From positions 1 to 56,872 of the forward strand of contig CAMDDX010000005.1 in assembly GCA_945893075.1 (NCBI GenBank): DNA of 56,872 nt, written 5' to 3'. Positions 1 through 56,872 of this stretch are shown in pieces. Both the position numbers and the translations under genes were made by a program. Below the pieces are notes generated by a model, which worked only from the letters and a program-made list of their open reading frames with translations, did no database searches and had not been told where the DNA came from. Within the stretch, counting starts at the first letter, position 1. Every line of letters starts with the position of its first letter. This stretch comes from Planctomyces sp. SH-PL62 (GTDB lineage: Bacteria; Planctomycetota; Planctomycetia; Planctomycetales; Planctomycetaceae).

Positions 1-32
1 TAGCCCCGGTTCATGCCGTGTAACCGGGGCTA
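1..32. repeat. Short hairpin at window edge
   Basis: Perfect 11-base inverted repeat (1-11 with 22-32, arms TAGCCCCGGTT) with a 10-base loop. It may be half of a larger element cut by the window edge, because its left end cannot be seen. The rest of the first 100 bases shows no gene. Confidence 0.6.
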
Positions 33-102
33 GCGCCGCGCGGCTAATCTCTGTGACACGGATCAGACCGCCGAGGTCGATCAAGACCGGCTCTATTCGA
101 GC

Positions 103-483
103 CTATTTGATTCCTCGTTCGCGCATGAGCGGTGACTCGGCCAGCGTAAAGAGCACGACCTCTTCTCCCGTGGTGGTGCTGATGTCGTGGTGCAGACTCA
201 GCACCTTGACCCCGGTCACTTCCTGGATCATGACTTCCAACGTCGGTCGCGCTGTTTCGATCAGATGCGTCCGGACTTGTTTGAGTAAGTCTCTCCCCTT
301 TTCGGGCGTGAGGGTCTTCACCAATTGCTGCTCGGCCACGGTCAGCACGCCGATCAGGCGGACCACGAGCAGATCGTCGATCAAATGGGCTTGGAGGTTT
401 TTCGGCCCGCGTCCCATGTATTCCTGCTCGAAGCTGGTCATCCCTTTGCAGATGGCGGCTTCAATTTCTCCTTGCGTCTTCAT
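103..483 (-). CDS. DUF2294 / MpsC-like protein
   Basis: Small soluble protein (126 aa) of the DUF2294 family, later named MpsC after a proposed Na+-translocating membrane-potential system. The molecular role is not settled. The family pattern is visible: an N-terminal helix with GEIEAAI, then FEQEYMGRGPKNLQAHLIDD, then VVRLIGVLTVAEQQLV, and a C-terminal half with HHDISTTTGEEVVLFTL. I chose the internal ATG because GGGAG lies 7 bases upstream; an upstream in-frame ATG adds 9 residues. It stands alone, with no membrane subunit beside it, and the opposite strand is open only as a shadow. Family assignment is good; function is unknown. Confidence 0.8.
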   Translation of the reverse strand: MKTQGEIEAAICKGMTSFEQEYMGRGPKNLQAHLIDDLLVVRLIGVLTVAEQQLVKTLTPEKGRDLLKQVRTHLIETARPTLEVMIQEVTGVKVLSLHHDISTTTGEEVVLFTLAESPLMRERGIK

Positions 484-712
484 GGCAATCTCCCACGAGT
501 TGTCATCCACCAGCAGCCCGGCTTTTTGAAAAACCCGGGCTGCTTCAATCTATCAATCGCGGCAGAAGAACCCAATTCGTCTGTCTTTCTGAGCGATGGG
601 CGATATAGTCAACCGCGTTGGGATGGTGATGAGGTTCGAGAACGCTTCCCAACGATTTCGGAAGACTTAATAAATCGCAATCCGGTCCGAACCGGTGGGC
701 GCGTTACCGAGT

Positions 713-763
713 AAGCCGACGTGCCCGAACACCTCCAGGTGTTCCGCCACGTCGGCTTTTTTT
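713..763 (+). terminator. Compound intrinsic terminator-like hairpin
   Basis: Stem GCCGACGTG (715-723) pairs with CACGTCGGC (748-756). It encloses a second perfect 8-bp hairpin (GAACACCT/AGGTGTTC) and is followed by seven T. It is oriented for plus-strand transcription, but no plus-strand gene ends here. It may end an unrecognised small RNA from about 520-710, or protect the downstream csbD-like gene from read-through. The 484-935 gap holds this and the next repeat, and nothing else I can support. Confidence 0.6.
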
Positions 764-778
764 ATTTCCCGAACAGCC

Positions 779-843
779 CGTAGTTCGGCTCTCCAGGGCT
801 GAGGACTGCACAGGTTTACTCGGCCCTGGAGAGCCGCACTACG
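779..843. repeat. GTAG-foot palindromic doublet
   Basis: Inverted repeat of 21-base arms (779-799 with 823-843, one mismatch). The outer ends read CGTAG and CTACG. It belongs to the large GTAG/CTAC element set described in the findings and lies upstream of the CsbD-like gene. Confidence 0.7.
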
Positions 844-935
844 GCGAATCCCCAACGATCCGGGTCGCGCCTGAGTCGTCCAAACGGTGATCAACCTCCG
901 CCGTCAAATCCGAGTGTTTTTGTGAAAGGGACAGC

Positions 936-1136
936 ATGATGAATTGGGATCAAATCGAAAACTGGAAGGAATGGCGCGGCAAAGTCAAACAGCAGTGGGA
1001 CGCACTGACCGATGACGACCTCGCCACCATCCGCGGCCAGCGCGAGCGGTTGGTGAATCTCCTCCAGGAGAAATGCGGCTACCAAAAGGGCCCGGCCGAG
1101 AAGGCACTCAACGAATTCATGAATGGGTTGATCTAG
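936..1136 (+). CDS. CsbD family stress protein
   Basis: A 66-residue protein with the full CsbD layout: MNWDQIENWKEWRGKVKQQW, then LTDDDL..IRGQRERLVNLLQ, then GYQKGPAEKALNEF. CsbD-like proteins are small hydrophilic general-stress proteins, regulated by sigma-B in Bacillus. Their biochemical activity is unknown. The purine-rich AAAGGGA upstream can serve as ribosome-binding site, and the second Met is an equally possible start. It is followed by an inverted repeat and an FKBP gene in the same direction, so co-expression is possible but unproven. Confidence 0.9.
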   Translation: MMNWDQIENWKEWRGKVKQQWDALTDDDLATIRGQRERLVNLLQEKCGYQKGPAEKALNEFMNGLI

Positions 1137-1151
1137 GCCTCAAATCAGCGG

Positions 1152-1263
1152 CCCCACTGAGCTCCTCTCAGTGGTTCACGGGTTTCTGCGCTACACGCGC
1201 GCAATGGGAGTGAAGCTCAGGTCGTGCAAACGCCCGCAAGCCACTGAGACAAGCTCAGTGGGG
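1152..1263. repeat. Inverted repeat between csbD-like and FKBP genes
   Basis: Arms of 23 bases (1152-1174 with 1241-1263) pair with two mismatches around a 66-base loop. The core is CCACTGAG/CTCAGTGG. It fills almost all of the gap between the two genes. Confidence 0.65.
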
Positions 1264-1289
1264 GTCACGAGAGGAAAGGAAAACGAATC

Positions 1290-1784
1290 ATGAATAACTC
1301 GAAAGTGACCAAAGCCAAGCTCGGAGACCATGTGCGGATTGAATACTCAGGTCAGTTCAAGGACGAGAAAGCCGGCCTTCAGCGGCTGGGCCGGGAAGTG
1401 TTTGAGTTCGTAGTGGGGAGCGATGAAGTGATGCCCGGCATCAACAAAGGTGTGGTTGGGATGGTCGAGGGGGAGCGAAAGCAAATGACTCTGCGACCGC
1501 AGGATGCTTACGGAGAGTTTCGTCCCCAACTGATTCAAGAAATCCCCCGGAGCCGCCTCCCCTCGGACGTCGTTCTCAAGGTCGGGAAACGACTCACCAC
1601 GATTGGTGTGAAGTCGGGTCGCCGGCGCAAGGTCAAAATTGTGGAACTCACTTCAACCACCGTCGTCGTGGATGGCAACCATCCACTCGCCGGGAAGACC
1701 GTCGAAATCGAATTCCAATTGCTCGTGCATGACACGTCAGCAAACGGTGCGGGACTGAAACGCGAATTCGGCAGCGATGAGTAG
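1290..1784 (+). CDS. FKBP-type peptidyl-prolyl cis-trans isomerase
   Basis: Cytoplasmic prolyl isomerase/chaperone of the SlyD/SlpA-like FKBP group (164 aa, no signal peptide). Seen: a start strand VRIEYSGQFKD, the FKBP-type segment FEFVVGSDEVMPGINKGVVGM followed by GERKQM, DAYGEFRP, an insert-in-flap region, and the closing DGNHPLAGKTVEIEF motif that is near-diagnostic. The linker GVKSGRRRKVKIVEL in the flap is unusually basic and the C-terminal tail is not histidine-rich, so metal binding like that of SlyD is not expected. The GAGAGGAAAGGAAAA tract just upstream is a strong ribosome-binding region. Confidence 0.9.
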   Translation: MNNSKVTKAKLGDHVRIEYSGQFKDEKAGLQRLGREVFEFVVGSDEVMPGINKGVVGMVEGERKQMTLRPQDAYGEFRPQLIQEIPRSRLPSDVVLKVGKRLTTIGVKSGRRRKVKIVELTSTTVVVDGNHPLAGKTVEIEFQLLVHDTSANGAGLKREFGSDE

Positions 1785-1889
1785 TCATCGAAACGATCCA
1801 GACAATCAATCCGCATTCCTCAGTCCGTCGCGTGACACCTGAGAACGGGTTCCTCGCCCCTCTCGGGCACAATCAAATTGGAGACGACC

Positions 1890-2249
1890 GTGCGTGTCAG
1901 AGTCAAAATTGACGATCGTACCTTCTGGTGGCGGCGATCGTTTCTCGGAGAGAACATCAGCAACGGAAATTGGATCGTTGCCTCGATCCTGTTGCTCGCT
2001 TGTGGAGGCGCGATTTACAGCGGCTGGATCTGGGCGGGAGTCGGCTTGGGAGTCGCCGGTTCGCTGAGCATCGTGTGGAACGAGTCGGTTGCCAAAACAG
2101 CGACCATCGTCGGAAGTTGGATCGCGGCGGGAGCAGCCGCGGCGTGGCTGCTGGGCATGGCGTGCGACGCGATGTTCGGCAATCCACCGATCGGTCATGC
2201 GGTGGGTCTCGTGATCGCCATCGTCGGGATCATTAAGACGATCGACTGA
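1890..2249 (+). CDS. Small membrane protein, function unknown
   Basis: About 119 residues, not assigned to a family. The first ~25 residues are charged (RVRVKIDDRTFWWRRSF). Three hydrophobic segments follow (around WIVASILLLACGGAIYSGW, WAGVGLGVAGSLSIVW and IVGSWIAAGAAAAWLLGMA), with a last one at the C-terminus (AVGLVIAIVGIIKTID). I prefer GTG at 1890 because GGAG sits 7 bases upstream; TTG at 1878 would add four residues without a clear binding site. It is probably an inner-membrane protein. It stands between FKBP and a convergent oxidoreductase. Confidence 0.6.
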   Translation: MRVRVKIDDRTFWWRRSFLGENISNGNWIVASILLLACGGAIYSGWIWAGVGLGVAGSLSIVWNESVAKTATIVGSWIAAGAAAAWLLGMACDAMFGNPPIGHAVGLVIAIVGIIKTID

Positions 2250-2308
2250 TCCGCGGACATCGACGAAGAGCCACAGAGGCCAACTCCGTGGGGTCGCGTG
2301 TTTGAGGA

Positions 2309-3652
2309 CTAGGACGGCAGCGCCACTTCCGGATGCACCCAAGGTCCACGATACGGTCGCCGCAGCAATTTGTTCGCAGCGGGATCGTTGGCGATCACGC
2401 CCTTCGCCGCATCCCACGTCAGTGACCGGCCGAGCTGCATCGACAAGTTCGCGAGAATGCAGCTCACCGTTGAAGTGTGCCCCTCTTCGATGTCGGCGAC
2501 CGGCTTGCCGCGCGTCGCGATGCAATCGAGCAGATTTTGCATGTGCCGGCGGATCGCCGGAGCCACATGCTTTTCGAGATCCTTCTCGGTCTTGTCTTCG
2601 GGGTATTGCTCCAACTCCATCGTCACATCTTTGTGAATCGCGTCGCCGCTATTCGGAATGAAGTCGTAACTGTTGACGCTCGCCTTGAGCGTCCCCTTCT
2701 CGCCGTAGAACGTCGCGCCCCACGGATACTTCGGATCGGGCGATGAGCCCCAAGTGCGATGCTGCCAAACAACGTTGACGCCATCGAACTCGAACGTCGC
2801 GCTCTGCGTGTCGGAGATGTTCGCCTTGGCATTCTTTTGGACCAGAATGCCCCCCGTCGAACTGACCGACTTCGGCCAGCCGAGTCCTGCCATCCAGCGG
2901 ACCATGTCGAGCATGTGGATGCACATGTCGCCGACGATGCCGTTGCCGTATTCCATGAACGCTCGCCAGCCGCGCGGATGTACGATCGAGTTGTACGGCC
3001 GCAGCGGAGCCGGCCCAGTCCACATCTCGTAATCGAGAAACTCCGGCGGCGTGCTATCCGGTGGGTTCGTGGGATTTCGCATGTGGTAATAGCAGTAGAT
3101 TTCAATCAGCCCAATCTTGCCGAGTTTTCCTTCTTGAATCAGCTCGCGAGCCTCCGCCAGATGCGGCGTGCTGCGTCGCTGAGTCCCGACCTGCACAACT
3201 CGGCCATGCTTCCGCGCCGCCGCCAGCATTGCTTGGCTCTCGACGACATCCACGCTGGTCGGCTTCTGGACGTAGATGTCGGCCCCGGCCTTCACCGCCT
3301 CGATCATCGGCAGCGCGTGCCAATGATCCGGCGTCGCGATCTCGACAATGTCGAGATCTTTTTCCGCGAGCATCTTCCGATAATCGCCAAACAACCGCGG
3401 CACCTTCTTCGACACCTGCCGCGACGCCACGATCTCACCTGCCTCGGCCAGCATCTTCTTGTCGACATCGCACAACGACACGACTTCAACGGGAGAAATC
3501 TGAATCAGCCGCAGCAAGTCCGACTTGCCGTACCAGCCGGTGCCGATGAGACCAACTCGTTTTGGTTTCGGCTCGGCTGCGAATGCAGCGGGCAGCACGG
3601 GCAGGAACGAACTCAACGCAACACTGCCGGCCAAGAACTGACGGCGATCCAT
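2309..3652 (-). CDS. Tat-exported Gfo/Idh/MocA family oxidoreductase
   Basis: NAD(P)-dependent sugar or polyol oxidoreductase-like protein (447 aa), predicted periplasmic. The N-terminus MDRRQFLAGS plus a hydrophobic stretch to AFAAEP is a Tat-type leader. The Rossmann fingerprint GLIGTGWYGKSD is at residues 34-45. The usual EKP cofactor/catalytic motif is QKP at 129-131. The second-domain motif GDMCIHMLDMVRWM (241-254) carries the conserved histidine. Planctomycetes encode many such exported copies whose substrates are mostly unknown. It is monocistronic, followed by the 3.8-kb secreted-protein gene on the same strand after a long palindrome. Confidence 0.92.
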   Translation of the reverse strand: MDRRQFLAGSVALSSFLPVLPAAFAAEPKPKRVGLIGTGWYGKSDLLRLIQISPVEVVSLCDVDKKMLAEAGEIVASRQVSKKVPRLFGDYRKMLAEKDLDIVEIATPDHWHALPMIEAVKAGADIYVQKPTSVDVVESQAMLAAARKHGRVVQVGTQRRSTPHLAEARELIQEGKLGKIGLIEIYCYYHMRNPTNPPDSTPPEFLDYEMWTGPAPLRPYNSIVHPRGWRAFMEYGNGIVGDMCIHMLDMVRWMAGLGWPKSVSSTGGILVQKNAKANISDTQSATFEFDGVNVVWQHRTWGSSPDPKYPWGATFYGEKGTLKASVNSYDFIPNSGDAIHKDVTMELEQYPEDKTEKDLEKHVAPAIRRHMQNLLDCIATRGKPVADIEEGHTSTVSCILANLSMQLGRSLTWDAAKGVIANDPAANKLLRRPYRGPWVHPEVALPS

Positions 3653-3663
3653 GATATGTCCCC

Positions 3664-3796
3664 TTTGGAGTGCGGTGTGTCAGCACCGCTTTTCCTCGCG
3701 GCGAAGCCGCTGTTGTTCTTGATTGCAAACGCCTGTCAATCCAAAGAAAGCAGCTGCGCCGCAATCCAAAGCGGTGCTGACACACCGCACTCCAAA
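3664..3796. repeat. GGAG-foot palindromic doublet
   Basis: Perfect 29-bp arms (3664-3692 with 3768-3796). Inside each arm GCGGTG...CACCGC forms its own small hairpin behind a GGAG foot. It lies between two minus-strand genes and ends at the stop codon of the downstream one. It is related in layout to the elements at 6163 and 50046. Confidence 0.85.
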
Positions 3797-3797
3797 G

Positions 3798-4529
3798 TCA
3801 CGGCTGCAAATCGGGCAGCTTGGCTTTCGCCTCTTTCCCGTGATCTTTCAACGTCATCTTGATGGTTGCTGATTGCTTCTGGCCGCCGAAGTTCAGATTC
3901 AGCTCTTGCTGCATTCCGGCCAGACCGAACGGCACGTCTTTGTGACGAAAGATTCGATGCTTCATGCCGAACTTCGTGTTGCCCAATTCAATCTCGTTGT
4001 GGCCGCTGACCACCGAGCATTCCAGATCTCCTTGCTGCCAACTGACCTTCTCTTTCGCCTCTTCGTTCTTGAGATTCTGCTTCGGACCCGCCAGCAGCAT
4101 CGCGAAGACCGGGTCTTTGAGCTGCATGGACTCCAACAGTTCCGGTTCGTTCGGTTCGTATTTGACCCAGCACTTGACCATCTTGCTGAGCGGGTCTTTG
4201 CCCTCACCGAATTCGTCTTCGGGAATGAGCAGTCGCCAGGTCACGTTCGCCAATTGCGGATGATCGCAGGTCTGCTCCATTTCAAGGAACCGGCACTGCT
4301 TCCCCCCATGAAAGGCTTGGCCGACCGAGCGGAGACTCCACTTGGGCACGGCCTCTTGCCCGTTCAGTTTCAGATTCACGTTGAACTCGGCCCACGTTCC
4401 GTCTTTGGGCAGCGTCTGAATCAATGCCCCCGACTTTGGTTCATCGGCGATGGCGGTGTCGAAAGCCAACAGCCACGAACCCAACACCAAGCTGCGGACG
4501 ACAGCATTCAAGAACGAACGACGATTCAT
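3798..4529 (-). CDS. Exported protein of unknown function
   Basis: A 243-residue protein I cannot assign to a named family. It starts MNRRSFLNAVVRSLVLGSW, a Tat-like leader ending near AIADEP. The mature part is mostly polar, with alternating strands: TWAEFNVNLKLNGQ, PKWSLRSVG and KCWVKYEPNEPELL. Strands such as MEQTCDHPQLANVTWRLLIP suggest an outer-membrane or periplasmic beta-rich protein of the kind seen in DUF-type planctomycete genes. There are no catalytic motifs and no lipobox. It is transcribed away from the ceramidase-like gene; the divergent gap holds two palindromes that could include both promoters. Confidence 0.75.
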   Translation of the reverse strand: MNRRSFLNAVVRSLVLGSWLLAFDTAIADEPKSGALIQTLPKDGTWAEFNVNLKLNGQEAVPKWSLRSVGQAFHGGKQCRFLEMEQTCDHPQLANVTWRLLIPEDEFGEGKDPLSKMVKCWVKYEPNEPELLESMQLKDPVFAMLLAGPKQNLKNEEAKEKVSWQQGDLECSVVSGHNEIELGNTKFGMKHRIFRHKDVPFGLAGMQQELNLNFGGQKQSATIKMTLKDHGKEAKAKLPDLQP

Positions 4530-4590
4530 GAGATGGCCTCGCGAGATGAGTTGAGAAGTGATTCCGCGATGCGAAGCAGCATAAACGAAT

Positions 4591-4658
4591 CCGTACCGCG
4601 ACCGTCAGGGAGCGGCGGGCCCGTGATCGAAGACCGCTCCCTGACGGTCGCGGTACGG
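4591..4658. repeat. Palindrome, CCGCGACCGTCAGGGAGCGG class
   Basis: Perfect 25-bp arms (4591-4615 with 4634-4658) in the divergent gap. The same arm sequence recurs at 29257-29321, where it forms the end of a coding sequence. Confidence 0.85.
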
Positions 4659-4683
4659 CTTGTGGCTCGATTACAACGACGCG

Positions 4684-4735
4684 ACGTAGATCGGACGCCT
4701 ACGTCCGATCACCCGGACGTAGGCGTCCGGGCTAC
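4684..4735. repeat. GTAG-foot palindromic doublet
   Basis: Starts CGTAGATCGG and ends GGGCTAC. The unit CGGACGCCTACGTCCG (4692-4707) is repeated in inverted form at 4714-4729, and each unit is itself partly self-complementary. It lies 26 bases upstream of the ceramidase-like start. Confidence 0.75.
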
Positions 4736-4761
4736 AAACTCATTCGCAGGACCGATTCGCC

Positions 4762-6162
4762 ATGAACAATTTCTCGCGCCGCGACTTTCTCAAAGACACC
4801 GTCCTCACGACCGCTGCCGGTTGGTCGTTGTCCGTCAGCAATGTACTCAACGCCGCCGAGACCAACGCCGGTGGATTGCACATTGCTCCATTCAAGTTTG
4901 ATGTCACGCCGCCGCTGGGCCATTCGTGCTGCGGCGGTTGGATCAAGCCGATCGAGGTCGTGGATGATGCACTCGAAGCGGTCGGTGTCGTACTACTCGG
5001 AGCCGGCAAGCCGATCGTGTTGTGTGCCGTCGATTGGACGGGGTTGCTGAATGAAGCTCACGTCGAATGGCGCACGGCGCTCGCTCAGGCAGCCGGAACG
5101 ACGCCGGATCGTGTCGCCGTGCATTGCGTGCATCAGCACAACGCGCCGTTCGCGTGTCTGGAAGCCGAACGCATCGTGCTCGCCGAGGGGGATCTGCCGC
5201 ACATCATCGACCTCGACTTCTTCAAACGCTGCCTCGATGCAGGCCGAGCCGCCGTCGTGAAGGCGATCAAGCAAGCTCGCCCGGTGACGCACATCGGCTG
5301 GGGACAAGGCAAGATCGAAGGGGTCGCCTCCAACCGCCGAGTCCATCGCGACGAGACCGGCAAGGTGCTGGCGATGCGAGGCAGTGCGTGTACCGATCCC
5401 AAACTGATCGCGTTGCCGGACGGACTGATCGACCCGTTCCTGAAGACCGTCGCGTTCTTCGACGGCGAGAAGAAACTCGCGTCACTGCATTACTACGCAA
5501 CGCACCCGATGAGCTACTACGCCGACGGCCGAGCCACCAGCGACTTCGCCGGGCTGGCTCGCAAGCAGCGGCAGCAGGACGAACCGGATTGCCTGCACGT
5601 CTACTTCACCGGCTGCGCGGGGAACATCTCGGCCGGCAAGTACAACGACGGCTCGAAACCCGTTCGGCCGATCCTGACGAAGCGCGTCTACGACGGCATC
5701 GTCGCGTCGGAATCGAAACTCGAACGAGCTGAACTCAAAACGCTGGCATGGAAGACCGCGGAGATTCTGCCACCGCCACGCTCATCGCTGCACGCCGAGA
5801 TGATCGCACAACAAATCTCAACGAAAACCAACGCCGTCGTGAACCGCAACCGTCCGTCATTCATGCTGTCATGGCTACGCCGCGTCGAGAAACGCACCCC
5901 GATCGTGCTCAGCTCGCTGCACCTGGGGGGTGTGAAGCTGCTGCATCTCCCCGCCGAGTCGTTCATCGAATACCAACTCCGCGCCCAGGGCCTCGCGAAA
6001 GACCATTTCGTCTGCACCTCGGCCTACGGTGACGGCGGCCCGTGGTACATCCCGGTCAAAGAGGAATACCCCAACGGCGGCTACGAAGTCAGCGTCGCGT
6101 TCTGCGAACCAGAGATCGACGACATGCTGACGGAGGGGATGAAGCGAATCTTGCCGAGCTAA
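4762..6162 (+). CDS. Exported neutral/alkaline ceramidase-like hydrolase
   Basis: A 466-residue protein resembling the neutral/alkaline non-lysosomal ceramidase family. Members are zinc amidohydrolases that in characterised cases split ceramide, while planctomycete homologues are untested. The Tat motif SRRDFLK is at residues 5-11. The family pattern FDVTPPLG (46-53), the metal-site-like VHQHNAPF (123-130) and YYATHP (244-249) are present, followed by TGCAGNISAGKYN. A late GDGGPWYIPVKEEYPNGGYE motif closes the domain. It lacks the long C-terminal immunoglobulin-like domain of the eukaryotic enzymes. It is monocistronic, with the stop codon abutting a palindrome. Confidence 0.85.
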   Translation: MNNFSRRDFLKDTVLTTAAGWSLSVSNVLNAAETNAGGLHIAPFKFDVTPPLGHSCCGGWIKPIEVVDDALEAVGVVLLGAGKPIVLCAVDWTGLLNEAHVEWRTALAQAAGTTPDRVAVHCVHQHNAPFACLEAERIVLAEGDLPHIIDLDFFKRCLDAGRAAVVKAIKQARPVTHIGWGQGKIEGVASNRRVHRDETGKVLAMRGSACTDPKLIALPDGLIDPFLKTVAFFDGEKKLASLHYYATHPMSYYADGRATSDFAGLARKQRQQDEPDCLHVYFTGCAGNISAGKYNDGSKPVRPILTKRVYDGIVASESKLERAELKTLAWKTAEILPPPRSSLHAEMIAQQISTKTNAVVNRNRPSFMLSWLRRVEKRTPIVLSSLHLGGVKLLHLPAESFIEYQLRAQGLAKDHFVCTSAYGDGGPWYIPVKEEYPNGGYEVSVAFCEPEIDDMLTEGMKRILPS

Positions 6163-6313
6163 CCTGGAGTGCTGCGGCTCGACGCAGCCCTCCATTGTTT
6201 GCGGGAGTTGGGTCGCGAAGTTCGTTTGCTTGCGTCGTCACGAAAGATGATCGCGTGCTCGATGCGTGGGGGCGGATTGAATGGAGGGCTGTGTCGAGCC
6301 ACAGCACTCCAGG
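6163..6313. repeat. GGAG-foot palindromic doublet between convergent genes
   Basis: Arms of 34 bases (6163-6196 with 6280-6313, two mismatches) span the whole gap between two convergent genes, starting directly after one stop codon. Each arm holds its own hairpin: GCTGCG/CGCAGC on the left, GCTGTG/CACAGC on the right. The two mismatches are therefore a compensating pair. It could act as a two-way terminator. Confidence 0.85.
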
Positions 6314-6315
6314 AG

Positions 6316-8631
6316 TCACGCGATCGCATCGTCCAGCCAGGCCAACCGTCGTGGATGCCAGAACCGCACATGAGCTGCGGCGGCCAGCATCAAAAACGTG
6401 ATTACGCTGATCACCGCTCCGACCAACACCGAGCGTGGCTGATAGTTCCAAACCACGAGATGCGAGCCGGGTTCGAGACGCACGCCTCGGAAGAGATTGT
6501 CGATTCGCAGCGACTCGGCCGCGTGGCCATCGACTGTCACCGACCAGCCCGGATAGTCGAGGTCCGCGAGAACCAGAACACTCGCTTCGTTGAGATCCAC
6601 CAAGCATTCGACGGCGTTGGCTCGCGAATTGAAACCGGTCAATTTCCCCGCAGTCATTTCCAAACTCTTGCCGTCCAACGTACGAAGCTGCGCTCGGCCA
6701 AGCGATTGTTTGAACTCGTACAAGTACAGCAGTTGCCCCGATCGGCCCCAGGCTCGATTGAGGAACGGGTCGTCTCCCTGCCACACGAGCTCCATCGACT
6801 CCGTGAGCGGCTGCGGCTCGAAGCTCAACAGATGGGTGACGCCACCGCGACGCAGCCAGTCGTTCGGTTGCCGCAACGAATCGTCCACGTACTCGGCCGG
6901 GCCGAACGTGAGATAGATCGGTGTGCTCGACACGCCCAGCGTGCTCGGCAAGTTGGCTCCCGGCGCGAACAGCCGCAACGTCGGCCGAGTCTGTGCCGCC
7001 TCCAGCAGCTTTTGTCGCACCGGACTTTGTTCCAGAGATTTCAGCGGCGGCGATTCCACGATCTGAGTGAACGTGACCAGACGGCTGATCGTCCAGAACT
7101 CGACGGCCGTTGTGAGCAGCACCAGACCAATCAAACCGACACGCACGTCGATGTCGTGCGGCCGCTCCGACAGCCACCACAACACCGAGCTGATGCCGAT
7201 GACCACGGCCATCAAACCGCAGAGTTGCAGCAGAGTCATCAACGGTCCCGTCCCTTGCGCATTCGTCGCCATCAGTGTCAGCGGATTGAACGTGGGAACT
7301 TGGGTCATCACGGCGGCAACGTCATCACCCAGTAAGTACCACACGCTTAATGACCAAATCGAGCCCACGATCAGCGTCCAGGCCATGCCGCGTGAAACAT
7401 CCGGTGAGCGCAGAAAACGATCCGTGACCGATCCTGCCAGCACGGCGACCGCCCACGTCGTGAGCAACCCGTATCGACCCAGTCCTTGAAAGTAGCTGAA
7501 GCCCGGCAGGTGCCGAGTCACCGGCAGCAGCCAACCGCTCGTGTAGAGTCCGCTGACGATCGCGACCGCCAACCAAAACAGGATGAACCGATCCGCCGAT
7601 CGACGGGCAACGAGTTCGCGCAGCAGGCCGACGACACAGACACCGAACAACAACAGCGGCGCGAGACCGAAATACAAATGCGCCTCGGCCGAGTTCGTGC
7701 GCGAGTGCCCCAGCGGCGGACTTTCGCGGAACGCCGCCTCGCGGTCGGTCAGCGGCGAGTACCAGTGACTCGGCCGAAACACTTGCGTCCAATACCAAGG
7801 CGGGATCGCACCGAAGTCGAGCTCATGTTCTTTGCCGACGGTAGCTCGCTGACTGCGTTGTTTGAGTTCGTAAGTCGGCGCGAGTTGCACGGCTGCGAGT
7901 CCGAGTCCGCACAGCATTGCGGCGTAGGTGACGGTGGTTGATCGAATGTGTTGAGATAACAGCCATCGGCCATCAGCCATCGGCTTTCGGCCGGACGAGA
8001 CGATCCATGCTCGTGCAGGGACATAAACCGCCAGCAACAGCAACGTGAACCACGCGATCTGAAAATGACCCGCAAGTAATTGCACCGCCAGCACGCCGCT
8101 CAAGCCGATCGCGTATCGCCATCGGCGAGTTGCGAGAAACGATTCCGCGCACCACAACGCTGCCGGCAACCAGGTGCCGCCGATGATCGCCCACTCAACG
8201 CACGTCCGAGGCGGGAACCAGCCGTAGACGTAGACCAGAGCCGTCAGCCACGACGGCAGCAGGCTCAAGCCCAACCGTCGCGCGGCCATCGTCGAGAACA
8301 CGAACGCGGCGATGTAGTGCAGCAGAAAGCTGACATGAAACGCCGAGTGCGCATCGAGCAGCCGATACAGCACCAAATTGGGCGGATAGAAGATTCCGGT
8401 TTGGCTTTCGGCCAGCAACGGATATCCGAAGCCCGCGTGCGCATTCCACAGCGGCAGTTCGCCCGCATGCAGAGCCTCGGAATAGATGACCTTCTGCGGA
8501 AAGAAGTACGAGTAGATGTCACCGCCGACAAAGCCCGCTCCGCACCAGATCGGCAGCCAGAAGACGAGCGTCAAACTCAGCGCGAGTCCGCCTGTCGCCA
8601 GCCAGCCGAGCCATTCACGCCGTGCTTGCAT
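6316..8631 (-). CDS. YfhO family integral membrane protein
   Basis: A 771-residue polytopic membrane protein of the YfhO family, related to GT-C glycosyltransferases; Bacillus YfhO acts in lipoteichoic-acid glycosylation. Seen: an N-terminal helix, then the periplasmic-loop motif GGDIYSYFFPQKV, PLWNAHAGFGYPLLAESQ and FYPPNLVLYRLL typical of the family. About a dozen hydrophobic helices follow, with a soluble C-terminal part (residues ~560-740) ending in a last helix. Around residues 213-222 the segment SGRKPMADGRWLLS is encoded by a repeated CCATCAGCCATCGGC-type sequence and interrupts a hydrophobic stretch, so it looks inserted. The substrate is unknown. Confidence 0.88.
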   Translation of the reverse strand: MQARREWLGWLATGGLALSLTLVFWLPIWCGAGFVGGDIYSYFFPQKVIYSEALHAGELPLWNAHAGFGYPLLAESQTGIFYPPNLVLYRLLDAHSAFHVSFLLHYIAAFVFSTMAARRLGLSLLPSWLTALVYVYGWFPPRTCVEWAIIGGTWLPAALWCAESFLATRRWRYAIGLSGVLAVQLLAGHFQIAWFTLLLLAVYVPARAWIVSSGRKPMADGRWLLSQHIRSTTVTYAAMLCGLGLAAVQLAPTYELKQRSQRATVGKEHELDFGAIPPWYWTQVFRPSHWYSPLTDREAAFRESPPLGHSRTNSAEAHLYFGLAPLLLFGVCVVGLLRELVARRSADRFILFWLAVAIVSGLYTSGWLLPVTRHLPGFSYFQGLGRYGLLTTWAVAVLAGSVTDRFLRSPDVSRGMAWTLIVGSIWSLSVWYLLGDDVAAVMTQVPTFNPLTLMATNAQGTGPLMTLLQLCGLMAVVIGISSVLWWLSERPHDIDVRVGLIGLVLLTTAVEFWTISRLVTFTQIVESPPLKSLEQSPVRQKLLEAAQTRPTLRLFAPGANLPSTLGVSSTPIYLTFGPAEYVDDSLRQPNDWLRRGGVTHLLSFEPQPLTESMELVWQGDDPFLNRAWGRSGQLLYLYEFKQSLGRAQLRTLDGKSLEMTAGKLTGFNSRANAVECLVDLNEASVLVLADLDYPGWSVTVDGHAAESLRIDNLFRGVRLEPGSHLVVWNYQPRSVLVGAVISVITFLMLAAAAHVRFWHPRRLAWLDDAIA

Positions 8632-8648
8632 GTTGTCTTCAAGGTTCA

Positions 8649-8746
8649 GGGGTCGGGTCTACGATTTTTCGGAATTGGCCGGCCAGCGTTTTACCGACTT
8701 CATAACGCTCTGTCGGCCAATTCCGAAAAATCGTAGACCCGACCCC
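8649..8746. repeat. Long palindrome, GGGGTC class
   Basis: Perfect 32-bp arms (8649-8680 with 8715-8746). The outer end is GGGGTCGGGTCT and the loop is 34 bases. It shares the GGGGTC(A/G)GG lead with the elements at 20041, 20966, 25318 and 34400, while the inner sequence differs. It lies between two minus-strand genes. Confidence 0.9.
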
Positions 8747-8750
8747 GCAC

Positions 8751-9857
8751 TCAAGGTTGATACGGCACGAACGGCATTCCGAACGTCTCGGCCACCGCGC
8801 GATTGGTGATCGCTCCGTCGTACATGTTGACGGCGTGAGCGAATCCCGTGTCGGCGGCGCACGCGGCGGCCAGGCCGAGCTTCGCGATCTTCAGAACATA
8901 GGGAAACGTGACGTTACACAACGCATACGAGCTGGTCCGGCCGACGGCTCCCGGCATGTTCGTGACGCAATAATGCACGATGCCATCCACGAGGTACGTC
9001 GGCTTCGAGTGTGTTGTCGGCTTGGTCGTTTCGATGCAGCCTCCCTGATCGACCGCCACGTCGATGATGACCGCTCCGGGCTTCATCAGCTTGAGGTCTT
9101 CGCGGCTGACCAGCACCGGCGCGCGAGCCCCTTCGATCAACACCGCTCCGATCACGAGATCCGCCAGCCGCAGTTCTTCGCGGATGTTGTGCCGATCGCT
9201 AAAGAGCGTGTTGACGTTCGGCGGCATGATGTCTTCCAGATACCGCAGCCGGTCAATGTTGATGTCGATGATCACTACGTCCGCCTGAAAGCCGGCCGCA
9301 ATCTGCGCCGCATTTTTGCCGACCACCCCGCCGCCCAAAATCAAAATGTGAGCGGGGGCTACACCGGGAACTCCCGCCAGCAGAATGCCGCGGCCTTCCT
9401 GCGGACGTTCCAGATACTTCGCTCCTTCTTGAATGCTCATGCGGCCGGCGACTTCGCTCATCGGAGTCAGACAGGGGAGATCGCCACGCGGACCGCGCAG
9501 CGTCTCGTAGGCGACTGCCGTGACCCCCGTCGCCAGCACATTGTGGGTCAGCTCTTCGTCGGCCGCGAAATGAAAGTACGTGAAGAGCGTTTGCCCGCGT
9601 CGCAGCAACGGCCACTCGGCGGCGAGCGGTTCCTTGACCTTCACGACCAATTCCGCCTGACCGAAGATCGCGGCCGGACCATCGACGATCTCGGCCCCAC
9701 TCGCGGCGTATTGTGCATCGGTGATACCGCTGCCCAATCCGGCCCCGCGCTCGATCAGCACGCGGTGCCCGCGCTGGACCAGTTCTTCGACCCCCGACGG
9801 CAACATCGCCACGCGATACTCGTCCGGTTTAATCTCACGAGGCACACCGACAATCAT
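8751..9857 (-). CDS. ald: Alanine dehydrogenase
   Basis: Catalyses NAD+-dependent interconversion of L-alanine with pyruvate and ammonium in the cytoplasm. The length (368 aa) fits the family. The start MIVGVPREIKPDEYRVAM is canonical and is preceded by GGAG. Active-site residues match the standard numbering: Arg15, Lys75 in VVKVKEP and His96 in LFTYFHFA. The nucleotide-binding ILILGGGVVGKNAA and the conserved IIDVAVDQGG and HYCVTNMPGAV motifs are present. The enzyme appears intact. A longer open frame upstream of the chosen Met has no homology and is not coding. Confidence 0.97.
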   Translation of the reverse strand: MIVGVPREIKPDEYRVAMLPSGVEELVQRGHRVLIERGAGLGSGITDAQYAASGAEIVDGPAAIFGQAELVVKVKEPLAAEWPLLRRGQTLFTYFHFAADEELTHNVLATGVTAVAYETLRGPRGDLPCLTPMSEVAGRMSIQEGAKYLERPQEGRGILLAGVPGVAPAHILILGGGVVGKNAAQIAAGFQADVVIIDINIDRLRYLEDIMPPNVNTLFSDRHNIREELRLADLVIGAVLIEGARAPVLVSREDLKLMKPGAVIIDVAVDQGGCIETTKPTTHSKPTYLVDGIVHYCVTNMPGAVGRTSSYALCNVTFPYVLKIAKLGLAAACAADTGFAHAVNMYDGAITNRAVAETFGMPFVPYQP

Positions 9858-9951
9858 GGGTCGTCTCCTGAACTTATTGCTGACAACAATTCGGAGAGTA
9901 GCCGACAGAGACTCTCCTAGAAATGTCGGACTTCCGTAGTTGTCCGCGTTC

Positions 9952-10016
9952 CTTCGCGACCTCTGCGCCCTTCTGTTCAAATCTGTTTGAAACAGAAGGA
10001 CGCAAAGGGCGCGAAG
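9952..10016. repeat. Palindrome, GAACAGAAGG class
   Basis: 26-base arms (9952-9977 with 9991-10016, three mismatches) around a 13-base loop, sitting between ald and the glycogen synthase gene. It is the same class as the copies at 44231, 46796 and 47337. Confidence 0.8.
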
Positions 10017-10062
10017 TGAAGTACAGCGGATTCGCGAGTAGGTCATCGAGTAGAAGTCAGCG

Positions 10063-11547
10063 CTACTCGGTTCGCCGCGCGAGTGCTTTTTCGTAGAGCC
10101 CGACGTACTCACGGGCCGAGCGGTTCCAAGACCAATCGCGTGACATCCCGGCTCGTTGAATGCGACGCCAGACCGGTTGATCGGCGAACAGTCTCAAGGC
10201 CCAGTCGAGCTGCTCCCAAAGCCGATCCGGGTTGTGTTCGTAGAAGACGAAGCCGGTGGCGGTGCCGTTATTCAGAGTTTCTTGAGTCGCCCCCACGACG
10301 GAATCGGCCAGCCCACCGGTCGCGCGGACAATCGGCGGAGTGCCATAGGCCATCGAATACATCTGGTTCAAACCACACGGCTCGAACTTGCTGGGCATCA
10401 GGAACATGTCCGAACCCGCTTCGATCAGATGCGACAGCGCTTCGTCGTAGCCAATAACCGCGCGGACTTTGTGCGGATGCGCCGCCGCCAGATGCCGGCA
10501 AAGGTCTTCGTACTCCGGCTGCCCGTTTCCCAAGAAGACCAGTTGCACGTCCCGTTCGAGCAACCGGCTGGCACACGCACCCATCAAATCAAAACCCTTC
10601 TGCCAAGTCATGCGCGAGACCATGCTCAGCAGCGGCACGTCGCCACGCACCGGCAAATTCAGGTGCTCCTGCAACGTGCGTTTGCAGGCGCTCTTGCCGG
10701 TATCCAACGAATCGAAGTCGTACCGCGCGGGGAGATGCGAATCGGCCGCCGGGCTCCACTCGTGCGGGTCGATGCCGTTGAGGATGCCCGTGAGATCAGC
10801 GGTTCGGTCCTGCAACACACCGTCCAGGCCGTGACCGAAGTCGGCGGTTTGAATCTCGCGCGAGTACGTCGGGCTGACGGTCGAAAGCTGATCGGCGAAG
10901 ACGATGCCGGTCTTCAGCAGATTCACTTGGTTCCAGGCTTCCATTCGAGTCCAGGTGAAATACTCCCAACCCAATCCGGTCAGGGGCATCGTTGCGGCCG
11001 GATAAGCACCCTGAAACGCCATGTTGTGCAACGTGAAGATCGCCGCCGTGCGACGCAGATCGGGAACCCAGTCGCGGAACTGAGCCTCCAGCAACGCCAT
11101 CACTAACCCGGTCTGCCAATCGTGTGCGTGGATGACATCGGGCTTGAGTTCCAATCGCGCGACCGCTTCCAGCGCTGCTCGGCAAAACGTCATGAATCGT
11201 TCCGCGTTGTCGGGGTAGTCCGCTTTCGTGATCGGATCCTGATACACCCCGTCGCGGTCGAAGAACTCCGGATGATCGACGAACACGACGGACGCAGAAC
11301 TTCCCGGCATCTGCGCCTGCTTGAGCCGAATCAACACTCGCCGTTTGCCCAGCGGGATTTCAAAGGCTTCCCCGATCGGCTGCACATCGACGCCGCACTT
11401 CGCGATGAACCGCGAATAAAACGGCAGGATCAACGTCACCTCGTGCCCCAGTTCCGCCAGCGCTTTGCTCAGCGCACCTGCTACGTCCGCCAAGCCGCCC
11501 GTCTTCGCGAAGGGGACAGCTTCCGAACTGATTTGCACGATCCGCAT
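10063..11547 (-). CDS. glgA: Glycogen synthase (ADP-glucose type)
   Basis: Family GT5 enzyme adding glucose from ADP-glucose to growing alpha-1,4-glucan (494 aa). The N-terminal MRIVQISSEAVPFAKTGGLA holds the KxGG substrate motif (residues 15-18). HAHDWQTGLV and FTLHNMAFQGAYP are typical of GlgA. The C-terminal SKFEPCGLNQMYSMAYGT and RATGGLADSV form the sugar-nucleotide site. I placed the start at the ATG before RIVQISSEA, with GGAG upstream; the longer frame has no homology. There are no other glycogen genes nearby, so it is a dispersed pathway gene. Confidence 0.97.
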   Translation of the reverse strand: MRIVQISSEAVPFAKTGGLADVAGALSKALAELGHEVTLILPFYSRFIAKCGVDVQPIGEAFEIPLGKRRVLIRLKQAQMPGSSASVVFVDHPEFFDRDGVYQDPITKADYPDNAERFMTFCRAALEAVARLELKPDVIHAHDWQTGLVMALLEAQFRDWVPDLRRTAAIFTLHNMAFQGAYPAATMPLTGLGWEYFTWTRMEAWNQVNLLKTGIVFADQLSTVSPTYSREIQTADFGHGLDGVLQDRTADLTGILNGIDPHEWSPAADSHLPARYDFDSLDTGKSACKRTLQEHLNLPVRGDVPLLSMVSRMTWQKGFDLMGACASRLLERDVQLVFLGNGQPEYEDLCRHLAAAHPHKVRAVIGYDEALSHLIEAGSDMFLMPSKFEPCGLNQMYSMAYGTPPIVRATGGLADSVVGATQETLNNGTATGFVFYEHNPDRLWEQLDWALRLFADQPVWRRIQRAGMSRDWSWNRSAREYVGLYEKALARRTE

Positions 11548-11711
11548 GAAGAACTCCACGGGGCTGAAACAGTAACAATGGATTGGGCATGACGAGCGGT
11601 TCGCCGAATTCAACACAGACCTGCCGAGAAGAGCAACCACTCGGCGATCCAAGTGCGAGATCCAGAGTCGTCCTACGAGCTCACGATTTCATGTTGGGAT
11701 GTGCGTAACTT

Positions 11712-11809
11712 GTAGGGTGGGACAAGCTCGCTTCGAGCGCCGGCCCACCGCAAATTGATCAGCCGATCCGCGGTGGGCCGGCGCTCGAAGCGAGCTTGTC
11801 CCACCCTAC
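11712..11809. repeat. GTAG-foot palindromic doublet
   Basis: Perfect 40-bp arms (11712-11751 with 11770-11809), beginning GTAGGGTGGGAC and ending CCACCCTAC. Each arm can also fold alone (GCTCG/CGAGC and GGTGGG/CCCACC). It fills the middle of the 354-base divergent gap between glgA and the DUF1549/DUF1553 gene; I see nothing else in that gap. Confidence 0.9.
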
Positions 11810-11901
11810 GTTTCGGATCGTTGCGCTTTGCGAAACTGCTCGGCCACGGTAGAACGACATTGGTTCCACAAAGGTGATCGAAAGCCGCAGGAGTTTTGGT
11901 C

Positions 11902-14790
11902 ATGCGAGTTCCGCCTCTGCTTCTAGCGTTGAGCTTGCTCGCCCACCTCGGATGTCAGACCGACATTGCCCGCGGACAAGAACCATCACTGTTGATTCCC
12001 AATGCCGGTGACCTCGCGAAGTCATTGCAACTCTGGCTGCGAGCCGACGACCTGGCCCTGACTGACGGCGAGTCCGTCTTTATCTGGCCCGACCAGAGCG
12101 GTCACGGCCGCGACTTCTCCGCGACGAAAGGGGTGCGGCCGGACGGTGTCGGGATGCCGGCGAAGTTCGCCAAGGAGAGCACGCTGCAACGCCGGCCGGC
12201 CGTACGCTTCGATCCGGCAACGGGATTGGCGGCATCGCCACACAACCCGGTTGCGATTCAGGGCGATGCGGAATTGACGATACTGCTCGTCATCAACCTG
12301 CAACCACACGACGCTCAGCCGCCGCACGACGGTGTGATCGGCATCGGCAATCCGGCGAATCCCGCAGTCGATCCCGGCAAGCCGTTGGCCGCGCTCGTGC
12401 AGATCAATCGTGGCGAAGATCACGCGCTGCACTTCGCCGGTGGCTGGAATCACGACGCTTCGCTGGGAGCCGGTTCGTTCAAGCCGCTGTACGGGAAGTC
12501 GATCATCCTCAGCGTCACGAAGCGGCCCGGCCCGATCCGCAGCACGACGCGTTTCTTCATCAACGGTGAATTGGCCAACAAGTCGGCCGACGTACCGCTC
12601 GAAGGTCGCGACACGGTGCCCGACATTCAGCATCGCGCCGACATCGGCGCGTACATGGGCAAAGCGCTGAGCTGGGCCGGCAGCTTTCGCGGCGATGTCG
12701 GCGAAGTCATCGTCTACAACAAAGCTCTGAACGACGCCGAGCGACAAGCCGTCGAAGGTCATCTCGCCGACAAGTTCGGCATCGTGCTGGCCTCGCAAGT
12801 CGCCGCGACGCGAGCCACATTCACTCCGGAAGAGACCAGCTTCTGGGCCTATCAGCCAGTCAAAGATGCGGCTCCACCGAATGTGAAGAACGCCGCGCGA
12901 ATCAAGTCGCCGCTCGATCGCTTCCTGCTCGCCAAGCTGGAAGAGCAGGGAATGACTCTAGCGTCGCCGGCTGACAAGCGGACGCTGCTTCGCCGAGTCA
13001 CGTTCGATCTCATCGGCTTGCCCCCATCGCCGGAAGAGATCGCCGCGTTCTTGAAAGACGAATCGCCGCAAGCGTTCGAGACGGTCGTGAATCGGCTGCT
13101 CGATTCACCGCACTACGGCGAGCGTTGGGGGCGTCACTGGCTCGACGTCGTCCGCTACGCCGAATCCACGGCGAACGACGCGAATGCCGTCATGCGCTAC
13201 GCCTGGCGATATCGCAACTACGTCATCGACGCCTTCAATCGCGATCTGCCGTATGACCAGTTCATCGTCGAACAACTTGCTGGCGACTTGCTGCCGCCGA
13301 CAGACGACATGAGCGCGCGAATTCGGCGAATGACCGCGACCGGCTATCTGATGGTCGGCCCGAAGGCGCTCGCCGAAACTGACAAGGAACAATCCCGGCT
13401 CGACATTGTGGACGATCAAATCGACGTGACCGGGCGAGCATTTCTCGGCCTGACGATCGCGTGTGCGCGCTGCCACGACCACAAGTTCGACGCGATTCGC
13501 GCCGTCGATTACTACGCCCTCGCCGGCATCTTCCGCAGCACCGAGCCTTTCAAAGATGAGGCTCGCAACTCGTCAATGTGGTGGGAATTCCCGTTATTTG
13601 AAGCTCCGGGCGAGAAGCCGTTCATGGTCATGGCCCCGCAGGAAACGACGCCGCGAAACTTGCGCGTCCATCTGCGCGGCAACCGCTTCACGCTGGGGCA
13701 AGTCGTGCCGCGCGGATTCGTGCAAGTCGTAGGTCGGGCTTTCCAGCCCGACTCCCCCAACACGCGAGTCGGGCTGGAAAGCCCGACCTACGGGGGCAGC
13801 GGCCGTCTGGAACTCGCCCAATGGATCGCCAGTAAAGACAACCCGCTGACTGCTCGCGTGATGGTCAATCGGATTTGGCAGCATCACTTCGGCAAAGGTC
13901 TCGTCGCGACCAGCGATAACTTCGGCATGCGCGGCGAACGTCCATCGCATCCCGAGTTACTCGATTGGCTCGCCGCGCGATTTATCGAGAGCGGCTGGAG
14001 CATGAAGGCGATGCACCGCTTGATTTGCCTGAGTTCGACTTTTCAGCAGGCAACGCAGAGGGAGAGAGAGGGAGATGGGGAGAGGGGGAGAAATTCAAAC
14101 GACCCTACTGCGGGTTCTTTTCCCCCTCTCCCTCTCTCCCCCTCTCCCCCTCTTCAAACCGATCCCGACAACCACTGGCTCTCATCGTTCCCGCGTCGCA
14201 GACTCTCGGCCGAGGAGTTGCGCGACGCGGTGCTCGCAGTCAGCGGCAAGCTCGATCGCAAACCGGGTGCTGATGAGTCCGCCACGATCCTGTGGAAAGA
14301 GGCCGAAGTTCAGGACGAGAAGCGCGGCTTCGGTCCGAATCGGATGCAGGCCGATCATCCGTTCTACACCGAGTTCCCGAAACGGAGCGTTTACTTACCG
14401 ATCGTCCGCAATCTTCTGCCCGACGTGTTCGCCTTGTTCGATGTCGCCGATCCCAACGGCGTGACCACCCTGCGAAACGACACGACCGTCCCGTCGCAGT
14501 CGCTCTTCCTGCTCAACAGCCCATTCGTGCGTGAGCAGTCCCGGCATCTCGCTCAGCGATTGCTCTCGGACGACAAGGCCACCGACGAACAACGCCTGCA
14601 ACGCGCTCACGAACTCGCCTTCGGCCGACCGCTGACCACGAACGAGTTGGCACAAGCTCGCACGTTCCTTGATGCCTACCTGTCGGCCCAGGCAGCTCAA
14701 GCCCGTCCGGAAGCCGACCGGCGACTATCGACGTGGCAAAGCTACTGCCAAGCCTTGTTCTGCCAGAACGAGTTTTTCTACGTGGAGTGA
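11902..14790 (+). CDS. DUF1549/DUF1553 protein with N-terminal LamG-like domain
   Basis: Large exported planctomycete-type protein (962 aa), function unknown. A signal peptide (MRVPPLLLALSLLAHLG) is followed by a concanavalin/LamG-like domain (residues ~30-300, with WPDQSGHGRDF). DUF1549 follows (RFLLAKLEEQGMTLA to CARCHDHKFD, a CxxCH heme-like motif near residue 520), then DUF1553 (NPLTARVMVNRIWQHHFGKG, DNFGMRGERPSHPELLDWL). The ATG has AGGAG 8 bases upstream. It carries two in-frame foreign-looking inserts, a palindrome near residues 609-631 and a G/A-C/T palindrome near 719-752. It forms the usual pair with the next DUF1501 gene. Confidence 0.93.
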   Translation: MRVPPLLLALSLLAHLGCQTDIARGQEPSLLIPNAGDLAKSLQLWLRADDLALTDGESVFIWPDQSGHGRDFSATKGVRPDGVGMPAKFAKESTLQRRPAVRFDPATGLAASPHNPVAIQGDAELTILLVINLQPHDAQPPHDGVIGIGNPANPAVDPGKPLAALVQINRGEDHALHFAGGWNHDASLGAGSFKPLYGKSIILSVTKRPGPIRSTTRFFINGELANKSADVPLEGRDTVPDIQHRADIGAYMGKALSWAGSFRGDVGEVIVYNKALNDAERQAVEGHLADKFGIVLASQVAATRATFTPEETSFWAYQPVKDAAPPNVKNAARIKSPLDRFLLAKLEEQGMTLASPADKRTLLRRVTFDLIGLPPSPEEIAAFLKDESPQAFETVVNRLLDSPHYGERWGRHWLDVVRYAESTANDANAVMRYAWRYRNYVIDAFNRDLPYDQFIVEQLAGDLLPPTDDMSARIRRMTATGYLMVGPKALAETDKEQSRLDIVDDQIDVTGRAFLGLTIACARCHDHKFDAIRAVDYYALAGIFRSTEPFKDEARNSSMWWEFPLFEAPGEKPFMVMAPQETTPRNLRVHLRGNRFTLGQVVPRGFVQVVGRAFQPDSPNTRVGLESPTYGGSGRLELAQWIASKDNPLTARVMVNRIWQHHFGKGLVATSDNFGMRGERPSHPELLDWLAARFIESGWSMKAMHRLICLSSTFQQATQREREGDGERGRNSNDPTAGSFPPLPLSPSPPLQTDPDNHWLSSFPRRRLSAEELRDAVLAVSGKLDRKPGADESATILWKEAEVQDEKRGFGPNRMQADHPFYTEFPKRSVYLPIVRNLLPDVFALFDVADPNGVTTLRNDTTVPSQSLFLLNSPFVREQSRHLAQRLLSDDKATDEQRLQRAHELAFGRPLTTNELAQARTFLDAYLSAQAAQARPEADRRLSTWQSYCQALFCQNEFFYVE
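13728..13792. repeat. GTAG-foot doublet inside a coding sequence
   Basis: Perfect 26-bp arms (13728-13753 with 13767-13792), each with an 8-bp hairpin GTCGGGCT/AGCCCGAC behind GTAG. It is translated in frame as VGRAFQPDS...VGLESPTYG within the DUF1553 protein, between its two conserved blocks. Confidence 0.92.
14056..14155. repeat. Purine/pyrimidine palindrome inside a coding sequence
   Basis: A G/A-rich run (14056-14093) is followed by a C/T-rich run (14114-14155) that is broadly complementary to it. It is read in frame as a low-complexity insert (GEREGDGERGRN ... PPLPLSPSPPL) in a loop of DUF1553. It could form a long hairpin or triplex-type DNA. Confidence 0.75.
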
Positions 14791-14797
14791 TTTCGAT

Positions 14798-14874
14798 GTA
14801 GGGTGGGTCGAGTCATCGAGACCCACCAATTGGCGCGACGAAGTGGTGGGTCTCGATGACTCGACCCACCCTAC
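14798..14874. repeat. GTAG-foot palindromic doublet at a gene junction
   Basis: Perfect 31-bp arms (14798-14828 with 14844-14874), beginning GTAGGGTGGGTCGAG and ending with CTAC. It makes up nearly the entire gap between the DUF1553 stop and the DUF1501 start, ending 11 bases before the chosen ATG. Confidence 0.9.
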
Positions 14875-14885
14875 GGAATGATGTC

Positions 14886-16304
14886 ATGACAATCGGTTCT
14901 CAAGACCTGAATCGACGCGAAGCACTTCGCCGCGCCGCCTGCGGCTTCGGTCACGTCGCGCTGCTCGGACTGTTGACGGAACAAGCCCGCGCGGAAACCG
15001 CGACCACCAATCCGCTCGCCGCCAAGTCACCGCATTTCCCAGCCAAGGCCAAGCGAGTCATTTTCCTCTTCATGCACGGAGGAGTTTCGCACGTCGACAC
15101 GTTCGATCCAAAACCGGAACTTGCCAAGCGCAACGGCCAGCCCTTGCCGATCGCGAAACCGAAGTTTGAATTCGCTCCGACCGGCAACCTGCTCGCGTCA
15201 CCTTGGAAGTTCGCCAAGCACGGCCAGAGCGGTGTTGAGGTCAGCGAACTCTTTCCAGAAATCGGCTCGGTCATCGACGACATCTGTGTGATTCGTTCGA
15301 TGAACGGTGCCGATCAAGTTTCGCATGGTCCGGCATTGCTCAACATGAACACCGGCAGTGGCGTCTTCGCGCGGCCGAGCCTCGGCGCGTGGACGCTGTA
15401 TGGTCTCGGCACCGAGAACCAGAACCTGCCCGGCTTCATCAGCCTCAGTCCGTCGCTGTATCACGGTGGAGCACAAAATTACGGCTCGGCGTTTCTGCCG
15501 GCCAGCTTTCAAGGAACGCGGATCGGCGATGGCTCCACGCCGTTCCAGCAAGCCGCGTTGTCGAATCTCAAGCCGGGCGATGATCCGTCGCTGCAACGGC
15601 TGCAACTCAATCTGATCGCGCAGCGCAACCGCGAGCATCTCGCGCGTGTCGGCGACGATCCGCGACTCGAAGCCCGCATCGCCGCGTTCGAAATGAGCTT
15701 TCGGATGCAGATGGAAGCGCCGCGCGTGATGGACTTGTCGCAAGAGAGCGAGTCCACTCGCAAGCTGTATGGCGTTGGCGAAGAACCGACGGACGAGTAC
15801 GGCCGAGAATGCTTGCTGGCGAGACGCTGCATCGAATCGGGAGTCCGCTTCGTCCAAGCCAACTTCAGTTACCCGCGCAACTACTGGGACGCGCACGGCG
15901 ACCTGCGAAACAATCATTCGTCGAACGCCAAGAAAGTCGATAAGCCGATCGCCGGACTGCTGCGAGACCTCAAATCACGCGGCTTGTTGGACGACACGCT
16001 GGTCATCTTCGGCACCGAGTTCGGCCGCACTCCGGCCGCTCAGGGCAACGACGGCCGCGACCATCATCCGCACGCTTTCAGCATCTGGCTGGCCGGCGGC
16101 GGAGTGCGCGGCGGCCTGGCCTATGGTCAAACCGACGACTTTGGTTACTACGTCGCCGCGAACAAGGTCACGATGCCCGACTTCCACGCGACGATCCTGC
16201 ACCTGCTGGGATTTGACCACACGCAACTGACCTTCCGCCACGCGGGCCGCGACCATCGACTGACCGATGTGGACGGCGAAGTCGTCACGGACATCCTGGC
16301 TTGA
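14886..16304 (+). CDS. DUF1501 family exported protein
   Basis: A 472-residue DUF1501 protein, in the alkaline-phosphatase-like clan, with metal-dependent hydrolase fold and unknown substrate. The leader LNRREALRRAACG is Tat-like. The family blocks are present: RVIFLFMHGGVSHVDTFDPK, then the catalytic-site-like TEFGRTP and GRDHHPHAFSIWLAGGG, then DFHATILHLLGFDH. It lies just downstream of a DUF1549/DUF1553 gene, the usual planctomycete pairing, so the two products probably act together at the cell surface. I chose the ATG after the palindrome; an earlier in-frame ATG lies inside the palindrome arm and is unlikely. Confidence 0.92.
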   Translation: MTIGSQDLNRREALRRAACGFGHVALLGLLTEQARAETATTNPLAAKSPHFPAKAKRVIFLFMHGGVSHVDTFDPKPELAKRNGQPLPIAKPKFEFAPTGNLLASPWKFAKHGQSGVEVSELFPEIGSVIDDICVIRSMNGADQVSHGPALLNMNTGSGVFARPSLGAWTLYGLGTENQNLPGFISLSPSLYHGGAQNYGSAFLPASFQGTRIGDGSTPFQQAALSNLKPGDDPSLQRLQLNLIAQRNREHLARVGDDPRLEARIAAFEMSFRMQMEAPRVMDLSQESESTRKLYGVGEEPTDEYGRECLLARRCIESGVRFVQANFSYPRNYWDAHGDLRNNHSSNAKKVDKPIAGLLRDLKSRGLLDDTLVIFGTEFGRTPAAQGNDGRDHHPHAFSIWLAGGGVRGGLAYGQTDDFGYYVAANKVTMPDFHATILHLLGFDHTQLTFRHAGRDHRLTDVDGEVVTDILA

Positions 16305-16354
16305 GGAAGCGGCATCAATAGCAAGAGACATCACTAGCAAGAGACATCACAGTG

Positions 16355-16394
16355 GAAAAGAAAAAGGACTGACGCCACGAATGGCGTCAGTCCT
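16355..16394 (-). terminator. Intrinsic terminator of the tRNA-Leu gene
   Basis: Perfect 13-bp stem (AGGACTGACGCCA with TGGCGTCAGTCCT) and a 4-base loop. On the minus strand it is followed by a T-rich run, which places it just downstream of tRNA-Leu. Confidence 0.85.
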
Positions 16395-16413
16395 CCCGAT
16401 GGGATGACTGGAA

Positions 16414-16497
16414 TGCGGTCGAGAGGACTCGAACCTCCAAGCCCTTGCGGGCGCTAGCACCTCAAGCTAGTGCGTCTGCCAATTTCGCCACGACCGC
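16414..16497 (-). tRNA. tRNA-Leu (anticodon GAG)
   Basis: An 84-base class II tRNA with acceptor stem GCGGTCG/CGACCGC, D-arm GGCGAAATTGGCAGAC and anticodon stem CTAGC/GCTAG around TTGAGGT (anticodon GAG). It has a long variable arm and T-arm GGAGGTTCGAGTCCTC. The discriminator is A; CCA is not encoded. An intrinsic terminator lies 20 bases downstream. All expected stems pair, so the gene looks functional. Confidence 0.95.
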
Positions 16498-16499
16498 AA

Positions 16500-16559
16500 A
16501 TCTCTGTTACGACTTAGTTCTTAAACTAGCTCGTCTGCCAATTCCGCCACTTGCCCGGC
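16500..16559 (-). pseudogene. 5' half of a second tRNA-Leu
   Basis: Reads as the first ~55-60 bases of a tRNA-Leu: acceptor strand GCCGGGC, D-arm GTGGCGGAATTGGCAGAC and an anticodon arm with TTTAAGAACTAAG that suggests anticodon TAA. It then stops, directly at the 5' end of the intact tRNA-Leu(GAG). The variable arm is cut short and the T-arm and 3' acceptor strand are missing. The anticodon stem pairs imperfectly. It is most likely a remnant from recombination between two tandem tRNA-Leu genes, or an old integration scar. Confidence 0.7.
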
Positions 16560-16565
16560 AATGAT

Positions 16566-16605
16566 TTGCGTCAGTGGGCAATCTAGCGATCGCCCACTGA
16601 CGCAA
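16566..16605. repeat. Hairpin upstream of the tRNA-Leu locus
   Basis: Perfect 14-bp arms (TTGCGTCAGTGGGC, 16566-16579, with 16592-16605) and a 12-base loop, between the broken tRNA and the end of the TPR gene. Confidence 0.7.
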
Positions 16606-16683
16606 GAGGCGGGGCAGTATAGTCGCGCGGAATCGTGTCGCAAGTTTGCGAGTTCGCGGACGCGAGGGAATTGGGCGAATGAG

Positions 16684-19600
16684 TTACTTCAGGCCGGCTA
16701 GGAGCGTTGTCGCGTCTTTGGCTCGGAGGTGATTGGGAAAGCGTTTGGTGACGGTTTCGAGAGACTCGCGGGCTTTCTCGGTGTCCTTGAGTTCGATGAA
16801 ACATTTGGCGGCTTCGAAGTGGGCTTGGCATTGCCACTCTTCGTAGGGGTAGCCAAAGGCGGCTTCGAGGAAGTGTTCGGTGGCCTCGGCGTTGTTCTTC
16901 GCGGCGAGAGCACATTGGCCCATCATGAAGCGTGCCTTCGCCGCGGTCTCCGTGCGAGTTTCTTTGGTGACTTGCAGATACGTGGCCTTCGCGGCGTCGA
17001 TTTGGTTTTGGTTCTGCTGAGCGAAGCCGAGTCCGAAGCGAGCTTCGTAGAGTTGCTCGAATTGTGGAAAGGCTTGGATCAGCACGGTGAAGTGTTGTTG
17101 GGCTTGCGGCCATTGTTTGAGTTGCGTTGCGCAGGTGCCGCTCCGGTAAAGAGCTTTCGCGTGGAAGCGTTCGCTCTTGGCGGTGATGACGGCGGCGTAG
17201 AACGGTAGAGCTTCGGCGAACTTGTCCTGGCGGAATTGGCAATCACCGGCGAGGAAGTTGGCATCGCCGAGCAGAGTCCCCTGCGGGAACTCTTTGATTT
17301 GGTTTTGGAACGTGGCCAGCGCGGCGGGGAATAGTTTTTGGTCGTGCTGGACCCAGCCGAGCTTGTAGTGCAGTCGCTCGCGCAGTTCGGGCGTCTTCGC
17401 GGCGGCGAGGCCGGCGGTGAAGGCTGCGATGGCCTCGGTCGGTTGCTTGTTCGTCTCGTGGAACTCGCCGATTCGGAACCAAGACTCGGCGGCGAGCGGA
17501 CTGGTGGGCAGTTTCGTTGCGAGCAAGCGGAAGGCGTCGGCGGCTTCCTTCTCTTTCTTGAGTTCGAGGTTGGCGAAGGCGATCTCGTAGTGGCACTTGT
17601 CGGCGTCAGGATAGTCGGGCTTGGCGGTGAGCAATTGCGTGAGCGTCACGATCGACGGAGCAAACTGTTTTAGACCGGCTTGGCAGAGGGCCATCGCGAA
17701 CTTGGCGTCGAGGGCATCTTTCTCAGCCGCCTTGTTCGTGGCGATGAATTGCGTGAGGTCTTTCAGAGCGGGGTCGAATTGTTTTTGGCGATGCAAGCAG
17801 AGCCCTCGCAGGAAGAGTGCGGCGGGGACGAGTTCGCTTTGCGGTTTCTCGGCGATGAGCTTCGTCAGGTGCGTGGCGGCATTCGGGAAATCGGGCTTCT
17901 CGAAGAGTGCGGCTCCGCTGCCGTACATCGCGGCGGGGACGAGGTCGCTCATCGGGAATCCGGTGACGACTTGTTGGTAGAACGCGACGGCGGTATCGGG
18001 CTTCTTGAGTCCGCGGTCGATCTCGCCGAGATGGAATAACGCTCGGTCGCGCAGCTTGCTGGCGGCGATTTGATTGAGCTTGGTCAGTTCGACGGTGGCG
18101 TTCGGCGCGTCATTGACGGCTCGCAGGCCGACGCCGAGCGCGAGCAGCACTTCGTCGAGCCGATCCCAATCAGGCTTGGCTTGTTGAGCGGCTCGGAAGG
18201 CGGCGACGGCGTCGGGGTGACGTTTCATTTCGCCGTGTGCTCGGCCGATGAGGTAGCGCGCTTCGGCGAGCAGCGCGGGGTCTTTCAGCGTGGCGACGAT
18301 TGGGTTGAGGTACGCGATGCACTCTTCGAACTTCGGCGGCTGATTGGCGGCGACACCGGCTGAGTAGAGACACAGGCCGATGCGGACGTGGGCTTGCGGA
18401 GCGTGTGGGTTCGCGGGGAACTCGGTGACGAGCCGGCGGAAGAGCGGCTCGGCCTTGGCGAGATTCGCTTCGGGTTGATTCAGCAGGTATGCCTCGCCCG
18501 CGACGAAGACGACTTCCGGGACGAGCGCGTGTTTCACGAACGGAGCGGTCGCGAAGAATTGTTCGGCTTGAGCCTGTGCGCTCGGGAAGTCGCCGGTCTG
18601 CAATGCGGCGAGGGCGGCTCGATACTTGGCTTCCGGTGCGAGTTCATTGGCGGCGAACTGGCCGGCGAATTGAGCATACAGCGGAACCGTCTCTTTGCGG
18701 CGTTCGGGGATTTCGTAGATCGAGTCGATGCGGACCAACTGCAACGCGGGGATGAATTCGCTTTGAGCGTTCGCGGCGATGACGGGATCGACAGTCGCGA
18801 CCACGGTGGCCGGTTGCTTGAGCGCGATCAGTGTGCGGCCGAGCCAGTACGCGGCCTCGGGGGCGGTGGGCAGCTTTTGGTTGACGACCGTGGCCAGCGC
18901 GGTTTGAGCCTGCGGAAATTGTCCCGCTTTGAATCGGGCTTTGCCGGTGGCGGTGAAGGCGGGTCCGATCTGTTCGCTCTTCGGAAACTTCGTCGGAACT
19001 GTATCGAGCACGGCGGCGGCTTCGGGGAATTTGTTTTGATCGAACAGCGCTTGGCCCTGCTTTAACGTGGCGACATCGGCCAACGGAAAATTGGGGACGG
19101 CGGCGGCTTGCACGAAGTGCGGTTCGGCTTCGGCGTGCTTCTTTTGCGCGACGAGCGACGTGCCGAGCCGCAGTTTCGCTTCCGGCACGAGCGGACTCTG
19201 CGCGAATTTTTGCAGCAGCGTCGTGAAGGTCGTGACCGCTTCGACATGCTGGTCGAGATCCGCCTGCGTGGTGCCGAGACCGTAGAACGCTTCTGGCAGG
19301 ATCGTCGCGTTGGGATACGTGGCAATCACCTTCTGATACGCGACGATGGCGTTCGGTTTGTCGGCGGCGAGATACAGGCTCTCGGCTTGATAGTAGGTCG
19401 CGTCAGCCGCGAGCGGACTGGCCGCGAACTTGGTTGGGACGTTGGCGAACTCGGCGGCGGCGGTCTTGAAATCGTTCGGCAACTTCGACGTCTGAGCCGT
19501 CTGAAACAGCGTGAGTCCGAGATTGAACTGGGCTCCGTCGAGATGCTTGAACTGCGGATACGTTGCCAGGATGAGCTTAAACGTTGCGGTCGCCTCCGGC

Positions 19601-19857
19601 AGTTTCTTCTCGCTCAACTGGCAGACGCCGAGTTGGTAGTGCGCGTTCGAGACTCGCGTGTCTTGCGGGAACGCTTTCAGGAACTCGGTCCAGCGCGGCA
19701 TCGCCTGCGCGAACAGCTTCTTCGATTGGAAGCCGTAGGCGACGGCGTATTGCCGAGTCGCTTCCGGATTCGGGTCATCGGCGGCGAGACTCGGCCAAGG
19801 TGCCAGCAACGCGCACTGAAGAGCGATCACGACCAGAACTTTTCCTGCTGGGGACAT
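16684..19857 (-). CDS. Large exported tetratricopeptide-repeat protein
   Basis: A 1057-residue protein made almost wholly of TPR/Sel1-like helical pairs of ~35 residues, with recurrent Y(R/L)xGxxxxxxKxxxxA patterns such as AHYQLGVCQLSEKKLPEA, ARYLIGRAHGEMKRHPDA and AHFEAAKCFIELKDTEKA. The signal peptide KVLVVIALQCALLAPWPSLAA points to the periplasm, where such proteins resemble YbgF/BamD-type scaffolds. I chose the ATG with GGAGG six bases upstream; a second ATG lies 15 bases before it. There are no catalytic motifs. It is a likely assembly scaffold, specific role unknown. Confidence 0.88.
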   Translation of the reverse strand: MSPAGKVLVVIALQCALLAPWPSLAADDPNPEATRQYAVAYGFQSKKLFAQAMPRWTEFLKAFPQDTRVSNAHYQLGVCQLSEKKLPEATATFKLILATYPQFKHLDGAQFNLGLTLFQTAQTSKLPNDFKTAAAEFANVPTKFAASPLAADATYYQAESLYLAADKPNAIVAYQKVIATYPNATILPEAFYGLGTTQADLDQHVEAVTTFTTLLQKFAQSPLVPEAKLRLGTSLVAQKKHAEAEPHFVQAAAVPNFPLADVATLKQGQALFDQNKFPEAAAVLDTVPTKFPKSEQIGPAFTATGKARFKAGQFPQAQTALATVVNQKLPTAPEAAYWLGRTLIALKQPATVVATVDPVIAANAQSEFIPALQLVRIDSIYEIPERRKETVPLYAQFAGQFAANELAPEAKYRAALAALQTGDFPSAQAQAEQFFATAPFVKHALVPEVVFVAGEAYLLNQPEANLAKAEPLFRRLVTEFPANPHAPQAHVRIGLCLYSAGVAANQPPKFEECIAYLNPIVATLKDPALLAEARYLIGRAHGEMKRHPDAVAAFRAAQQAKPDWDRLDEVLLALGVGLRAVNDAPNATVELTKLNQIAASKLRDRALFHLGEIDRGLKKPDTAVAFYQQVVTGFPMSDLVPAAMYGSGAALFEKPDFPNAATHLTKLIAEKPQSELVPAALFLRGLCLHRQKQFDPALKDLTQFIATNKAAEKDALDAKFAMALCQAGLKQFAPSIVTLTQLLTAKPDYPDADKCHYEIAFANLELKKEKEAADAFRLLATKLPTSPLAAESWFRIGEFHETNKQPTEAIAAFTAGLAAAKTPELRERLHYKLGWVQHDQKLFPAALATFQNQIKEFPQGTLLGDANFLAGDCQFRQDKFAEALPFYAAVITAKSERFHAKALYRSGTCATQLKQWPQAQQHFTVLIQAFPQFEQLYEARFGLGFAQQNQNQIDAAKATYLQVTKETRTETAAKARFMMGQCALAAKNNAEATEHFLEAAFGYPYEEWQCQAHFEAAKCFIELKDTEKARESLETVTKRFPNHLRAKDATTLLAGLK

Positions 19858-20040
19858 TGAAGCCTCCGCCATGTGAGAGTTCAGATTCAGACGTTGGACG
19901 ATGACTGCGGCCTTCCACGGGGCGGCATCTTGTTCGTCCGCCCCGCGCGGGAGCAAGTCTGTTGGCTGTTAGAGTTCCGGCATTAGACGGCTCAACTCCA
20001 CCTCCGCAATGGACAGCGCTGCTTACGGGAGTGTGGTGGC

Positions 20041-20140
20041 TCAGACACTTCACAATGGGCCGCAGCGGAGTTGGTTCCGAGTTCGCACGTCGCGCTCGGC
20101 CAATTCGGAATTTCGGAATTCTGAAATGCCAGGCCCCGGA
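20041..20140 (+). repeat. Flanking direct repeat, copy 1 (GGGGTC class)
   Basis: About 99 bases, roughly 85% matching 20966-21064 in the same orientation, with a shared core GCAGCG.AGTTGGTTCCGAG and TTCGCACGTCGCG.TCGG. It ends 5 bases before the stop codon of the HEPN gene. The rest of the 19858-20145 gap shows nothing I can assign. Confidence 0.85.
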
Positions 20141-20145
20141 CGACT

Positions 20146-20505
20146 TCAATTGGCCAACCCCAGCCTGCGGCGAAGCTCTTCGCGAACCAGGGTAGCTCCA
20201 CGAACCGCGGCGTTGGCTTGACGAGTCGAAGCGCTGAGACCGGGATAACGATACTCCACAGCAAATCGAGTCAGATTGACCAGTCTGCGGCGTAATGGAA
20301 GCAACGTGGCGTCGTGAGGTAACAGATGCTGCAAGAGGCTATCCAAGTTGTGAGTTCGCGGAACCGGCAAGCCCAGTTGTTGCAGCATGGCTTTCAGGTA
20401 TTTCTCCGCCACCTGTTGGCAATGAAAGCAGATTTGGTCATTCAGCGCGGGGTTGTCTTTTTCGATCTTCTGGACGGTCCCCCAATCGGCTTCGGCTTTT
20501 CGCAC
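20146..20505 (-). CDS. HEPN domain protein (putative toxin of an MNT/HEPN pair)
   Basis: About 119 residues with the HEPN (PF05168-type) layout: RKAEADWGTVQKIEKD, then FHCQQVAEKYLKAMLQQLG, then HNLDSLLQHLLP, and a last helix with RFAVEYRYPG. HEPN proteins paired with minimal nucleotidyltransferases are commonly toxin-antitoxin systems in which the HEPN protein is an RNase or tRNA-modifying toxin, silenced by nucleotidylation. The start is uncertain: GTG at 20505 is the last that keeps the domain. The reading frame overlaps the end of the upstream partner by ~68 bases, which suggests translational coupling. Confidence 0.82.
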   Translation of the reverse strand: MRKAEADWGTVQKIEKDNPALNDQICFHCQQVAEKYLKAMLQQLGLPVPRTHNLDSLLQHLLPHDATLLPLRRRLVNLTRFAVEYRYPGLSASTRQANAAVRGATLVREELRRRLGLAN

Positions 20506-20878
20506 CCACTGTCTGACCGGGTTTGGCAGACAGCACCTTTCCTGTCTCCATGATTTCGCGCAGGAACCAATCCGCGTCTCGCAGCCCGCGGTGGAGTCGC
20601 TCTGGCGTGCGGACAATCAAATCCAGATCGAACGGTGCTACCAACTCGTAGCAGATTCGGGAGGCTTTGGTGATTTCATTACTGGCGGGCATGACCACCA
20701 ACAGATCCACGTCGCTCCCTTCCCGTTGATCGCCGCGCGCGTACGAGCCAAACAGAATCACCTGTTCTGGCTGGAACTTCTCCACGACCTGTCGCACATA
20801 CCGTCGAATCGCCGACAGGGGAATGTCGCGCGACTGATATCGCTGGCTCGATTTCAAAGGTGCGGATTTCGTGGTCAT
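20438..20878 (-). CDS. Minimal nucleotidyltransferase (putative antitoxin)
   Basis: A 146-residue protein with the polymerase-beta-type core: LFGSYARGDQREGSDVDLLV (G44-S45 and D56/D58) and a third acidic site at FDLDLIV (D84/D86). Such MNT proteins modify or neutralise a HEPN partner. The natural family end would be near REIMETGKVL; about 25 residues beyond it run through the start of the HEPN gene and look like overlap coding. I chose the ATG before TTKSAPLKS; another ATG lies 36 bases upstream. The pair is bracketed by 99-base direct repeats, a sign of cassette-like acquisition. Confidence 0.85.
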   Translation of the reverse strand: MTTKSAPLKSSQRYQSRDIPLSAIRRYVRQVVEKFQPEQVILFGSYARGDQREGSDVDLLVVMPASNEITKASRICYELVAPFDLDLIVRTPERLHRGLRDADWFLREIMETGKVLSAKPGQTVGAKSRSRLGDRPEDRKRQPRAE

Positions 20879-20965
20879 GGAGTCATTCTTGCCGGAGACT
20901 GGGCTGGCGAGCAACGGCCAAGAACCAAGCGGCGCGATTGAATTCCTACCTGAGCAACGCGGGGG

Positions 20966-21064
20966 TCAGGCACTTCACAATTCACAATCGGCCGCAGCGA
21001 AGTTGGTTCCGAGTTCGCACGTCGCGATCGGCCAATTCTGAATTCTGAAAGGCCAGACCCTGGA
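20966..21064 (+). repeat. Flanking direct repeat, copy 2 (GGGGTC class)
   Basis: Second copy of the repeat at 20041, beginning GGGGGTCAGGCACTTCACAA and ending GGCCAGACCCTGGA. Inner parts are inverted (TTCACAATCGGCC against GGCCAATTCTGAA). It abuts the stop codon of the kinase-LRR gene. Confidence 0.85.
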
Positions 21065-24000
21065 CTACTCAGCCGGCTGTGGTTCGATGACCCCGCCGTC
21101 CCATTCGATCCAGCATTGCGGGAGGGCTTCATGCAGTTTCTCGACGCCGGGTTTGGTGACTTTGGTTTCGTTCAGAACGACATGTCGCAGCGTCTTGATC
21201 TTCTCCAGGTGTATCAGTCCTTTGTCGCTGATCCCGGTTCGCGCAAGTTTGAGCACTTCCAGAACCGGCAATGTGGCGACGTGTGCCAAGTCGGCATCGC
21301 GGACATTCGATCTCCATAAATCGAGTTGCCTGAGCGTTCGAAGCGGGCGGAGAGAGGCTGCCGAATCGGCCTCAAAAGAAGCGCCTGGAAGTCCGAGGAT
21401 TCGGAGTTCGTCTAACGACTCCAGGGGGTCGAGAACCTTCTCGCGAATCCGTAATGACGACACACTCACGTTACGAAGTGCGCGAATCTTAGCCACCGCC
21501 TTGATCTCGGCCGCTTGAAAACTTGTTCCTGAGAGTCCGAGGTAATGAAGATGTTTTAGAGATTCTAGTCCTTCGATCCCTATCGCGGTTATCGAGTTGC
21601 CGTCCAATTCAAGTTCGGACAGATTCGAAAATTGCGAGAGCAATGGTGTCGATGCGTCAGTCAAATGGGCACCACTGAGGAGGAGTCTCTCAAGTTTGCT
21701 GGTGTTCGAGAATCCTTTGAAGGCATCGTCACCAACAGGAATGCTATTGAGGACCAGTTCGCGAAGTTGCGAGAGAGGTGTCATTCGCGCAACCGTCTTG
21801 CCCGTGATTTTCGAGTGCCACAAATTCACCGATTCAAGCTGAGTGAGGTTGCCGATCCATTCGAGACCGTTGTCGGAGACGCTGGTGTAGCCCAGGCCCA
21901 GGTGCCGCAGTCGCAGTGCGTCTCGCAAGGTTCCGACGTTCTCGTCATTGACCTCGGCATTCCCCTCGAAGTCAGCTTTGATCAGGTCAAAGTTGTCTTG
22001 CGGAAGCTGGCCGTCCTTTGCGATCGCTTGCTCATTGTCGTTCTGCCGGATCGTGACGCTGCCGCCGAGTTTCAACACCCATTCGGCAATGCGGCGATCT
22101 GGCGATGCAACCTCGCCCCGCAAGCTCGGCAGGGCGTTGAGCAGAGCTTGCACACCGGCGGGCGTGACGCCGGGCGAGTCGTTGCATCCGACCTCACGGA
22201 GCTTGGGCAGATTCCGCAACTGCATGAGGCCCTGATCGGTCACTTGGGTGCCATGAAGTTCCAAAAGGGTGAGATTCTTCAGTCCCGTGAGATGAACCAA
22301 GCCTTCGTCACCAATGCTTGTGCCATTGGCATGTAGCACCTGCAGAGCTTTCATTCCCGTCAAATGGGCCAATGCTTGATCGGTCACGTTGGTGCCGTTC
22401 ACAACAACAGATTCGATCTGTCCCAATTGACCGAGGTGCTCCCACGTTTCCGGGACGAAGCCGCGTCCCTCCAAACCCAGCGAACGAAGCGTGCTCACAT
22501 CCCGTAAATGAGCGAGACCAGCCCCCGTCATCTTGGTACTTGAACGAAGTCCTAGATTTCCGAGTTGCCGGAAGTCCTTCAAGCGGGCAAGCCCTTGATC
22601 GGTGATGCCCGGTGTGTTCAGTGCAATGCTGGTCAGCGGGAGGTTCTTCAGCGCATCGAGACCAGCATCCGTGACTCTCGTGTCACCTAGCAAAAGCTCT
22701 CTCAATTGCGGCAACTCAGAAAGGTGGAGCAGCCCCGCGTCGGAGATGTTGGTCTTATACAGGTCGAGGTATTCGAGCGCCGTCAATGACTTCAAATGCT
22801 CAAGACCGCGATCGGTGATCGACGATTCGCTCAATAAAAAACGGCTGAGTCGCGGCATGTCCTTGAGATGCGCCAACCCCGCATCGGTAATGGAGGCGAC
22901 TCCAGCGACGTTGATCTCCACGATCTGCTGGAATTGTGAGACTGCCGCAAATCCCTCGTTCCCGGCTTTCTGCCAGTTCAAGCCGATTAATTTCAGCGAC
23001 TGCGTCTCGACTAAATGACGAAGACCGGGGCCGCGGACGGACGTCAGCCGCAGCCCTAAGACTTCAAGCTGCCGCAACGGCTTGAGATGCTGCAGCGAGT
23101 CGTCGTCGAAGTTGGCACCAACAAGATCCAATTCTCGCAAATCGACCAGCTTGCCGATCTGTGCCAGGCCAGTCGGAGTTAAGTGCTTTGTGTCGAGATG
23201 GAGCGCAGTGAGACTCCACAATTTGGCAAGCTGCGCGACGGCTTGGTCATCGAATCGCGTTTCGTTGCACCAGATCCTCGACAGCTTTCGAAGTTTGGCC
23301 AACGACTGCACGCCTTTGGCCGACATCACGAAAACGCCGCCTTCGAACACTTCGAGATCAGGAAACTGCGCGAATAACTCGGCATGTTCATCACGGTAGA
23401 TCGTCGTTTCGGTTCCGTGGATGGCGTCGATACGGAAGTCGCCTTCGGGCACTTCGACGATTCCGTTGTTTCTGGCCTCGCCGACGAAGCCGTGCAAGAC
23501 ACATCCCATTGCCAATAGCTTCTTGGCCGCTTCGCGGCGATCTGGCGATACAGGCGGTGTGATCCGCACCGGTTTGGGCTTTGGCTCCTCGATATCTCCG
23601 AGCAGTTTCTTGTCGCTCATGGCTCGCACGCGGCGGCCGATGCGTTCGACTTTCACGACGACGGTTTCCCCCTTCTTCAGCGTGAAGGACTTCGTGTCGA
23701 ATTCCAGGTCGCCTTGTTTGACGTGCAGCGTGTGCTCGCCGGGTTTGAGCCGGATGTCTTTTTGGCCCTCGACCTTCACAACGATGTCGGTGCCTTGGAT
23801 GGCAACCTCGATTTGCGGATCGGTGATCTCGATCCGCAGCGTCCCGCGATTCGTTTGCACAAAAATGATGACGCCGGCGAGCAAGACGAGGACCGAGGCG
23901 AGGCCGATGGCAACGGCGCGGCGCGTAGGACGGGCACTCTTGCCCGTCGCTGCTTGGGGACGGGCAAGAGTGCCCATCCTACTGGCGGTCTGCGCTTCGC

Positions 24001-25246
24001 CACCGGCCGAGTTCAGCGTCTCTTCGGCCATTGGCTCGGTGGTGCTCTTCCGGGTGCGCTTCGGCAAAGTCGCAACAGCCACGACTGGCTCGACGATCGT
24101 GAGGTTCGGATCGTCGTCAGTCATTTCCTGCAAGAAGCGCTGGAGTTCATTGCTGCTGCCTCCGTCGCCGTCCGTCGATTGGGCGATGGTCTTGGCATTG
24201 CCGGCTCGGTACTGCTCCAACGCGGCGATCACTTCGGTCATCGACTGGTAACGATCGCTGGCATTCTTGGCGATCATTTTGTGGAAGACGGCGTCGAGCG
24301 CGTGGCCGACGCTGCTAGCGTCGGTGCGGACGCTGGCAGCGTCCGCCACGAGCGACGGCAGCGGTGCTTCGCGATGGGCCAGCAGCTTTTTCATCATCGT
24401 GTCGGCGGTGTAAACGGCATGTCCCACCAGCAGGTAATACAGCGAGCAACCCAAGCTGTAGATATCGCTGCGGGCGTCGGCATGTTTGGTGTCTACGGCC
24501 TGTTCCGGGGACATGTAATCAATCGTCCCCATGATCGCGCCGGTGTTGGTCAGCTCGGCCTGTTTTGCTCCGAGTTCATTCGACTCGATCCGCGCCAGGC
24601 CCATGTCCAGAATCTTGACCGTGCCTTCGCGGTCGAGCACCAAATTCGCCGGCTTGATGTCGCGATGAATCACGCCGCGCTTGTGAGCGTACTCCAACCC
24701 GCGCGCCGCCTGCAGGATCGCGTCGAGGGCCGCGTTCACACTCAGCGTTCCGCCCTTCTTCACCAGCGAGTACAGGTCGTCTCCCTCGACGTATTCCATC
24801 ACCAGGAAGTGCGTCCCTTTGGCCTCGTCGGCATCGTGGGCGTTGACGATGTTGGGGTGCGTCAACTTCGCCGCCGCTTCGACCTCGCGATGAAAGCGTT
24901 GGACCGCATCCTTCGACTTCATCGCCGCCGCCGAAATCACCTTCACGGCCACCAGCCGCTTCATGACCTTGTGCTCGGCCTTCAGCACCATCCCCATGCC
25001 ACCCTGGCCCAGCTTGTCGAGAATGACATAGTTGCCCAGGACCAACGACGTCCCTTTGCCCGCGTAGATTTGGCTGGCCTGAAACTTGGTCAGCTTCTTC
25101 TGCTTGACCAACTCGCGCGCGAGCTGCTCGCCATCCGAGGGAAACTGCTCGAACGACTCCGACTTGAGCCAACCCCGCAACTCGTCTTCGGTCATCAAGC
25201 CGGACGAAGACACCTGCTGAGTGAATTGCTCGATGGTCAATGGCAT
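21065..25246 (-). CDS. Membrane Ser/Thr protein kinase with leucine-rich repeats
   Basis: A 1393-residue Hanks-type kinase fused to a transmembrane segment and an exported sensor region. The kinase core has GQGGMG (80-85), Lys102, HRDIKPAN with Asp196, DMG instead of DFG (214-216) and YMSPEQ. One helix (~442-462, AIGLASVLVLLAGVIIFVQ) follows, then a beta-rich PEGA-like domain (ITDPQIEVAIQGTDIVVKVE). About 20 LRR units of the DxGLxxLxxLxxLxxLxL type come in two blocks. The second block restarts with SPDRRIAEWVLKLGGSV, echoing SPDRREAAKKLLAMGCV near residue 575, so the sensor region is duplicated. Two palindromes are translated in frame. Partner and ligand are unknown. Confidence 0.93.
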   Translation of the reverse strand: MPLTIEQFTQQVSSSGLMTEDELRGWLKSESFEQFPSDGEQLARELVKQKKLTKFQASQIYAGKGTSLVLGNYVILDKLGQGGMGMVLKAEHKVMKRLVAVKVISAAAMKSKDAVQRFHREVEAAAKLTHPNIVNAHDADEAKGTHFLVMEYVEGDDLYSLVKKGGTLSVNAALDAILQAARGLEYAHKRGVIHRDIKPANLVLDREGTVKILDMGLARIESNELGAKQAELTNTGAIMGTIDYMSPEQAVDTKHADARSDIYSLGCSLYYLLVGHAVYTADTMMKKLLAHREAPLPSLVADAASVRTDASSVGHALDAVFHKMIAKNASDRYQSMTEVIAALEQYRAGNAKTIAQSTDGDGGSSNELQRFLQEMTDDDPNLTIVEPVVAVATLPKRTRKSTTEPMAEETLNSAGGEAQTASRMGTLARPQAATGKSARPTRRAVAIGLASVLVLLAGVIIFVQTNRGTLRIEITDPQIEVAIQGTDIVVKVEGQKDIRLKPGEHTLHVKQGDLEFDTKSFTLKKGETVVVKVERIGRRVRAMSDKKLLGDIEEPKPKPVRITPPVSPDRREAAKKLLAMGCVLHGFVGEARNNGIVEVPEGDFRIDAIHGTETTIYRDEHAELFAQFPDLEVFEGGVFVMSAKGVQSLAKLRKLSRIWCNETRFDDQAVAQLAKLWSLTALHLDTKHLTPTGLAQIGKLVDLRELDLVGANFDDDSLQHLKPLRQLEVLGLRLTSVRGPGLRHLVETQSLKLIGLNWQKAGNEGFAAVSQFQQIVEINVAGVASITDAGLAHLKDMPRLSRFLLSESSITDRGLEHLKSLTALEYLDLYKTNISDAGLLHLSELPQLRELLLGDTRVTDAGLDALKNLPLTSIALNTPGITDQGLARLKDFRQLGNLGLRSSTKMTGAGLAHLRDVSTLRSLGLEGRGFVPETWEHLGQLGQIESVVVNGTNVTDQALAHLTGMKALQVLHANGTSIGDEGLVHLTGLKNLTLLELHGTQVTDQGLMQLRNLPKLREVGCNDSPGVTPAGVQALLNALPSLRGEVASPDRRIAEWVLKLGGSVTIRQNDNEQAIAKDGQLPQDNFDLIKADFEGNAEVNDENVGTLRDALRLRHLGLGYTSVSDNGLEWIGNLTQLESVNLWHSKITGKTVARMTPLSQLRELVLNSIPVGDDAFKGFSNTSKLERLLLSGAHLTDASTPLLSQFSNLSELELDGNSITAIGIEGLESLKHLHYLGLSGTSFQAAEIKAVAKIRALRNVSVSSLRIREKVLDPLESLDELRILGLPGASFEADSAASLRPLRTLRQLDLWRSNVRDADLAHVATLPVLEVLKLARTGISDKGLIHLEKIKTLRHVVLNETKVTKPGVEKLHEALPQCWIEWDGGVIEPQPAE
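23925..23982. repeat. GTAG-foot doublet inside the kinase gene
   Basis: 24-base arms (23925-23948 with 23959-23982, one mismatch), from GTAGGACGGGC to CCATCCTAC. Each arm holds a hairpin CGGGCA/TGCCCG or similar. It is read as RMGTLARPQAATGKSARPT just before the transmembrane helix. Confidence 0.9.
24302..24349. repeat. GTGG-foot doublet inside the kinase domain
   Basis: Two adjacent hairpins, CCGACGCT/AGCGTCGG and CGGACGCT/AGCGTCCG, enclosed by GTGG and CCAC. The two differ by a paired C/G swap. It is read as VADAASVRTDASSVGH, a stretch not expected between the conserved kinase helices. Confidence 0.85.
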
Positions 25247-25317
25247 GGAGGATTCCCGTGTCGGTGGGGATCAGCGGTCGCGTGCATTCCTTAACGAATC
25301 TTCTGGTCGGGTTGTTC

Positions 25318-25379
25318 GGGGTCAGGTCTTCAAATTTCAAAATTGCCTCGGCAATTTTGAAATTTGAAGACCTGACCCC
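25318..25379. repeat. Long palindrome, GGGGTC class
   Basis: Perfect 30-bp arms (25318-25347 with 25350-25379) and only a 2-base loop, starting GGGGTCAGGTCTTCAAATTT. It lies between the sulfatase stop and the kinase start, both on the minus strand. Confidence 0.92.
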
Positions 25380-25411
25380 TGCGCTTCCGAACGGCTCGCC
25401 GCGTTCATTTC

Positions 25412-26893
25412 CTATCGGATCTTCTGGTCAGGCAATTGCTGCTTCACGCCTTCATCGAGCGGCATCTTGTCGTTCGTGATGCCGACCTCGATCATGAGCC
25501 TATCAAGTTCGGCCCGCAACTGTGCGGCGATGCCAGCACAGCGCGGGTCGTCAATCAGGTTGCAACGTTCATCGGAGTCGCAGGCGAGGTGATACAGTTC
25601 AGACTTATGCCGATCGGGCTGGCCGTCGCCGTGAGGATAACGGACCAGCTTCCATTCGTCGGTGCGGACGCCGCGCACGTTGGGCGTGTACGGGAACTGC
25701 TTCTCGTAGTTGTAGTGATATAGGAACGAGCGTCGCCAAGAGGGATCGCCCTCTGTGACCAGCTTTCGCCACGAGCGTCCGTGAATTTTTTGCGGGGCTT
25801 CGATGCCGCAGAGTTCCAACAGGCTCGGAGCCATATCAACCGTCAGGACGAGCGGCTCAACAACGCGCGGGCAGTGGGTCGGTGTGAGCTTCGGATATCG
25901 CACGATGAGCGGAATGCGGATGCTCGGCTCGTGCATCGTCCGTTTATCGACCATGCCGTGCTCGCCGTTGAGCAGACCGTTGTCTCCCATGAAGACGATG
26001 ATCGTGTTGTCGAGTTGGCCGTTTTCTTCCAGCAGCCGATACAACCGGCCGACCGAGTCATCGACCGACAGGATCGTGCCCCAATAGGCGCGCGTCATGG
26101 CGGCGAAATCTTTGACGGCGGCGGGGCTGTCATCCGGAAACTTCTTTCGCCACTCAAACAGCGGGCCATAGATGCCGTGCCAGGTCGGCAGTCGTTCTTT
26201 GATCCAAGTCGGTTTGTTTTGAAGCTGAAACGCCGTGTCGGGATAGCGGACCTCGACGTGATCGAAGGCGTGCTCGTACTTCTTCTCCGGGAAATAAAAG
26301 CTGTGTGGAGCTTTGTGTCCCAGGAACATCAGCCACGGTTTCGTGTGCGGCTTCTTTAGCCACGACTCGGCCAAGTCGGTGACGACGTGCGTGTAGTAGC
26401 CGGGGAGCGTCGCCCGTTTGCCGTCCACGTTGAACTCGGTATCGAAGTATTTCCCTTGCCCTTTGTGAGTCGCGAAGAAGTCGAAGCCGGGACGCTTCTC
26501 GTCGTTCTCTTCTCCCATGTGGTACTTGCCGATGTAGCCGGTCTCGTAACCGGCCGACTGCAACAACCGCGGGAAGCTGGCCAGTTCGGCGGGGTATTCG
26601 GTGAAGTTGTTCGTGACTCCGTGAGCGTGCGCGTACAGCCCGCTGAGAATCGACGCTCGGCTGGGCGAGCAGAGCGACGTCGTGCAGAACGTGTTCTTGA
26701 AGAAGACTCCCTCGCGAGCCAGTCGGTCAATGTGCGGCGTCTTCAAATGTGGATGACCAGCGACGCTCAGGCAGTCCCATCGCAAGTCATCGCAGAGAAT
26801 GAAGAGGACGTTGGGCCGAGCCTGCTGTGCCTGTGCCTGAGCTGTCGGCGTCGCCAAGACCGAGAACAAGAACAGCAGAAACGCGAATCGCAT
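25412..26893 (-). CDS. Exported sulfatase
   Basis: Type I sulfatase (493 aa) that would hydrolyse sulfate esters of polysaccharides outside the cytoplasm. A signal peptide [20 protein letters not shown] is followed by [13 protein letters not shown] (metal ligands Asp35/Asp36). CSPSR at residues 75-79 has Cys75 as the formylglycine precursor. YIGKYHMG and [13 protein letters not shown] complete the active site. The overall pattern resembles N-acetylglucosamine-6-sulfatase-like planctomycete sulfatases. An anaerobic or FGE-type maturase is needed but not encoded here. The ATG has GAGG upstream. It is monocistronic, with a divergent FAD oxidoreductase. Confidence 0.95.
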
Positions 26894-27030
26894 CGTCGAG
26901 ACCTCACGCAAAATTTGGAAGACCGACCGAGGCGTCAGATTCTCGCTTTGTCGCCGGACATGCAACCAACTCGTCTTCTCCGCTTTTCGGACAACAACTA
27001 GAACGCCGCCTCGAATTGGGTGCGGTGTCC

Positions 27031-27104
27031 ATTTTCCGCCCTTCATTTTTCGCCAGCCGGAGTTTGAACCGCGAAGAGCTGGCGGAAAATGGAGGGCGAA
27101 AAAT
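27031..27104. repeat. Palindrome, GCTGGCGAAAAATGG class
   Basis: 27-base arms (27031-27057 with 27078-27104, three mismatches) in the divergent gap between sulfatase and FAD oxidoreductase. It is the same class as 31445 and 51770. Confidence 0.8.
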
Positions 27105-27131
27105 GAAGGCAGTTCTCTGGGAGTCCACGGC

Positions 27132-28373
27132 GTGAATCTGGATATCGTGATCTTTGGTGGCGGAGCGGCCGGGTTATGGCTGCTCGACGAGCTGACGCGG
27201 CGCGGATCGAACGCGGTGCTGTTGGAAGCGAATGCGCTGGGGACCGGGCAGACGGTGGCCGCTCAAGGGATCATTCACGGCGGTTTGAAATACACGCTGC
27301 AAGGTTTGCTGACGAACTCCGCGATCAGCATTCGCGAGATGCCCGCCATCTGGCGCGAGTGCCTCGACGGACAACGCGAGCCGAATCTCAGCGCCGTGCG
27401 GCGACGTTCCGACGAATGCTATTTATGGCGCACCGATTCGCTGTCGTCGCGGCTCGGAATGTTGGGGGCCAAGATGGGATTGCGAGTCGCTCCGCAAACG
27501 GTGTCGGTCAATGATCGGCCAGAGATCCTGCGTGGCTGTCCCGGCACGGTGGCTCTGTTGCCGGAGCAAGTCATCTCGACGGTCAGCTTGATCGAAGTGC
27601 TGGCGGCGCGGAATCGCGAGCGGCTACTGAAAGTCGATCCCGCGCGAGTCGAGTTCGATTGCGGTTCACCCGGCGAGATCACGTCGATCCGCATCGGTGA
27701 TGACATCGCGTTTCAACCGCGAGCTGTCGTTTTCACCGCCGGGGCCGGCAACTCGGCATTGCGACGCAGTGTGGGACTGACCGGCGAGGTGATGCAGCGT
27801 CGGCCGCTGCACATGGTGCTGCTGCGTGGCAGACGACTGCCGATGTTTCAAGGACACTGCGTGGACGGTGCGAAGACGCGCGTCACGATCACGTCTGAAT
27901 TGGATTCATTGGGACAAACCGTTTGGCAAGTCGGCGGCCAGATCGCCGAGGATGGTGTCGCTTGGGACGAGCGGACGTTGCTGACCCGTGCTCGCGACGA
28001 GTTGCGAGGCGTGTTGCCGAACATCGACCTGTCATCCGTGGAATGGAGCACCTACCGCGTCGATCGCGCGGAAGGGATCGTTCCGGGCGGCAAGCGGCCG
28101 GAGTCGGTGCAGATTCGCCGCGACGGTAACTGCCTGACCGCGTGGCCGACGAAACTGGCGCTCGTGCCGCAGTTGGTGACGGAGATCGTGGGGCACGTTT
28201 TCAACGTGCCCGGCCGGCATTCTTCGAGTCAGCACGGCCAGGTTGAAAACCTGCCCCACGATTGGCCTCGGCCGAGCGTCGCGTTGCCTCCGTGGGAATC
28301 GGTGGAGCGATGGATTGCCGACAGCCGCCTGTCTGAAACAACTCCGATCAAGACGTTGCCGCGAGCCGCATAA
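27132..28373 (+). CDS. FAD-dependent oxidoreductase (DAO family)
   Basis: A 413-residue flavoprotein of the glycine oxidase/glycerol-3-phosphate dehydrogenase-like DAO group; substrate not predictable. The FAD-binding start is [20 protein letters not shown] (GxGxxG-type) with [20 protein letters not shown] after it, where the ADP-ribose and flavin contacts lie. A second conserved part, [18 protein letters not shown], holds the TAG/GxG motif. GTG is the start. Near residues 353-376 an in-frame palindrome inserts GHVFNVPGR...[10 protein letters not shown]. It probably forms no operon; the following aldo/keto reductase is 136 bases away with a palindrome between. Confidence 0.85.
28187..28260. 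repeat. GTGG-foot doublet inside the FAD oxidoreductase gene
   Basis: The left unit folds as GGGCACGTT/AACGTGCCC and the right unit as CAGGTT/AACCTG, with outer GTGGGGC and GCCCCAC ends. The C-to-G difference in one strand of the hairpin is matched in the other. It is translated in frame. Confidence 0.85.
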
Positions 28374-28382
28374 AGTCCGCTG

Positions 28383-28479
28383 CCGGCTGAAAGCTGTGGG
28401 CTGAACGCTGATGGCTGTTATCCCAATCCTCGAATTTGAAATGACAGCCTTCAGCCTTCCGCCCACAGCTTTCAGCCGG
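28383..28479. repeat. Imperfect long palindrome
   Basis: Outer 19-bp perfect arms CCGGCTGAAAGCTGTGGGC (28383-28401 with 28461-28479) continue inward imperfectly (CTGAACGCTGATGGCTGT against ACAGCCTTCAGCC). It lies between the FAD oxidoreductase and aldo/keto reductase genes. Confidence 0.8.
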
Positions 28480-28509
28480 ACATGCGGTTGGTGACCGAGG
28501 AATTGAGCG

Positions 28510-29292
28510 ATGCGACCATTGGGACAAACCGGATTGCTCGTCACGCCGCTGGGCTTCGGTGCATTCAAGATCGGACGCAACGAGAAGGTCAAATATCCGC
28601 AGCCGTATGATTTGCCGGACGACGCGGCCGCCGAACGATTGCTCAACGGAGTACTCGATGCCGGCATCAACCTGATCGACACCGCGCCGGCTTACGGCAT
28701 CAGCGAAGAACGGGTCGGCAAGCTTCTCTCGCAACGGCGCAATGAGTTTGTGCTCTCAACAAAAGTCGGCGAGCGATTCGTCAACGGCGAATCCTCGTTC
28801 GACTTCACCGGCCCCGGTGTACGAGCCAGCGTTGCCGAGAGTCTGCGGCGGTTGCGAACCGAAGTGCTCGACATTGTCTTCGTGCATTCGAGCGGCGATG
28901 ACCTCGCGATCCAGCAGCAGACTGAGGTCGTGCCGACTCTGCAAAAACTCAAACACGCCGGCTACATCCGAGCCATCGGGTTCTCTGGCAAGACACCGGC
29001 CGGTGCCGAGGCTGCGCTCGAATGGGCCGACGTCGTGATGGTCGAGTATCACCTGCACGACACATCGCACGCCGAGGTCATCGCATCGGCGGCGAGTCGC
29101 GGAGTTGGCGTGGTCGTCAAGAAGGGGCTGGCCTCCGGACATCTGCCGCCGGCGGACGCGATTCGTTTTGTGCTGTCCAATCCACACGTCGCCAGCGTGA
29201 TCGTCGGCGGACTGAGCTTGGAGCATCTGAAAGACAATTTCGCGTCAGCGTCAGCCGTACCGCGACCGTCAGGGAGCGGCCCGCACCGGTGA
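28510..29292 (+). CDS. Aldo/keto reductase
   Basis: NADPH-dependent carbonyl reductase family (260 aa). Seen: [11 protein letters not shown], the catalytic region [20 protein letters not shown] (Asp and Tyr of the tetrad), STKVGERF (Lys), DIVFVHSSG (His), and the late [17 protein letters not shown] that binds cofactor. The protein is somewhat short for the family (usually 270-330). Its last ~10 residues, [12 protein letters not shown], are encoded by the arm and loop of a palindrome. The original stop has therefore apparently been replaced by read-through into the element. Confidence 0.9.
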
Positions 29293-29321
29293 ATCAGGCC
29301 GCTCCCTAACGGTCGCGGTAC
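29257..29321. repeat. Palindrome, CCGCGACCGTCAGGGAGCGG class, forming a C-terminus
   Basis: 24-base arms (29257-29280 with 29298-29321, one mismatch). The left arm codes for the end of the aldo/keto reductase and its stop codon lies in the loop. Same class as 4591-4658. Confidence 0.85.
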
Positions 29322-29347
29322 TGCTGTCGCGCTTCTACCATCCGCCT

Positions 29348-29839
29348 ATGAGCCACAAGACACCTAAAACCATCGATGCCGAAAAGGGCAAGAACGCGAT
29401 CGTCTGCCGGAATCGTAAGGCGTCGCACGAATATGAAATCCTGCAAGACATCGAATGCGGCCTGATGCTGCACGGCAGCGAGGTCAAAAGCATCCGCAAC
29501 GGCAAGGTCTCGATCGACGAGGCGTTCGCTCGGATTCGCAACGGCGAGCTGTGGCTGGTCGGCTGCCACATCGCCGAGTACCCGCAAGCCAACGTGCAGA
29601 ATCACGAACCGCTGCGGACTCGCAAGCTGCTGCTCCACAAACGGGAACTCGCCAAGTTCGTTGAGAAAGCCAGCGAGCGCGGCCACACGCTGATCCCGAT
29701 GGATGTGCATTTCACCGAGGGCAAGGTGAAGATCAAGCTGGCGATCGCACGCGGACGCAAGCTGCACGACAAGCGTGAGAAGCTCAAGACCGACGACGTC
29801 AATCGCGAGATCCGGCAGGCGCTACGACGTGGGAAGTAG
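29348..29839 (+). CDS. smpB: SsrA-binding protein SmpB
   Basis: Binds tmRNA and takes it to stalled ribosomes for trans-translation (163 aa). Seen: AIVCRNRKASHEYEILQDIE, GLMLHGSEVKSIRNGKVSI (the OB-fold signature), LVGCHIAEYPQAN, RKLLLHKREL and the basic tail GRKLHDKREKLKTDDVNREI. It is intact and of normal length. tmRNA is not found in this window. The stop codon lies inside the following palindrome, which fills the gap to the convergent ABC gene. Confidence 0.97.
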   Translation: MSHKTPKTIDAEKGKNAIVCRNRKASHEYEILQDIECGLMLHGSEVKSIRNGKVSIDEAFARIRNGELWLVGCHIAEYPQANVQNHEPLRTRKLLLHKRELAKFVEKASERGHTLIPMDVHFTEGKVKIKLAIARGRKLHDKREKLKTDDVNREIRQALRRGK

Positions 29840-29888
29840 CCGCACTCGCCAGAGTGCGGGGTGGCCCGCGTTCTGGCGAACGCGGCTA
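29836..29888. repeat. GTAG-foot doublet between convergent genes
   Basis: GTAG + CCGCACTC/GAGTGCGG hairpin on the left and CCGCGTTC/GAACGCGG + CTAC on the right. Each 8-bp stem is perfect. The two halves differ by paired changes (AC to GT, GT to AC), a clear case of covariation. It overlaps both stop codons and may terminate both genes. Confidence 0.92.
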
Positions 29889-31394
29889 CGATCTCGCTGT
29901 CGCCGCTTCCATGATCCGTTGCTCGGTGAATTCACCGCGGCGGAACTCGCCCGTCAGCCGGCCTTCGCATAAAACGAGAATTCGATCGCAGAGAGTAATA
30001 AGTTCCGGCAACTCGCTCGACGTGACAATCAAGCCGAGTCCGTCGCGACAAAGCGAGTCAATCAGTTTGTAAAGCTCGGCCTTCGCGCCGACATCGACGC
30101 CGCGCGTGGGATCGTCGAGCAACAACACCTTCGGTTGCGTGCGCAGCCAGCGAGCGATGACGCACTTCTGTTGGTTGCCGCCGCTGAGGCTGGTGATCGC
30201 CGCCTCGCTCCCCGCTGACTTCACGCCGAGCCGCACGATGGATTCGTCCGCGGACGCTCGTTCGCGGCGGCCGGAGATGAGGCCCAGCGAACAGGCTTCG
30301 TCGAGCGTGCAGACGGTGACGTTGTCGCGCACCGTCAGATGCGAAAACAGGCCGAGCCGTTTGCGGTCCTCGGTGACGAGGGCCATGCCAGCCGCGACGG
30401 ACTCTTCGGGATGCGAGAAGCTCACCGGCTGACCGTCGAGCACGATGCGCCCCTGCGGCGGAATCTCGCTGGCCCCGAACAGGCATTCGAGCAACTCGGT
30501 GCGACCCGCTCCCATCAGCCCGGCGATGCCGAGCACTTCGCCGCGCCGCAGTTCAAAAGACACATCTTTCAATCGCCACGGCCGAGCGTGTCCCGGCCAC
30601 GGCAGCGAAAGTTTCTCGACGCTGAGCACCACGTCTCCCGGCTGACGCGGTTGATCGAACGACGTCTCTTCAATCTCGCGGCCGACCAGCAAGTGCGTGA
30701 CTTCGCGCGGAGTCGCTTCATCGCGCCGCAGAGTCCGCACATGCCGGCCGTCGCGTAGCACGGTGATGCGGTCGGCCAGCCGGAAGATCTCGTCCATCTT
30801 GTGCGAGATGTAGAGGATCGTGACGCCATCGGCTCGCAGCCGCCCGATGATCTCGAACAGCCGTTCGGTCTCCGTTTCGGTCAGTGCGCTGGTCGGTTCA
30901 TCCATGATGAGGATGCCGGCTCGTTTCGACAGAGCCTTCGCAATCTCAACCAACTGCTGATCGCCGACTCGCAGTTCACCGACGCGCTGATCGGGATCGA
31001 GCCGACAGCCAAGCTGTCGAAACAACTCTGCCGCCTCTTGCCGCGCCGAGGATTCGTCGAGCAACCCAAACGCTCCGCGCCGCTCGCGGCCGAGAAAGAT
31101 GTTCGCCGCGACCGAAAGCTGTTCGACGAGATTCAGTTCCTGATGAATGATGCTGATGCCGGCCACCTCGGCATCGCGGGTGCTTGTGAAGCGGACCGGC
31201 TCGCCGCGCAACCGCAGTTCGCCGTCGTACTCGGTGATGACGCCGCTGAGAATTTTCATCAGCGTGCTCTTGCCGGCTCCGTTTTCGCCGACGATCGCGT
31301 GCAGTTCACCGGCAGCGATTTCCAGCGAGACGTCCTGCAATGCGACGGTCCCCGCGAACCGCTTCGTGATCTGCCGCACTTCAATCAATGACAT
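29886..31394 (-). CDS. Sugar-type ABC transporter ATP-binding protein
   Basis: A 502-residue double-ATPase of the RbsA/XylG/MglA group that powers import of a sugar or other small solute at the inner membrane. First domain: GENGAGKSTLMKIL (Walker A), VGDQQLVEIAKAL in the signature position and LIMDEPTSAL (Walker B). Second domain: the degenerate GLMGAGRTELLECL, then LSGGNQQKCVIARWL and VLLLDDPTRGVDVG. ATG at 31394 has AAGGA 9 bases upstream. No permease or binding protein lies beside it, so the gene is an orphan here and its substrate cannot be assigned. Confidence 0.94.
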   Translation of the reverse strand: MSLIEVRQITKRFAGTVALQDVSLEIAAGELHAIVGENGAGKSTLMKILSGVITEYDGELRLRGEPVRFTSTRDAEVAGISIIHQELNLVEQLSVAANIFLGRERRGAFGLLDESSARQEAAELFRQLGCRLDPDQRVGELRVGDQQLVEIAKALSKRAGILIMDEPTSALTETETERLFEIIGRLRADGVTILYISHKMDEIFRLADRITVLRDGRHVRTLRRDEATPREVTHLLVGREIEETSFDQPRQPGDVVLSVEKLSLPWPGHARPWRLKDVSFELRRGEVLGIAGLMGAGRTELLECLFGASEIPPQGRIVLDGQPVSFSHPEESVAAGMALVTEDRKRLGLFSHLTVRDNVTVCTLDEACSLGLISGRRERASADESIVRLGVKSAGSEAAITSLSGGNQQKCVIARWLRTQPKVLLLDDPTRGVDVGAKAELYKLIDSLCRDGLGLIVTSSELPELITLCDRILVLCEGRLTGEFRRGEFTEQRIMEAATARS

Positions 31395-31444
31395 TTCCGT
31401 CAATCCTTTTCGCGGAGCACTGTAAGGTCCGGCGGGCAGGCAAA

Positions 31445-31509
31445 AAATGTGGGGCGAAAAATGACAACCAGCAGCACGGCTTCTGGTCCTTTATTTTTCG
31501 CCCTCCATC
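31445..31509. repeat. Palindrome, GCTGGCGAAAAATGG class
   Basis: 18-base arms (31445-31462 with 31492-31509, three mismatches); the right side continues to TTTCGCCAGC. It lies upstream of the ABC gene, in the gap to the duplicated-domain protein. Confidence 0.65.
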
Positions 31510-31572
31510 TTTCGCCAGCTTGTCTTTCGAAATTCAAAACCGTTCCGCCCGTCCGTTCGGTGCCCATCTCTG

Positions 31573-33027
31573 TCAACGACGACTGGGCAATGGCTTTCCC
31601 GGCTTCATCGGCAGCATGCGCTGCTGCGCCTCGCGTTGCTGCCGCAGTAAGCCGAGCACCTGCCGCTGCACGCCCGCGGTCTGCCGAACCACAAGGCTCC
31701 CGGTGGTCACCAACTCGGTCACGTTGCCTCCCTCGCCGTCCCTATCCAGCCAGGGACCGCTCGTGCTGGATTCGAGCATTTGCCTCAGCGAGGCATAGTC
31801 CTCATTCGGGCCAATCAAGTCGGAGACTGGATAAGTCCGGTTGACGAGTTTTTCCTTCTCCTTAGAGGCCGTGGTCACGAGCAGCACTTCATGTTCGCGG
31901 ACGGATGCCAGGCCGAGTGGTCTCAACAGCAATTCCAGCGCAGAGCGGGCCGTGATTTGTTGAAGTTGCAGCGTGACGGACGTGTCGGGCGCGATGCCTT
32001 CTTCTGTCAGCGCGTTGTTGTCGAGCACGACGTTGATCGAGAGTTGCTTCGCGAGCACGACAACAACCTCGGTCAGCGGTGTGTTCAGAAAGCCGATCGA
32101 GACCGTCTTGTCCAAAGCCTTTTCGAGGCGTTGTTCGGCTTCGCTCTGCATCGTGCCGATGACTTCGAGGAATTCGGCCGGCGCGGCCGGACGCTTCAGC
32201 AGCGAGCTGGCTGCGACGGCACGCTGCTCGTCCCATTTCTTCAATGTCTGTTTGCCAGCCAACTGCAGGTTGCCGCGTTGAGCGACACGCAAACTTCGCA
32301 ACAACTCCAGAATTTCGCGATGGACCTGATACGTCTGCCGCACGCTCACGCTGCCGGAAGCCTCCAGGTCCGTGAGAGTGCCCCCTTCGCCATCTCTGGT
32401 TTGCCACGGACCGGAGGTTTCTTCCTCGATGATCCGGATCAGGCTTTGAAAATCCGGACCCTCGTATCCAGGAAAGTGACAGAGGTCGGAGACAGGATAT
32501 GTCCTGGTGACGAGATGCTGCTTGGCCTTCGCCAGTGTCGTCACCAGCAACACATCGTGTTTCGGGATTGCTGCGAGCTGCAACGGTGTCAGGATCAGAT
32601 GCAGCAGCGAGCGCAACCGCAGGCCGTCGAGTTTCCGCGTTATCGGCGTATCGGGCGCGATGCCTTCCTCGGTCAGTGCATTGACATCAATCACCATCTT
32701 GATCGAGGCGTACTCTGCGAAGAATGGCACAACGTCGTACAGCGGCGTGTCGGTGAAGTCGCAATCGAGCGACTTTTCCAAGGTCGCTTCGATTCTTTGT
32801 TCTTGTGGCGAAAGCGGCGGCAGGAATTCGACGAACTCAACTGAGCCGGACGGTGGCATCGCGGCTGTTGTCGCGGTGGCGGTTGGCTCCGGCCGATTCA
32901 GCGGTCCCGGAAATGCAAAACGCCACAGGCCGAACAGGCCCAGAGCGATCAGGCCGCCCAGCAACGACGACACCACCAGCGCGGGGATGATCGGCAACTC
33001 GGGACGCGAGGTCTGTGGATCGGACAT
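31573..33027 (-). CDS. Membrane protein with two tandem secretin-N/STN-like domains
   Basis: A 484-residue protein of unknown function. A single helix near residues 20-42 (IPALVVSSLLGGLIALGLFGLW) anchors it. Then two ~190-residue copies follow of a domain with (K/Q)LxxxFxxTPLxxVVxxxAxxxxIxxVxDxNALTEEGIAPDT, LxxLLxxLxLxxxxxxxVLLVTT, (T/N)RTYPVSDL, and SGPW..RDGEGG. The pattern matches the secretin/TonB short N-terminal (STN/N0) fold common in planctomycete and type II secretion-like proteins. There is no beta-barrel domain. The ATG has GAGGAG upstream. It may be a periplasmic docking protein. Confidence 0.75.
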   Translation of the reverse strand: MSDPQTSRPELPIIPALVVSSLLGGLIALGLFGLWRFAFPGPLNRPEPTATATTAAMPPSGSVEFVEFLPPLSPQEQRIEATLEKSLDCDFTDTPLYDVVPFFAEYASIKMVIDVNALTEEGIAPDTPITRKLDGLRLRSLLHLILTPLQLAAIPKHDVLLVTTLAKAKQHLVTRTYPVSDLCHFPGYEGPDFQSLIRIIEEETSGPWQTRDGEGGTLTDLEASGSVSVRQTYQVHREILELLRSLRVAQRGNLQLAGKQTLKKWDEQRAVAASSLLKRPAAPAEFLEVIGTMQSEAEQRLEKALDKTVSIGFLNTPLTEVVVVLAKQLSINVVLDNNALTEEGIAPDTSVTLQLQQITARSALELLLRPLGLASVREHEVLLVTTASKEKEKLVNRTYPVSDLIGPNEDYASLRQMLESSTSGPWLDRDGEGGNVTELVTTGSLVVRQTAGVQRQVLGLLRQQREAQQRMLPMKPGKPLPSRR

Positions 33028-33165
33028 GGCGAACTCCTCGTGAGGCACGGCGGCATTGAGCCTGTTGACGTCACCCTATCGCAGATGATTCACAGTCGAT
33101 ACTGAACCTCGATCGTCAGGGAGACGAAACTCAACAGCCTCGTCCTCAATCCAGCGATGTTTGCA

Positions 33166-33475
33166 AACCCCACCGAGCTTGCCTCATTGATCTCTACACA
33201 ACTCCAAGATCAAGACTCTGATTTAGGTCTCGCTCATGCAGTGAATGAGTCTTTCTCCCATTCGCTGCCTCCCTAAATTCGCTGTCGAGTCCTTCTCTTT
33301 GAATTGAAGGCGTCCCCGACGGCTTCGGACGACAAAAGATCGACAGCGAATTTAGGGAGACAGCGAATGGAATGCCTGCCGACGGTCTCGTGACGACGCG
33401 TGGCACCGCCTCTTGCCAAGAATTGTCTGCGGATCGACGTTGTGTAGAGACCAATGAGGCCAGCTCGGTGGGGTT
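33166..33475. repeat. Nested palindrome (310 bases)
   Basis: Outer arms of 37 bases (33166-33202 with 33439-33475, two mismatches) enclose inner 31-base arms (33258-33288 with 33340-33370, one mismatch). The 631-base gap between 33028 and 33658 holds this and no gene I can support. One palindrome appears to have been inserted into the loop of another. Confidence 0.88.
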
Positions 33476-33658
33476 GCTGGTTTGATGCCTAGTCCCACGG
33501 TCCAATGGTGCTTACGTTGCCGCTGGGCGAGTGAGCGGCATCCGCCGCGACGGACGAGTCGCCCGTCTTGGGAATGGAGATCGACTCCACGACATTCCAT
33601 GACACCGGTGGCTAGCGCCATTCCGCTCAAAGTCTGACTCCAACACGATTGGCAACAC

Positions 33659-34381
33659 ATGAAACTCAGCTTTGTTCTCATCGTCTCTTGCTGGCTGGCC
33701 GCTGCGGTCAACGCTGCTGATCCCCCGCAGCCGACATCGCGAACCAATCGAGAACTCGAAGGTTGGACGATCCGCGTGGATGACCGCTTGCTGGGCGAAG
33801 CACCCGATGCGGCACTCGGCGCGAAAGCGCTCCGCTTTCTCGAAGCGAAGCTCGTCGAGATCAAAGCGGTCGTCCCAGCGGAACGGCTGAAGGACTTGCA
33901 GGAGGTCACGATCGTGCTCGATCTGAACTGCGGCAAGTTGGGATCAATGCAGTATCACCCCGATGCCGGTTGGCTGAAGGCAAACGGATTTCCGACAGAC
34001 TTGGCGAAGTGCGTCCATCTGCCGCGCGCCGCCGACGTGCAGACGCGGCGCAACATCAACGAGCAACCGTGGGTGATCCTGCACGAACTGGCTCACGCCT
34101 ACCACGATCAAAAACTGAGCTTCGATGAGCCGCGCATCAAGGCCGCTCACGAGAAGTTCAAGGAGAGCGGACACGGCGACGCGGCGCTGCTCTACAACGG
34201 CAAGCGCGTGAAACATTACGGCCTGACCAACCAGAAGGAGTTCTTCGCCGAGATGACCGAGTCGTTCTTCGGCGTCAACGACTTCTTCCCCTTCAACCGC
34301 GCCGAGTTGCAAGAGGCCGAACCCGAACTGTTCCAGCTCCTCACGGAGATTTGGATCTCGCCGAAGAAGCCAGCCGAGTGA
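33659..34381 (+). CDS. Exported putative zinc metallopeptidase
   Basis: A 240-residue exported zincin-like protein. It has a signal peptide (MKLSFVLIVSCWLAAAVNA) and a mature domain with LDLNCGKLGSMQYHPDAGWL. The zinc motif HELAHAYHD is at residues 142-150 (H142, E143, H146), with a downstream acidic ligand candidate in FFAEMTESFFG near residue 198. This is the pattern of the short HExxH plus distant E families seen in planctomycete metallopeptidase-like proteins. The substrate is unknown. The upstream 33-kb palindrome is the only other feature nearby. Confidence 0.8.
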   Translation: MKLSFVLIVSCWLAAAVNAADPPQPTSRTNRELEGWTIRVDDRLLGEAPDAALGAKALRFLEAKLVEIKAVVPAERLKDLQEVTIVLDLNCGKLGSMQYHPDAGWLKANGFPTDLAKCVHLPRAADVQTRRNINEQPWVILHELAHAYHDQKLSFDEPRIKAAHEKFKESGHGDAALLYNGKRVKHYGLTNQKEFFAEMTESFFGVNDFFPFNRAELQEAEPELFQLLTEIWISPKKPAE

Positions 34382-34399
34382 CAGCACGGTTTGCGAAGA

Positions 34400-34527
34400 G
34401 GGGTCAGGTGTTCTGATTTCTGTTTTGGCGGTGCGAATCAACGTCAACCTTTGATCGCACGACTGACTGGCAAATTGCGTCACAGGTGAATCGCGGGGCC
34501 AAAACAGAAATCAGAACACCTGACCCC
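34400..34527. repeat. Long palindrome, GGGGTC class
   Basis: Perfect 30-bp arms (34400-34429 with 34498-34527), starting GGGGTCAGGTGTTCTGATTT, around a 68-base loop. A small related hairpin (GGTCGGGTCT/AGACCCAACC) follows at 34575-34601 before the next gene. Confidence 0.9.
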
Positions 34528-34574
34528 GGATTGCCAACTAATTTTTGGGAACGAGGTTCCAGCACCGCCCGATA

Positions 34575-34601
34575 CGGTCGGGTCTGGAGACCCAACCTAC
34601 G
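34575..34601. repeat. Single CTAC-foot hairpin
   Basis: GGTCGGGTCT pairs with AGACCCAACC, followed by CTACG. It looks like one half of the GTAG doublet class and resembles the hairpin inside the DUF1501 gene at 38744. Confidence 0.6.
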
Positions 34602-34640
34602 TCGCTGCCACCAACTCGTGGCGACGGGAAAGGATTTCCA

Positions 34641-35396
34641 ATGCCGCTCACCGATCATCCCACGGGGAACTATCGCTTCCTGCCGGGAATCGCTCCGTAC
34701 TCGTGCGGGGTTGTTTCCAGTCCCGGTTTTGAAATCGTGCATGTCGCGTTTCGGCAGCCGGTGGCTTATCGAGCAGGCTTCGACAGGATTGCGGAGTCTC
34801 TCGCAGCGCAACACCGGCCCAAGGTCGCGCTGTGTGCGATCGAGTTGCGGTCGCCTCAGCCGTTTAGCTTTCAGGGCTTCGCCGATTTCAACGCCGAGTA
34901 CGCCGACATCCTGCAACGCTGGGGGCTGTTCGTGGACGGCGTGAATCCGGTGGCTCGGACGAACGTTGCTCCGGTCATCAACCCGCCCGGTGAGCCGTCG
35001 CTGTTTGGGTTCTCGTTCACGAGGCCGAGTGCGGAGAGTTCGCAGCCGACCTTTGTGGTGGCTGGTGCCGGCGAGTTGCCGGAAGGAATTCTGTCACGCG
35101 AAGGGATCGTGGCTCTCGGCAATACGTCGCCCGATGGGTTGGCGATCAAAGCTCGGTTCGTGATGGACTTGATGGAGACCCGGCTGCGAGGGCTCGGTGC
35201 GGACTGGTCCTTGGTCAGCACCGTCAATGTTTATACGGCTCATTCACTGACGCCGCTGTTGCCAGAGATCATCCTGCGCCGCATCGGTCCCGCCAGCATT
35301 CACGGCACAACCTGGCACTTCAGCCGACCGCCGATCGCCGAGATCGAATACGAAATGGATCTGCGTGGAATACGCACCGAACTCCGCGACGGTTGA
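34641..35396 (+). CDS. RidA-like superfamily protein
   Basis: A 251-residue cytoplasmic protein resembling the RidA/YjgF/UK114 superfamily. Seen: an N-terminal half with NYRFLPGIAPYSCGVVSSPG, SPQPFSFQGFADFNAEYADI, and the closing part with ADWSLVSTVNVYTAHSLTPL. RidA proteins deaminate reactive enamines/imines. Here the Arg of the usual active-site pattern could not be confirmed, so the reaction is uncertain. ATG 34641 has AAAGGA upstream; an earlier in-frame start is inside a repeat hairpin. It stands alone between palindromes. Confidence 0.7.
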   Translation: MPLTDHPTGNYRFLPGIAPYSCGVVSSPGFEIVHVAFRQPVAYRAGFDRIAESLAAQHRPKVALCAIELRSPQPFSFQGFADFNAEYADILQRWGLFVDGVNPVARTNVAPVINPPGEPSLFGFSFTRPSAESSQPTFVVAGAGELPEGILSREGIVALGNTSPDGLAIKARFVMDLMETRLRGLGADWSLVSTVNVYTAHSLTPLLPEIILRRIGPASIHGTTWHFSRPPIAEIEYEMDLRGIRTELRDG

Positions 35397-35549
35397 GCGG
35401 ACGCTGCCGAAGTGCCGCGTTGACTCAGAGCGATTCCAGCAGTCCAATGTCGCCCGACGCATCGGGCTTGGCCGATGATTGAATTGCCTGCCGACTTCGA
35501 CACTCCCCGCAGCCCGCCCCATTCGGTCGTTCTCGTTGGAGACCAGCAC

Positions 35550-37034
35550 ATGCCCCTGACAGACTCTCGAATTGCCAGACGTTCGCTGGGCAGCAACGTC
35601 GCTCATGAGAGCGTCTCGCGGCGGACGGCGATTCAAGCGGGGAGCATCGGCCTGCTGGGATTGGGAATGAATCATGTCGCCGCGCTCCGTGCGGCCGACG
35701 GAAAGTTGACGACTCCGGCTGGCGGCACGGCGAAGTCGGCCATCTTCATTTTTTTGTCCGGAGGACTTGCTCAGCATGACAGCCTCGATCCAAAACCGGA
35801 TGCGCCCGCTGGAATTCGCGGTGAGTTCAATCCAATCCCCACGCGAACTCCGGGCACGCAGATCTGCGAGCACCTGCCGATGCTGGCCGCGCGCAGCGAC
35901 AAGTGGAGCCTGATTCGCTCACTGACGACGCCGTACAACGAGCACTCGCAAGGGCACACTTCGATTCTCACCGGCCGTACGCCCATGCCGGTGGGTTACA
36001 ACGCCAGCAAACCGCAGTCGACCGATTGGCCGTCGATCGCGTCCGTGGTCGGCAATGCTCTGCCGCGACGCAACAACAATCTGCCGCCCGCGATCGTGTT
36101 GCCAGAGCGACTCATTCATAACACGGGGCGAGTCCTCCCCGGTCAGTTCGGCGGCTTGATGGGGAGCCATCGCGATCCGTGGTTCATCGAAGCCTCGCCG
36201 TACAACGCGAAGTCTTACGGCGCGTATCCCGAATACGAATTCCACTTCGTCCGCGGCCGCGAGCGAAATCCAAATCTCACGTTTCAGTCCCCGAACCTCA
36301 GCTTGCCTCAAGGATTAAGCCGCTCGCGACTGACCGATCGCGACAGCCTGCGCGGATTGCTCGATCAGCAGCGTCACGAATTAGAGGAGGCCGCGTCGGT
36401 CGAGTCATTTGATCGACATCGTCAAGCCGCAATCTCGCTGCTGACCGACACCAGCGTGCAACGCGCGTTCGATGTCCACAACGCCGATCCGCAAACGCTC
36501 GATCGTTACGGACGCAATGCCTTCGGCTGGTCGCTGCTGATGGCTCGGCAACTGGTGCAGGCCGGAGTGAACCTGATCCAAGTGAACCTCGGCAACAACG
36601 AATCGTGGGATACGCACGAAAACAATTTCCCGCTGCTGCGCGATTGCCTGCTACCGCCGACCGACCGAGGACTCGCAGCATTGTTGGATGACCTTCAATC
36701 GCTGGGGATGCTGGATGAAACGCTGATCGTGATGTGCGGCGAGATGGGCCGCACTCCGAGAATCAACGCCGGAGGCGGCGCGAGCAAAATGGTCGGCCGC
36801 GATCACTGGGGAGCGGTTCAATCAGTCTTCATCGCCGGCGGCGGCATTCGCGGAGGCGTCGTGGTGGGAGCCTCCGACAAGAACGGAGCCTACCCAGCCT
36901 CCGATGCTCAGCTTCCGGAGAACCTGGCGGCTACGATCTATCACGCATTGGGAATTCCCGACACCGCCGTTTGGAAAGACGAAGTCGATCGGCCAAACCA
37001 CATCTATCATGGTGAGCCGATCCGGTTCGCGTGA
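35550..37034 (+). CDS. DUF1501 family protein
   Basis: A 494-residue DUF1501 protein with the alkaline-phosphatase-like clan layout. The leader VSRRTAIQAGSIGLLGLG is Tat-like. Conserved blocks are SAIFIFLSGGLAQHDSLDPK, RGEFNPIPTRTPGTQICEHL, GEMGRTPRIN (phosphatase-like metal site) and GRDHWGAVQSVFIAGGGIRGG. Two successive ATG choices exist; the one with GGAG 8 bases upstream is used. The next DUF1501 gene follows in the same direction after a 37-kb palindrome, so this is a tandem pair rather than the usual DUF1549 pairing. Confidence 0.88.
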   Translation: MPLTDSRIARRSLGSNVAHESVSRRTAIQAGSIGLLGLGMNHVAALRAADGKLTTPAGGTAKSAIFIFLSGGLAQHDSLDPKPDAPAGIRGEFNPIPTRTPGTQICEHLPMLAARSDKWSLIRSLTTPYNEHSQGHTSILTGRTPMPVGYNASKPQSTDWPSIASVVGNALPRRNNNLPPAIVLPERLIHNTGRVLPGQFGGLMGSHRDPWFIEASPYNAKSYGAYPEYEFHFVRGRERNPNLTFQSPNLSLPQGLSRSRLTDRDSLRGLLDQQRHELEEAASVESFDRHRQAAISLLTDTSVQRAFDVHNADPQTLDRYGRNAFGWSLLMARQLVQAGVNLIQVNLGNNESWDTHENNFPLLRDCLLPPTDRGLAALLDDLQSLGMLDETLIVMCGEMGRTPRINAGGGASKMVGRDHWGAVQSVFIAGGGIRGGVVVGASDKNGAYPASDAQLPENLAATIYHALGIPDTAVWKDEVDRPNHIYHGEPIRFA

Positions 37035-37045
37035 GCAAGTTCCAT

Positions 37046-37094
37046 GTAGCCGAACTCGTGAGAGTTCGGACCGAAGTCTCACGACTTCGGCTAC
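37046..37094. repeat. GTAG-foot doublet between tandem DUF1501 genes
   Basis: GTAG + CCGAACTC/GAGTTCGG hairpin (37046-37069), then CCGAAGTC/GACTTCGG + CTAC (37071-37094). Each 8-bp stem is perfect, while the two halves differ by paired changes. It lies 14 bases before the next start codon. Confidence 0.92.
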
Positions 37095-37107
37095 GGAAGC
37101 GACACCC

Positions 37108-39267
37108 ATGTTTTCCATCCTCGACCAATCACTCCCTTTGACCGATCGAGTTGCTCGCCGCGAATGGCTGCGCGTCGGGGGCTTGAGCGCGTTGGGAGTT
37201 TCGCTGCCGCACTTGCTTCGCGCGGCGGAGACACCAGCAGTGCGACTCGGTCCGGTGCCAAAGTTGGCGGGTGAGTTAGGCTCGACGTTTGGCAAAGCAA
37301 AGAATCTAATTTTCCTCTGGCTTCAAGGTGGTCCTCCTCAGCATGAAACGCTGGATCCAAAACCGGATGCCCCCTCCGAGATTCGTGGTCCGTTCAAACC
37401 GATCTCGACCAACGTCCCCGGCATTCAATTCTGCGAACTGCTGCCGCGCACCTCGTGCTATGCCGACAAGCTGGCCGTTGTTCGCTCACTCTCGACGCGC
37501 GATGACAACCACGATGTGAGCGGGTATTGGCTGCTCACCGGTTATCCGTATGGACCGGGGAGCGCGCGGCAGATCAAGCCAAACGATTGGCCGTACTTCG
37601 GCTCGGTCGTGAAGATGCTCAAGCCGAGCGAGAAACTGCCGGCTCTGACATCGGTCTGGATTCCGGACATGATGCGACTCAACGACAACGTGACTCCGGC
37701 CGGACAGACGGCGGGATTCCTCGGCAAGTTGTGGGAACCGGAACGCTTCGTCGGCGACCCGGCGTTGCCCGATTACGAGATCGAAGGACTGCGGCTGATC
37801 GGCGACGTCACCAAGATCCGAGTCGATCGCCGCCGCGACGTGTTGCAGCAATTGGAAAGTCGCTTCGACGAAACGCTGCGCAGTGGATCGGTTGCCGCTT
37901 GGGATCGACTCTCGCAACAGGCGTTCGAGTTGGTGACCAACGGCGGCGCGCGAGCGGCTTTCGATCTCAGCAAAGAATCAGACAAAACTCGCGACCGTTA
38001 TGGCCGGTACACATGGGGGCAATCGGTGCTGCTGGCTCGACGATTGATCGAAGCGGGTGTGCGATTGGTTCACGTCAATTGGGCTCGCGATCCCGGAGAC
38101 AACGCCGTCGATAATCCGCTGTGGGATACGCACGCGCTCAACGCGGATCGGCTGCAAGACAACCTCTGCCCACAGTTCGATGTCACGTTCGCCGCGCTGA
38201 TGGATGATCTCACTGAGCGGGGCTTGCTCGATGAAACGCTGGTCGTCGTCATCGGTGAGTTCGGTCGCACTCCAAAGATCAACGCGAACGGAGGCCGCGA
38301 CCACTGGGGCCACGTCTTCAGCTTCGCGATGGCCGGTGCCGGCATTCGCGGTGGGCAAGTCATCGGAGCCAGCGACAAGAACGGAGCGTATCCCGCGACC
38401 TCGCCTTTCAGCGGCGGCGACCTGACGGCCACGATGTTTCATCTGCTGGGGATCGATCCGAGCGGATTCTTTCCCGACAACCTGAACCGTCCGCATCCGG
38501 TCACGAAGGGCGAACCGATCGCGGCCATGCTGGCCAGTTCGCCGAGCAAGATTGAGCTGTGCAAATCCGAAGGCGATCCGGCCCTCGTGCCTCCGTTCGA
38601 TGCCAGCTTGCTGCTGGATACGAACTTCAAATCCGATCTTCCCTTGGTCGCTCCTGCGCCACCCTCGCGCGACAAAGGTTGGCGAGCGTTTCCTATCTGG
38701 ACCAAAGAGACGGCTGGTGGAATCGCTGTTCGCAAGGAAGCCGCTACGGTCGGGACGGAGTCCCAACCTACGGTCTGCGTAGGCTACGGTCTGGAAGATG
38801 ACTCGGCGGGTTCGGTGATCGAGCAAGGTTCGCGAGCGGTGCTCGCGCAAGAGATTCGCAGTGCTCGTGGCGGTCACTACTCGATGACCGTCAAAGTCAC
38901 TGGAGTCGGTTCGTCCGCCGATGAGTTCGACAAGACATTTCTAGCGAACATGAATTGTCGCCTCGTCCTGTTCCGCTTTCAGAACATCAACAAGGATCCC
39001 CACACGGTCAGCGAACTGGCCTCCGCGGAATTCCGGCCGTCGTTCGGTAAGACCGAGACATTCAAACTGGACCGCTTCCTCGGCTCGACGGTGGGGGGCT
39101 CGAATTTCGCCATCGGCAACGGTCTGGGAGTCGCCATCGTTGTCGAGAAGAAGACGTCCGGCCCACTCACGCTGCCGAAGAGCGAATCTCACCGGGCCGC
39201 ACTGCGAATCGAGTCCGTCAGCCTCGAATTCAACCCGCGCAAACGAGATGAATCTGTGACGGTGTGA
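37108..39267 (+). CDS. DUF1501 protein with a C-terminal extension
   Basis: A 719-residue protein. Residues ~1-470 are a normal DUF1501 domain: VARREWLRVGGLSALG leader, LIFLWLQGGPPQHETLDPK, IGEFGRTPKIN, GGRDHWGHVFSFAMAGAG. The following ~250 residues are extra, and begin after PVTKGEPIAAMLASSPSK. They hold strand-rich segments such as ARGGHYSMTVKVTG and FRFQNINKDPHTVSEL, which suggests a beta-sandwich or carbohydrate-binding-like module. A palindrome is in frame near residues 546-560 (VGTESQPTVCVG). ATG 37108 was chosen because the longer frame overlaps the upstream gene. Confidence 0.9.
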   Translation: MFSILDQSLPLTDRVARREWLRVGGLSALGVSLPHLLRAAETPAVRLGPVPKLAGELGSTFGKAKNLIFLWLQGGPPQHETLDPKPDAPSEIRGPFKPISTNVPGIQFCELLPRTSCYADKLAVVRSLSTRDDNHDVSGYWLLTGYPYGPGSARQIKPNDWPYFGSVVKMLKPSEKLPALTSVWIPDMMRLNDNVTPAGQTAGFLGKLWEPERFVGDPALPDYEIEGLRLIGDVTKIRVDRRRDVLQQLESRFDETLRSGSVAAWDRLSQQAFELVTNGGARAAFDLSKESDKTRDRYGRYTWGQSVLLARRLIEAGVRLVHVNWARDPGDNAVDNPLWDTHALNADRLQDNLCPQFDVTFAALMDDLTERGLLDETLVVVIGEFGRTPKINANGGRDHWGHVFSFAMAGAGIRGGQVIGASDKNGAYPATSPFSGGDLTATMFHLLGIDPSGFFPDNLNRPHPVTKGEPIAAMLASSPSKIELCKSEGDPALVPPFDASLLLDTNFKSDLPLVAPAPPSRDKGWRAFPIWTKETAGGIAVRKEAATVGTESQPTVCVGYGLEDDSAGSVIEQGSRAVLAQEIRSARGGHYSMTVKVTGVGSSADEFDKTFLANMNCRLVLFRFQNINKDPHTVSELASAEFRPSFGKTETFKLDRFLGSTVGGSNFAIGNGLGVAIVVEKKTSGPLTLPKSESHRAALRIESVSLEFNPRKRDESVTV
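38744..38790. repeat. GTAG-class element inside a DUF1501 gene
   Basis: CTACG at both edges (38744 and 38769) with a central GGGACGGAGTCCC hairpin, followed by a second TAGGCTACGGTC. It is read in frame as VGTESQPTVCVG in the extra C-terminal part of the protein. Confidence 0.65.
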
Positions 39268-39353
39268 TCTCCGTCGGGATCGCTTGATTCTCGGCCAGTC
39301 AGCCGATGAGATCGAATGGACGATCAATGATTTCGTAACTCCAAGGAGTCCTC

Positions 39354-41129
39354 ATGGCCGTCTTTCACTCCACGCCGGTGACTTGTTCGTGCGGACAAAC
39401 GATCGACGCCAATCTGGCCAAGAGCATCAACGTCAGGCGCAATCCGGCAGTTCGTGGGCAGATCTTGCGAGGCGAATTCCATCGCGCGGTTTGCTCGGCC
39501 TGCGGGGCGGTCCATGCCGTCGAGCGGCCGTTCTACTACTCGGACCCAGATCGGCAGGCGGTGTTCTTGGTGCAGCCGCGCGGAGAACGATTCAACCACA
39601 CGCGCGACGGACAACGCCTGACGCGGCAGGGACGCGATTGTGCGTTGCTCATGGGAGGAGTGGCTCCGTCGCAACTGCGCGTCGTCTATGGACTGGATGA
39701 ACTGCGTGAGAAGCTCGTGGCGCAGGATGCCAAGTTCGATGATCGGCATGTCGAACTCTTCAAGCTGTTTGTGCTCCACGAGCATCCGTTTTTGTTGCGG
39801 AGTCCGCGCCTGCAACTGGTGCTGGCCGACGTGACCTCCACTCAATTGGAGTTCGTGGCCTATCACCACAATCAGCCGCGAAGTTATCGAATTCAATTAC
39901 CGCGCTTTCTGGCGGAACGAGCCGCCAGCCAACCCGATCAACTCGAAAAATGGGTCGCCGGTGCGAAGCCCGAAAACTCCTTGATGGCTTCCGAGCGGCG
40001 GTGGGTGAATTTTCGGCGTTGGTCAACGCGCTATTCCGCTCTGGACGCACTGCGGGACTACGCCCAGGAAATCGCTGCCGGCCAATCCATCGGCCTGAGC
40101 TCGGAAGCGTTCATCACGATGTGTCGCCGGCTCCCGCGCGCCAGCGAACTGCCCGATTGGGCGAAGAAAGATTTGCGAACACTCTTCGAGTACGCCAAGG
40201 CAAAGAACAACGGCAAGGCGGAGGATCGCTTGTTCGAGGTCCGCTTCGGGATCGGCCTGGACGACGAATGGGCCACGAACAGCGATCCGAACGACATCGA
40301 CACGATCTGGAAACTGCTGCGTAACGCTCCCATCGACAACATCGAGGGCAACGTGAAGCTGAAGGAGATTCAGTTGATCGCCGGCGGCGGTGGGCTCTAC
40401 CAATGGAGCGGCGTCGTTCAGATCGGTGCCAAAGAGCTGCGCGATCAAGAATCCTTCGAAGACGTGCTGCGGCATGAGGTCGGACACGCCGTGCATTCCA
40501 ACAAGGAAGCGATGATCAATGCCTGGCTGAAGTCGGAATTTGGATGGCAACGATTCGATCGCAACCAGCACGGCATCAATCAGTGGATCGAATTGATGGG
40601 CGGCTGGGACAAATGGGGGCCAGTCACGCATTCGCAACGTGTGGAGATCTCCAACGCTCTGGTTCAGGCACTTGGTCAAGGAGGGTGGAAACCTGGGCCA
40701 CGTCCCAGCCTACCTGCGTCGCATCCGTGGCATCGCGAGAACTTTGGACCGCGGCTGGCCACCGAACAGTCGCATGCCGACTGGTTCGAAACCTTTCCCG
40801 GGTGGTATCGCGCGAACGGATTGGCCTTCTCTCTGAATTACTGGTACGCGGAACTGGTGGTGGTGAAAGAGTCCGCTCTCGATCTCGTGCTGAAGATGCC
40901 CAGTCGCTACGCGGCGATGTCGCACTTCGAGTTCTTCGCCGAGCTGTACTCGCTGTATTACGACCTCGACGATCCACAGCGAAAAGTGGTCCCCAAGTCG
41001 GTCGCCACCTGGCTCGACCAGAACATTGGCGTCCCGACTCCGGACAATCCCGCTCCGCCAACAACCACCAAGAAGAAAGCCATAACGGCTGTCAAAAAGA
41101 AGAGCGCGAAGAAACGCCCCGTCCGGTAA
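39354..41129 (+). CDS. CpXC-domain protein fused to a zincin-like metallopeptidase
   Basis: A 591-residue protein with an unusual architecture. Residues ~10-60 form a CpXC zinc-ribbon-like domain (CSC at 11-13, CSAC at 47-50, VERPFYYSDP). The middle is unassigned. A zinc-peptidase motif HEVGHAVHS starts near residue 374, with a late FFAELYSLYY that can give the third ligand. The C-terminal tail is Lys-rich (KKKAITAVKKKSAKKRPVR), histone-H1-like, suggesting nucleic-acid contact. No signal peptide is seen, so a cytoplasmic role is likely. Function unknown; I do not know this exact fusion. Confidence 0.78.
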   Translation: MAVFHSTPVTCSCGQTIDANLAKSINVRRNPAVRGQILRGEFHRAVCSACGAVHAVERPFYYSDPDRQAVFLVQPRGERFNHTRDGQRLTRQGRDCALLMGGVAPSQLRVVYGLDELREKLVAQDAKFDDRHVELFKLFVLHEHPFLLRSPRLQLVLADVTSTQLEFVAYHHNQPRSYRIQLPRFLAERAASQPDQLEKWVAGAKPENSLMASERRWVNFRRWSTRYSALDALRDYAQEIAAGQSIGLSSEAFITMCRRLPRASELPDWAKKDLRTLFEYAKAKNNGKAEDRLFEVRFGIGLDDEWATNSDPNDIDTIWKLLRNAPIDNIEGNVKLKEIQLIAGGGGLYQWSGVVQIGAKELRDQESFEDVLRHEVGHAVHSNKEAMINAWLKSEFGWQRFDRNQHGINQWIELMGGWDKWGPVTHSQRVEISNALVQALGQGGWKPGPRPSLPASHPWHRENFGPRLATEQSHADWFETFPGWYRANGLAFSLNYWYAELVVVKESALDLVLKMPSRYAAMSHFEFFAELYSLYYDLDDPQRKVVPKSVATWLDQNIGVPTPDNPAPPTTTKKKAITAVKKKSAKKRPVR

Positions 41130-41132
41130 ACG

Positions 41133-41167
41133 TCAGAAGCCCGGCATTTCAAAAATGCCGGGCTTCT
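41133..41167. terminator. Bidirectional terminator hairpin
   Basis: Perfect 16-bp stem (CAGAAGCCCGGCATTT, 41133-41148, with 41152-41167) and a 3-base loop, between the convergent CpXC-protease and DUF1501 genes. The long T-run expected of a strong terminator is lacking, so it may be another hairpin element. Confidence 0.65.
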
Positions 41168-41188
41168 GGATTGGTATTGCGATGGGCT

Positions 41189-42562
41189 CTAAACCAATTC
41201 GCGCATCGGGTGGATGCCGTCATCGACGAGGTTCTGCGGAACGCCCGCACCGTCGAAGATGCGGACGCGGCCGACATCCAGGCCCGCGCACTTGTAGAGC
41301 GTGGCGAAGACCTCTTGGAATTTGACCGGCCGCTCGACGGCGTGCTCGGCCTTGCGGTTCGTGCGGCCGATGACTTGGCCGGTCTTCATGCCGCCGCCGG
41401 CCAGCATCGCGCACGACACCTGCGGCCAGTGATCGCGCGAGTTGTTGTTGTTGATCTTCGGAGTCCGGCCGAACTCGCCCCAGACGACGACCGAGACATC
41501 GTTGTCCAAGCCACGCTCGTGAAGATCGGTGACCAGCGCGGACAAACCTTGGTCGAGCAACGGGAACTCTTCACGAGACATCGGGAAATTCATGCCATCT
41601 CCGCCGTGCCAGTCCCAGCGGCTGTAATTCAGCGAGACGTAGCGGGCTCCGGCCTCAACCAATCGCCGAGCCACACAGAAGTTTTCGATCATGCGCGGCG
41701 CGCCGTCGCGCATGAACTTCTCGTCGCTCTTGCCGTACCGAGCCAGCACTCGCGGGTCTTCCTTCGAGAGGTCGAGAGCTTCGGCCAACTTCGAGGTCGT
41801 CAGGATGCCGAGCGCTTGCTGCGTGTAGACATCGACGCTTTCCATCACACCCTTGCTGTCGGCCGAGCGGACGAAGCCGTCAAACGACTTCATCAATTGG
41901 TTGCGGTCTTGCAGCCGTTCCAGCGAGATGCCTTGCAGCACCATTCCCTCCGGCGAACTGCGGGCTTTGCTGCCGAGCAAATTGAACGGCGTGTGGGCCA
42001 CTCCCAAGAAGCCGCCGTCTGCCGGCTCGCCCCAGGTGCGATTGCCGACCGTGTACATGAGCGCGACGTTGGGCGGCACAGCTCCGTTCGTCGGACCTTG
42101 CAGCTTCGAGATCCATGAACCGGCGGCGGGCCAACCTCCGGGCGGCTTGCGCTCCGATTTGCGTCGGCCGGTCATGCACTGATAGCCGTCGTGCAAACCA
42201 TCCGCATCCGAGATTGACCGTACTGGCACGAACTTATCCATCATTTGCGCCATGCGCGGGAACAACTCGCAGATCTCAATGCCCGGCACGTTGGTCGCGA
42301 TCGGGCGGAACTCGCCACGAATCTCGGCCGGCGCGTCCGGCTTCAAATCCCAGAGGTCGATATGCGAAGGTCCTCCGGGCATATAGATGTTGATGATCGC
42401 CTTGTGCGACGAACCGGTTCTCGCTTCGTTCTCTGCTCGCAAGACGTTTGGAAGTGCGAGTCCTCCCAACGCAAAGCCGCCGATCGTCAGAAATGATCGA
42501 CGCGACAGCCCGTCGCAAAAACTCGTCTCGTCGTCCGTGGGGCGTCCCAGAATTGTCAGCAT
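41189..42562 (-). CDS. DUF1501 family exported protein
   Basis: A 457-residue DUF1501 protein. The leader LSRRSFLTIGGFALGGLALP is Tat-like. Typical blocks are AIINIYMPGGPSHIDLWDLK, RGEFRPIATNVPGIEICELF, VWGEFGRTPKIN and SRDHWPQVSCAMLAGGGM. Its start is at the end of a divergent region with another DUF1501 gene (42655) transcribed in the same direction; the two are separated by a GTAG-foot palindrome. It is on the strand opposite the PPC and DUF1549 genes and probably part of the same surface gene set. Confidence 0.92.
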   Translation of the reverse strand: MLTILGRPTDDETSFCDGLSRRSFLTIGGFALGGLALPNVLRAENEARTGSSHKAIINIYMPGGPSHIDLWDLKPDAPAEIRGEFRPIATNVPGIEICELFPRMAQMMDKFVPVRSISDADGLHDGYQCMTGRRKSERKPPGGWPAAGSWISKLQGPTNGAVPPNVALMYTVGNRTWGEPADGGFLGVAHTPFNLLGSKARSSPEGMVLQGISLERLQDRNQLMKSFDGFVRSADSKGVMESVDVYTQQALGILTTSKLAEALDLSKEDPRVLARYGKSDEKFMRDGAPRMIENFCVARRLVEAGARYVSLNYSRWDWHGGDGMNFPMSREEFPLLDQGLSALVTDLHERGLDNDVSVVVWGEFGRTPKINNNNSRDHWPQVSCAMLAGGGMKTGQVIGRTNRKAEHAVERPVKFQEVFATLYKCAGLDVGRVRIFDGAGVPQNLVDDGIHPMRELV

Positions 42563-42590
42563 GGCAGGTTCCGTAGGCGGGGTTGTGGGG

Positions 42591-42654
42591 CGCTCGTAGT
42601 GACCCGATTGATCGGGTCCGGTTCACGACCCCATCAATGGGGTCACTACGAGCG
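42591..42654. repeat. GTAG-foot doublet between DUF1501 genes
   Basis: The left half has CGTAGT followed by hairpin GACCCGAT/ATCGGGTC; the right half has GACCCCAT/ATGGGGTC followed by ACTACG. Each 8-bp stem is perfect and the halves differ by one G/C-to-C/G paired exchange. It ends directly at a stop codon. Confidence 0.92.
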
Positions 42655-44061
42655 TTAGCTCATCAGTAGCGGGAATGGATCACCCTTCGTCAGTTGGAAG
42701 GGGCGGTTCTGTTGGTCGTGCAGTTCAGTATGCGGGTCGATCCCAAGCATGTGATAGATCGTGGCCACGAAGTCCGCGGGGCCGACCGGGTTCTCGGCCG
42801 GATATCCGCCGAGCTTGTCCGAGGCTCCGTAAGTCTGTCCCCCTTGAATGCCGGCTCCGGCGAAGAGGACGTTGTAGAGTTCCGGCCAATGCTCTCGACC
42901 GCCGTTCTTCAACGTCACCTTCGGCGAGCGACCAAACTCAGACGCGACGATGACCAGCGTCTCGGCGAGTTCGCCCGTTGCGGCCAAGTCGGTCATCAGC
43001 GCGTAGAACGCGCGGTCGTAGGCCGGGATCAGTTCTTCTTTCAGCGCGGTGAAATTGTTCCAGTGAGTATCCCAAGCGAAGCCGTTCTTGCCTTGAGTCC
43101 GTTGCCAGTTGCATTGCACCAGTCGAGTTCCCGCTTGCAGCAATCGCCGGCCGAGCAGCACCGACTGGCCGAACAAGTTGCGGCCGTATCGCTCGCGAGT
43201 CTCAGCATCGACGACAGACAGATCGACCGCGCGACGCACGGATTCGGAGCCGACCACATCGAGTGCCTTCGATTGATTGTCTTTCAGCGACTGAGCCAAC
43301 GCGCCGTCGCGGAGGTATTCGACCTGCTGGTTGAGCTGATCGACGAGACCGACTCGCCGACGAATCACGGTTGGGTCTTCGTTCGGGACCAGCGGGATAT
43401 GCTCCAGCCGAAAGCCGTCGTCGTTGGGGTTTCCGCCCGTGAGCATTGGGTCGTACTTCGGGCCGAGCATTCCGGCGAACTGACCGGCTCGGCGACCGCC
43501 GGCCACGTCCATGCGATGCGGCACGATGATGAAGGGGAACATCGGGCCTTGTCCCGGAGCAATCTTCGACATGCACGAGCCGAGGTGCGGCATGTCGGCT
43601 CGCGACATCGAATTCACATCGGGCACCGAGCCGGGATACATCGCTCCGGTAAACATCCAATAAGAACCGCGGCCATGATCGTTGTGCGTGTGGTTCATCG
43701 AGCGGATCAGCGCCATCTGATTCATCAGCTTGGCTGACAGCGGACAATGCTCGCCGAAGCGGATCGAAGGAACGGACGTCGCGATCGTCTCGAACTCGCC
43801 ACGAATCTCGACCGGAGCATCCGGTTTTGGATCAAACATGTCATGCTGAGGATGACCTCCAGATAAATACAGGAGGATGCAACGCTTGGCTTTACCGAAG
43901 CCGGGGCCCCGTTTCGTGTTCTCCGTCGGCTTGGCCGAAGACGCGCGAGCCAGCAGATCGCTCAGTGCGACTCCGCTCATCGACAGGCCACCGACGCGAA
44001 TCATCTCGCGACGGCTGAACCCCTGCGTGGTCGGAAACCTCGGCCCCAACAAGCTCAACAT
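42655..44061 (-). CDS. DUF1501 family exported protein
   Basis: A 468-residue DUF1501 protein with the leader FSRREMIRVGGLSMSGVALS. Blocks: RCILLYLSGGHPQHDMFDPK, RGEFETIATSVPSIRFGEHC, EFGRSPKVTL, GREHWPELYNVLFAGAGIQ, and DFVATIYHMLGIDPHTEL. The longer frame upstream (residues before MLSLLGPRF) has no homology, so ATG 44061 is used. It is divergent from the PPC-domain gene across a 298-base gap that holds a GAACAGAAGG palindrome and possibly both promoters. Confidence 0.92.
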   Translation of the reverse strand: MLSLLGPRFPTTQGFSRREMIRVGGLSMSGVALSDLLARASSAKPTENTKRGPGFGKAKRCILLYLSGGHPQHDMFDPKPDAPVEIRGEFETIATSVPSIRFGEHCPLSAKLMNQMALIRSMNHTHNDHGRGSYWMFTGAMYPGSVPDVNSMSRADMPHLGSCMSKIAPGQGPMFPFIIVPHRMDVAGGRRAGQFAGMLGPKYDPMLTGGNPNDDGFRLEHIPLVPNEDPTVIRRRVGLVDQLNQQVEYLRDGALAQSLKDNQSKALDVVGSESVRRAVDLSVVDAETRERYGRNLFGQSVLLGRRLLQAGTRLVQCNWQRTQGKNGFAWDTHWNNFTALKEELIPAYDRAFYALMTDLAATGELAETLVIVASEFGRSPKVTLKNGGREHWPELYNVLFAGAGIQGGQTYGASDKLGGYPAENPVGPADFVATIYHMLGIDPHTELHDQQNRPFQLTKGDPFPLLMS

Positions 44062-44230
44062 TCTGCGTCTCCACAAACTCGCCGGATGCTTTCGCCGGAC
44101 CAGTGGGTTACGATCCCCGGCCATCAAAATCGGCCGATGGGTGCGACACTCTAACCTGATCGGCAGGGAGTGACAAACGGGATTAACCGCCTGTCGAAAA
44201 ACACCTTTGGCCGCGTTCTTCCCGAAAGAC

Positions 44231-44309
44231 CTTCGCGCCCTTTGCGACCTTCTGTTCAACCCAATTGCACAAAACCATTTTTGAACAGAAGGTCGCAGAG
44301 ATCGCGAAG
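44231..44309. repeat. Palindrome, GAACAGAAGG class
   Basis: 29-base arms (44231-44259 with 44281-44309, three mismatches) in the divergent gap before the PPC gene. Same class as 9952, 46796 and 47337. The rest of that gap shows nothing else. Confidence 0.85.
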
Positions 44310-44359
44310 TGAATCGCTGGAAGTGACCACTCTTGTTGTTGAGTTCGCAAAGACAATCT

Positions 44360-46786
44360 ATGCCACGAAATGTTTTGTTCCTGACGGTACTCCTCACGCT
44401 CGGATGGTCGAGTGCCGCGTTTCCGCAAGCATTTGTTGAGCAGCTTTCGCCGCCAGTGCTGCAGCGCGGAACGGTGAACCGGATCGAAGTGCTTGGCAGT
44501 GACATGGCAGAGGCGATCGGGCTTTGGAGTTCGCTACCGTCGGACATGTTTCGTGCTCGGCCGGTTGAAGCGAGCGGTGCGAACAGAGCTGTGTTCGATG
44601 TCGAATTGACCGCTCAAGCGCCGCTTGGCTTTTACGGCCTGCGACTGGCGACTCGCAGCGGGCTGAGCAACGTGCATTTGTTTCTGGTCGATGAGTTGCC
44701 GGTGACTCGTAGCTGGACTCTCCGAGTCGAGCCGCCGTCAGAAAAAGTGCTCGACTCGGAGAGTCTAGCTGCGGCAATCAAACTGCCGGCGTGCATCACC
44801 GCGCCTTGTCGTCCGGCGGCGATCGACCGCTATTCGATCACGGTTGAAAAAGGCCAGCGCGTCGCGTTCGAGGTCATCGGCAATCGGCTCGGCAAGGACT
44901 ACGACCCGCTCGTGCGAGTTCGCGATGCGAAAGGCAAAGTGGTTGCCGAATGCGATAACTCAGTCGGTCTGTTCTTCGATTGCCGGTTCGCTCACACATT
45001 TGCCGAAGCCGGAACTTTCACAGTCGAAGTCCGCGACTCGCGGTTCGAGGGACATCCGACGTGGCACTACGTCCTGCGAATGGGTGACTTCCCGGAAGCT
45101 CGCGTGTCGGTGCCGTCGGCCGCGCGAATTGGTGAGACAACGACGCTCACCTTCCCACAGGTTCCGGGTTTGCAGTTGCCCGTCGAGTTCGCTGCCAATC
45201 GTCCGCTCGGCAGTTACTTTCAAGAGGTCCGGCACTCACCGAGCGGACTCGCGACCTGGATTCCACTCGTGCTCAGCGACTTGCCGACGGCCGTCGAAGT
45301 TGAGCCGAACGATACTTTAGAGACGGCGACTCTCGTTTCCGCAAAAGTTCCAGCGACGTTGAACGGTGTGCTCGGCAAGCCGGGGGATGTGGATTGGTTC
45401 GCGTTCGAGTTGGCCAAAGATCAGAAGCTCAACGTGCAAGGGATCGCTCGCACGATCGGCTCGGCGGCGGATTTAGAACTGGTGCTGTTCAATGCCGACG
45501 GCCGCGAGGCGCGGCGTGTGGATGACACCGATCTCGACGAAGCCAGCTTCGATTTCAAAGCGGACAAGGCCGGGCTGTATCGCCTGCAAGTGCGCGACCT
45601 CGCACGCGACGGCGGGCCGGAGTTTGCCTATCGCATCGACGTGCGAGCCGGTGGGCCGCAGTTTCAATTGCTCGCCGAAGCGGCCGAACTCACGATCCCA
45701 CAAGGGACGTATCAGCCGCTGTCGCTGAAGGTGACACGCACCGAATTCAATGGTGAGATTCAACTGGAACTGCGCGGTGCTCCCGCCGGCATGACGCTCG
45801 AACCGAACGTGATCCCCGCCGATGCAATTGAGTTTGTCGGCCGCGTGATCGTTGCGCCGAGTAGCCTGACTCTCCGAGTCGGGTCGGCTTCCGGAAAAGC
45901 ACCCGACTCGGAGAGTCAGGCTACGGGACTGCACTCGCTGCAAGTGATCGGCACGGCATCGGTCGAAGGCGGGACCGCATTGCAGGGCATCACCAAGACG
46001 AAGCCACTGGTCGATCGGCAACTCAAGAACGTGGACTTGATCCCGTATGCACTCCGCGAGGATCAGCGACATCTCCCGCCGTCGCTCACTAACCAGATCG
46101 CGGTCATGATCACGCCACCGCCGCCGTTCAATGTTGAGCTCCCCGAATCGTTGATCAAACTCACGCGCTATCAGACCGCCGAGTTCCCCATCGTGACGAC
46201 ACGCAGCGCCGGCTTCACGGCCCCGATCACGTTTACCGTCACCGGAGGCCAGATCGGCGTCGAGGCTGAAGAGCGAAACCAACTCTACGCCCGCTTCACT
46301 CCGGCGACCGCCGACCGACTCACTTCGTCGGGGACGTTCTTCAATCGCATCCTCACAAATCTCGCGAAGCACCGTGTCGATCTGACGGCGTCGGCCGAGG
46401 TCAACGGTCATCGTGTGAACCTCATCCGCACATTCCGACTGGAAGTGCAAAGCGCTTTCCAGCCCACCATCGAACCAGCTCTGCCCACCGCCGAACCGGG
46501 CGGGATTGTCCGCTTCAAAATTCTCGCCAACCGAGTCGCCACGTTCGATGGTCCGGTGACGTTCACGCTCGGCCCGCAGTCTGGCTTCACGTTTCCCGAA
46601 AACGTCACGATCCCAAAGGGTGCCGAGTCCGTCGATGTGGAACTCAAAGCCGATCCGAAGCTGAACCCCGGCCGCCACAACCTTCGCCAGCAAGTCGCCG
46701 GCTTCGTCGGCAAGTACGAAGAAAGTTTCAACCTGCCGAACATCCCCATCGAAATCACAAAACCTATGACACCCGGAGGAAAGTAG
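44360..46786 (+). CDS. PPC-domain exported protein
   Basis: An 808-residue exported protein with a signal peptide (MPRNVLFLTVLLTLGWSSA). It has PPC-type (pre-peptidase C-terminal) beta-sandwich repeats, clearly near residue 310 with VEVEPNDTLETATLVSAKVP and GDVDWFAFELAKDQKL, and an earlier one with RYSITVEKGQRVAFEVIGN. The C-terminal half is Ig-like (FTVTGGQIGVEAEERNQLYA and later FTLGPQSGFTFPENV). Such proteins often neighbour DUF1549/DUF1553 genes and likely form part of their surface complex. Two palindromes are translated in frame near residues 117-137 and 501-522. Confidence 0.85.
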   Translation: MPRNVLFLTVLLTLGWSSAAFPQAFVEQLSPPVLQRGTVNRIEVLGSDMAEAIGLWSSLPSDMFRARPVEASGANRAVFDVELTAQAPLGFYGLRLATRSGLSNVHLFLVDELPVTRSWTLRVEPPSEKVLDSESLAAAIKLPACITAPCRPAAIDRYSITVEKGQRVAFEVIGNRLGKDYDPLVRVRDAKGKVVAECDNSVGLFFDCRFAHTFAEAGTFTVEVRDSRFEGHPTWHYVLRMGDFPEARVSVPSAARIGETTTLTFPQVPGLQLPVEFAANRPLGSYFQEVRHSPSGLATWIPLVLSDLPTAVEVEPNDTLETATLVSAKVPATLNGVLGKPGDVDWFAFELAKDQKLNVQGIARTIGSAADLELVLFNADGREARRVDDTDLDEASFDFKADKAGLYRLQVRDLARDGGPEFAYRIDVRAGGPQFQLLAEAAELTIPQGTYQPLSLKVTRTEFNGEIQLELRGAPAGMTLEPNVIPADAIEFVGRVIVAPSSLTLRVGSASGKAPDSESQATGLHSLQVIGTASVEGGTALQGITKTKPLVDRQLKNVDLIPYALREDQRHLPPSLTNQIAVMITPPPPFNVELPESLIKLTRYQTAEFPIVTTRSAGFTAPITFTVTGGQIGVEAEERNQLYARFTPATADRLTSSGTFFNRILTNLAKHRVDLTASAEVNGHRVNLIRTFRLEVQSAFQPTIEPALPTAEPGGIVRFKILANRVATFDGPVTFTLGPQSGFTFPENVTIPKGAESVDVELKADPKLNPGRHNLRQQVAGFVGKYEESFNLPNIPIEITKPMTPGGK
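44709..44772. repeat. GTAG-foot doublet inside the PPC gene
   Basis: 24-base arms (44709-44732 with 44749-44772, two mismatches): GTAG foot on the left, GCTGC on the right, and an inner GACTC/GAGTC hairpin. It is read as TLRVEPPSEKVLDSESLAA. It shares its arm with the copy at 45861. Confidence 0.85.
45861..45924. repeat. GTAG-foot doublet inside the PPC gene
   Basis: Perfect 24-bp arms (45861-45884 with 45901-45924), from GTAGCCTGACTC to GAGTCAGGCTAC, with an inner GACTCTCCGAGTC hairpin. It is read as LTLRVGSASGKAPDSESQAT. Confidence 0.93.
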
Positions 46787-46795
46787 AGGACTAAG

Positions 46796-46913
46796 TTTTG
46801 AACAGAAGGTCGCAAAGAGCGCGAAGGTCTCAGGCAAAGGTGAAATTGAATAGATTGTTTCGGTCAGGCTCTGCCTGTTTCACTTCGCGTCCTTTGCGAC
46901 CTTCTGTTCAAAA
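46796..46913. repeat. Palindrome flanking the GxxExxY gene, left copy
   Basis: 31-base arms (46796-46826 with 46883-46913, two mismatches) with outer TTTTGAACAGAAGG. It ends 10 bases before the start codon of the nuclease-like gene. Same class as the right copy. Confidence 0.9.
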
Positions 46914-46923
46914 GGAATTCCTC

Positions 46924-47325
46924 ATGCACCCACATTTCGAAAAAGCTGACAAGTTGACTCGAGAAGCCATTGGAGCCGCCATTGAAGTCCACCGAATCCT
47001 CGGACCAGGGCTGCTCGAAAGCATCTATGAAAAGTGTCTCCTGCGAGAATTGGCAATTCGTGGCATCGAGGCAATTCGTCAGAAGAATGTCCAGATCGAG
47101 TACAAGGGTGAGGTCTTTGAAGAAGAACTGCGATTCGACCTGTTGGTGGAAGGCTGCCTGCTGTTGGAACTCAAGGCGGTCCAAGAAGTCCACCCGATTC
47201 ACAAGGCGTCTTTGCTGAGCTACATGAAACTTCTCAACGTCCCATTGGGACTCGTGATCAACTTCCACGAAATGAAGCTGGTTGATGGAGTCTCACGAAT
47301 GATCCTGCACGGAGCAGATCGGTGA
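46924..47325 (+). CDS. GxxExxY protein (PD-(D/E)XK nuclease-like)
   Basis: A 133-residue protein of the GxxExxY family, predicted to have a PD-(D/E)XK nuclease-like fold. Seen: the family motif GPGLLESIYEKCL (G29, E32, Y35), then RFDLLVEGCLLLELKAV with D72 and the E82-x-K84 pair that would carry metal and catalysis. It then has SYMKLLNVPLGLVINFHE. Family members have no firm biochemical role. The gene sits between two palindromes of one class, 10 and 11 bases from their ends, so it may be a passenger or the enzyme of a small mobile element. The ATG follows an AAGGAATT sequence. Confidence 0.9.
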   Translation: MHPHFEKADKLTREAIGAAIEVHRILGPGLLESIYEKCLLRELAIRGIEAIRQKNVQIEYKGEVFEEELRFDLLVEGCLLLELKAVQEVHPIHKASLLSYMKLLNVPLGLVINFHEMKLVDGVSRMILHGADR

Positions 47326-47336
47326 TTTTCGAAAGA

Positions 47337-47457
47337 GGTTTGAACAGAAGGTCGCAAAGAACGCGAAGGTTGGACAAGTGGAAGAAAACAGAAGCGAGAG
47401 TTCTTCGCTGCCAATTCTGTATTCCTTCGCGTTCTTTGCGACCTTCTGTTCAAAACC
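47337..47457. repeat. Palindrome flanking the GxxExxY gene, right copy
   Basis: Almost perfect arms of ~33 bases (47337-47369 with 47424-47457) with the same TTTGAACAGAAGGTCGCAAA lead as the left copy. Starts 11 bases after the nuclease-like gene stop. Confidence 0.9.
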
Positions 47458-47484
47458 AATTGTTTTCCGTCAGCAACACGAACG

Positions 47485-50037
47485 ATGTTTCTACGAGTCA
47501 TTGAAACCATGCGAACCGATTCTCAATTCCTTTGTTTGGTTCTCTCATTGTGTACGACGACACTGTTCGCCGCCGATCCAGCATCGACGCTGCGAGTTGA
47601 GCCGGCCGAGGTTGCTCTGCATGGCCATCGGTCGTCGCAGCAGTTGTTGGTCAGTGAGCCGCAGTCCGGCGGCGCGATGGCGGATATCACGCGGGACGTG
47701 ACCTTCGAGAGCGTCGCTCCGGCGATTGCTCTGGTCACACCGAGTGGCCGGATCGTGTCACGAGGGCATGGCACGACGGAGATTGTTGTTCGTCACAGCG
47801 GTCAAGAAGTGCGAGTGCCTGTGAAAGTCGTGGGCTACTCGCAAGCGGACCCGGTGGACTTTCAGACGGACGTGATCGCCGCGATCAGCAAGGCGGGGTG
47901 CAATCAGGGAGCCTGTCATGGATCGCCGCAAGGCAAAGGGGGCTTTCGTCTGAGTCTGCGAGGCTTTGATCCGGTGCTCGACTTCGCAACGTTGACTCGC
48001 GAAGAGTTCGGCCGGCGCACGAATCCGAATGCGGCGGACGAGAGTTTGATTTTGAGGAAGGGGTTGGCGGAAGTGCCGCATCAAGGGGGCGCGCGATTCA
48101 AACGCTCTGATGCGGAATACCAACTCCTGCGAGCATGGATCGACGAGGGTTGCCGGCCGTCGCTGGTGCCGACGCAAGCTGCGTCGGCCACGGGGAACAA
48201 CGCCAAGAAGCCTGCCGTGCCGGTGGCCCCGAAGTTGGTGCGGTTGGAAGTGCTCCCCGGTACGCGGCGATTGGCCGAGAGTCGTCCGAAGCAGCAGCTC
48301 ATTGCGCGAGCGCACTTCGACAACGGCACCGTGCGCGACGTGACCGATCTTTCTGTCTTCTCGACGAACGAGAAAGAGGCGGCGACGGTCAACCGTGATG
48401 GCGTGGTCGAGTTTTCTCGAACGGCGGAGGTCGCGTTTCTGGTGCGGTATCTCGATCGGATCACTGGCGTGCGGTTGTCGTATTTGCAGCGCGATCCGGA
48501 ATTCGCCTTCAAGTCTCCGGCCGAGTCGAATGCTGTTGATCGACACGTCTTCGCGAAGCAACGTGAGCTGCAATTGCTCCCCGCCGAGTTGGTTCGTGAC
48601 GAAGTCTTCTTGCGGCGCGTTTCTTTGGACGTGACCGGTGTCCTGCCAACGCCCGATGAGGCCAAGCGGTTTCTGGATTCGACCGATCCCAACAAGCGGG
48701 CGAAGTTGATCGACGAACTGCTGGAGCGCGACGAGTACGCGCAGCTCTGGGCGTTGAAGTGGGCCGACTTGATGCGCGGCAGCGACGTCACGATCAGCCG
48801 TCGCGGCGTGCATAGTTTTCATCGGTATCTCGTCGACCGCTTCCGAAACGATCGGCCGTTCGATGAGTTTGCTCGCGAGACGCTGACCAGTCTCGGCAAC
48901 ACGCTGCATAAGCCGGGAGCCAACTTTCATCGCATCGCCCGGACTCCCGACGAGGCAGCCGAGGCGATGGCTCAATTGTTTCTCGGCGTGCGGATTGGCT
49001 GCGCGAAGTGTCACAACCATCCGTTCGAGGCGATCACTCAGGACGATTATTACGGGCTGGCGGCGTATTTCGCTCGCGTGAAATTCAAAGGGAAGCAGTT
49101 CATGGTCGATGACGAGATCATCTATCTCGACCGCAACAGCGAGGTGCGGCATCCGACCAAGAACGTCAACCTCGCGCCGATCGCGCTCGGAAGCCCGGCC
49201 TCGGAGATGCCGGGCTACACGAGTCCGGCCGGCGAGTTGACTCCCGATGACGATCGCCGCGAGCGGCTCGTCGCTTGGCTCACGCGAGCCGAGAACCCGT
49301 ACTTCGCACGCTCGACCGCGAACCGAGTGTGGTATCACCTGTTCGGCCGCGGCATCGTTGAGCCGGTCGATGATTTTCGTGATACGAACCCGCCGTCGAA
49401 TCCGGAACTGCTCGACGAACTCGCGCGCACGTTCGTGGCCAGCGGCTATCGCATCAAGCCGGTGCTGCGGCTGATCCTGAATTCGAGCACGTATCAGCTC
49501 GACGCTAAGCCGGTCGCGAAGCAATCGAGGTACGCGGCAGCCGCCGATCCATACTTCACGCACTCCGTCCCGCGCATGTTGACCGCCGAGCAATTACTCG
49601 ACGCCGTCTGTTCGGTCACGGGCGTTCCGGAAGAATTCCCCGGTTATCCGCGCGGCACGCGAGCCATGGAGTTAGCCGAAGGTGCGATCGAGCACCCGTT
49701 CCTCAAAGCCTTCGCGAAGCCGGTTCGCGACGTGACCTGCGAGTGTGCTCGCGAAGACGACCCGTCGCTGAGTCAGGTGATTCATCTGCTCAACAACCGT
49801 GGCATCGTCGAGAATATCAAGTCGTCGAGCAGCCACGTCAGCCGCTGGCTCGCCGCCGGCAAGAGCGATGACGAACTCACGGAGCTGATCTACCTGCTGA
49901 CGCTCAGCCGCCGCCCGACAACCGGCGAGCGAGATCTGATCCGCGCGCATCTCGCGAAAGTCGGTAACCGCGCCGCTGGTTTCCACGACCTCCAGCATGC
50001 GCTGCTGAACGCCAACGAGTTCCTGTTGCGGCACTGA
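47485..50037 (+). CDS. DUF1549/DUF1553 protein with Ig-like domain
   Basis: An 850-residue exported protein. A hydrophobic leader (SQFLCLVLSLCTTTLFA) is followed by a BIG2-like segment (LRVEPAEVALHG...VPVKVVGY). Next comes the c-type-cytochrome-like CNQGACHGSPQGKGGF, a second Ig-like segment, then DUF1549 with CAKCHNHPFEAITQDDYYGL (CxxCH) and DUF1553 with FARSTANRVWYHLFGRG. The CxxCH motifs suggest heme, but no maturation genes are visible. An alternative start is Met9. It lies downstream of the nuclease-like gene and completes the divergent surface-protein cluster. Two small hairpins are in frame (48166, 49191). Confidence 0.92.
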   Translation: MFLRVIETMRTDSQFLCLVLSLCTTTLFAADPASTLRVEPAEVALHGHRSSQQLLVSEPQSGGAMADITRDVTFESVAPAIALVTPSGRIVSRGHGTTEIVVRHSGQEVRVPVKVVGYSQADPVDFQTDVIAAISKAGCNQGACHGSPQGKGGFRLSLRGFDPVLDFATLTREEFGRRTNPNAADESLILRKGLAEVPHQGGARFKRSDAEYQLLRAWIDEGCRPSLVPTQAASATGNNAKKPAVPVAPKLVRLEVLPGTRRLAESRPKQQLIARAHFDNGTVRDVTDLSVFSTNEKEAATVNRDGVVEFSRTAEVAFLVRYLDRITGVRLSYLQRDPEFAFKSPAESNAVDRHVFAKQRELQLLPAELVRDEVFLRRVSLDVTGVLPTPDEAKRFLDSTDPNKRAKLIDELLERDEYAQLWALKWADLMRGSDVTISRRGVHSFHRYLVDRFRNDRPFDEFARETLTSLGNTLHKPGANFHRIARTPDEAAEAMAQLFLGVRIGCAKCHNHPFEAITQDDYYGLAAYFARVKFKGKQFMVDDEIIYLDRNSEVRHPTKNVNLAPIALGSPASEMPGYTSPAGELTPDDDRRERLVAWLTRAENPYFARSTANRVWYHLFGRGIVEPVDDFRDTNPPSNPELLDELARTFVASGYRIKPVLRLILNSSTYQLDAKPVAKQSRYAAAADPYFTHSVPRMLTAEQLLDAVCSVTGVPEEFPGYPRGTRAMELAEGAIEHPFLKAFAKPVRDVTCECAREDDPSLSQVIHLLNNRGIVENIKSSSSHVSRWLAAGKSDDELTELIYLLTLSRRPTTGERDLIRAHLAKVGNRAAGFHDLQHALLNANEFLLRH
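48166..48191. repeat. Single hairpin inside the DUF1549 gene
   Basis: A 9-bp stem GCCGACGCA/TGCGTCGGC with outer GTG and CAC, read in frame as VPTQAASAT. It looks like a single unit of the GTGG-foot class. Confidence 0.7.
49191..49218. repeat. Single CTAC-foot hairpin inside the DUF1549/DUF1553 gene
   Basis: AGCCCGGC pairs with GCCGGGCT, directly followed by CTAC. Read in frame as GSPASEMPGYT. It resembles one half of a GTAG doublet on the opposite strand. Confidence 0.7.
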
Positions 50038-50045
50038 GTTGCCAA

Positions 50046-50210
50046 CCTGGAGTGCTGCGGCTCGACGCAGCCCTCCATTCGATTGGAATAGCGATTCTCA
50101 AAGTCCCAGATGCGTGGCGATGCGAGCTGATTGACGGACCTCGTTGTTTGAGTCATCCACGTCGTCATTCCAAATGTATGGAGGGCGGTGTCGAGCCACC
50201 GCACTCCAGG
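50046..50210. repeat. GGAG-foot doublet forming a C-terminus
   Basis: 33-base arms (50046-50078 with 50178-50210, four mismatches). The left hairpin is GCTGCG/CGCAGC and the right is GCGGTG/CACCGC, the differences being paired. The right arm codes for the last residues of the M81 protein and its stop lies in the loop. The left arm starts 8 bases after the DUF1549/DUF1553 stop. Confidence 0.9.
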
Positions 50211-51706
50211 GCTTGGAAGATCGTCGGCTGAAGGCCGGGGATCTCCGGATCGGCGGGATAATACGGTCGTCGCACGTTGCGGAATTGTGTTCCTCGCAGC
50301 GTGGCGGGAGTTGGGCCGGGAGTGTTGAGGATGAACTCGCCTTTCGCGATGTCGCCATAGGCCATGCTGTAGTTCATGGGGTTCTTGACGACGACGAACT
50401 TTGCGGTGCGAGCATTCAGACCGAGCAAGTCGTATTGCTCACCGCACCATTCATAGGTGCCGTGCGAGGCGACCGCGATCTGAAGGCTGCCGACTTGCAG
50501 TGCGGCGGACGGTCCCATGTTGCCAGCTTGTCCGTCCCAGATGCCGCCTCGGTAACGGAAGCAGCCATCGCTGAGTTTCAACACGCGGCCGGTCACTGCG
50601 ACAGGCTCGCCCCATTTTGGATCGACATGATGTCCGAGTTGAACGGAAACCTTGGCCCCTTCGCCCGCCTGATGGCATTGCGCCGCGACGATCGGATCGA
50701 CGATCGGCACGAGGCTTATTTGATCGACCTTCGCCGCCAGCAACGCGACCAGTGACGCCGCGCTGTCGCCGGCTGCTCCACCACCGCAGCAATCGGCAGT
50801 CTCGACGAGCAGCACGGGACCGCCTTCGATGCGCAGTCCTTGTGTGATGGCGTCAGCGGGAGCGAACACCGGCGGTTCGAGATCGAATCGCTTCTGCCAA
50901 TACAGTTCGGCAATCTGCCGCGCCAGCCGTTCGGCTTGGGCGAGATCACCGTTCGTGATGACCAACCCGCCGCCCCCCATGTCTGGTAGATCGAGGTACG
51001 GATGAACGAGAAACGCACTCGTGGAATAGACGCCGTCCTGACGCTCGAACGACTTGGCGAGTCGCATGACATCCGCGAACGGTCCCGGTCCTTCGGTGTG
51101 GCCGAGGACTCCGCTGACCAGCACCGGCACCTTGGCCATCACCATCGCCGGTCGCAGTGTGCCATCCAAAATATCCAACAACGCTCTCGCACCGCGCTCG
51201 CCGGTCGTGAAGGCATCTTTGTGCGGATAAGTCTCCCAGGCGATCAGAGCGTCGGCGCAGCGAATCATTGGCTCGGTGACGTGCGCGTGCAGGTCGAGCG
51301 TTGCGACCACCGGAACTTCATCTCCGACCAGAGACCGCACCGCCTCCAGCAGATCCCCTTCGAGATCGCCGATCTCCTCGACCGCCGCCGAGCCGTGCAG
51401 CGCCAACAACACTCCGCTAACCGGCAGAGCCGCTCGCAAGCGGTCGAGCAACTCCGTTTTCAACTGGCGATAGCACTCCGCCGTCACGGGACCACTGGGA
51501 CACGCACTCGCGACGAGCAGCGGCTGGATCGTGACCGCTCGGTCCCGCAACACCCTGAGCATCCCACCGACTGTGCCGGCCGCGCGGTCGAGCACCTCCG
51601 CGTCGTAGAAGAGTTCGCTGCGGCGAAAGCTCTCGAGGTCAGCCGGCACGCCGCCGAAGTGATTGCACTCAATGAAAATCGAACCGATGGCGATGGAGGG
51701 TGTCAT
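50165..51706 (-). CDS. M81 family metallopeptidase (MlrC-like)
   Basis: A 513-residue member of the M81/MlrC family (microcystinase C-like), zinc-dependent. Seen: SIFIECNHFGGVPADLESF at the N-terminus, SGVLLALHGSAAVEEIGDLEGDLL, the metal-site block VVATLDLHAHVTEPM (Asp and His ligands) followed by AWETYPHKDAF (third ligand), and the C-terminal MlrC_C block VDPIVAAQCHQAGEGAKVSV. The last ~15 residues (ALECGGSTPPSIHLE) come from a palindrome arm, not from the family. Substrate unknown; microcystin need not be the target. It is convergent with the DUF1549 gene and divergent from the enolase-superfamily gene. Confidence 0.93.
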   Translation of the reverse strand: MTPSIAIGSIFIECNHFGGVPADLESFRRSELFYDAEVLDRAAGTVGGMLRVLRDRAVTIQPLLVASACPSGPVTAECYRQLKTELLDRLRAALPVSGVLLALHGSAAVEEIGDLEGDLLEAVRSLVGDEVPVVATLDLHAHVTEPMIRCADALIAWETYPHKDAFTTGERGARALLDILDGTLRPAMVMAKVPVLVSGVLGHTEGPGPFADVMRLAKSFERQDGVYSTSAFLVHPYLDLPDMGGGGLVITNGDLAQAERLARQIAELYWQKRFDLEPPVFAPADAITQGLRIEGGPVLLVETADCCGGGAAGDSAASLVALLAAKVDQISLVPIVDPIVAAQCHQAGEGAKVSVQLGHHVDPKWGEPVAVTGRVLKLSDGCFRYRGGIWDGQAGNMGPSAALQVGSLQIAVASHGTYEWCGEQYDLLGLNARTAKFVVVKNPMNYSMAYGDIAKGEFILNTPGPTPATLRGTQFRNVRRPYYPADPEIPGLQPTIFQALECGGSTPPSIHLE

Positions 51707-51769
51707 ACCGTCAGGCTATTCGTCGCACTCCAGACAAACAACGACTCCCAGGGAATTCCGGGGCGAACA

Positions 51770-51845
51770 AGCTGGCGAAAGATAAAGGGCGGAAAATGAA
51801 ACAGTCTGTTGGCTTTCATTTTCCGCCCTCCATTTTTCGCCAGCT
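51770..51845. repeat. Palindrome, GCTGGCGAAAAATGG class
   Basis: 32-base arms (51770-51801 with 51814-51845, four clustered mismatches) in the divergent gap before the enolase-superfamily gene. Same class as 27031 and 31445. Confidence 0.85.
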
Positions 51846-51930
51846 CTTCATTTTCCTGCACAGAGGTGACTCCAGAAAGTTTCGTAGGTCGTAGACAATT
51901 TGCGAGAAATCAAATCCCAGGAAGGACCAC

Positions 51931-53085
51931 ATGAGAATCGACCATCTGGAGACGATCACACTCCGCTTCGAGTACGTCGATGGCTTTCGTTACGCCGGCG
52001 GCCAATGCACGGCGCGAGTGACTTCGCTGGTGCTGGTGCATACCGATTCGGGACACATCGGGATCGGCGCGGCGTATTCGCATCCGGGGTTGGTGCATCT
52101 GATCGTGCAGGAGCAACTCGCGCCGCTATTGATTGGCGAAGACCCAACCGAGGTCGAATCGCTCTGGCAAAAGATGTATCAGATCACTCGCTGGTACGGT
52201 CGCAAGGGAGCGGCGATGTCGGCCATCGGAGCGATCGACACGGCTTGTTGGGATCTGCGCGGCAAGTCGCTGGGCCAGCCGGTGTGGGCGTTGCTCGGCG
52301 GACAGCAGGCGACGTGCCCCGCGTATGCGAGTGCTCTGTTGTGGAAGGAACCGGCCGCTCTGGCCGAAGAAGCAGCGCGGCTGGTCGAGCGGGGGTTTCG
52401 TCGCGTGAAGATGCGCTTGGGTTATGGCGGCGACCTTGATCGCGCGGCGGTGCGCGCGGTGCGCGAGGCAATCGGGCCGAACTGCGATGTGATGTGTGAC
52501 GGTTCGATGCGGTACTCGTTGGCCGATGCGGTATCGCTCGGCAAGTTTCTGGCGGACAACAACGTCTTCTGGTTCGAGGAACCGTTTGAGCCGGAAGACA
52601 TCGACTCATACGTCGCATTGCGATCGCGAGTGTCGGTCCCGCTGGCGGCTGGCGAGAACGAATTCGGACTGCAAGGCTTTCGCGAACTGATTCGCGCCGG
52701 AGCGTTAGACATCGTGCAGCCTGACACGAGCCGTTGCGGAGGAATCACCGAAGCCAAACGAGTCGCTGACATGGCACAAACGGCCGGCCTGCGAGTCGCT
52801 CCGCATACCTGGAGCGATGCGGTCGCAGTCATAGCCAACGCGCACGTCGTCGCGTCGCTGCCGCACGGGATCACCGTCGAAGTCGATCAAACAGGCAACC
52901 CGTTTATTGAAGAACTGCTCGTCGAACCGCTCGTCGTGCGCGACGGCCAATTGTCGCTCAGCAATGCTCCCGGTTTGGGAATCGAGTTGAACCCAGTCAC
53001 GTTGCAACGCTACCGGCTGGAAGATCCGCTGCATCTGCCGGACGGTTCGTATTCGGACATGATCTTTGGGAAAGCGTTCCTGTAA
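51931..53085 (+). CDS. Mandelate racemase/muconate lactonizing enzyme family protein
   Basis: Enolase-superfamily enzyme (384 aa), probably a sugar-acid dehydratase or racemase that abstracts the proton alpha to a carboxylate. The catalytic and metal residues are in place: VKMRLG with Lys160/Arg162 (K-x-K/R), Asp190 in DVMCDGSM, Glu216 in WFEEPFEP, Glu242 in AAGENEFG, and His292 in VAPHTW. The N-terminal capping domain is normal. The ATG follows AGGAAGGACC. It is monocistronic, and its stop codon is directly followed by a nested palindrome. The exact substrate cannot be told from sequence. Confidence 0.93.
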   Translation: MRIDHLETITLRFEYVDGFRYAGGQCTARVTSLVLVHTDSGHIGIGAAYSHPGLVHLIVQEQLAPLLIGEDPTEVESLWQKMYQITRWYGRKGAAMSAIGAIDTACWDLRGKSLGQPVWALLGGQQATCPAYASALLWKEPAALAEEAARLVERGFRRVKMRLGYGGDLDRAAVRAVREAIGPNCDVMCDGSMRYSLADAVSLGKFLADNNVFWFEEPFEPEDIDSYVALRSRVSVPLAAGENEFGLQGFRELIRAGALDIVQPDTSRCGGITEAKRVADMAQTAGLRVAPHTWSDAVAVIANAHVVASLPHGITVEVDQTGNPFIEELLVEPLVVRDGQLSLSNAPGLGIELNPVTLQRYRLEDPLHLPDGSYSDMIFGKAFL

Positions 53086-53276
53086 CCTGACTCTCCGAGT
53101 CGGGACTTAACCCGAATTGCGCACCGACAGGAGTTATCCGTGACAGTGTGTCACACACTAACCCGACGCGCAAGCGAGGCCATGTCTTGACGCGGGCCTC
53201 GCTTGCGCGTCGGGTTGGTTTGGGGCGGTGCGCAGTTTCGGTTAAACGGAATACATCCCGACTCGGAGAGTCAGGC
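53086..53276. repeat. Nested palindromes after the enolase-superfamily gene
   Basis: Outer perfect 20-bp arms CCTGACTCTCCGAGTCGGGA (53086-53105 with 53256-53275) have the same sequence as the PPC-gene insert and end with CTAC. Inside is an imperfect stem (about 53107-53125 with 53227-53245). Innermost are perfect 21-bp arms (53160-53180 with 53196-53216). It fills the gap between the convergent genes. Confidence 0.9.
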
Positions 53277-53296
53277 TACGGAAGGCGGCATCGACT

Positions 53297-54730
53297 TCAG
53301 AACAAGCCGAGCACTGGCTGACCCTGTTCGACGAGCCGGCGCGGGCGATTCAGCGAGTCGTGGTATTCGGTGGCCGGGTCGATGCCCAGAGCGTGATAGA
53401 TCGTCGTGATGAGATCGAACGGATGCACTGGGTTGCTCTTCGGCCACGCGCCGAAGCGATCCGATTCACCGTAGACCTGTCCCGGCCGCACGCCGCCTCC
53501 GGCGATCAGACACGAATAGCATTCGGGCCAGTGGTCTCGCCCGCCGGGGCCGACGTTGTCTGTCGTAGCGACTCCGATCTTGGGGGAGCGACCGAACTCA
53601 CCCACCGCGACGACGAGAGTGGTCTCTAACAATCCACGCTCGGCGAGGTCCGAGATCAGCCCGGACAGTGTGCGGTCGAAGTACGGGCAGCGATGTTCGC
53701 GCAGCGTCGGAAAATTGTTGCGATGCGTGTCCCTCGATCCATCCGGGCCGGGGACTGGCTCGTCATCGGATCGCGCGGGCCACGTCACTTGGACGAACCG
53801 CGTGCCGGCCTCGACCAGCCTTCGAGCCAGCAAGCAGCTTTGCCCGAATCGCGTGCGGCCGTACCGATCGCGCATCGCATCCGATTCTTCGTTGAGCCGA
53901 AATGCCTGCACGGCTCGATGCGATTGCACCAAGCCGAGCGCTCGTTCGTAATACGTGTCGAAGGTCGCCGCGGTCCTGGCGGAATCTCGCTGCCTGTCGA
54001 TGTTGGCTCGCAGATCGACCCGCGATTGCAGCCGGTCGAGCGTGATGTCGCCGGGCAGCGCGAATGCCTCCAGCTTCAACGGCTGAGTCGGATCGTCATA
54101 CATCGTGAAGGGATCGTAAGCCGCGCCAAGAATTCCTGCCGACTGCCCAACACCGATTTCTTTGCCCTCTTTGACCGGTCCGCAGACCGTCACGTAACTC
54201 AGGCCGCTGGACACGGACGGGCGTTGCCGAGCCACGATCGAACCGACCGACGGCAGATCGTCGCGCGACGGCGGCACGGCCAATCCTGTTGAGGAAAAAT
54301 TCGCCGGGTCGGTGCCGGTCATCAACATGTAGATCGCCGAGCCATGATTGCGCAGGCCCTTCGGTTTCACACTCATGGACCGGATCAGCGTGAAGTGCTG
54401 AGCCTGCTCGGCCAGCAGCGGCAGGACTTCTCCGAGGAACATGCCGGGAGCACGGGTCGCGATCGGCTGGAACTCGCCCCGAATCTCTGCCGGTGCTGCG
54501 GGCTTTGGATCGTATAGGTCGATGTGACTCGGCGATCCTTGCAAATAGAGCAGAATGACGGACTCCGCCCTGCTTGGCCTGCCGGTGATTTGCGGAGCCG
54601 CTTGCACAACTCGCTGTCGCAGAAACGTCGGCAGGCTCAAGCCGATGAGCGACAAGCCGCCGACCGTCAGCAGCTCGCGCCGTGAAGCGGTGTCACACAT
54701 TCGACCGGTAGAGCCGTGGATCGAGAACAT
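53297..54730 (-). CDS. DUF1501 family exported protein
   Basis: A 477-residue DUF1501 protein. The leader ASRRELLTVGGLSLIGLSLP is Tat-like. Blocks are SVILLYLQGSPSHIDLYDPK, RGEFQPIATRAPGMFLGEVL, VGEFGRSPKI, GGRDHWPECYSCLIAGGGV and DLITTIYHALGIDPATEY. An extended region GVATTDNVGPG precedes GGRDHW and differs from the other five copies. No DUF1549/DUF1553 gene neighbours it, so it is a free-standing copy. Confidence 0.92.
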   Translation of the reverse strand: MFSIHGSTGRMCDTASRRELLTVGGLSLIGLSLPTFLRQRVVQAAPQITGRPSRAESVILLYLQGSPSHIDLYDPKPAAPAEIRGEFQPIATRAPGMFLGEVLPLLAEQAQHFTLIRSMSVKPKGLRNHGSAIYMLMTGTDPANFSSTGLAVPPSRDDLPSVGSIVARQRPSVSSGLSYVTVCGPVKEGKEIGVGQSAGILGAAYDPFTMYDDPTQPLKLEAFALPGDITLDRLQSRVDLRANIDRQRDSARTAATFDTYYERALGLVQSHRAVQAFRLNEESDAMRDRYGRTRFGQSCLLARRLVEAGTRFVQVTWPARSDDEPVPGPDGSRDTHRNNFPTLREHRCPYFDRTLSGLISDLAERGLLETTLVVAVGEFGRSPKIGVATTDNVGPGGRDHWPECYSCLIAGGGVRPGQVYGESDRFGAWPKSNPVHPFDLITTIYHALGIDPATEYHDSLNRPRRLVEQGQPVLGLF

Positions 54731-54795
54731 GCTTCGTCCGCCAAATGAAACCGTGATTGTGGGGACTCAGATTGAGTTTTGCGCTTTGGCCCGAA

Positions 54796-54975
54796 GGGTC
54801 GCAACTCGAAAGCCCAGGGCAACGCCCTGGGTTGTCGATCTCGAAAAATCCAAAGCCCCAACGGGGCGTGACTCTGCGGTGATGTCGTGCGAGTTTCGCC
54901 CCGTTGGAGCTGTGAGTCGTCCTGGTCCGTATACCCAGGCCGTTGGCCAGGGCTGTCGAGTTTCGCACCTTTGGT
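54796..54975. repeat. Cluster of small hairpins
   Basis: The 54731-54984 gap holds no gene but several self-complementary units: CCCAGGGC/GCCCTGGG at 54813-54831, GCCCC/GGGGC at 54855-54867, CCTGG/CCAGG at 54920-54938 and a repeat of GTCGAGTTTCGC. The layout is that of degenerate palindromic repeats. Confidence 0.6.
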
Positions 54976-54984
54976 GCTGACACT

Positions 54985-55428
54985 TCAGTGGTTCGACAGC
55001 GACGCTCGTTCGGGTGGCGGCAGTTGGACGTAGCGGAACCAGTACGTGCAGACCGCGTCGGCGAGCTCGATGAATTCGTCGAGGTCCACCGGCTTGCGGA
55101 GGTAGGAGTTGGCCTGCAAGCGGTAGGCTTCCCGGATGTCGTCATCGGCATCGGACGTGGTGAGGACGACCACCGGGATCGTTTGCAGGTCGGGATCGCG
55201 CTTGATGGTGGCCAGGATTTCGCGGCCGTCGATGCCCGGCAGGTTCAGATCGAGCAGCACCAGATCGGGCCGCGGAGCCGCGGCGAATGGCCCGCTGCGG
55301 CGCAGGAAGGCCAGCGCGGTGTCGCCGTCCGTAGCCGCATGGACTTCGTTGGTGATCCGGCTCTCTCGGAAACATTGCCGAGTCAATTCGACGTCGGCGG
55401 GGTTGTCCTCGATCAGCAAGATTTGCAT
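54985..55428 (-). CDS. Response regulator receiver protein
   Basis: A 147-residue single-domain receiver, cytoplasmic, that likely takes phosphate from the adjacent histidine kinase. Seen: MQILLIEDNPADVELTRQCF (acidic Asp8), phospho-acceptor Asp60 in LVLLDLNLPGIDG, TTS switch residues and Lys112 in YLRKPVD. It has no output domain and resembles Rcp1-type regulators. The gene starts 17 bases after the kinase stop, so both are probably one operon. Longer frame upstream is not coding. Start ATG before QILLIEDN. Confidence 0.93.
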   Translation of the reverse strand: MQILLIEDNPADVELTRQCFRESRITNEVHAATDGDTALAFLRRSGPFAAAPRPDLVLLDLNLPGIDGREILATIKRDPDLQTIPVVVLTTSDADDDIREAYRLQANSYLRKPVDLDEFIELADAVCTYWFRYVQLPPPERASLSNH

Positions 55429-55444
55429 GGGGCGGGCGGGGCGA

Positions 55445-56350
55445 TCAAGGCGAGGCATGTTCCGGCTCAGTGGCGAGGGCATAAGGGCTCGGCAGCGTGA
55501 AGTAGAAAGTGCTGCCCTGTCCAAATTGTGACTCAACCCAGATGCGGCCACCGTAACGCTCGACAATTCGTTTGCAGATCGCCAGGCCGATGCCGGTGCC
55601 GGGGAAACGTTCCTGGGATTGCAGACGTTTGAAGATTTCGAAGACCCGCTCGTGGAATTCCGGCTTGATGCCGATGCCGTTGTCGCAGACGGCAAACAGC
55701 CAGTTGGACTCGACCTGCTGGGCGGTGATGGCGACTCGCGGCGGACGTTCGCCCCGGAACTTCACCGCATTGCCGATCAGGTTTTGAAAGAGCGCTTCCA
55801 ACTGCGTGGCATCGGCCCACACGACGGGCAGCTTGCCCACCGTGACTTGCGCACCGGATTCGGCGAACAACTGCGACAGATTGTCGATGGCCAGCCGGCA
55901 AACGGCGTGACTATCGACAGTGATCCACGACTCGGCTTTGTTGTCGATGCGCGCGTAGGTCAGCAGATCACGCACCAGCGTCTGCATCCGCTGTGCTCCG
56001 TTCACCACGAATTGCAGCCAGCGAATGGCCCGCTCGTCGAGCTGTGTGGAGTAATGCTTCTCCATCAGTTGGCAGTAGCTGCTAACCGCTCGCAACGATT
56101 CTTGCAGGTCATGCGATGCGACGTAAGCGAACTGCTGTAAATCGAGGTTGCTGCGTTCCAGGTTTTGCGCGTCGCGCTCCAGACGATTCTGAGCCTGTTT
56201 CAATTCGGTGACGTCCAACAGCAAGGCTTGAATGCCGATGACATGGCCGTGAGCATCTTTGACGGGCGTGCGGATGACTTTCATGTATTGCTCGCGCTCG
56301 CCGATCGTCAGTTTCTCGATGCGCTCTTCCGGCTGGCCGAGATCGACCAC
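55445..56350 (-). CDS. Histidine kinase, C-terminal part (gene split by a stop)
   Basis: About 301 residues carrying the kinase core. The end of a PAS domain (VIRTPVKDAHGHVIGIQALL) is followed by a coiled linker, the H-box QFAYVASHDLQESLRAVSSY (dimerisation and phosphate-acceptor His), N-box QNLIGNAVKF, G1 CDNGIGIKPEFHERVF and G2 GTGIGLAICKRI. The first codons GTGGTCGATCTCGG directly follow an in-frame TGA (56354-56356). The fragment could be made by re-initiation, but it lacks the rest of its PAS domain. It is paired with the response regulator. Confidence 0.85.
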   Translation of the reverse strand: MVDLGQPEERIEKLTIGEREQYMKVIRTPVKDAHGHVIGIQALLLDVTELKQAQNRLERDAQNLERSNLDLQQFAYVASHDLQESLRAVSSYCQLMEKHYSTQLDERAIRWLQFVVNGAQRMQTLVRDLLTYARIDNKAESWITVDSHAVCRLAIDNLSQLFAESGAQVTVGKLPVVWADATQLEALFQNLIGNAVKFRGERPPRVAITAQQVESNWLFAVCDNGIGIKPEFHERVFEIFKRLQSQERFPGTGIGLAICKRIVERYGGRIWVESQFGQGSTFYFTLPSPYALATEPEHASP

Positions 56351-56353
56351 TTT

Positions 56354-56743
56354 TCAGATCATCGAGCCGCTCGGCTTCACCGCCAACTGCGGCACCAATT
56401 CGTGCTGCGGCTTGCCCAAGAGGTCGTCCACCGACGCTCCAAACATCTGACAGAATTCCTCGTTGACGTACACGAAGTGGCCGCTGAGGTCCGTTCGCGA
56501 AATCCCGATCGGAACGTGATCGACCATCGAACGGAAAAACGTTGCCGCATCCTCGGCGACCTGCCGCAGGCACGAATCAATCCGCAATTGCTGAGCGGCC
56601 TCAACCGACTCCACCAGTTGCCAGCCGACCCAGGCCATCAAGCCCATCGCGATCAAAGCCGCGCCGCGCTGGATCACTTCTTCCGATGGCCGCACCGTCG
56701 CCTCGCCAATGAAATAACCGACAATGGGCAGGTGACAGCACCT
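56354..56743 (-). pseudogene. Histidine kinase, N-terminal part with premature stop
   Basis: The same reading frame as the kinase core continues upstream of the TGA. It holds a helix (GAALIAMGLMAWVGWQLV) and a PAS start with MVDHVPIGISRTDLSGHFVYV, FCQMFGASVDDLLG and a final SGSMI before the stop. CGA-to-TGA at this arginine-like position would explain the break. Upstream of the helix the frame reads only LPIVGYFIGEATV and then meets TAA at the edge of a direct-repeat region, so the natural N-terminus seems lost as well. Confidence 0.7.
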
Positions 56744-56795
56744 TTAGGTCAGTGAAACGTTTCGTGATTGGCAAGTGACACGACCTTTAGGTCGG
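56729..56795. repeat. Direct repeats at a possible insertion end
   Basis: Two near-identical ~23-base units (CAGGTGACAGCACCTTTAGG at 56729 and CAAGTGACACGACCTTTAGG at 56772) lie 43 bases apart. They mark the place where the kinase frame ends. They may be the terminal repeats of an insertion element continuing beyond the window. Confidence 0.6.
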
Positions 56796-56803
56796 GTTGT
56801 TGG

Positions 56804-56872
56804 TTATTCGGTGAATCGTTTTTGAGGGAACTTGTAGTCGACGGTTTTGAGCAGGGGTTGGTCGTCGTGTTG
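56804..56872 (-). CDS. Partial C-terminus of an unknown protein
   Basis: The minus strand reads QHDDQPLLKTVDYKFPQKRF-T-E then stop, open to the window edge. It could be the end of a transposase on the inserted element, but 22 residues do not allow a family call. Confidence 0.35.
   Translation of the reverse strand, partial: QHDDQPLLKTVDYKFPQKRFTE

What the first reader, a model, noticed from the sequence alone, without database searches (positions are those of the whole stretch)
4684..53276. A large family of REPIN-like doublets with GTAG/CTAC feet and non-conserved stems
At least ten elements start GTAG and end CTAC (779, 4684, 11712, 13728, 14798, 23925, 29836, 37046, 42591, 45861). Each has two inverted units that fold on their own. 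In Escherichia coli REPs, GTAG at the 5' foot of the hairpin is the tetranucleotide read by the RAYT transposase. Here the feet stay constant while the stem sequences differ from locus to locus, unlike ordinary REPs, which share one sequence. This suggests a mobiliser that reads the foot and the hairpin shape rather than the stem sequence.
Basis: partly seen in the sequence, partly recalled or inferred. Interest (0 to 1): 0.9.

Follow-up and report, generated by a model that had tools for sequence, protein, structure and literature searches.

The report
Swappable palindrome slots in planctomycete genomes
This planctomycete genome carries dozens of families of small, probably mobile palindromes, among them many GTAG-footed REPIN-type doublets, and related species often hold a quite different palindrome at the very same spot, even inside genes, as if the spots were reusable docking places.

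Summary
The ten GTAG...CTAC doublets are real and above chance. They are not one family with free stems: in 1.26 Mb of the same genome nine of the ten belong to multi-copy clusters (6-49 units), so the window shows a few copies of each of many REP families. Within several clusters stem pairs vary with compensation while foot and mostly the loop stay. Y1 (RAYT-type) genes flanked by such repeats occur in the genus; here one GTAG family lies beside a broken Y1 gene. The unexpected part came from congeners. At 64 own palindrome sites with alignable orthologs (193 site x genome rows), 90 rows hold a different palindrome, 44 the same, 34 none, 25 other. Eleven sites lie inside genes with frame kept; 8 of these hold a different palindrome in at least one congener. 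Some palindromes sit inside others. Best reading: many co-resident REPIN-like families, most likely Y1-mobilised, recycle a limited set of tolerated slots, the resident serving as a neutral landing pad. Hairpin-targeted insertion is possible but not shown. The elements are a known kind; slot turnover on this scale may be new.

The parts
780..842 (.). GTAG..CTAC doublet, imperfect units, no near relative found in the sample
4591..4658 (.). CCGTACCGCGACCGTCAGGGAGCGG palindrome beside the 4686 doublet
4686..4735 (.). GTAG doublet, family NNCGGACG-CCTA-CGTCCGNN (cluster of 34 units in 1.26 Mb)
8649..8746 (.). GGGGTCGGGTCTACGATTTT palindrome; the same stem flanks a Y1 gene in own L005
11712..11809 (.). 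GTAGGGTGGGACAAGC doublet (cluster of 6); a doublet of this kind lies beside a broken Y1 gene in this genome (L008)
13729..13791 (.). GTAG doublet with TTCC loop (cluster of 45), in frame inside ORF 11896-14790 between PSCyt2 and PSD1 domains; several congeners hold other palindromes here
14798..14874 (.). GTAGGGTGGGTCGAG doublet (cluster of 10); no insert in G006 and G007, different palindrome in G003
23925..23982 (.). GTAG doublet GACGGGCACTCTTGCCCGTC (cluster of 45)
29836..29889 (.). GTAG hetero-doublet with two different stems (cluster of 49); other palindromes at the orthologous site in G003, G007, G010
33164..33476 (.). nested element: arms of a CCCCACCGAGCTTGCC family enclosing a CATTCGCTGCCTCC palindrome at 33258-33370
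37046..37094 (.). GTAG hetero-doublet (cluster of 49); no element at the site in G002, G006, G009, G011
38748..38771 (-). single GTAG unit GTTGGGACTCCGTCCCGACC (cluster of 16)
42596..42649 (.). GTAG doublet TGACCCGATTGATCGGGTC (cluster of 9); another GTAG family in G007 and G010
44709..44770 (.). doublet of the GACTCTCCGAGTC family (cluster of 31), in frame in ORF 44333-46786; GCGCTAGC palindrome in G007 and G010
45861..45924 (.). GTAG doublet of the same family in the same ORF; GTAGTGACC-type element in G003, G007, G010, net length 49 against 64 (difference 15, in frame)
53086..53281 (.). nested element: interrupted doublet of the GACTCTCCGAGTC family enclosing an AACCCGACGCGCAAGCG palindrome at 53160-53216

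Best explanation
The window lies in a planctomycete genome that hosts dozens of families of short palindromic doublets. One superfamily is the GTAG-tagged REP/REPIN kind; another has GGGGTC(A/G)GG feet. Each family was most likely spread by a single-strand Y1 (HUH) transposase acting on the foot plus hairpin loop, with the stem tolerating compensated change. Insertions survive only at tolerated places: between genes and in linkers inside proteins. Once such a place holds a palindrome, that palindrome is itself a neutral pad of some 50-120 bp into which later palindromes of any family can land without harm; the older one then decays. The address is thus kept while its content is exchanged between species. 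Shown: multi-copy families, compensated stems, Y1 genes flanked by some families, filled and empty sites, different palindromes at orthologous addresses, nested remnants. Inferred: the transposase for most families, the loss of the old element after insertion, and the neutral-pad logic.
For: Families: 30 GTAG clusters of 3 or more (423 members, some clusters not palindromic) in 1.26 Mb; 577 palindromes in 1.70 Mb of own and congener sequence with 33 families of 5 or more. Compensation: in clusters of 61, 49, 45 and 34 units many stem pairs are at least 96% Watson-Crick although up to 62% of units differ on both sides from the commonest pair, while one loop type makes up 51-89% of each cluster. 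Y1 genes: 8 PF01797 matches in this genome, 7 over the cut-off; GGGGTCrGG palindromes on both sides of Y1 in own L005 and L006, G003 L204 and G010 L205, three different stems among the four (L005 and L204 share one); GTAG repeats on both sides in L070, L072, L083, L095, L097. Slot exchange: discovery set 142 rows at 45 sites: 66 different palindrome, 32 same, 26 no insert, 18 other; replication set 51 rows at 19 sites: 24, 12, 8, 7. In-frame intragenic sites: 11, of which 8 hold a different palindrome in at least one congener; L059:8796 shows four palindrome types in four genomes, L038:14687 four types in five. Controls without an own palindrome: intragenic rows 13 of 8,396 and 30 of 2,815 with a palindromic insert; intergenic rows 4 of 46 and 2 of 10. 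With the stricter score used for own elements 72 of the 90 'different' rows still count, and 45 of the 49 control inserts. Remnants: 11 nested palindromes against 0 in the outward-facing control, a twelfth hit being a tandem duplication; G007 at the L038:12913 site shows an old arm of one family beside a complete palindrome of another.
Against: In this genome only one GTAG family was seen beside a Y1 gene (L008), and that gene looks broken: its match is below the curated cut-off and covers only the first half of the profile, in a 143-aa frame. Most families therefore lack a visible mobiliser here; the assembly has 484 contigs and is 92.9% complete. Most of the 57 Y1 loci examined show no such repeat on both sides. 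Few intergenic controls exist, because most longer intergenic regions already hold a palindrome (11 control regions of 20 nt or more; 3 of 32 rows with an insert). 12 of the 90 'different' rows are GTAG against GTAG and could be drift. Genomes are MAGs, rows from related congeners are not independent, and clusters made by single linkage lump sub-families, so part of the stem compensation is between sub-families.
Confidence: 0.6

Rival explanations
1. Hairpin-targeted replacement: the single-strand transposases, or replication forks, insert new palindromes preferentially into the loop of a resident hairpin because it is exposed single-stranded DNA, so palindromes beget palindromes.
For: Nested palindromes 11 against 0 outward-facing; of 24 solitary arms (of 193) within 40 nt of another palindrome 22 have it on the inner side. 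Precedents: REPs inside palindromes in A. variabilis, T. roseum and H. neapolitanus (PMC3733652); IS elements that insert into REPs (PMC1525189, passages).
Against: The 22:2 count is conditional on the old arm being broken; complete palindromes side by side number 11 (8.7 expected under uniform placement). By my tally inner events are about 26 and outer at most 13, and a rough estimate of mine says that random insertion into intergenic space already gives nesting of this order.
Confidence: 0.2
2. Pure saturation: there are few tolerated places, each species gained its palindromes independently after speciation, and coincidence only reflects that these places are nearly full.
For: 44 of 74 intergenic regions (crude gene calls) hold an element; the intragenic slot at 13729 lies in an inter-domain linker.
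Against: In genes, relatives hold different palindromes at 8 of 11 own sites but at only 14 other places (crude gene calls); a capture-recapture estimate of mine gives about 30 tolerated places in six stretches of about 157 kb, which seems few. Layered remnants show succession at one site.
Confidence: 0.2
3. One GTAG family with free stems, read only by foot and hairpin shape.
For: Constant foot and compensated stem pairs.
Against: Multi-copy clusters with their own stem and loop; different Y1 genes carry different repeats.
Confidence: 0.05
4. Chance hairpins or ordinary transcription terminators.
For: A few palindromes are terminator-like (window 713-758 followed by a T run).
Against: Enrichment over shuffles, multi-copy families, in-frame positions inside genes.
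Confidence: 0.02

Closest known systems
GTAG-tagged REP superfamily of Di Nocera et al. 2013 (24 families; SMAG repeats of Stenotrophomonas are GTAG 6-9)
   Same: GTAG foot, mostly 6-9 bp stems, short loops, head-to-head dimers, several families in one genome, complementary stem variants, some copies inside genes; R. baltica and O. terrae listed (PMC3733652; parts 1-2 of 8 and passages seen)
   Different: More palindrome families side by side here than the paper's text describes for one genome in what I saw, and exchange of families at orthologous addresses; the paper gives one hint (different REPs about at the same site of recB in two Xanthomonas species)
REPINs (Bertels and Rainey 2011, PMC3116915; search listing and start of abstract only)
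   Same: Inverted doublet as the repeated unit; here also hetero-doublets with two different stems in several copies
   Different: No single dominant population; a Y1 partner is missing for most families in this assembly
Group-3 TnpA-REP/REP pairs (Corneloup et al. 2021, PMC8266576; sections 17 and 20 and the first part of 23)
   Same: Perfect short stems; loop bases and GTAG matter; stem largely tolerant
   Different: No biochemistry here; loops differ by family
TIRtrons: Y1 genes flanked by long terminal inverted repeats (PMC3733652, passages)
   Same: GGGGTCrGG palindromes flank Y1 genes and form repeat families
   Different: The flanks are complete palindromes and several stem variants share one foot in one genome
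Rickettsia palindromic elements (RPE; as described in PMC3733652, otherwise recalled)
   Same: Palindromes inserted in frame in protein genes
   Different: Here the same in-frame site holds unrelated palindromes in different species

Membership tests
GTAG-tagged REP superfamily | unpaired GTAG at one end of a short stem-loop | tested here: met
GTAG-tagged REP superfamily | high copy number, dispersed | tested here: met
   118 palindromes with GTAG/CTAC feet in 1.26 Mb
REPIN | two inverted units behaving as one element | tested here: met
   hetero-doublets recur as pairs; whole elements present or absent at orthologous sites; movement itself was not observed
RAYT-mobilised REP | cognate Y1/HUH gene flanked by the same repeat | tested here: inconclusive
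   own genome: one GTAG family beside a broken Y1 gene (L008); other genomes: both sides in L070, L072, L083, L095, L097, one side in L187; none found for most families
RAYT-mobilised REP | cleavage of single-stranded REP by the transposase | not testable with these tools
   needs purified protein
TIRtron (GGGGTCrGG superfamily) | inverted repeats on both sides of a Y1 gene | tested here: met
   L005, L006, L204, L205; in L007 on one side only

The most novel reading that the evidence does not exclude
Palindromes are the landing sites of palindromes: in this genus hairpin-forming residents actively attract unrelated single-strand mobile palindromes, so that fixed addresses, including in-frame linkers of proteins, are re-written again and again with different hairpins while the address is inherited.
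Probability: 0.2. Interest if true: 0.85.

Novelty: new variant of a known kind. Interest (0 to 1): 0.6.

Why it matters
How REPs choose where to land is hard to study where one or two families dominate. Here a dozen congeners with alignable synteny and dozens of families give many replacement events at shared addresses, so target choice, replacement and decay can be measured. The in-frame slots suggest that protein linkers are re-written by mobile hairpins. The finding also warns that hairpins at conserved positions need not be conserved regulatory RNAs.

Tried and rejected
One free-stem family: rejected by clustering. Chance: rejected.

The 22:2 inner/outer asymmetry of solitary arms first looked like proof of loop targeting; I withdrew that after counting complete side-by-side pairs, because the first count is conditional on a broken arm. 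One of the 22 has arm and palindrome in the same family cluster.

First intragenic calls came from a crude gene finder; five sites so called (L017:848, L024:2367, L038:3817, window 28185, window 37046) had length differences that are not all multiples of three and were counted as intergenic. Sites 14057 and 46796 of the window, first called intragenic, were also not in the final in-frame set. One of the 11 final intragenic sites (L017:6052) is only a 23-bp hairpin. Rows dropped before counting: own elements whose flanks do not align within 60 nt on both sides (45 of 67 elements kept in the discovery set; the total for the replication set was not printed, 19 kept). The 45861 site failed that filter and is told only. 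'Same' means six or more shared 8-mers, so a strongly diverged copy of one family can be counted as different; rows with a shared element inside a longer insert count as same. Relatives' inserts were called palindromic at a lower score (12) than own elements (14), in cases and controls alike; one search gives the stricter count.

Literature searches for slot re-use gave only the recB remark in PMC3733652 and the orthoswitch of REP classes around orthologous RAYT genes in PMC3686654 (passages). The held library lacks most subscription journals, so absence from print is not claimed. RepRanger (PMC12306157) has no planctomycete passage for the terms searched.

Corrections made when the report was checked against the calls: number of congeners at site 13729 (8, not 9 as in my notebook), L008 described as broken rather than cut by the contig end, stems shared by L005 and L204, the second nested element in the window.
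Full report
What was claimed and what is there. The ten GTAG...CTAC doublets exist. GTAG-hairpin units number 19 in the window against 0-6 in 20 shuffles, and GTAG is the best of 256 feet. Seven of ten pass a strict hairpin rule; 780, 11712 and 45861 do not.

Stems are not free. In 1,256,872 bases of the same genome (60 stretches of 20 kb plus the window) units were clustered by the 20 bases after GTAG. Nine of the ten window elements belong to clusters of 6 to 49 units: 4686 (34), 11712 (6), 13729 and 23925 (45), 14798 (10), 29836 and 37046 (49), 42596 (9), 45861 (31). For 780 no near relative was found. Some clusters are not palindromic (for instance GTAGTCGAACGC, 20 members). Inside palindromic clusters stem pairs change on both sides and stay paired: cluster 1 has pairs 3-6 variable at 96-100% Watson-Crick and loop GCCA in 43 of 49; cluster 3 shows compensated change at the two basal pairs only, with loop CCTA in 26 of 34. 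Some pairs are poorly kept (pair 3 of cluster 2 at 76%, of cluster 3 at 79%, of cluster 4 at 23%), and the clusters lump sub-families. The pattern is what one expects if the enzyme reads foot and loop. It agrees with in vitro work on group-3 TnpA-REP, where loop bases and GTAG mattered for cleavage and stem swaps had moderate effects (PMC8266576, sections seen).

More than GTAG. A general inverted-repeat scan gives 423 palindromic elements in 1.26 Mb, about one per 3 kb, 118 with GTAG/CTAC feet. Over own and congener sequence (1.70 Mb) 577 palindromes form 33 families of five or more. A second superfamily has GGGGTC(A/G)GG feet and several stems.

Mobilisers. The genome has 8 matches to Y1_Tnp, 7 over the cut-off; 34 of 40 genomes searched, the own one included, have at least one. 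GGGGTCrGG palindromes lie on both sides of the Y1 gene in own L005 and L006 and in G003 L204 and G010 L205, with three different stems (L005 and L204 share one), and on one side in L007. GTAG repeats lie on both sides of Y1 in L070, L072, L083, L095 and L097 and on one side in L187; L092 and L093 have GTGG-footed hairpins on both sides (positions of the genes). In the own genome L008 has a GTAGGGTGGGAC doublet beside a Y1 gene that looks broken: match below the cut-off, first half of the profile only, frame of 143 aa. All 57 Y1 loci fetched were looked at; most show no such repeat on both sides. So mobilisation by Y1 is well supported for a few families and inferred for the rest.

Orthologous sites. 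Eleven genomes of the same genus (handles G001-G011) could be aligned at DNA level in part. The first intragenic element examined, inside the PSCyt2-PSD1 gene, showed that all 8 congeners whose flanks aligned carry an insert of a multiple of three bases there, palindromic or a degenerate palindrome, of at least three kinds. I then measured this. Discovery set: window, L038, L017, L024 against stretches of G003, G006, G007 and G010, with G005 for the latter three only and G009 and G011 for the window only. Of 142 site x genome rows at 45 sites, 66 hold a different palindrome, 32 the same, 26 no insert, 18 something else. Replication set, with the same rules: L059 and L045 against G003, G007, G010 gave 51 rows at 19 sites: 24, 12, 8, 7. 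Together 39 of 64 sites have a different palindrome in at least one congener. Of the 90 'different' rows 12 are GTAG against GTAG and may be drift; 42 have GTAG on exactly one side; 56 have at least one side outside my seven named foot classes. Controls: at points inside genes without an own palindrome 43 of 11,211 rows have a palindromic insert (13 of 8,396 and 30 of 2,815; points 30 nt apart, so not independent); at intergenic regions without one 6 of 56. The intergenic control is small and not matched for gene orientation.

Inside genes. Eleven sites lie in one called gene with every length difference a multiple of three; 8 of these hold a different palindrome somewhere. L059:8796 has a GGGCAGGTTGAAAACCTGCC-type palindrome in the own genome, a GGTGAGCC palindrome in G003, a GTAGTCCCGCC palindrome in G007 and a GGGGTCGGG palindrome in G010. 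L038:14687 shows four kinds in five genomes. The window site 13729 corresponds to residues 611-632, in the linker between PSCyt2 (339-550) and PSD1 (636-925), a place where an insert is easily tolerated.

Succession. Remnants of older palindromes stand around younger ones: 11 nested cases (and one tandem duplication not counted) against none in the outward-facing control, two of them in the window, at 33164-33476 and 53086-53281. In G007 at the L038:12913 gene site an arm of the GGCGAG family stands beside a complete GCGCTA palindrome; G003 and G010 show only the latter and the own genome has a third kind. The inner/outer count of 22:2 overstates targeting; side-by-side complete pairs number 11, so the inner excess is modest, and random insertion into intergenic DNA could give nesting of this order (my rough estimate, not a call).

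Reading. I take the window's elements to be members of the GTAG REP/REPIN kind in a genome crowded with mobile palindromes, some of them clearly tied to Y1 genes. Tolerated addresses are few; a resident palindrome enlarges such an address and makes it safe for the next, so content turns over while addresses persist. Active hairpin targeting remains possible.

Identity. That the genome is a planctomycete rests on these titles and on its PSCyt2, PSD1 and DUF1501 genes; no taxonomy was looked up.

Known or new. Several co-resident GTAG families, dimers, intragenic copies and complementary stem variants are published (PMC3733652; parts 1 and 2 and passages). The same paper notes different REPs at about the same site of recB in two Xanthomonas species, and REPs inside palindromes in three species. 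Orthologous RAYT genes flanked by different REP classes are described as an orthoswitch (PMC3686654, passages). I found no systematic account of exchange of unrelated palindromes at orthologous addresses in the searches.

Noticed in passing
L005, L006 (own genome), L204 (G003), L205 (G010): Divergent Y1 transposase genes flanked on both sides by complete GGGGTC(A/G)GG palindromes, three stem sequences among the four genes: constant foot with variable stems in a second superfamily.
   Followed up: partly
L067:16420-16619, L146:13376-13573, window 53086-53281: What look like three-layer nests of palindromes: an outer interrupted element, a middle inverted repeat and a complete inner element.
   Followed up: partly
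L008:25-591: A broken Y1 gene (143-aa frame, first half of the profile) with a GTAGGGTGGGAC doublet directly beside it, the only GTAG family seen beside a Y1 gene in this assembly.
   Followed up: partly
window 14057-14153; L038:12913-12995: Palindromes made of low-complexity GGGGAGAG / CTCTCCCC runs inside genes; origin unclear.
   Followed up: no
window 37046 site in G003, G007, G010: Where this genome has a 49-bp doublet, three congeners have about 310-490 bp of other sequence that looks coding.
   Followed up: no
cluster 7 (GTAGTCGAACGC, 20 copies): Repeated non-palindromic GTAG context, perhaps a conserved codon stretch of a paralogous gene family.
   Followed up: no
L092 (G024) and L093 (G014): Y1 genes flanked on both sides by GTGG-footed hairpins, a foot variant.
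   Followed up: no

Follow-up and report, generated by a model that had tools for sequence, protein, structure and literature searches.

GxxExxY genes and the inverted repeats around them look like a new REP-type element that is based on an unrelated enzyme and ranges from planctomycete-like genomes to archaea. We consider the chances slightly better than even that a GxxExxY gene and its surrounding inverted arms form one compact element resembling the REP/RAYT systems, with a PD-(D/E)XK nuclease replacing the HUH enzyme. The gene from which this analysis started lies in a stretch of 56,872 nucleotides, referred to in its entirety as the window. We know of no function assigned to the very widespread GxxExxY family, which to our knowledge has been unexplained so far. 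In the mostly open-access literature covered, which did not include PMC9756366 (the one paper naming PF13366), we found no link between GxxExxY/PF13366 proteins and repeats, and the two papers that mention GxxExxY do so in passages on other subjects.

The gene is an intact open frame of 133 codons, and its product matches solely two family profiles: TIGR04256 (133.7 bits; cut-off 35) and PF13366 (PDDEXK_3; 127.7 bits; cut-off 22), the latter being its sole Pfam family. These matches and the PD-(D/E)XK fold of the modelled protein (pLDDT 92) bear out the initial description, made by a sequence-only reading, of a 133-aa PD-(D/E)XK-like gene. The structure nearest to the model is 4ic1 (Cas4 SSO0001; Z 8.8), and lower-ranking matches include the archaeal Holliday junction resolvase Hjc (2wj0; Z 5.7) and other nucleases. 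The fold is what the protein has in common with Cas4, lambda exonuclease and Hjc, from which it differs in possessing its own repeats and in giving no sequence match in a profile search against solved structures. With just two cysteines, the protein of the window lacks a Cas4-type, four-cysteine iron-sulphur site. Searches with TIGR and Pfam profiles revealed no known transposase fold or family in it, including the HUH (Y1) transposase of REP-RAYT, and the family profiles gave no match to the TIGR02436 four-helix-bundle (S23) family. Residues E82 and K84, singled out earlier for mutation as a control, are indeed conserved in the protein, along with E32, Y35, D72 and N113; G29, E32, Y35, D72, E82 and K84 are invariant in alignment A3. 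Across 109 GxxExxY proteins, D72 is retained in 109/109 and both E82 and K84 in 105/109, such that the predicted active site (D72, E82 and K84, with E32/Y35 from the GxxExxY motif) is near invariant. Orthologs of the gene show dN/dS values of 0.04-0.17, indicating purifying selection, and keep their position within the genus; GxxExxY genes are inherited vertically, in place.

The gene is bracketed, at distances of 10 and 11 bases, by two palindromes of one class (Table 1), just as had been claimed from the letters alone. The upstream palindrome is 85% complementary over 41 nt and the downstream one 100% complementary over 31 nt, and the two outer arms, both directed at the gene, constitute terminal inverted repeats of the insertion-sequence type, the inner arms being copies in reverse. 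A search of the window for the arm motif GAACAGAAGGTCGCAAAG at 3 mismatches or fewer yields 8 hits, where shuffled sequences give an expectation of 0.06, and the exact core of this motif, GAACAGAAGGNCGC, occurs 51 times in the 7.57-Mb genome, as opposed to 0 occurrences of the reversed control. The two gene-free copies reported earlier, at 9952 and 44231, were recovered by our searches; what required correction was the order of their arms. Whereas the palindromes at the gene are arranged as A-loop-A', the gene-free copies show the opposite arrangement, A'-short loop-A. From 40 gene-free copies, whose loops vary, we derived a consensus arm for the class of the form GAACAGAAGG-N-CGC(AA/AG/GA)AG-RN-CGCGAAG, comprising about three degenerate units with a spacing of roughly 9-10 bp; a GTAG/CGTC tag beside the arms is absent from the consensus of these 40 copies. 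The arm of the window class reads GAACAGAAGGTCGCAAAGAACGCGAAG and that of another class GGCAGAACGATGGGGGCAGAACGAT.

Table 1. Positions in the window of the GxxExxY gene, the arms that surround it and the gene-free copies of the same class.
Feature	Position	Strand	Remarks
Outer left arm, TTTTGAACAGAAGGTCGCAAAGAGCGCGAAGG	46796..46827	+	Canonical orientation, pointing to the gene; shared by GxxExxY loci across phyla
Inner left arm, reversed copy	46883..46913	-	Pairs with the outer left arm to form the upstream palindrome, 46786-46923
GxxExxY PD-(D/E)XK nuclease gene	46924..47325	+	133 aa; from family profiles, residues and model
Inner right arm	47339..47369	+	Pairs with the outer right arm to form the downstream palindrome, 47339-47454
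Outer right arm, inverted relative to the outer left one	47424..47457	-	Closes the 662-base unit
Gene-free copy, reverse arm order (A'-25 nt-A)	44231..44309	.	Intergenic
Gene-free copy (A'-11 nt-A)	9952..10016	.	From motif search and comparison of copies

The flanks of GxxExxY genes were surveyed in a set of 40 genomes related at the level of genus, family or class, and 25 of these carry the gene. For 88 GxxExxY genes in this set we compared the two 350-nt flanks with each other, counting a score of at least 20 as a match and using windows 700 nt further out as controls. The flanks match each other in 76% of the 88 genes, against 0/75 controls, and flanks taken from different GxxExxY genes of the related genomes match in 0-2%. 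The genome of the window has seven GxxExxY domains, and its other GxxExxY genes likewise have repeats on both sides, belonging to other classes (more weakly in the case of L002, with a score of 16). A test across phyla was based on 76 scorable loci obtained by a wide scan of named genomes with a six-protein alignment as the query; these came from Bacteroidota, Chloroflexi, Acidobacteriota, Proteobacteria, Verrucomicrobiota, Cyanobacteria, archaea and others. With the edge of each flank set at the start of the match and an inverted-flank score of at least 18, inverted flanks were found at 46/76 loci (61%), against 0/189 controls and 3.6% of cross-locus comparisons, and at many of the remaining loci a sub-threshold unit is present on one side or on both. 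The survey of flanking palindromes that had been proposed as a check thus came out in favour of the association in both sets. Judged by eye, the general arm, read toward the gene, is TTnACC-RCNNAG-RN-CRCNNAG. The spacing of its units, measured coarsely, is about 8-10 nt at genes of single-domain proteins and nearer 14-15 nt at those of two-domain proteins. The two-domain proteins (about 270 aa) include L003/L005, L006, L007, L061 and L096-L118; in many cases the second of their domains has a weak score or none.

The repeats also vary with the protein. Among 109 genes with arms, arm similarity correlates with protein identity (Spearman 0.39; at most 0.10 in 300 label permutations), and the correlation persists when restricted to pairs below 65% protein identity (0.38; permutations at most 0.13). 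By this measure, the sequence class of the arms tracks the GxxExxY protein. Counting three classes of repeats in twelve genomes of the same genus, we obtained mean copy numbers, with the cognate gene present vs absent, of 45 vs 4, 17 vs 2 and 9 vs 1.5. The relation of repeat number to gene presence has p = 8e-5 in a stratified permutation across genomes that are related to one another, with phylogeny uncorrected. Exceptions are the genome G010, with 18 window-class arms and the gene of this class undetected, and the gene L109 of G007, an ortholog of L107/L108 without flanking arms in a genome that has 2 copies of the repeat of its class; L109 is possibly a natural case of loss. Together with the flank survey, these two relations sustain the core of the original proposal, namely an enzyme with cognate palindromes and gene-free copies.

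The closest known kind of system is REP/REPIN-RAYT (TnpA-REP), in which the gene is flanked by its own palindromes, inverted pairs are dispersed and there is class specificity (PMC3116915, PMC3733652, PMC8266576). The GxxExxY system looks alike in its cognate flanks, its dispersed intergenic inverted pairs and the class specificity between gene and repeat, with the genes here being vertical and in place, and it may work alike. It differs in having a PD-(D/E)XK nuclease in place of an HUH tyrosine transposase and in its arms, which consist of short degenerate units in arrays, have their sequence conserved and lack the GTAG/CGTC tag. Because the enzyme is not of the HUH type and the tag is missing, we place the system outside REP-RAYT. 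Insertion sequences and MITEs resemble it in the inverted termini around a single gene and in the gene-free derivatives. The GxxExxY element differs from these in that it lacks a known transposase and recent multi-copy genes and that the termini of its gene-free copies face each other; target duplication was not found in orthologous intergenic DNA that is too diverged for the ends to be fixed.

In the model that we propose, each GxxExxY clade would have its own arm motif, and the protein would most likely recognise its arms as double-stranded DNA sequence; this recognition is inferred from the covariation of arm and protein and from the conservation of the arms. The intact PD-(D/E)XK site would nick or cut at or beside the arms, and repair or replication would then spread the paired arms (A'-loop-A) through intergenic DNA and maintain them there, with the gene staying put and being inherited vertically. 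The step of cutting and copying is speculative.

The main rival, which we regard as rather unlikely, is a set of binding sites that serves the host: the protein would be a regulator or chromosome factor acting on the arms, the copies would be kept for the benefit of the cell (at 3' ends, or in topology or replication), and spread would be occasional. The history of the gene-free copies speaks for this. Approximately 9/28 sites of the window's genome have an orthologous gene-free copy among 18 sampled sites of G007. Alignment of seven ortholog pairs gives 95.5% identity in the arms, far above the flanks (75%) and loops (76%), and the outer 13 nt of the arms, which were unused in finding the copies, are 94% identical. 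The alignments indicate that orthologous gene-free sites are long-lived and constrained, with many of them ancestral. Also in keeping with a service to the host, the copies are mostly intergenic, in convergent or codirectional and rarely in divergent settings, and the gene is under strong purifying selection with its position kept. Against it stand the several unrelated classes found in each genome, the nuclease site that is intact in nearly all members, and the differences in sites between sister species, including a swap of class at a single spot.

These differences are best seen at the site of the window's gene, the neighbouring genes of which are present in several sister genomes. G007 has the same gene and the same palindromes. 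G010 lacks the gene along with one palindrome and has just a single palindrome at the site, a state that fits deletion between direct repeats; alternatively, the G010 site may be ancestral and without the gene. G003 has at the same spot, 6 nt past the stop codon, a gene-free palindrome of another GxxExxY class, the cognate gene of which (L100) is found in G003 itself, and at the site in G001 nothing palindromic was seen. As for the gene-free copies of the window, the one at 9952 is missing from the orthologous interval of G007, and none was found corresponding to that at 44231 at the ends read of the orthologous interval in G003, G007 and G008. Site occupancy turns over among sister species, with sites being occupied, reduced, class-swapped or empty. 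We found no fresh transposition, target duplication or near-identical multi-copy genes in these comparisons, and the orthologous intergenic DNA is too diverged for the exact ends of the element, or a duplicated target, to be read. The description of the gene and its palindromes as a mobile unit hence has partial support: sites turn over, fresh transposition was not found, and the genes remain in place under purifying selection with many copies ancestral.

Returning to the model of a nuclease with its own repeats, a fact that weakens the case for an anatomy made by the enzyme is that S23 genes (TIGR02436), which are not nucleases, share the inverted-repeat setting: 15/26 of them scored in the flank test, with controls at 0/46. 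A nuclease is thus not required for such an anatomy. S23 genes are known from intervening sequences of 23S rRNA that have terminal inverted repeats at their borders (PMC4990558), and the likeness consists of a short gene within inverted repeats; the protein is unrelated and without a nuclease site, and the S23 repeats have other units. In the S23 genes L123 and L124 of the window's genome and in L314-L342, the inverted repeats are composed of short tandem units, for example GTTGAGG or CAAAGTG, unlike GxxExxY arms.

The S23 anatomy lends something to a further reading, which we hold to be distinctly improbable, that the units are moved or maintained by another enzyme (for example, RAYT), with GxxExxY and S23 genes being cargo in the loop. 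RAYT-type genes are indeed present in 34/40 of the related genomes. Such genes (PF01797) from the same genomes served as a positive control, scoring in 16/19 cases in the flank test; the flanks observed there are GC-rich hairpins and differ in type from the GxxExxY arms. That arm sequence tracks the GxxExxY protein and that repeat number follows the GxxExxY gene also argue against a passenger role.

We give little credence to an element acting at the level of RNA, in which pairing of the arms in the transcript would create a long stem with the gene in its loop, similar to the S23-bearing intervening sequences of 23S rRNA. The enclosure of the gene by inverted arms, the similar layout of S23 genes and the terminal inverted repeats of their intervening sequences are all as such an element would have them. 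The test lies in whether the two arms of one copy vary together. In the 40 gene-free copies, the free positions of the two arms agree in 23 cases vs 19.3 expected, 20 vs 18.2 and 16 vs 11.9, which is close to independence, and two further free positions show a small excess of agreement (30 vs 25.6 and 28 vs 24.8 expected), such that a weak effect of pairing is possible. Since the free positions hardly covary, it is the motif that is kept and not perfect pairing, and a stem as the main constraint is disfavoured. In the gene-free copies, moreover, the arm sequence is retained with the arms in reverse order and no gene enclosed. On this sequence evidence, the arms look like protein recognition sites and not stems kept for pairing.

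That ordinary REP sequences adjoin the gene by accident is a reading with next to nothing left to it: palindromes of other classes abound in the window (54 inverted pairs), but the flank survey with its empty controls, the class specificity and the link of gene to repeat contradict it. Pure chance is likewise contradicted by the controls (0/75 and 0/189) and by the gene-repeat link.

A wider form of the proposal, that of a nuclease acting on its own repeats, we put forward tentatively, at somewhat below even confidence: GxxExxY proteins would be the first PD-(D/E)XK enzymes to make and spread their own palindromic repeats, in a REP-like system, selfish or domesticated, that is independent of HUH enzymes, uses an arm code (CRCNNAG-type units) common to the family in bacteria and archaea, and finds a nuclease-free parallel in the S23 genes. 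If so, a second enzyme class, unrelated to the first, would join the REP problem, a large group of these genomes' palindromic repeats would be explained, and there would be a natural set of small nucleases whose own flanks reveal the DNA motif of each. The cognate DNA site readable around each GxxExxY gene offers a first concrete substrate to test. What the elements with S23 and 23S intervening-sequence genes are is an old question, on which the shared anatomy may also throw light.

A phage or defence origin of GxxExxY was considered and rejected, there being no PHROGs or PADLOC match and only 5 relatives among 2.9 million viral contigs scanned. Of the GxxExxY genes located on viral contigs of IMG/VR (L295-L298), three have strong AT-rich inverted flanks of another style (scores 44-57). 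G000 and G004 have neighbouring proteins at L037 and L147 that are 100% identical, possibly pointing to cross-contamination of metagenome bins.

Several of the other palindromes of the window can be related to genes elsewhere. The gene-free palindrome at 51770-51845 (GGCGGAAAATGAAGGGCGAAAAATGA) belongs to the class that flanks the GxxExxY gene L006 of the same genome, and the palindrome at 33258-33370 (CCATTCGCTGCCTCCCTAAATTCGCTG) is similar to the class of the GxxExxY genes L096/L100 of sister genomes. The palindrome at 28383-28479 has GCTGAAAGCTGTGGGCTGA units, as found beside the four-helix-bundle-type genes L125 and L314. Another, at 45861-45925 (GTAGCCTGACTCTCCGAGTCGGGT...), lies within the long open frame 44333-46786 and leaves this frame unbroken; dozens of copies similar to it are found on both strands in G000 and G010.
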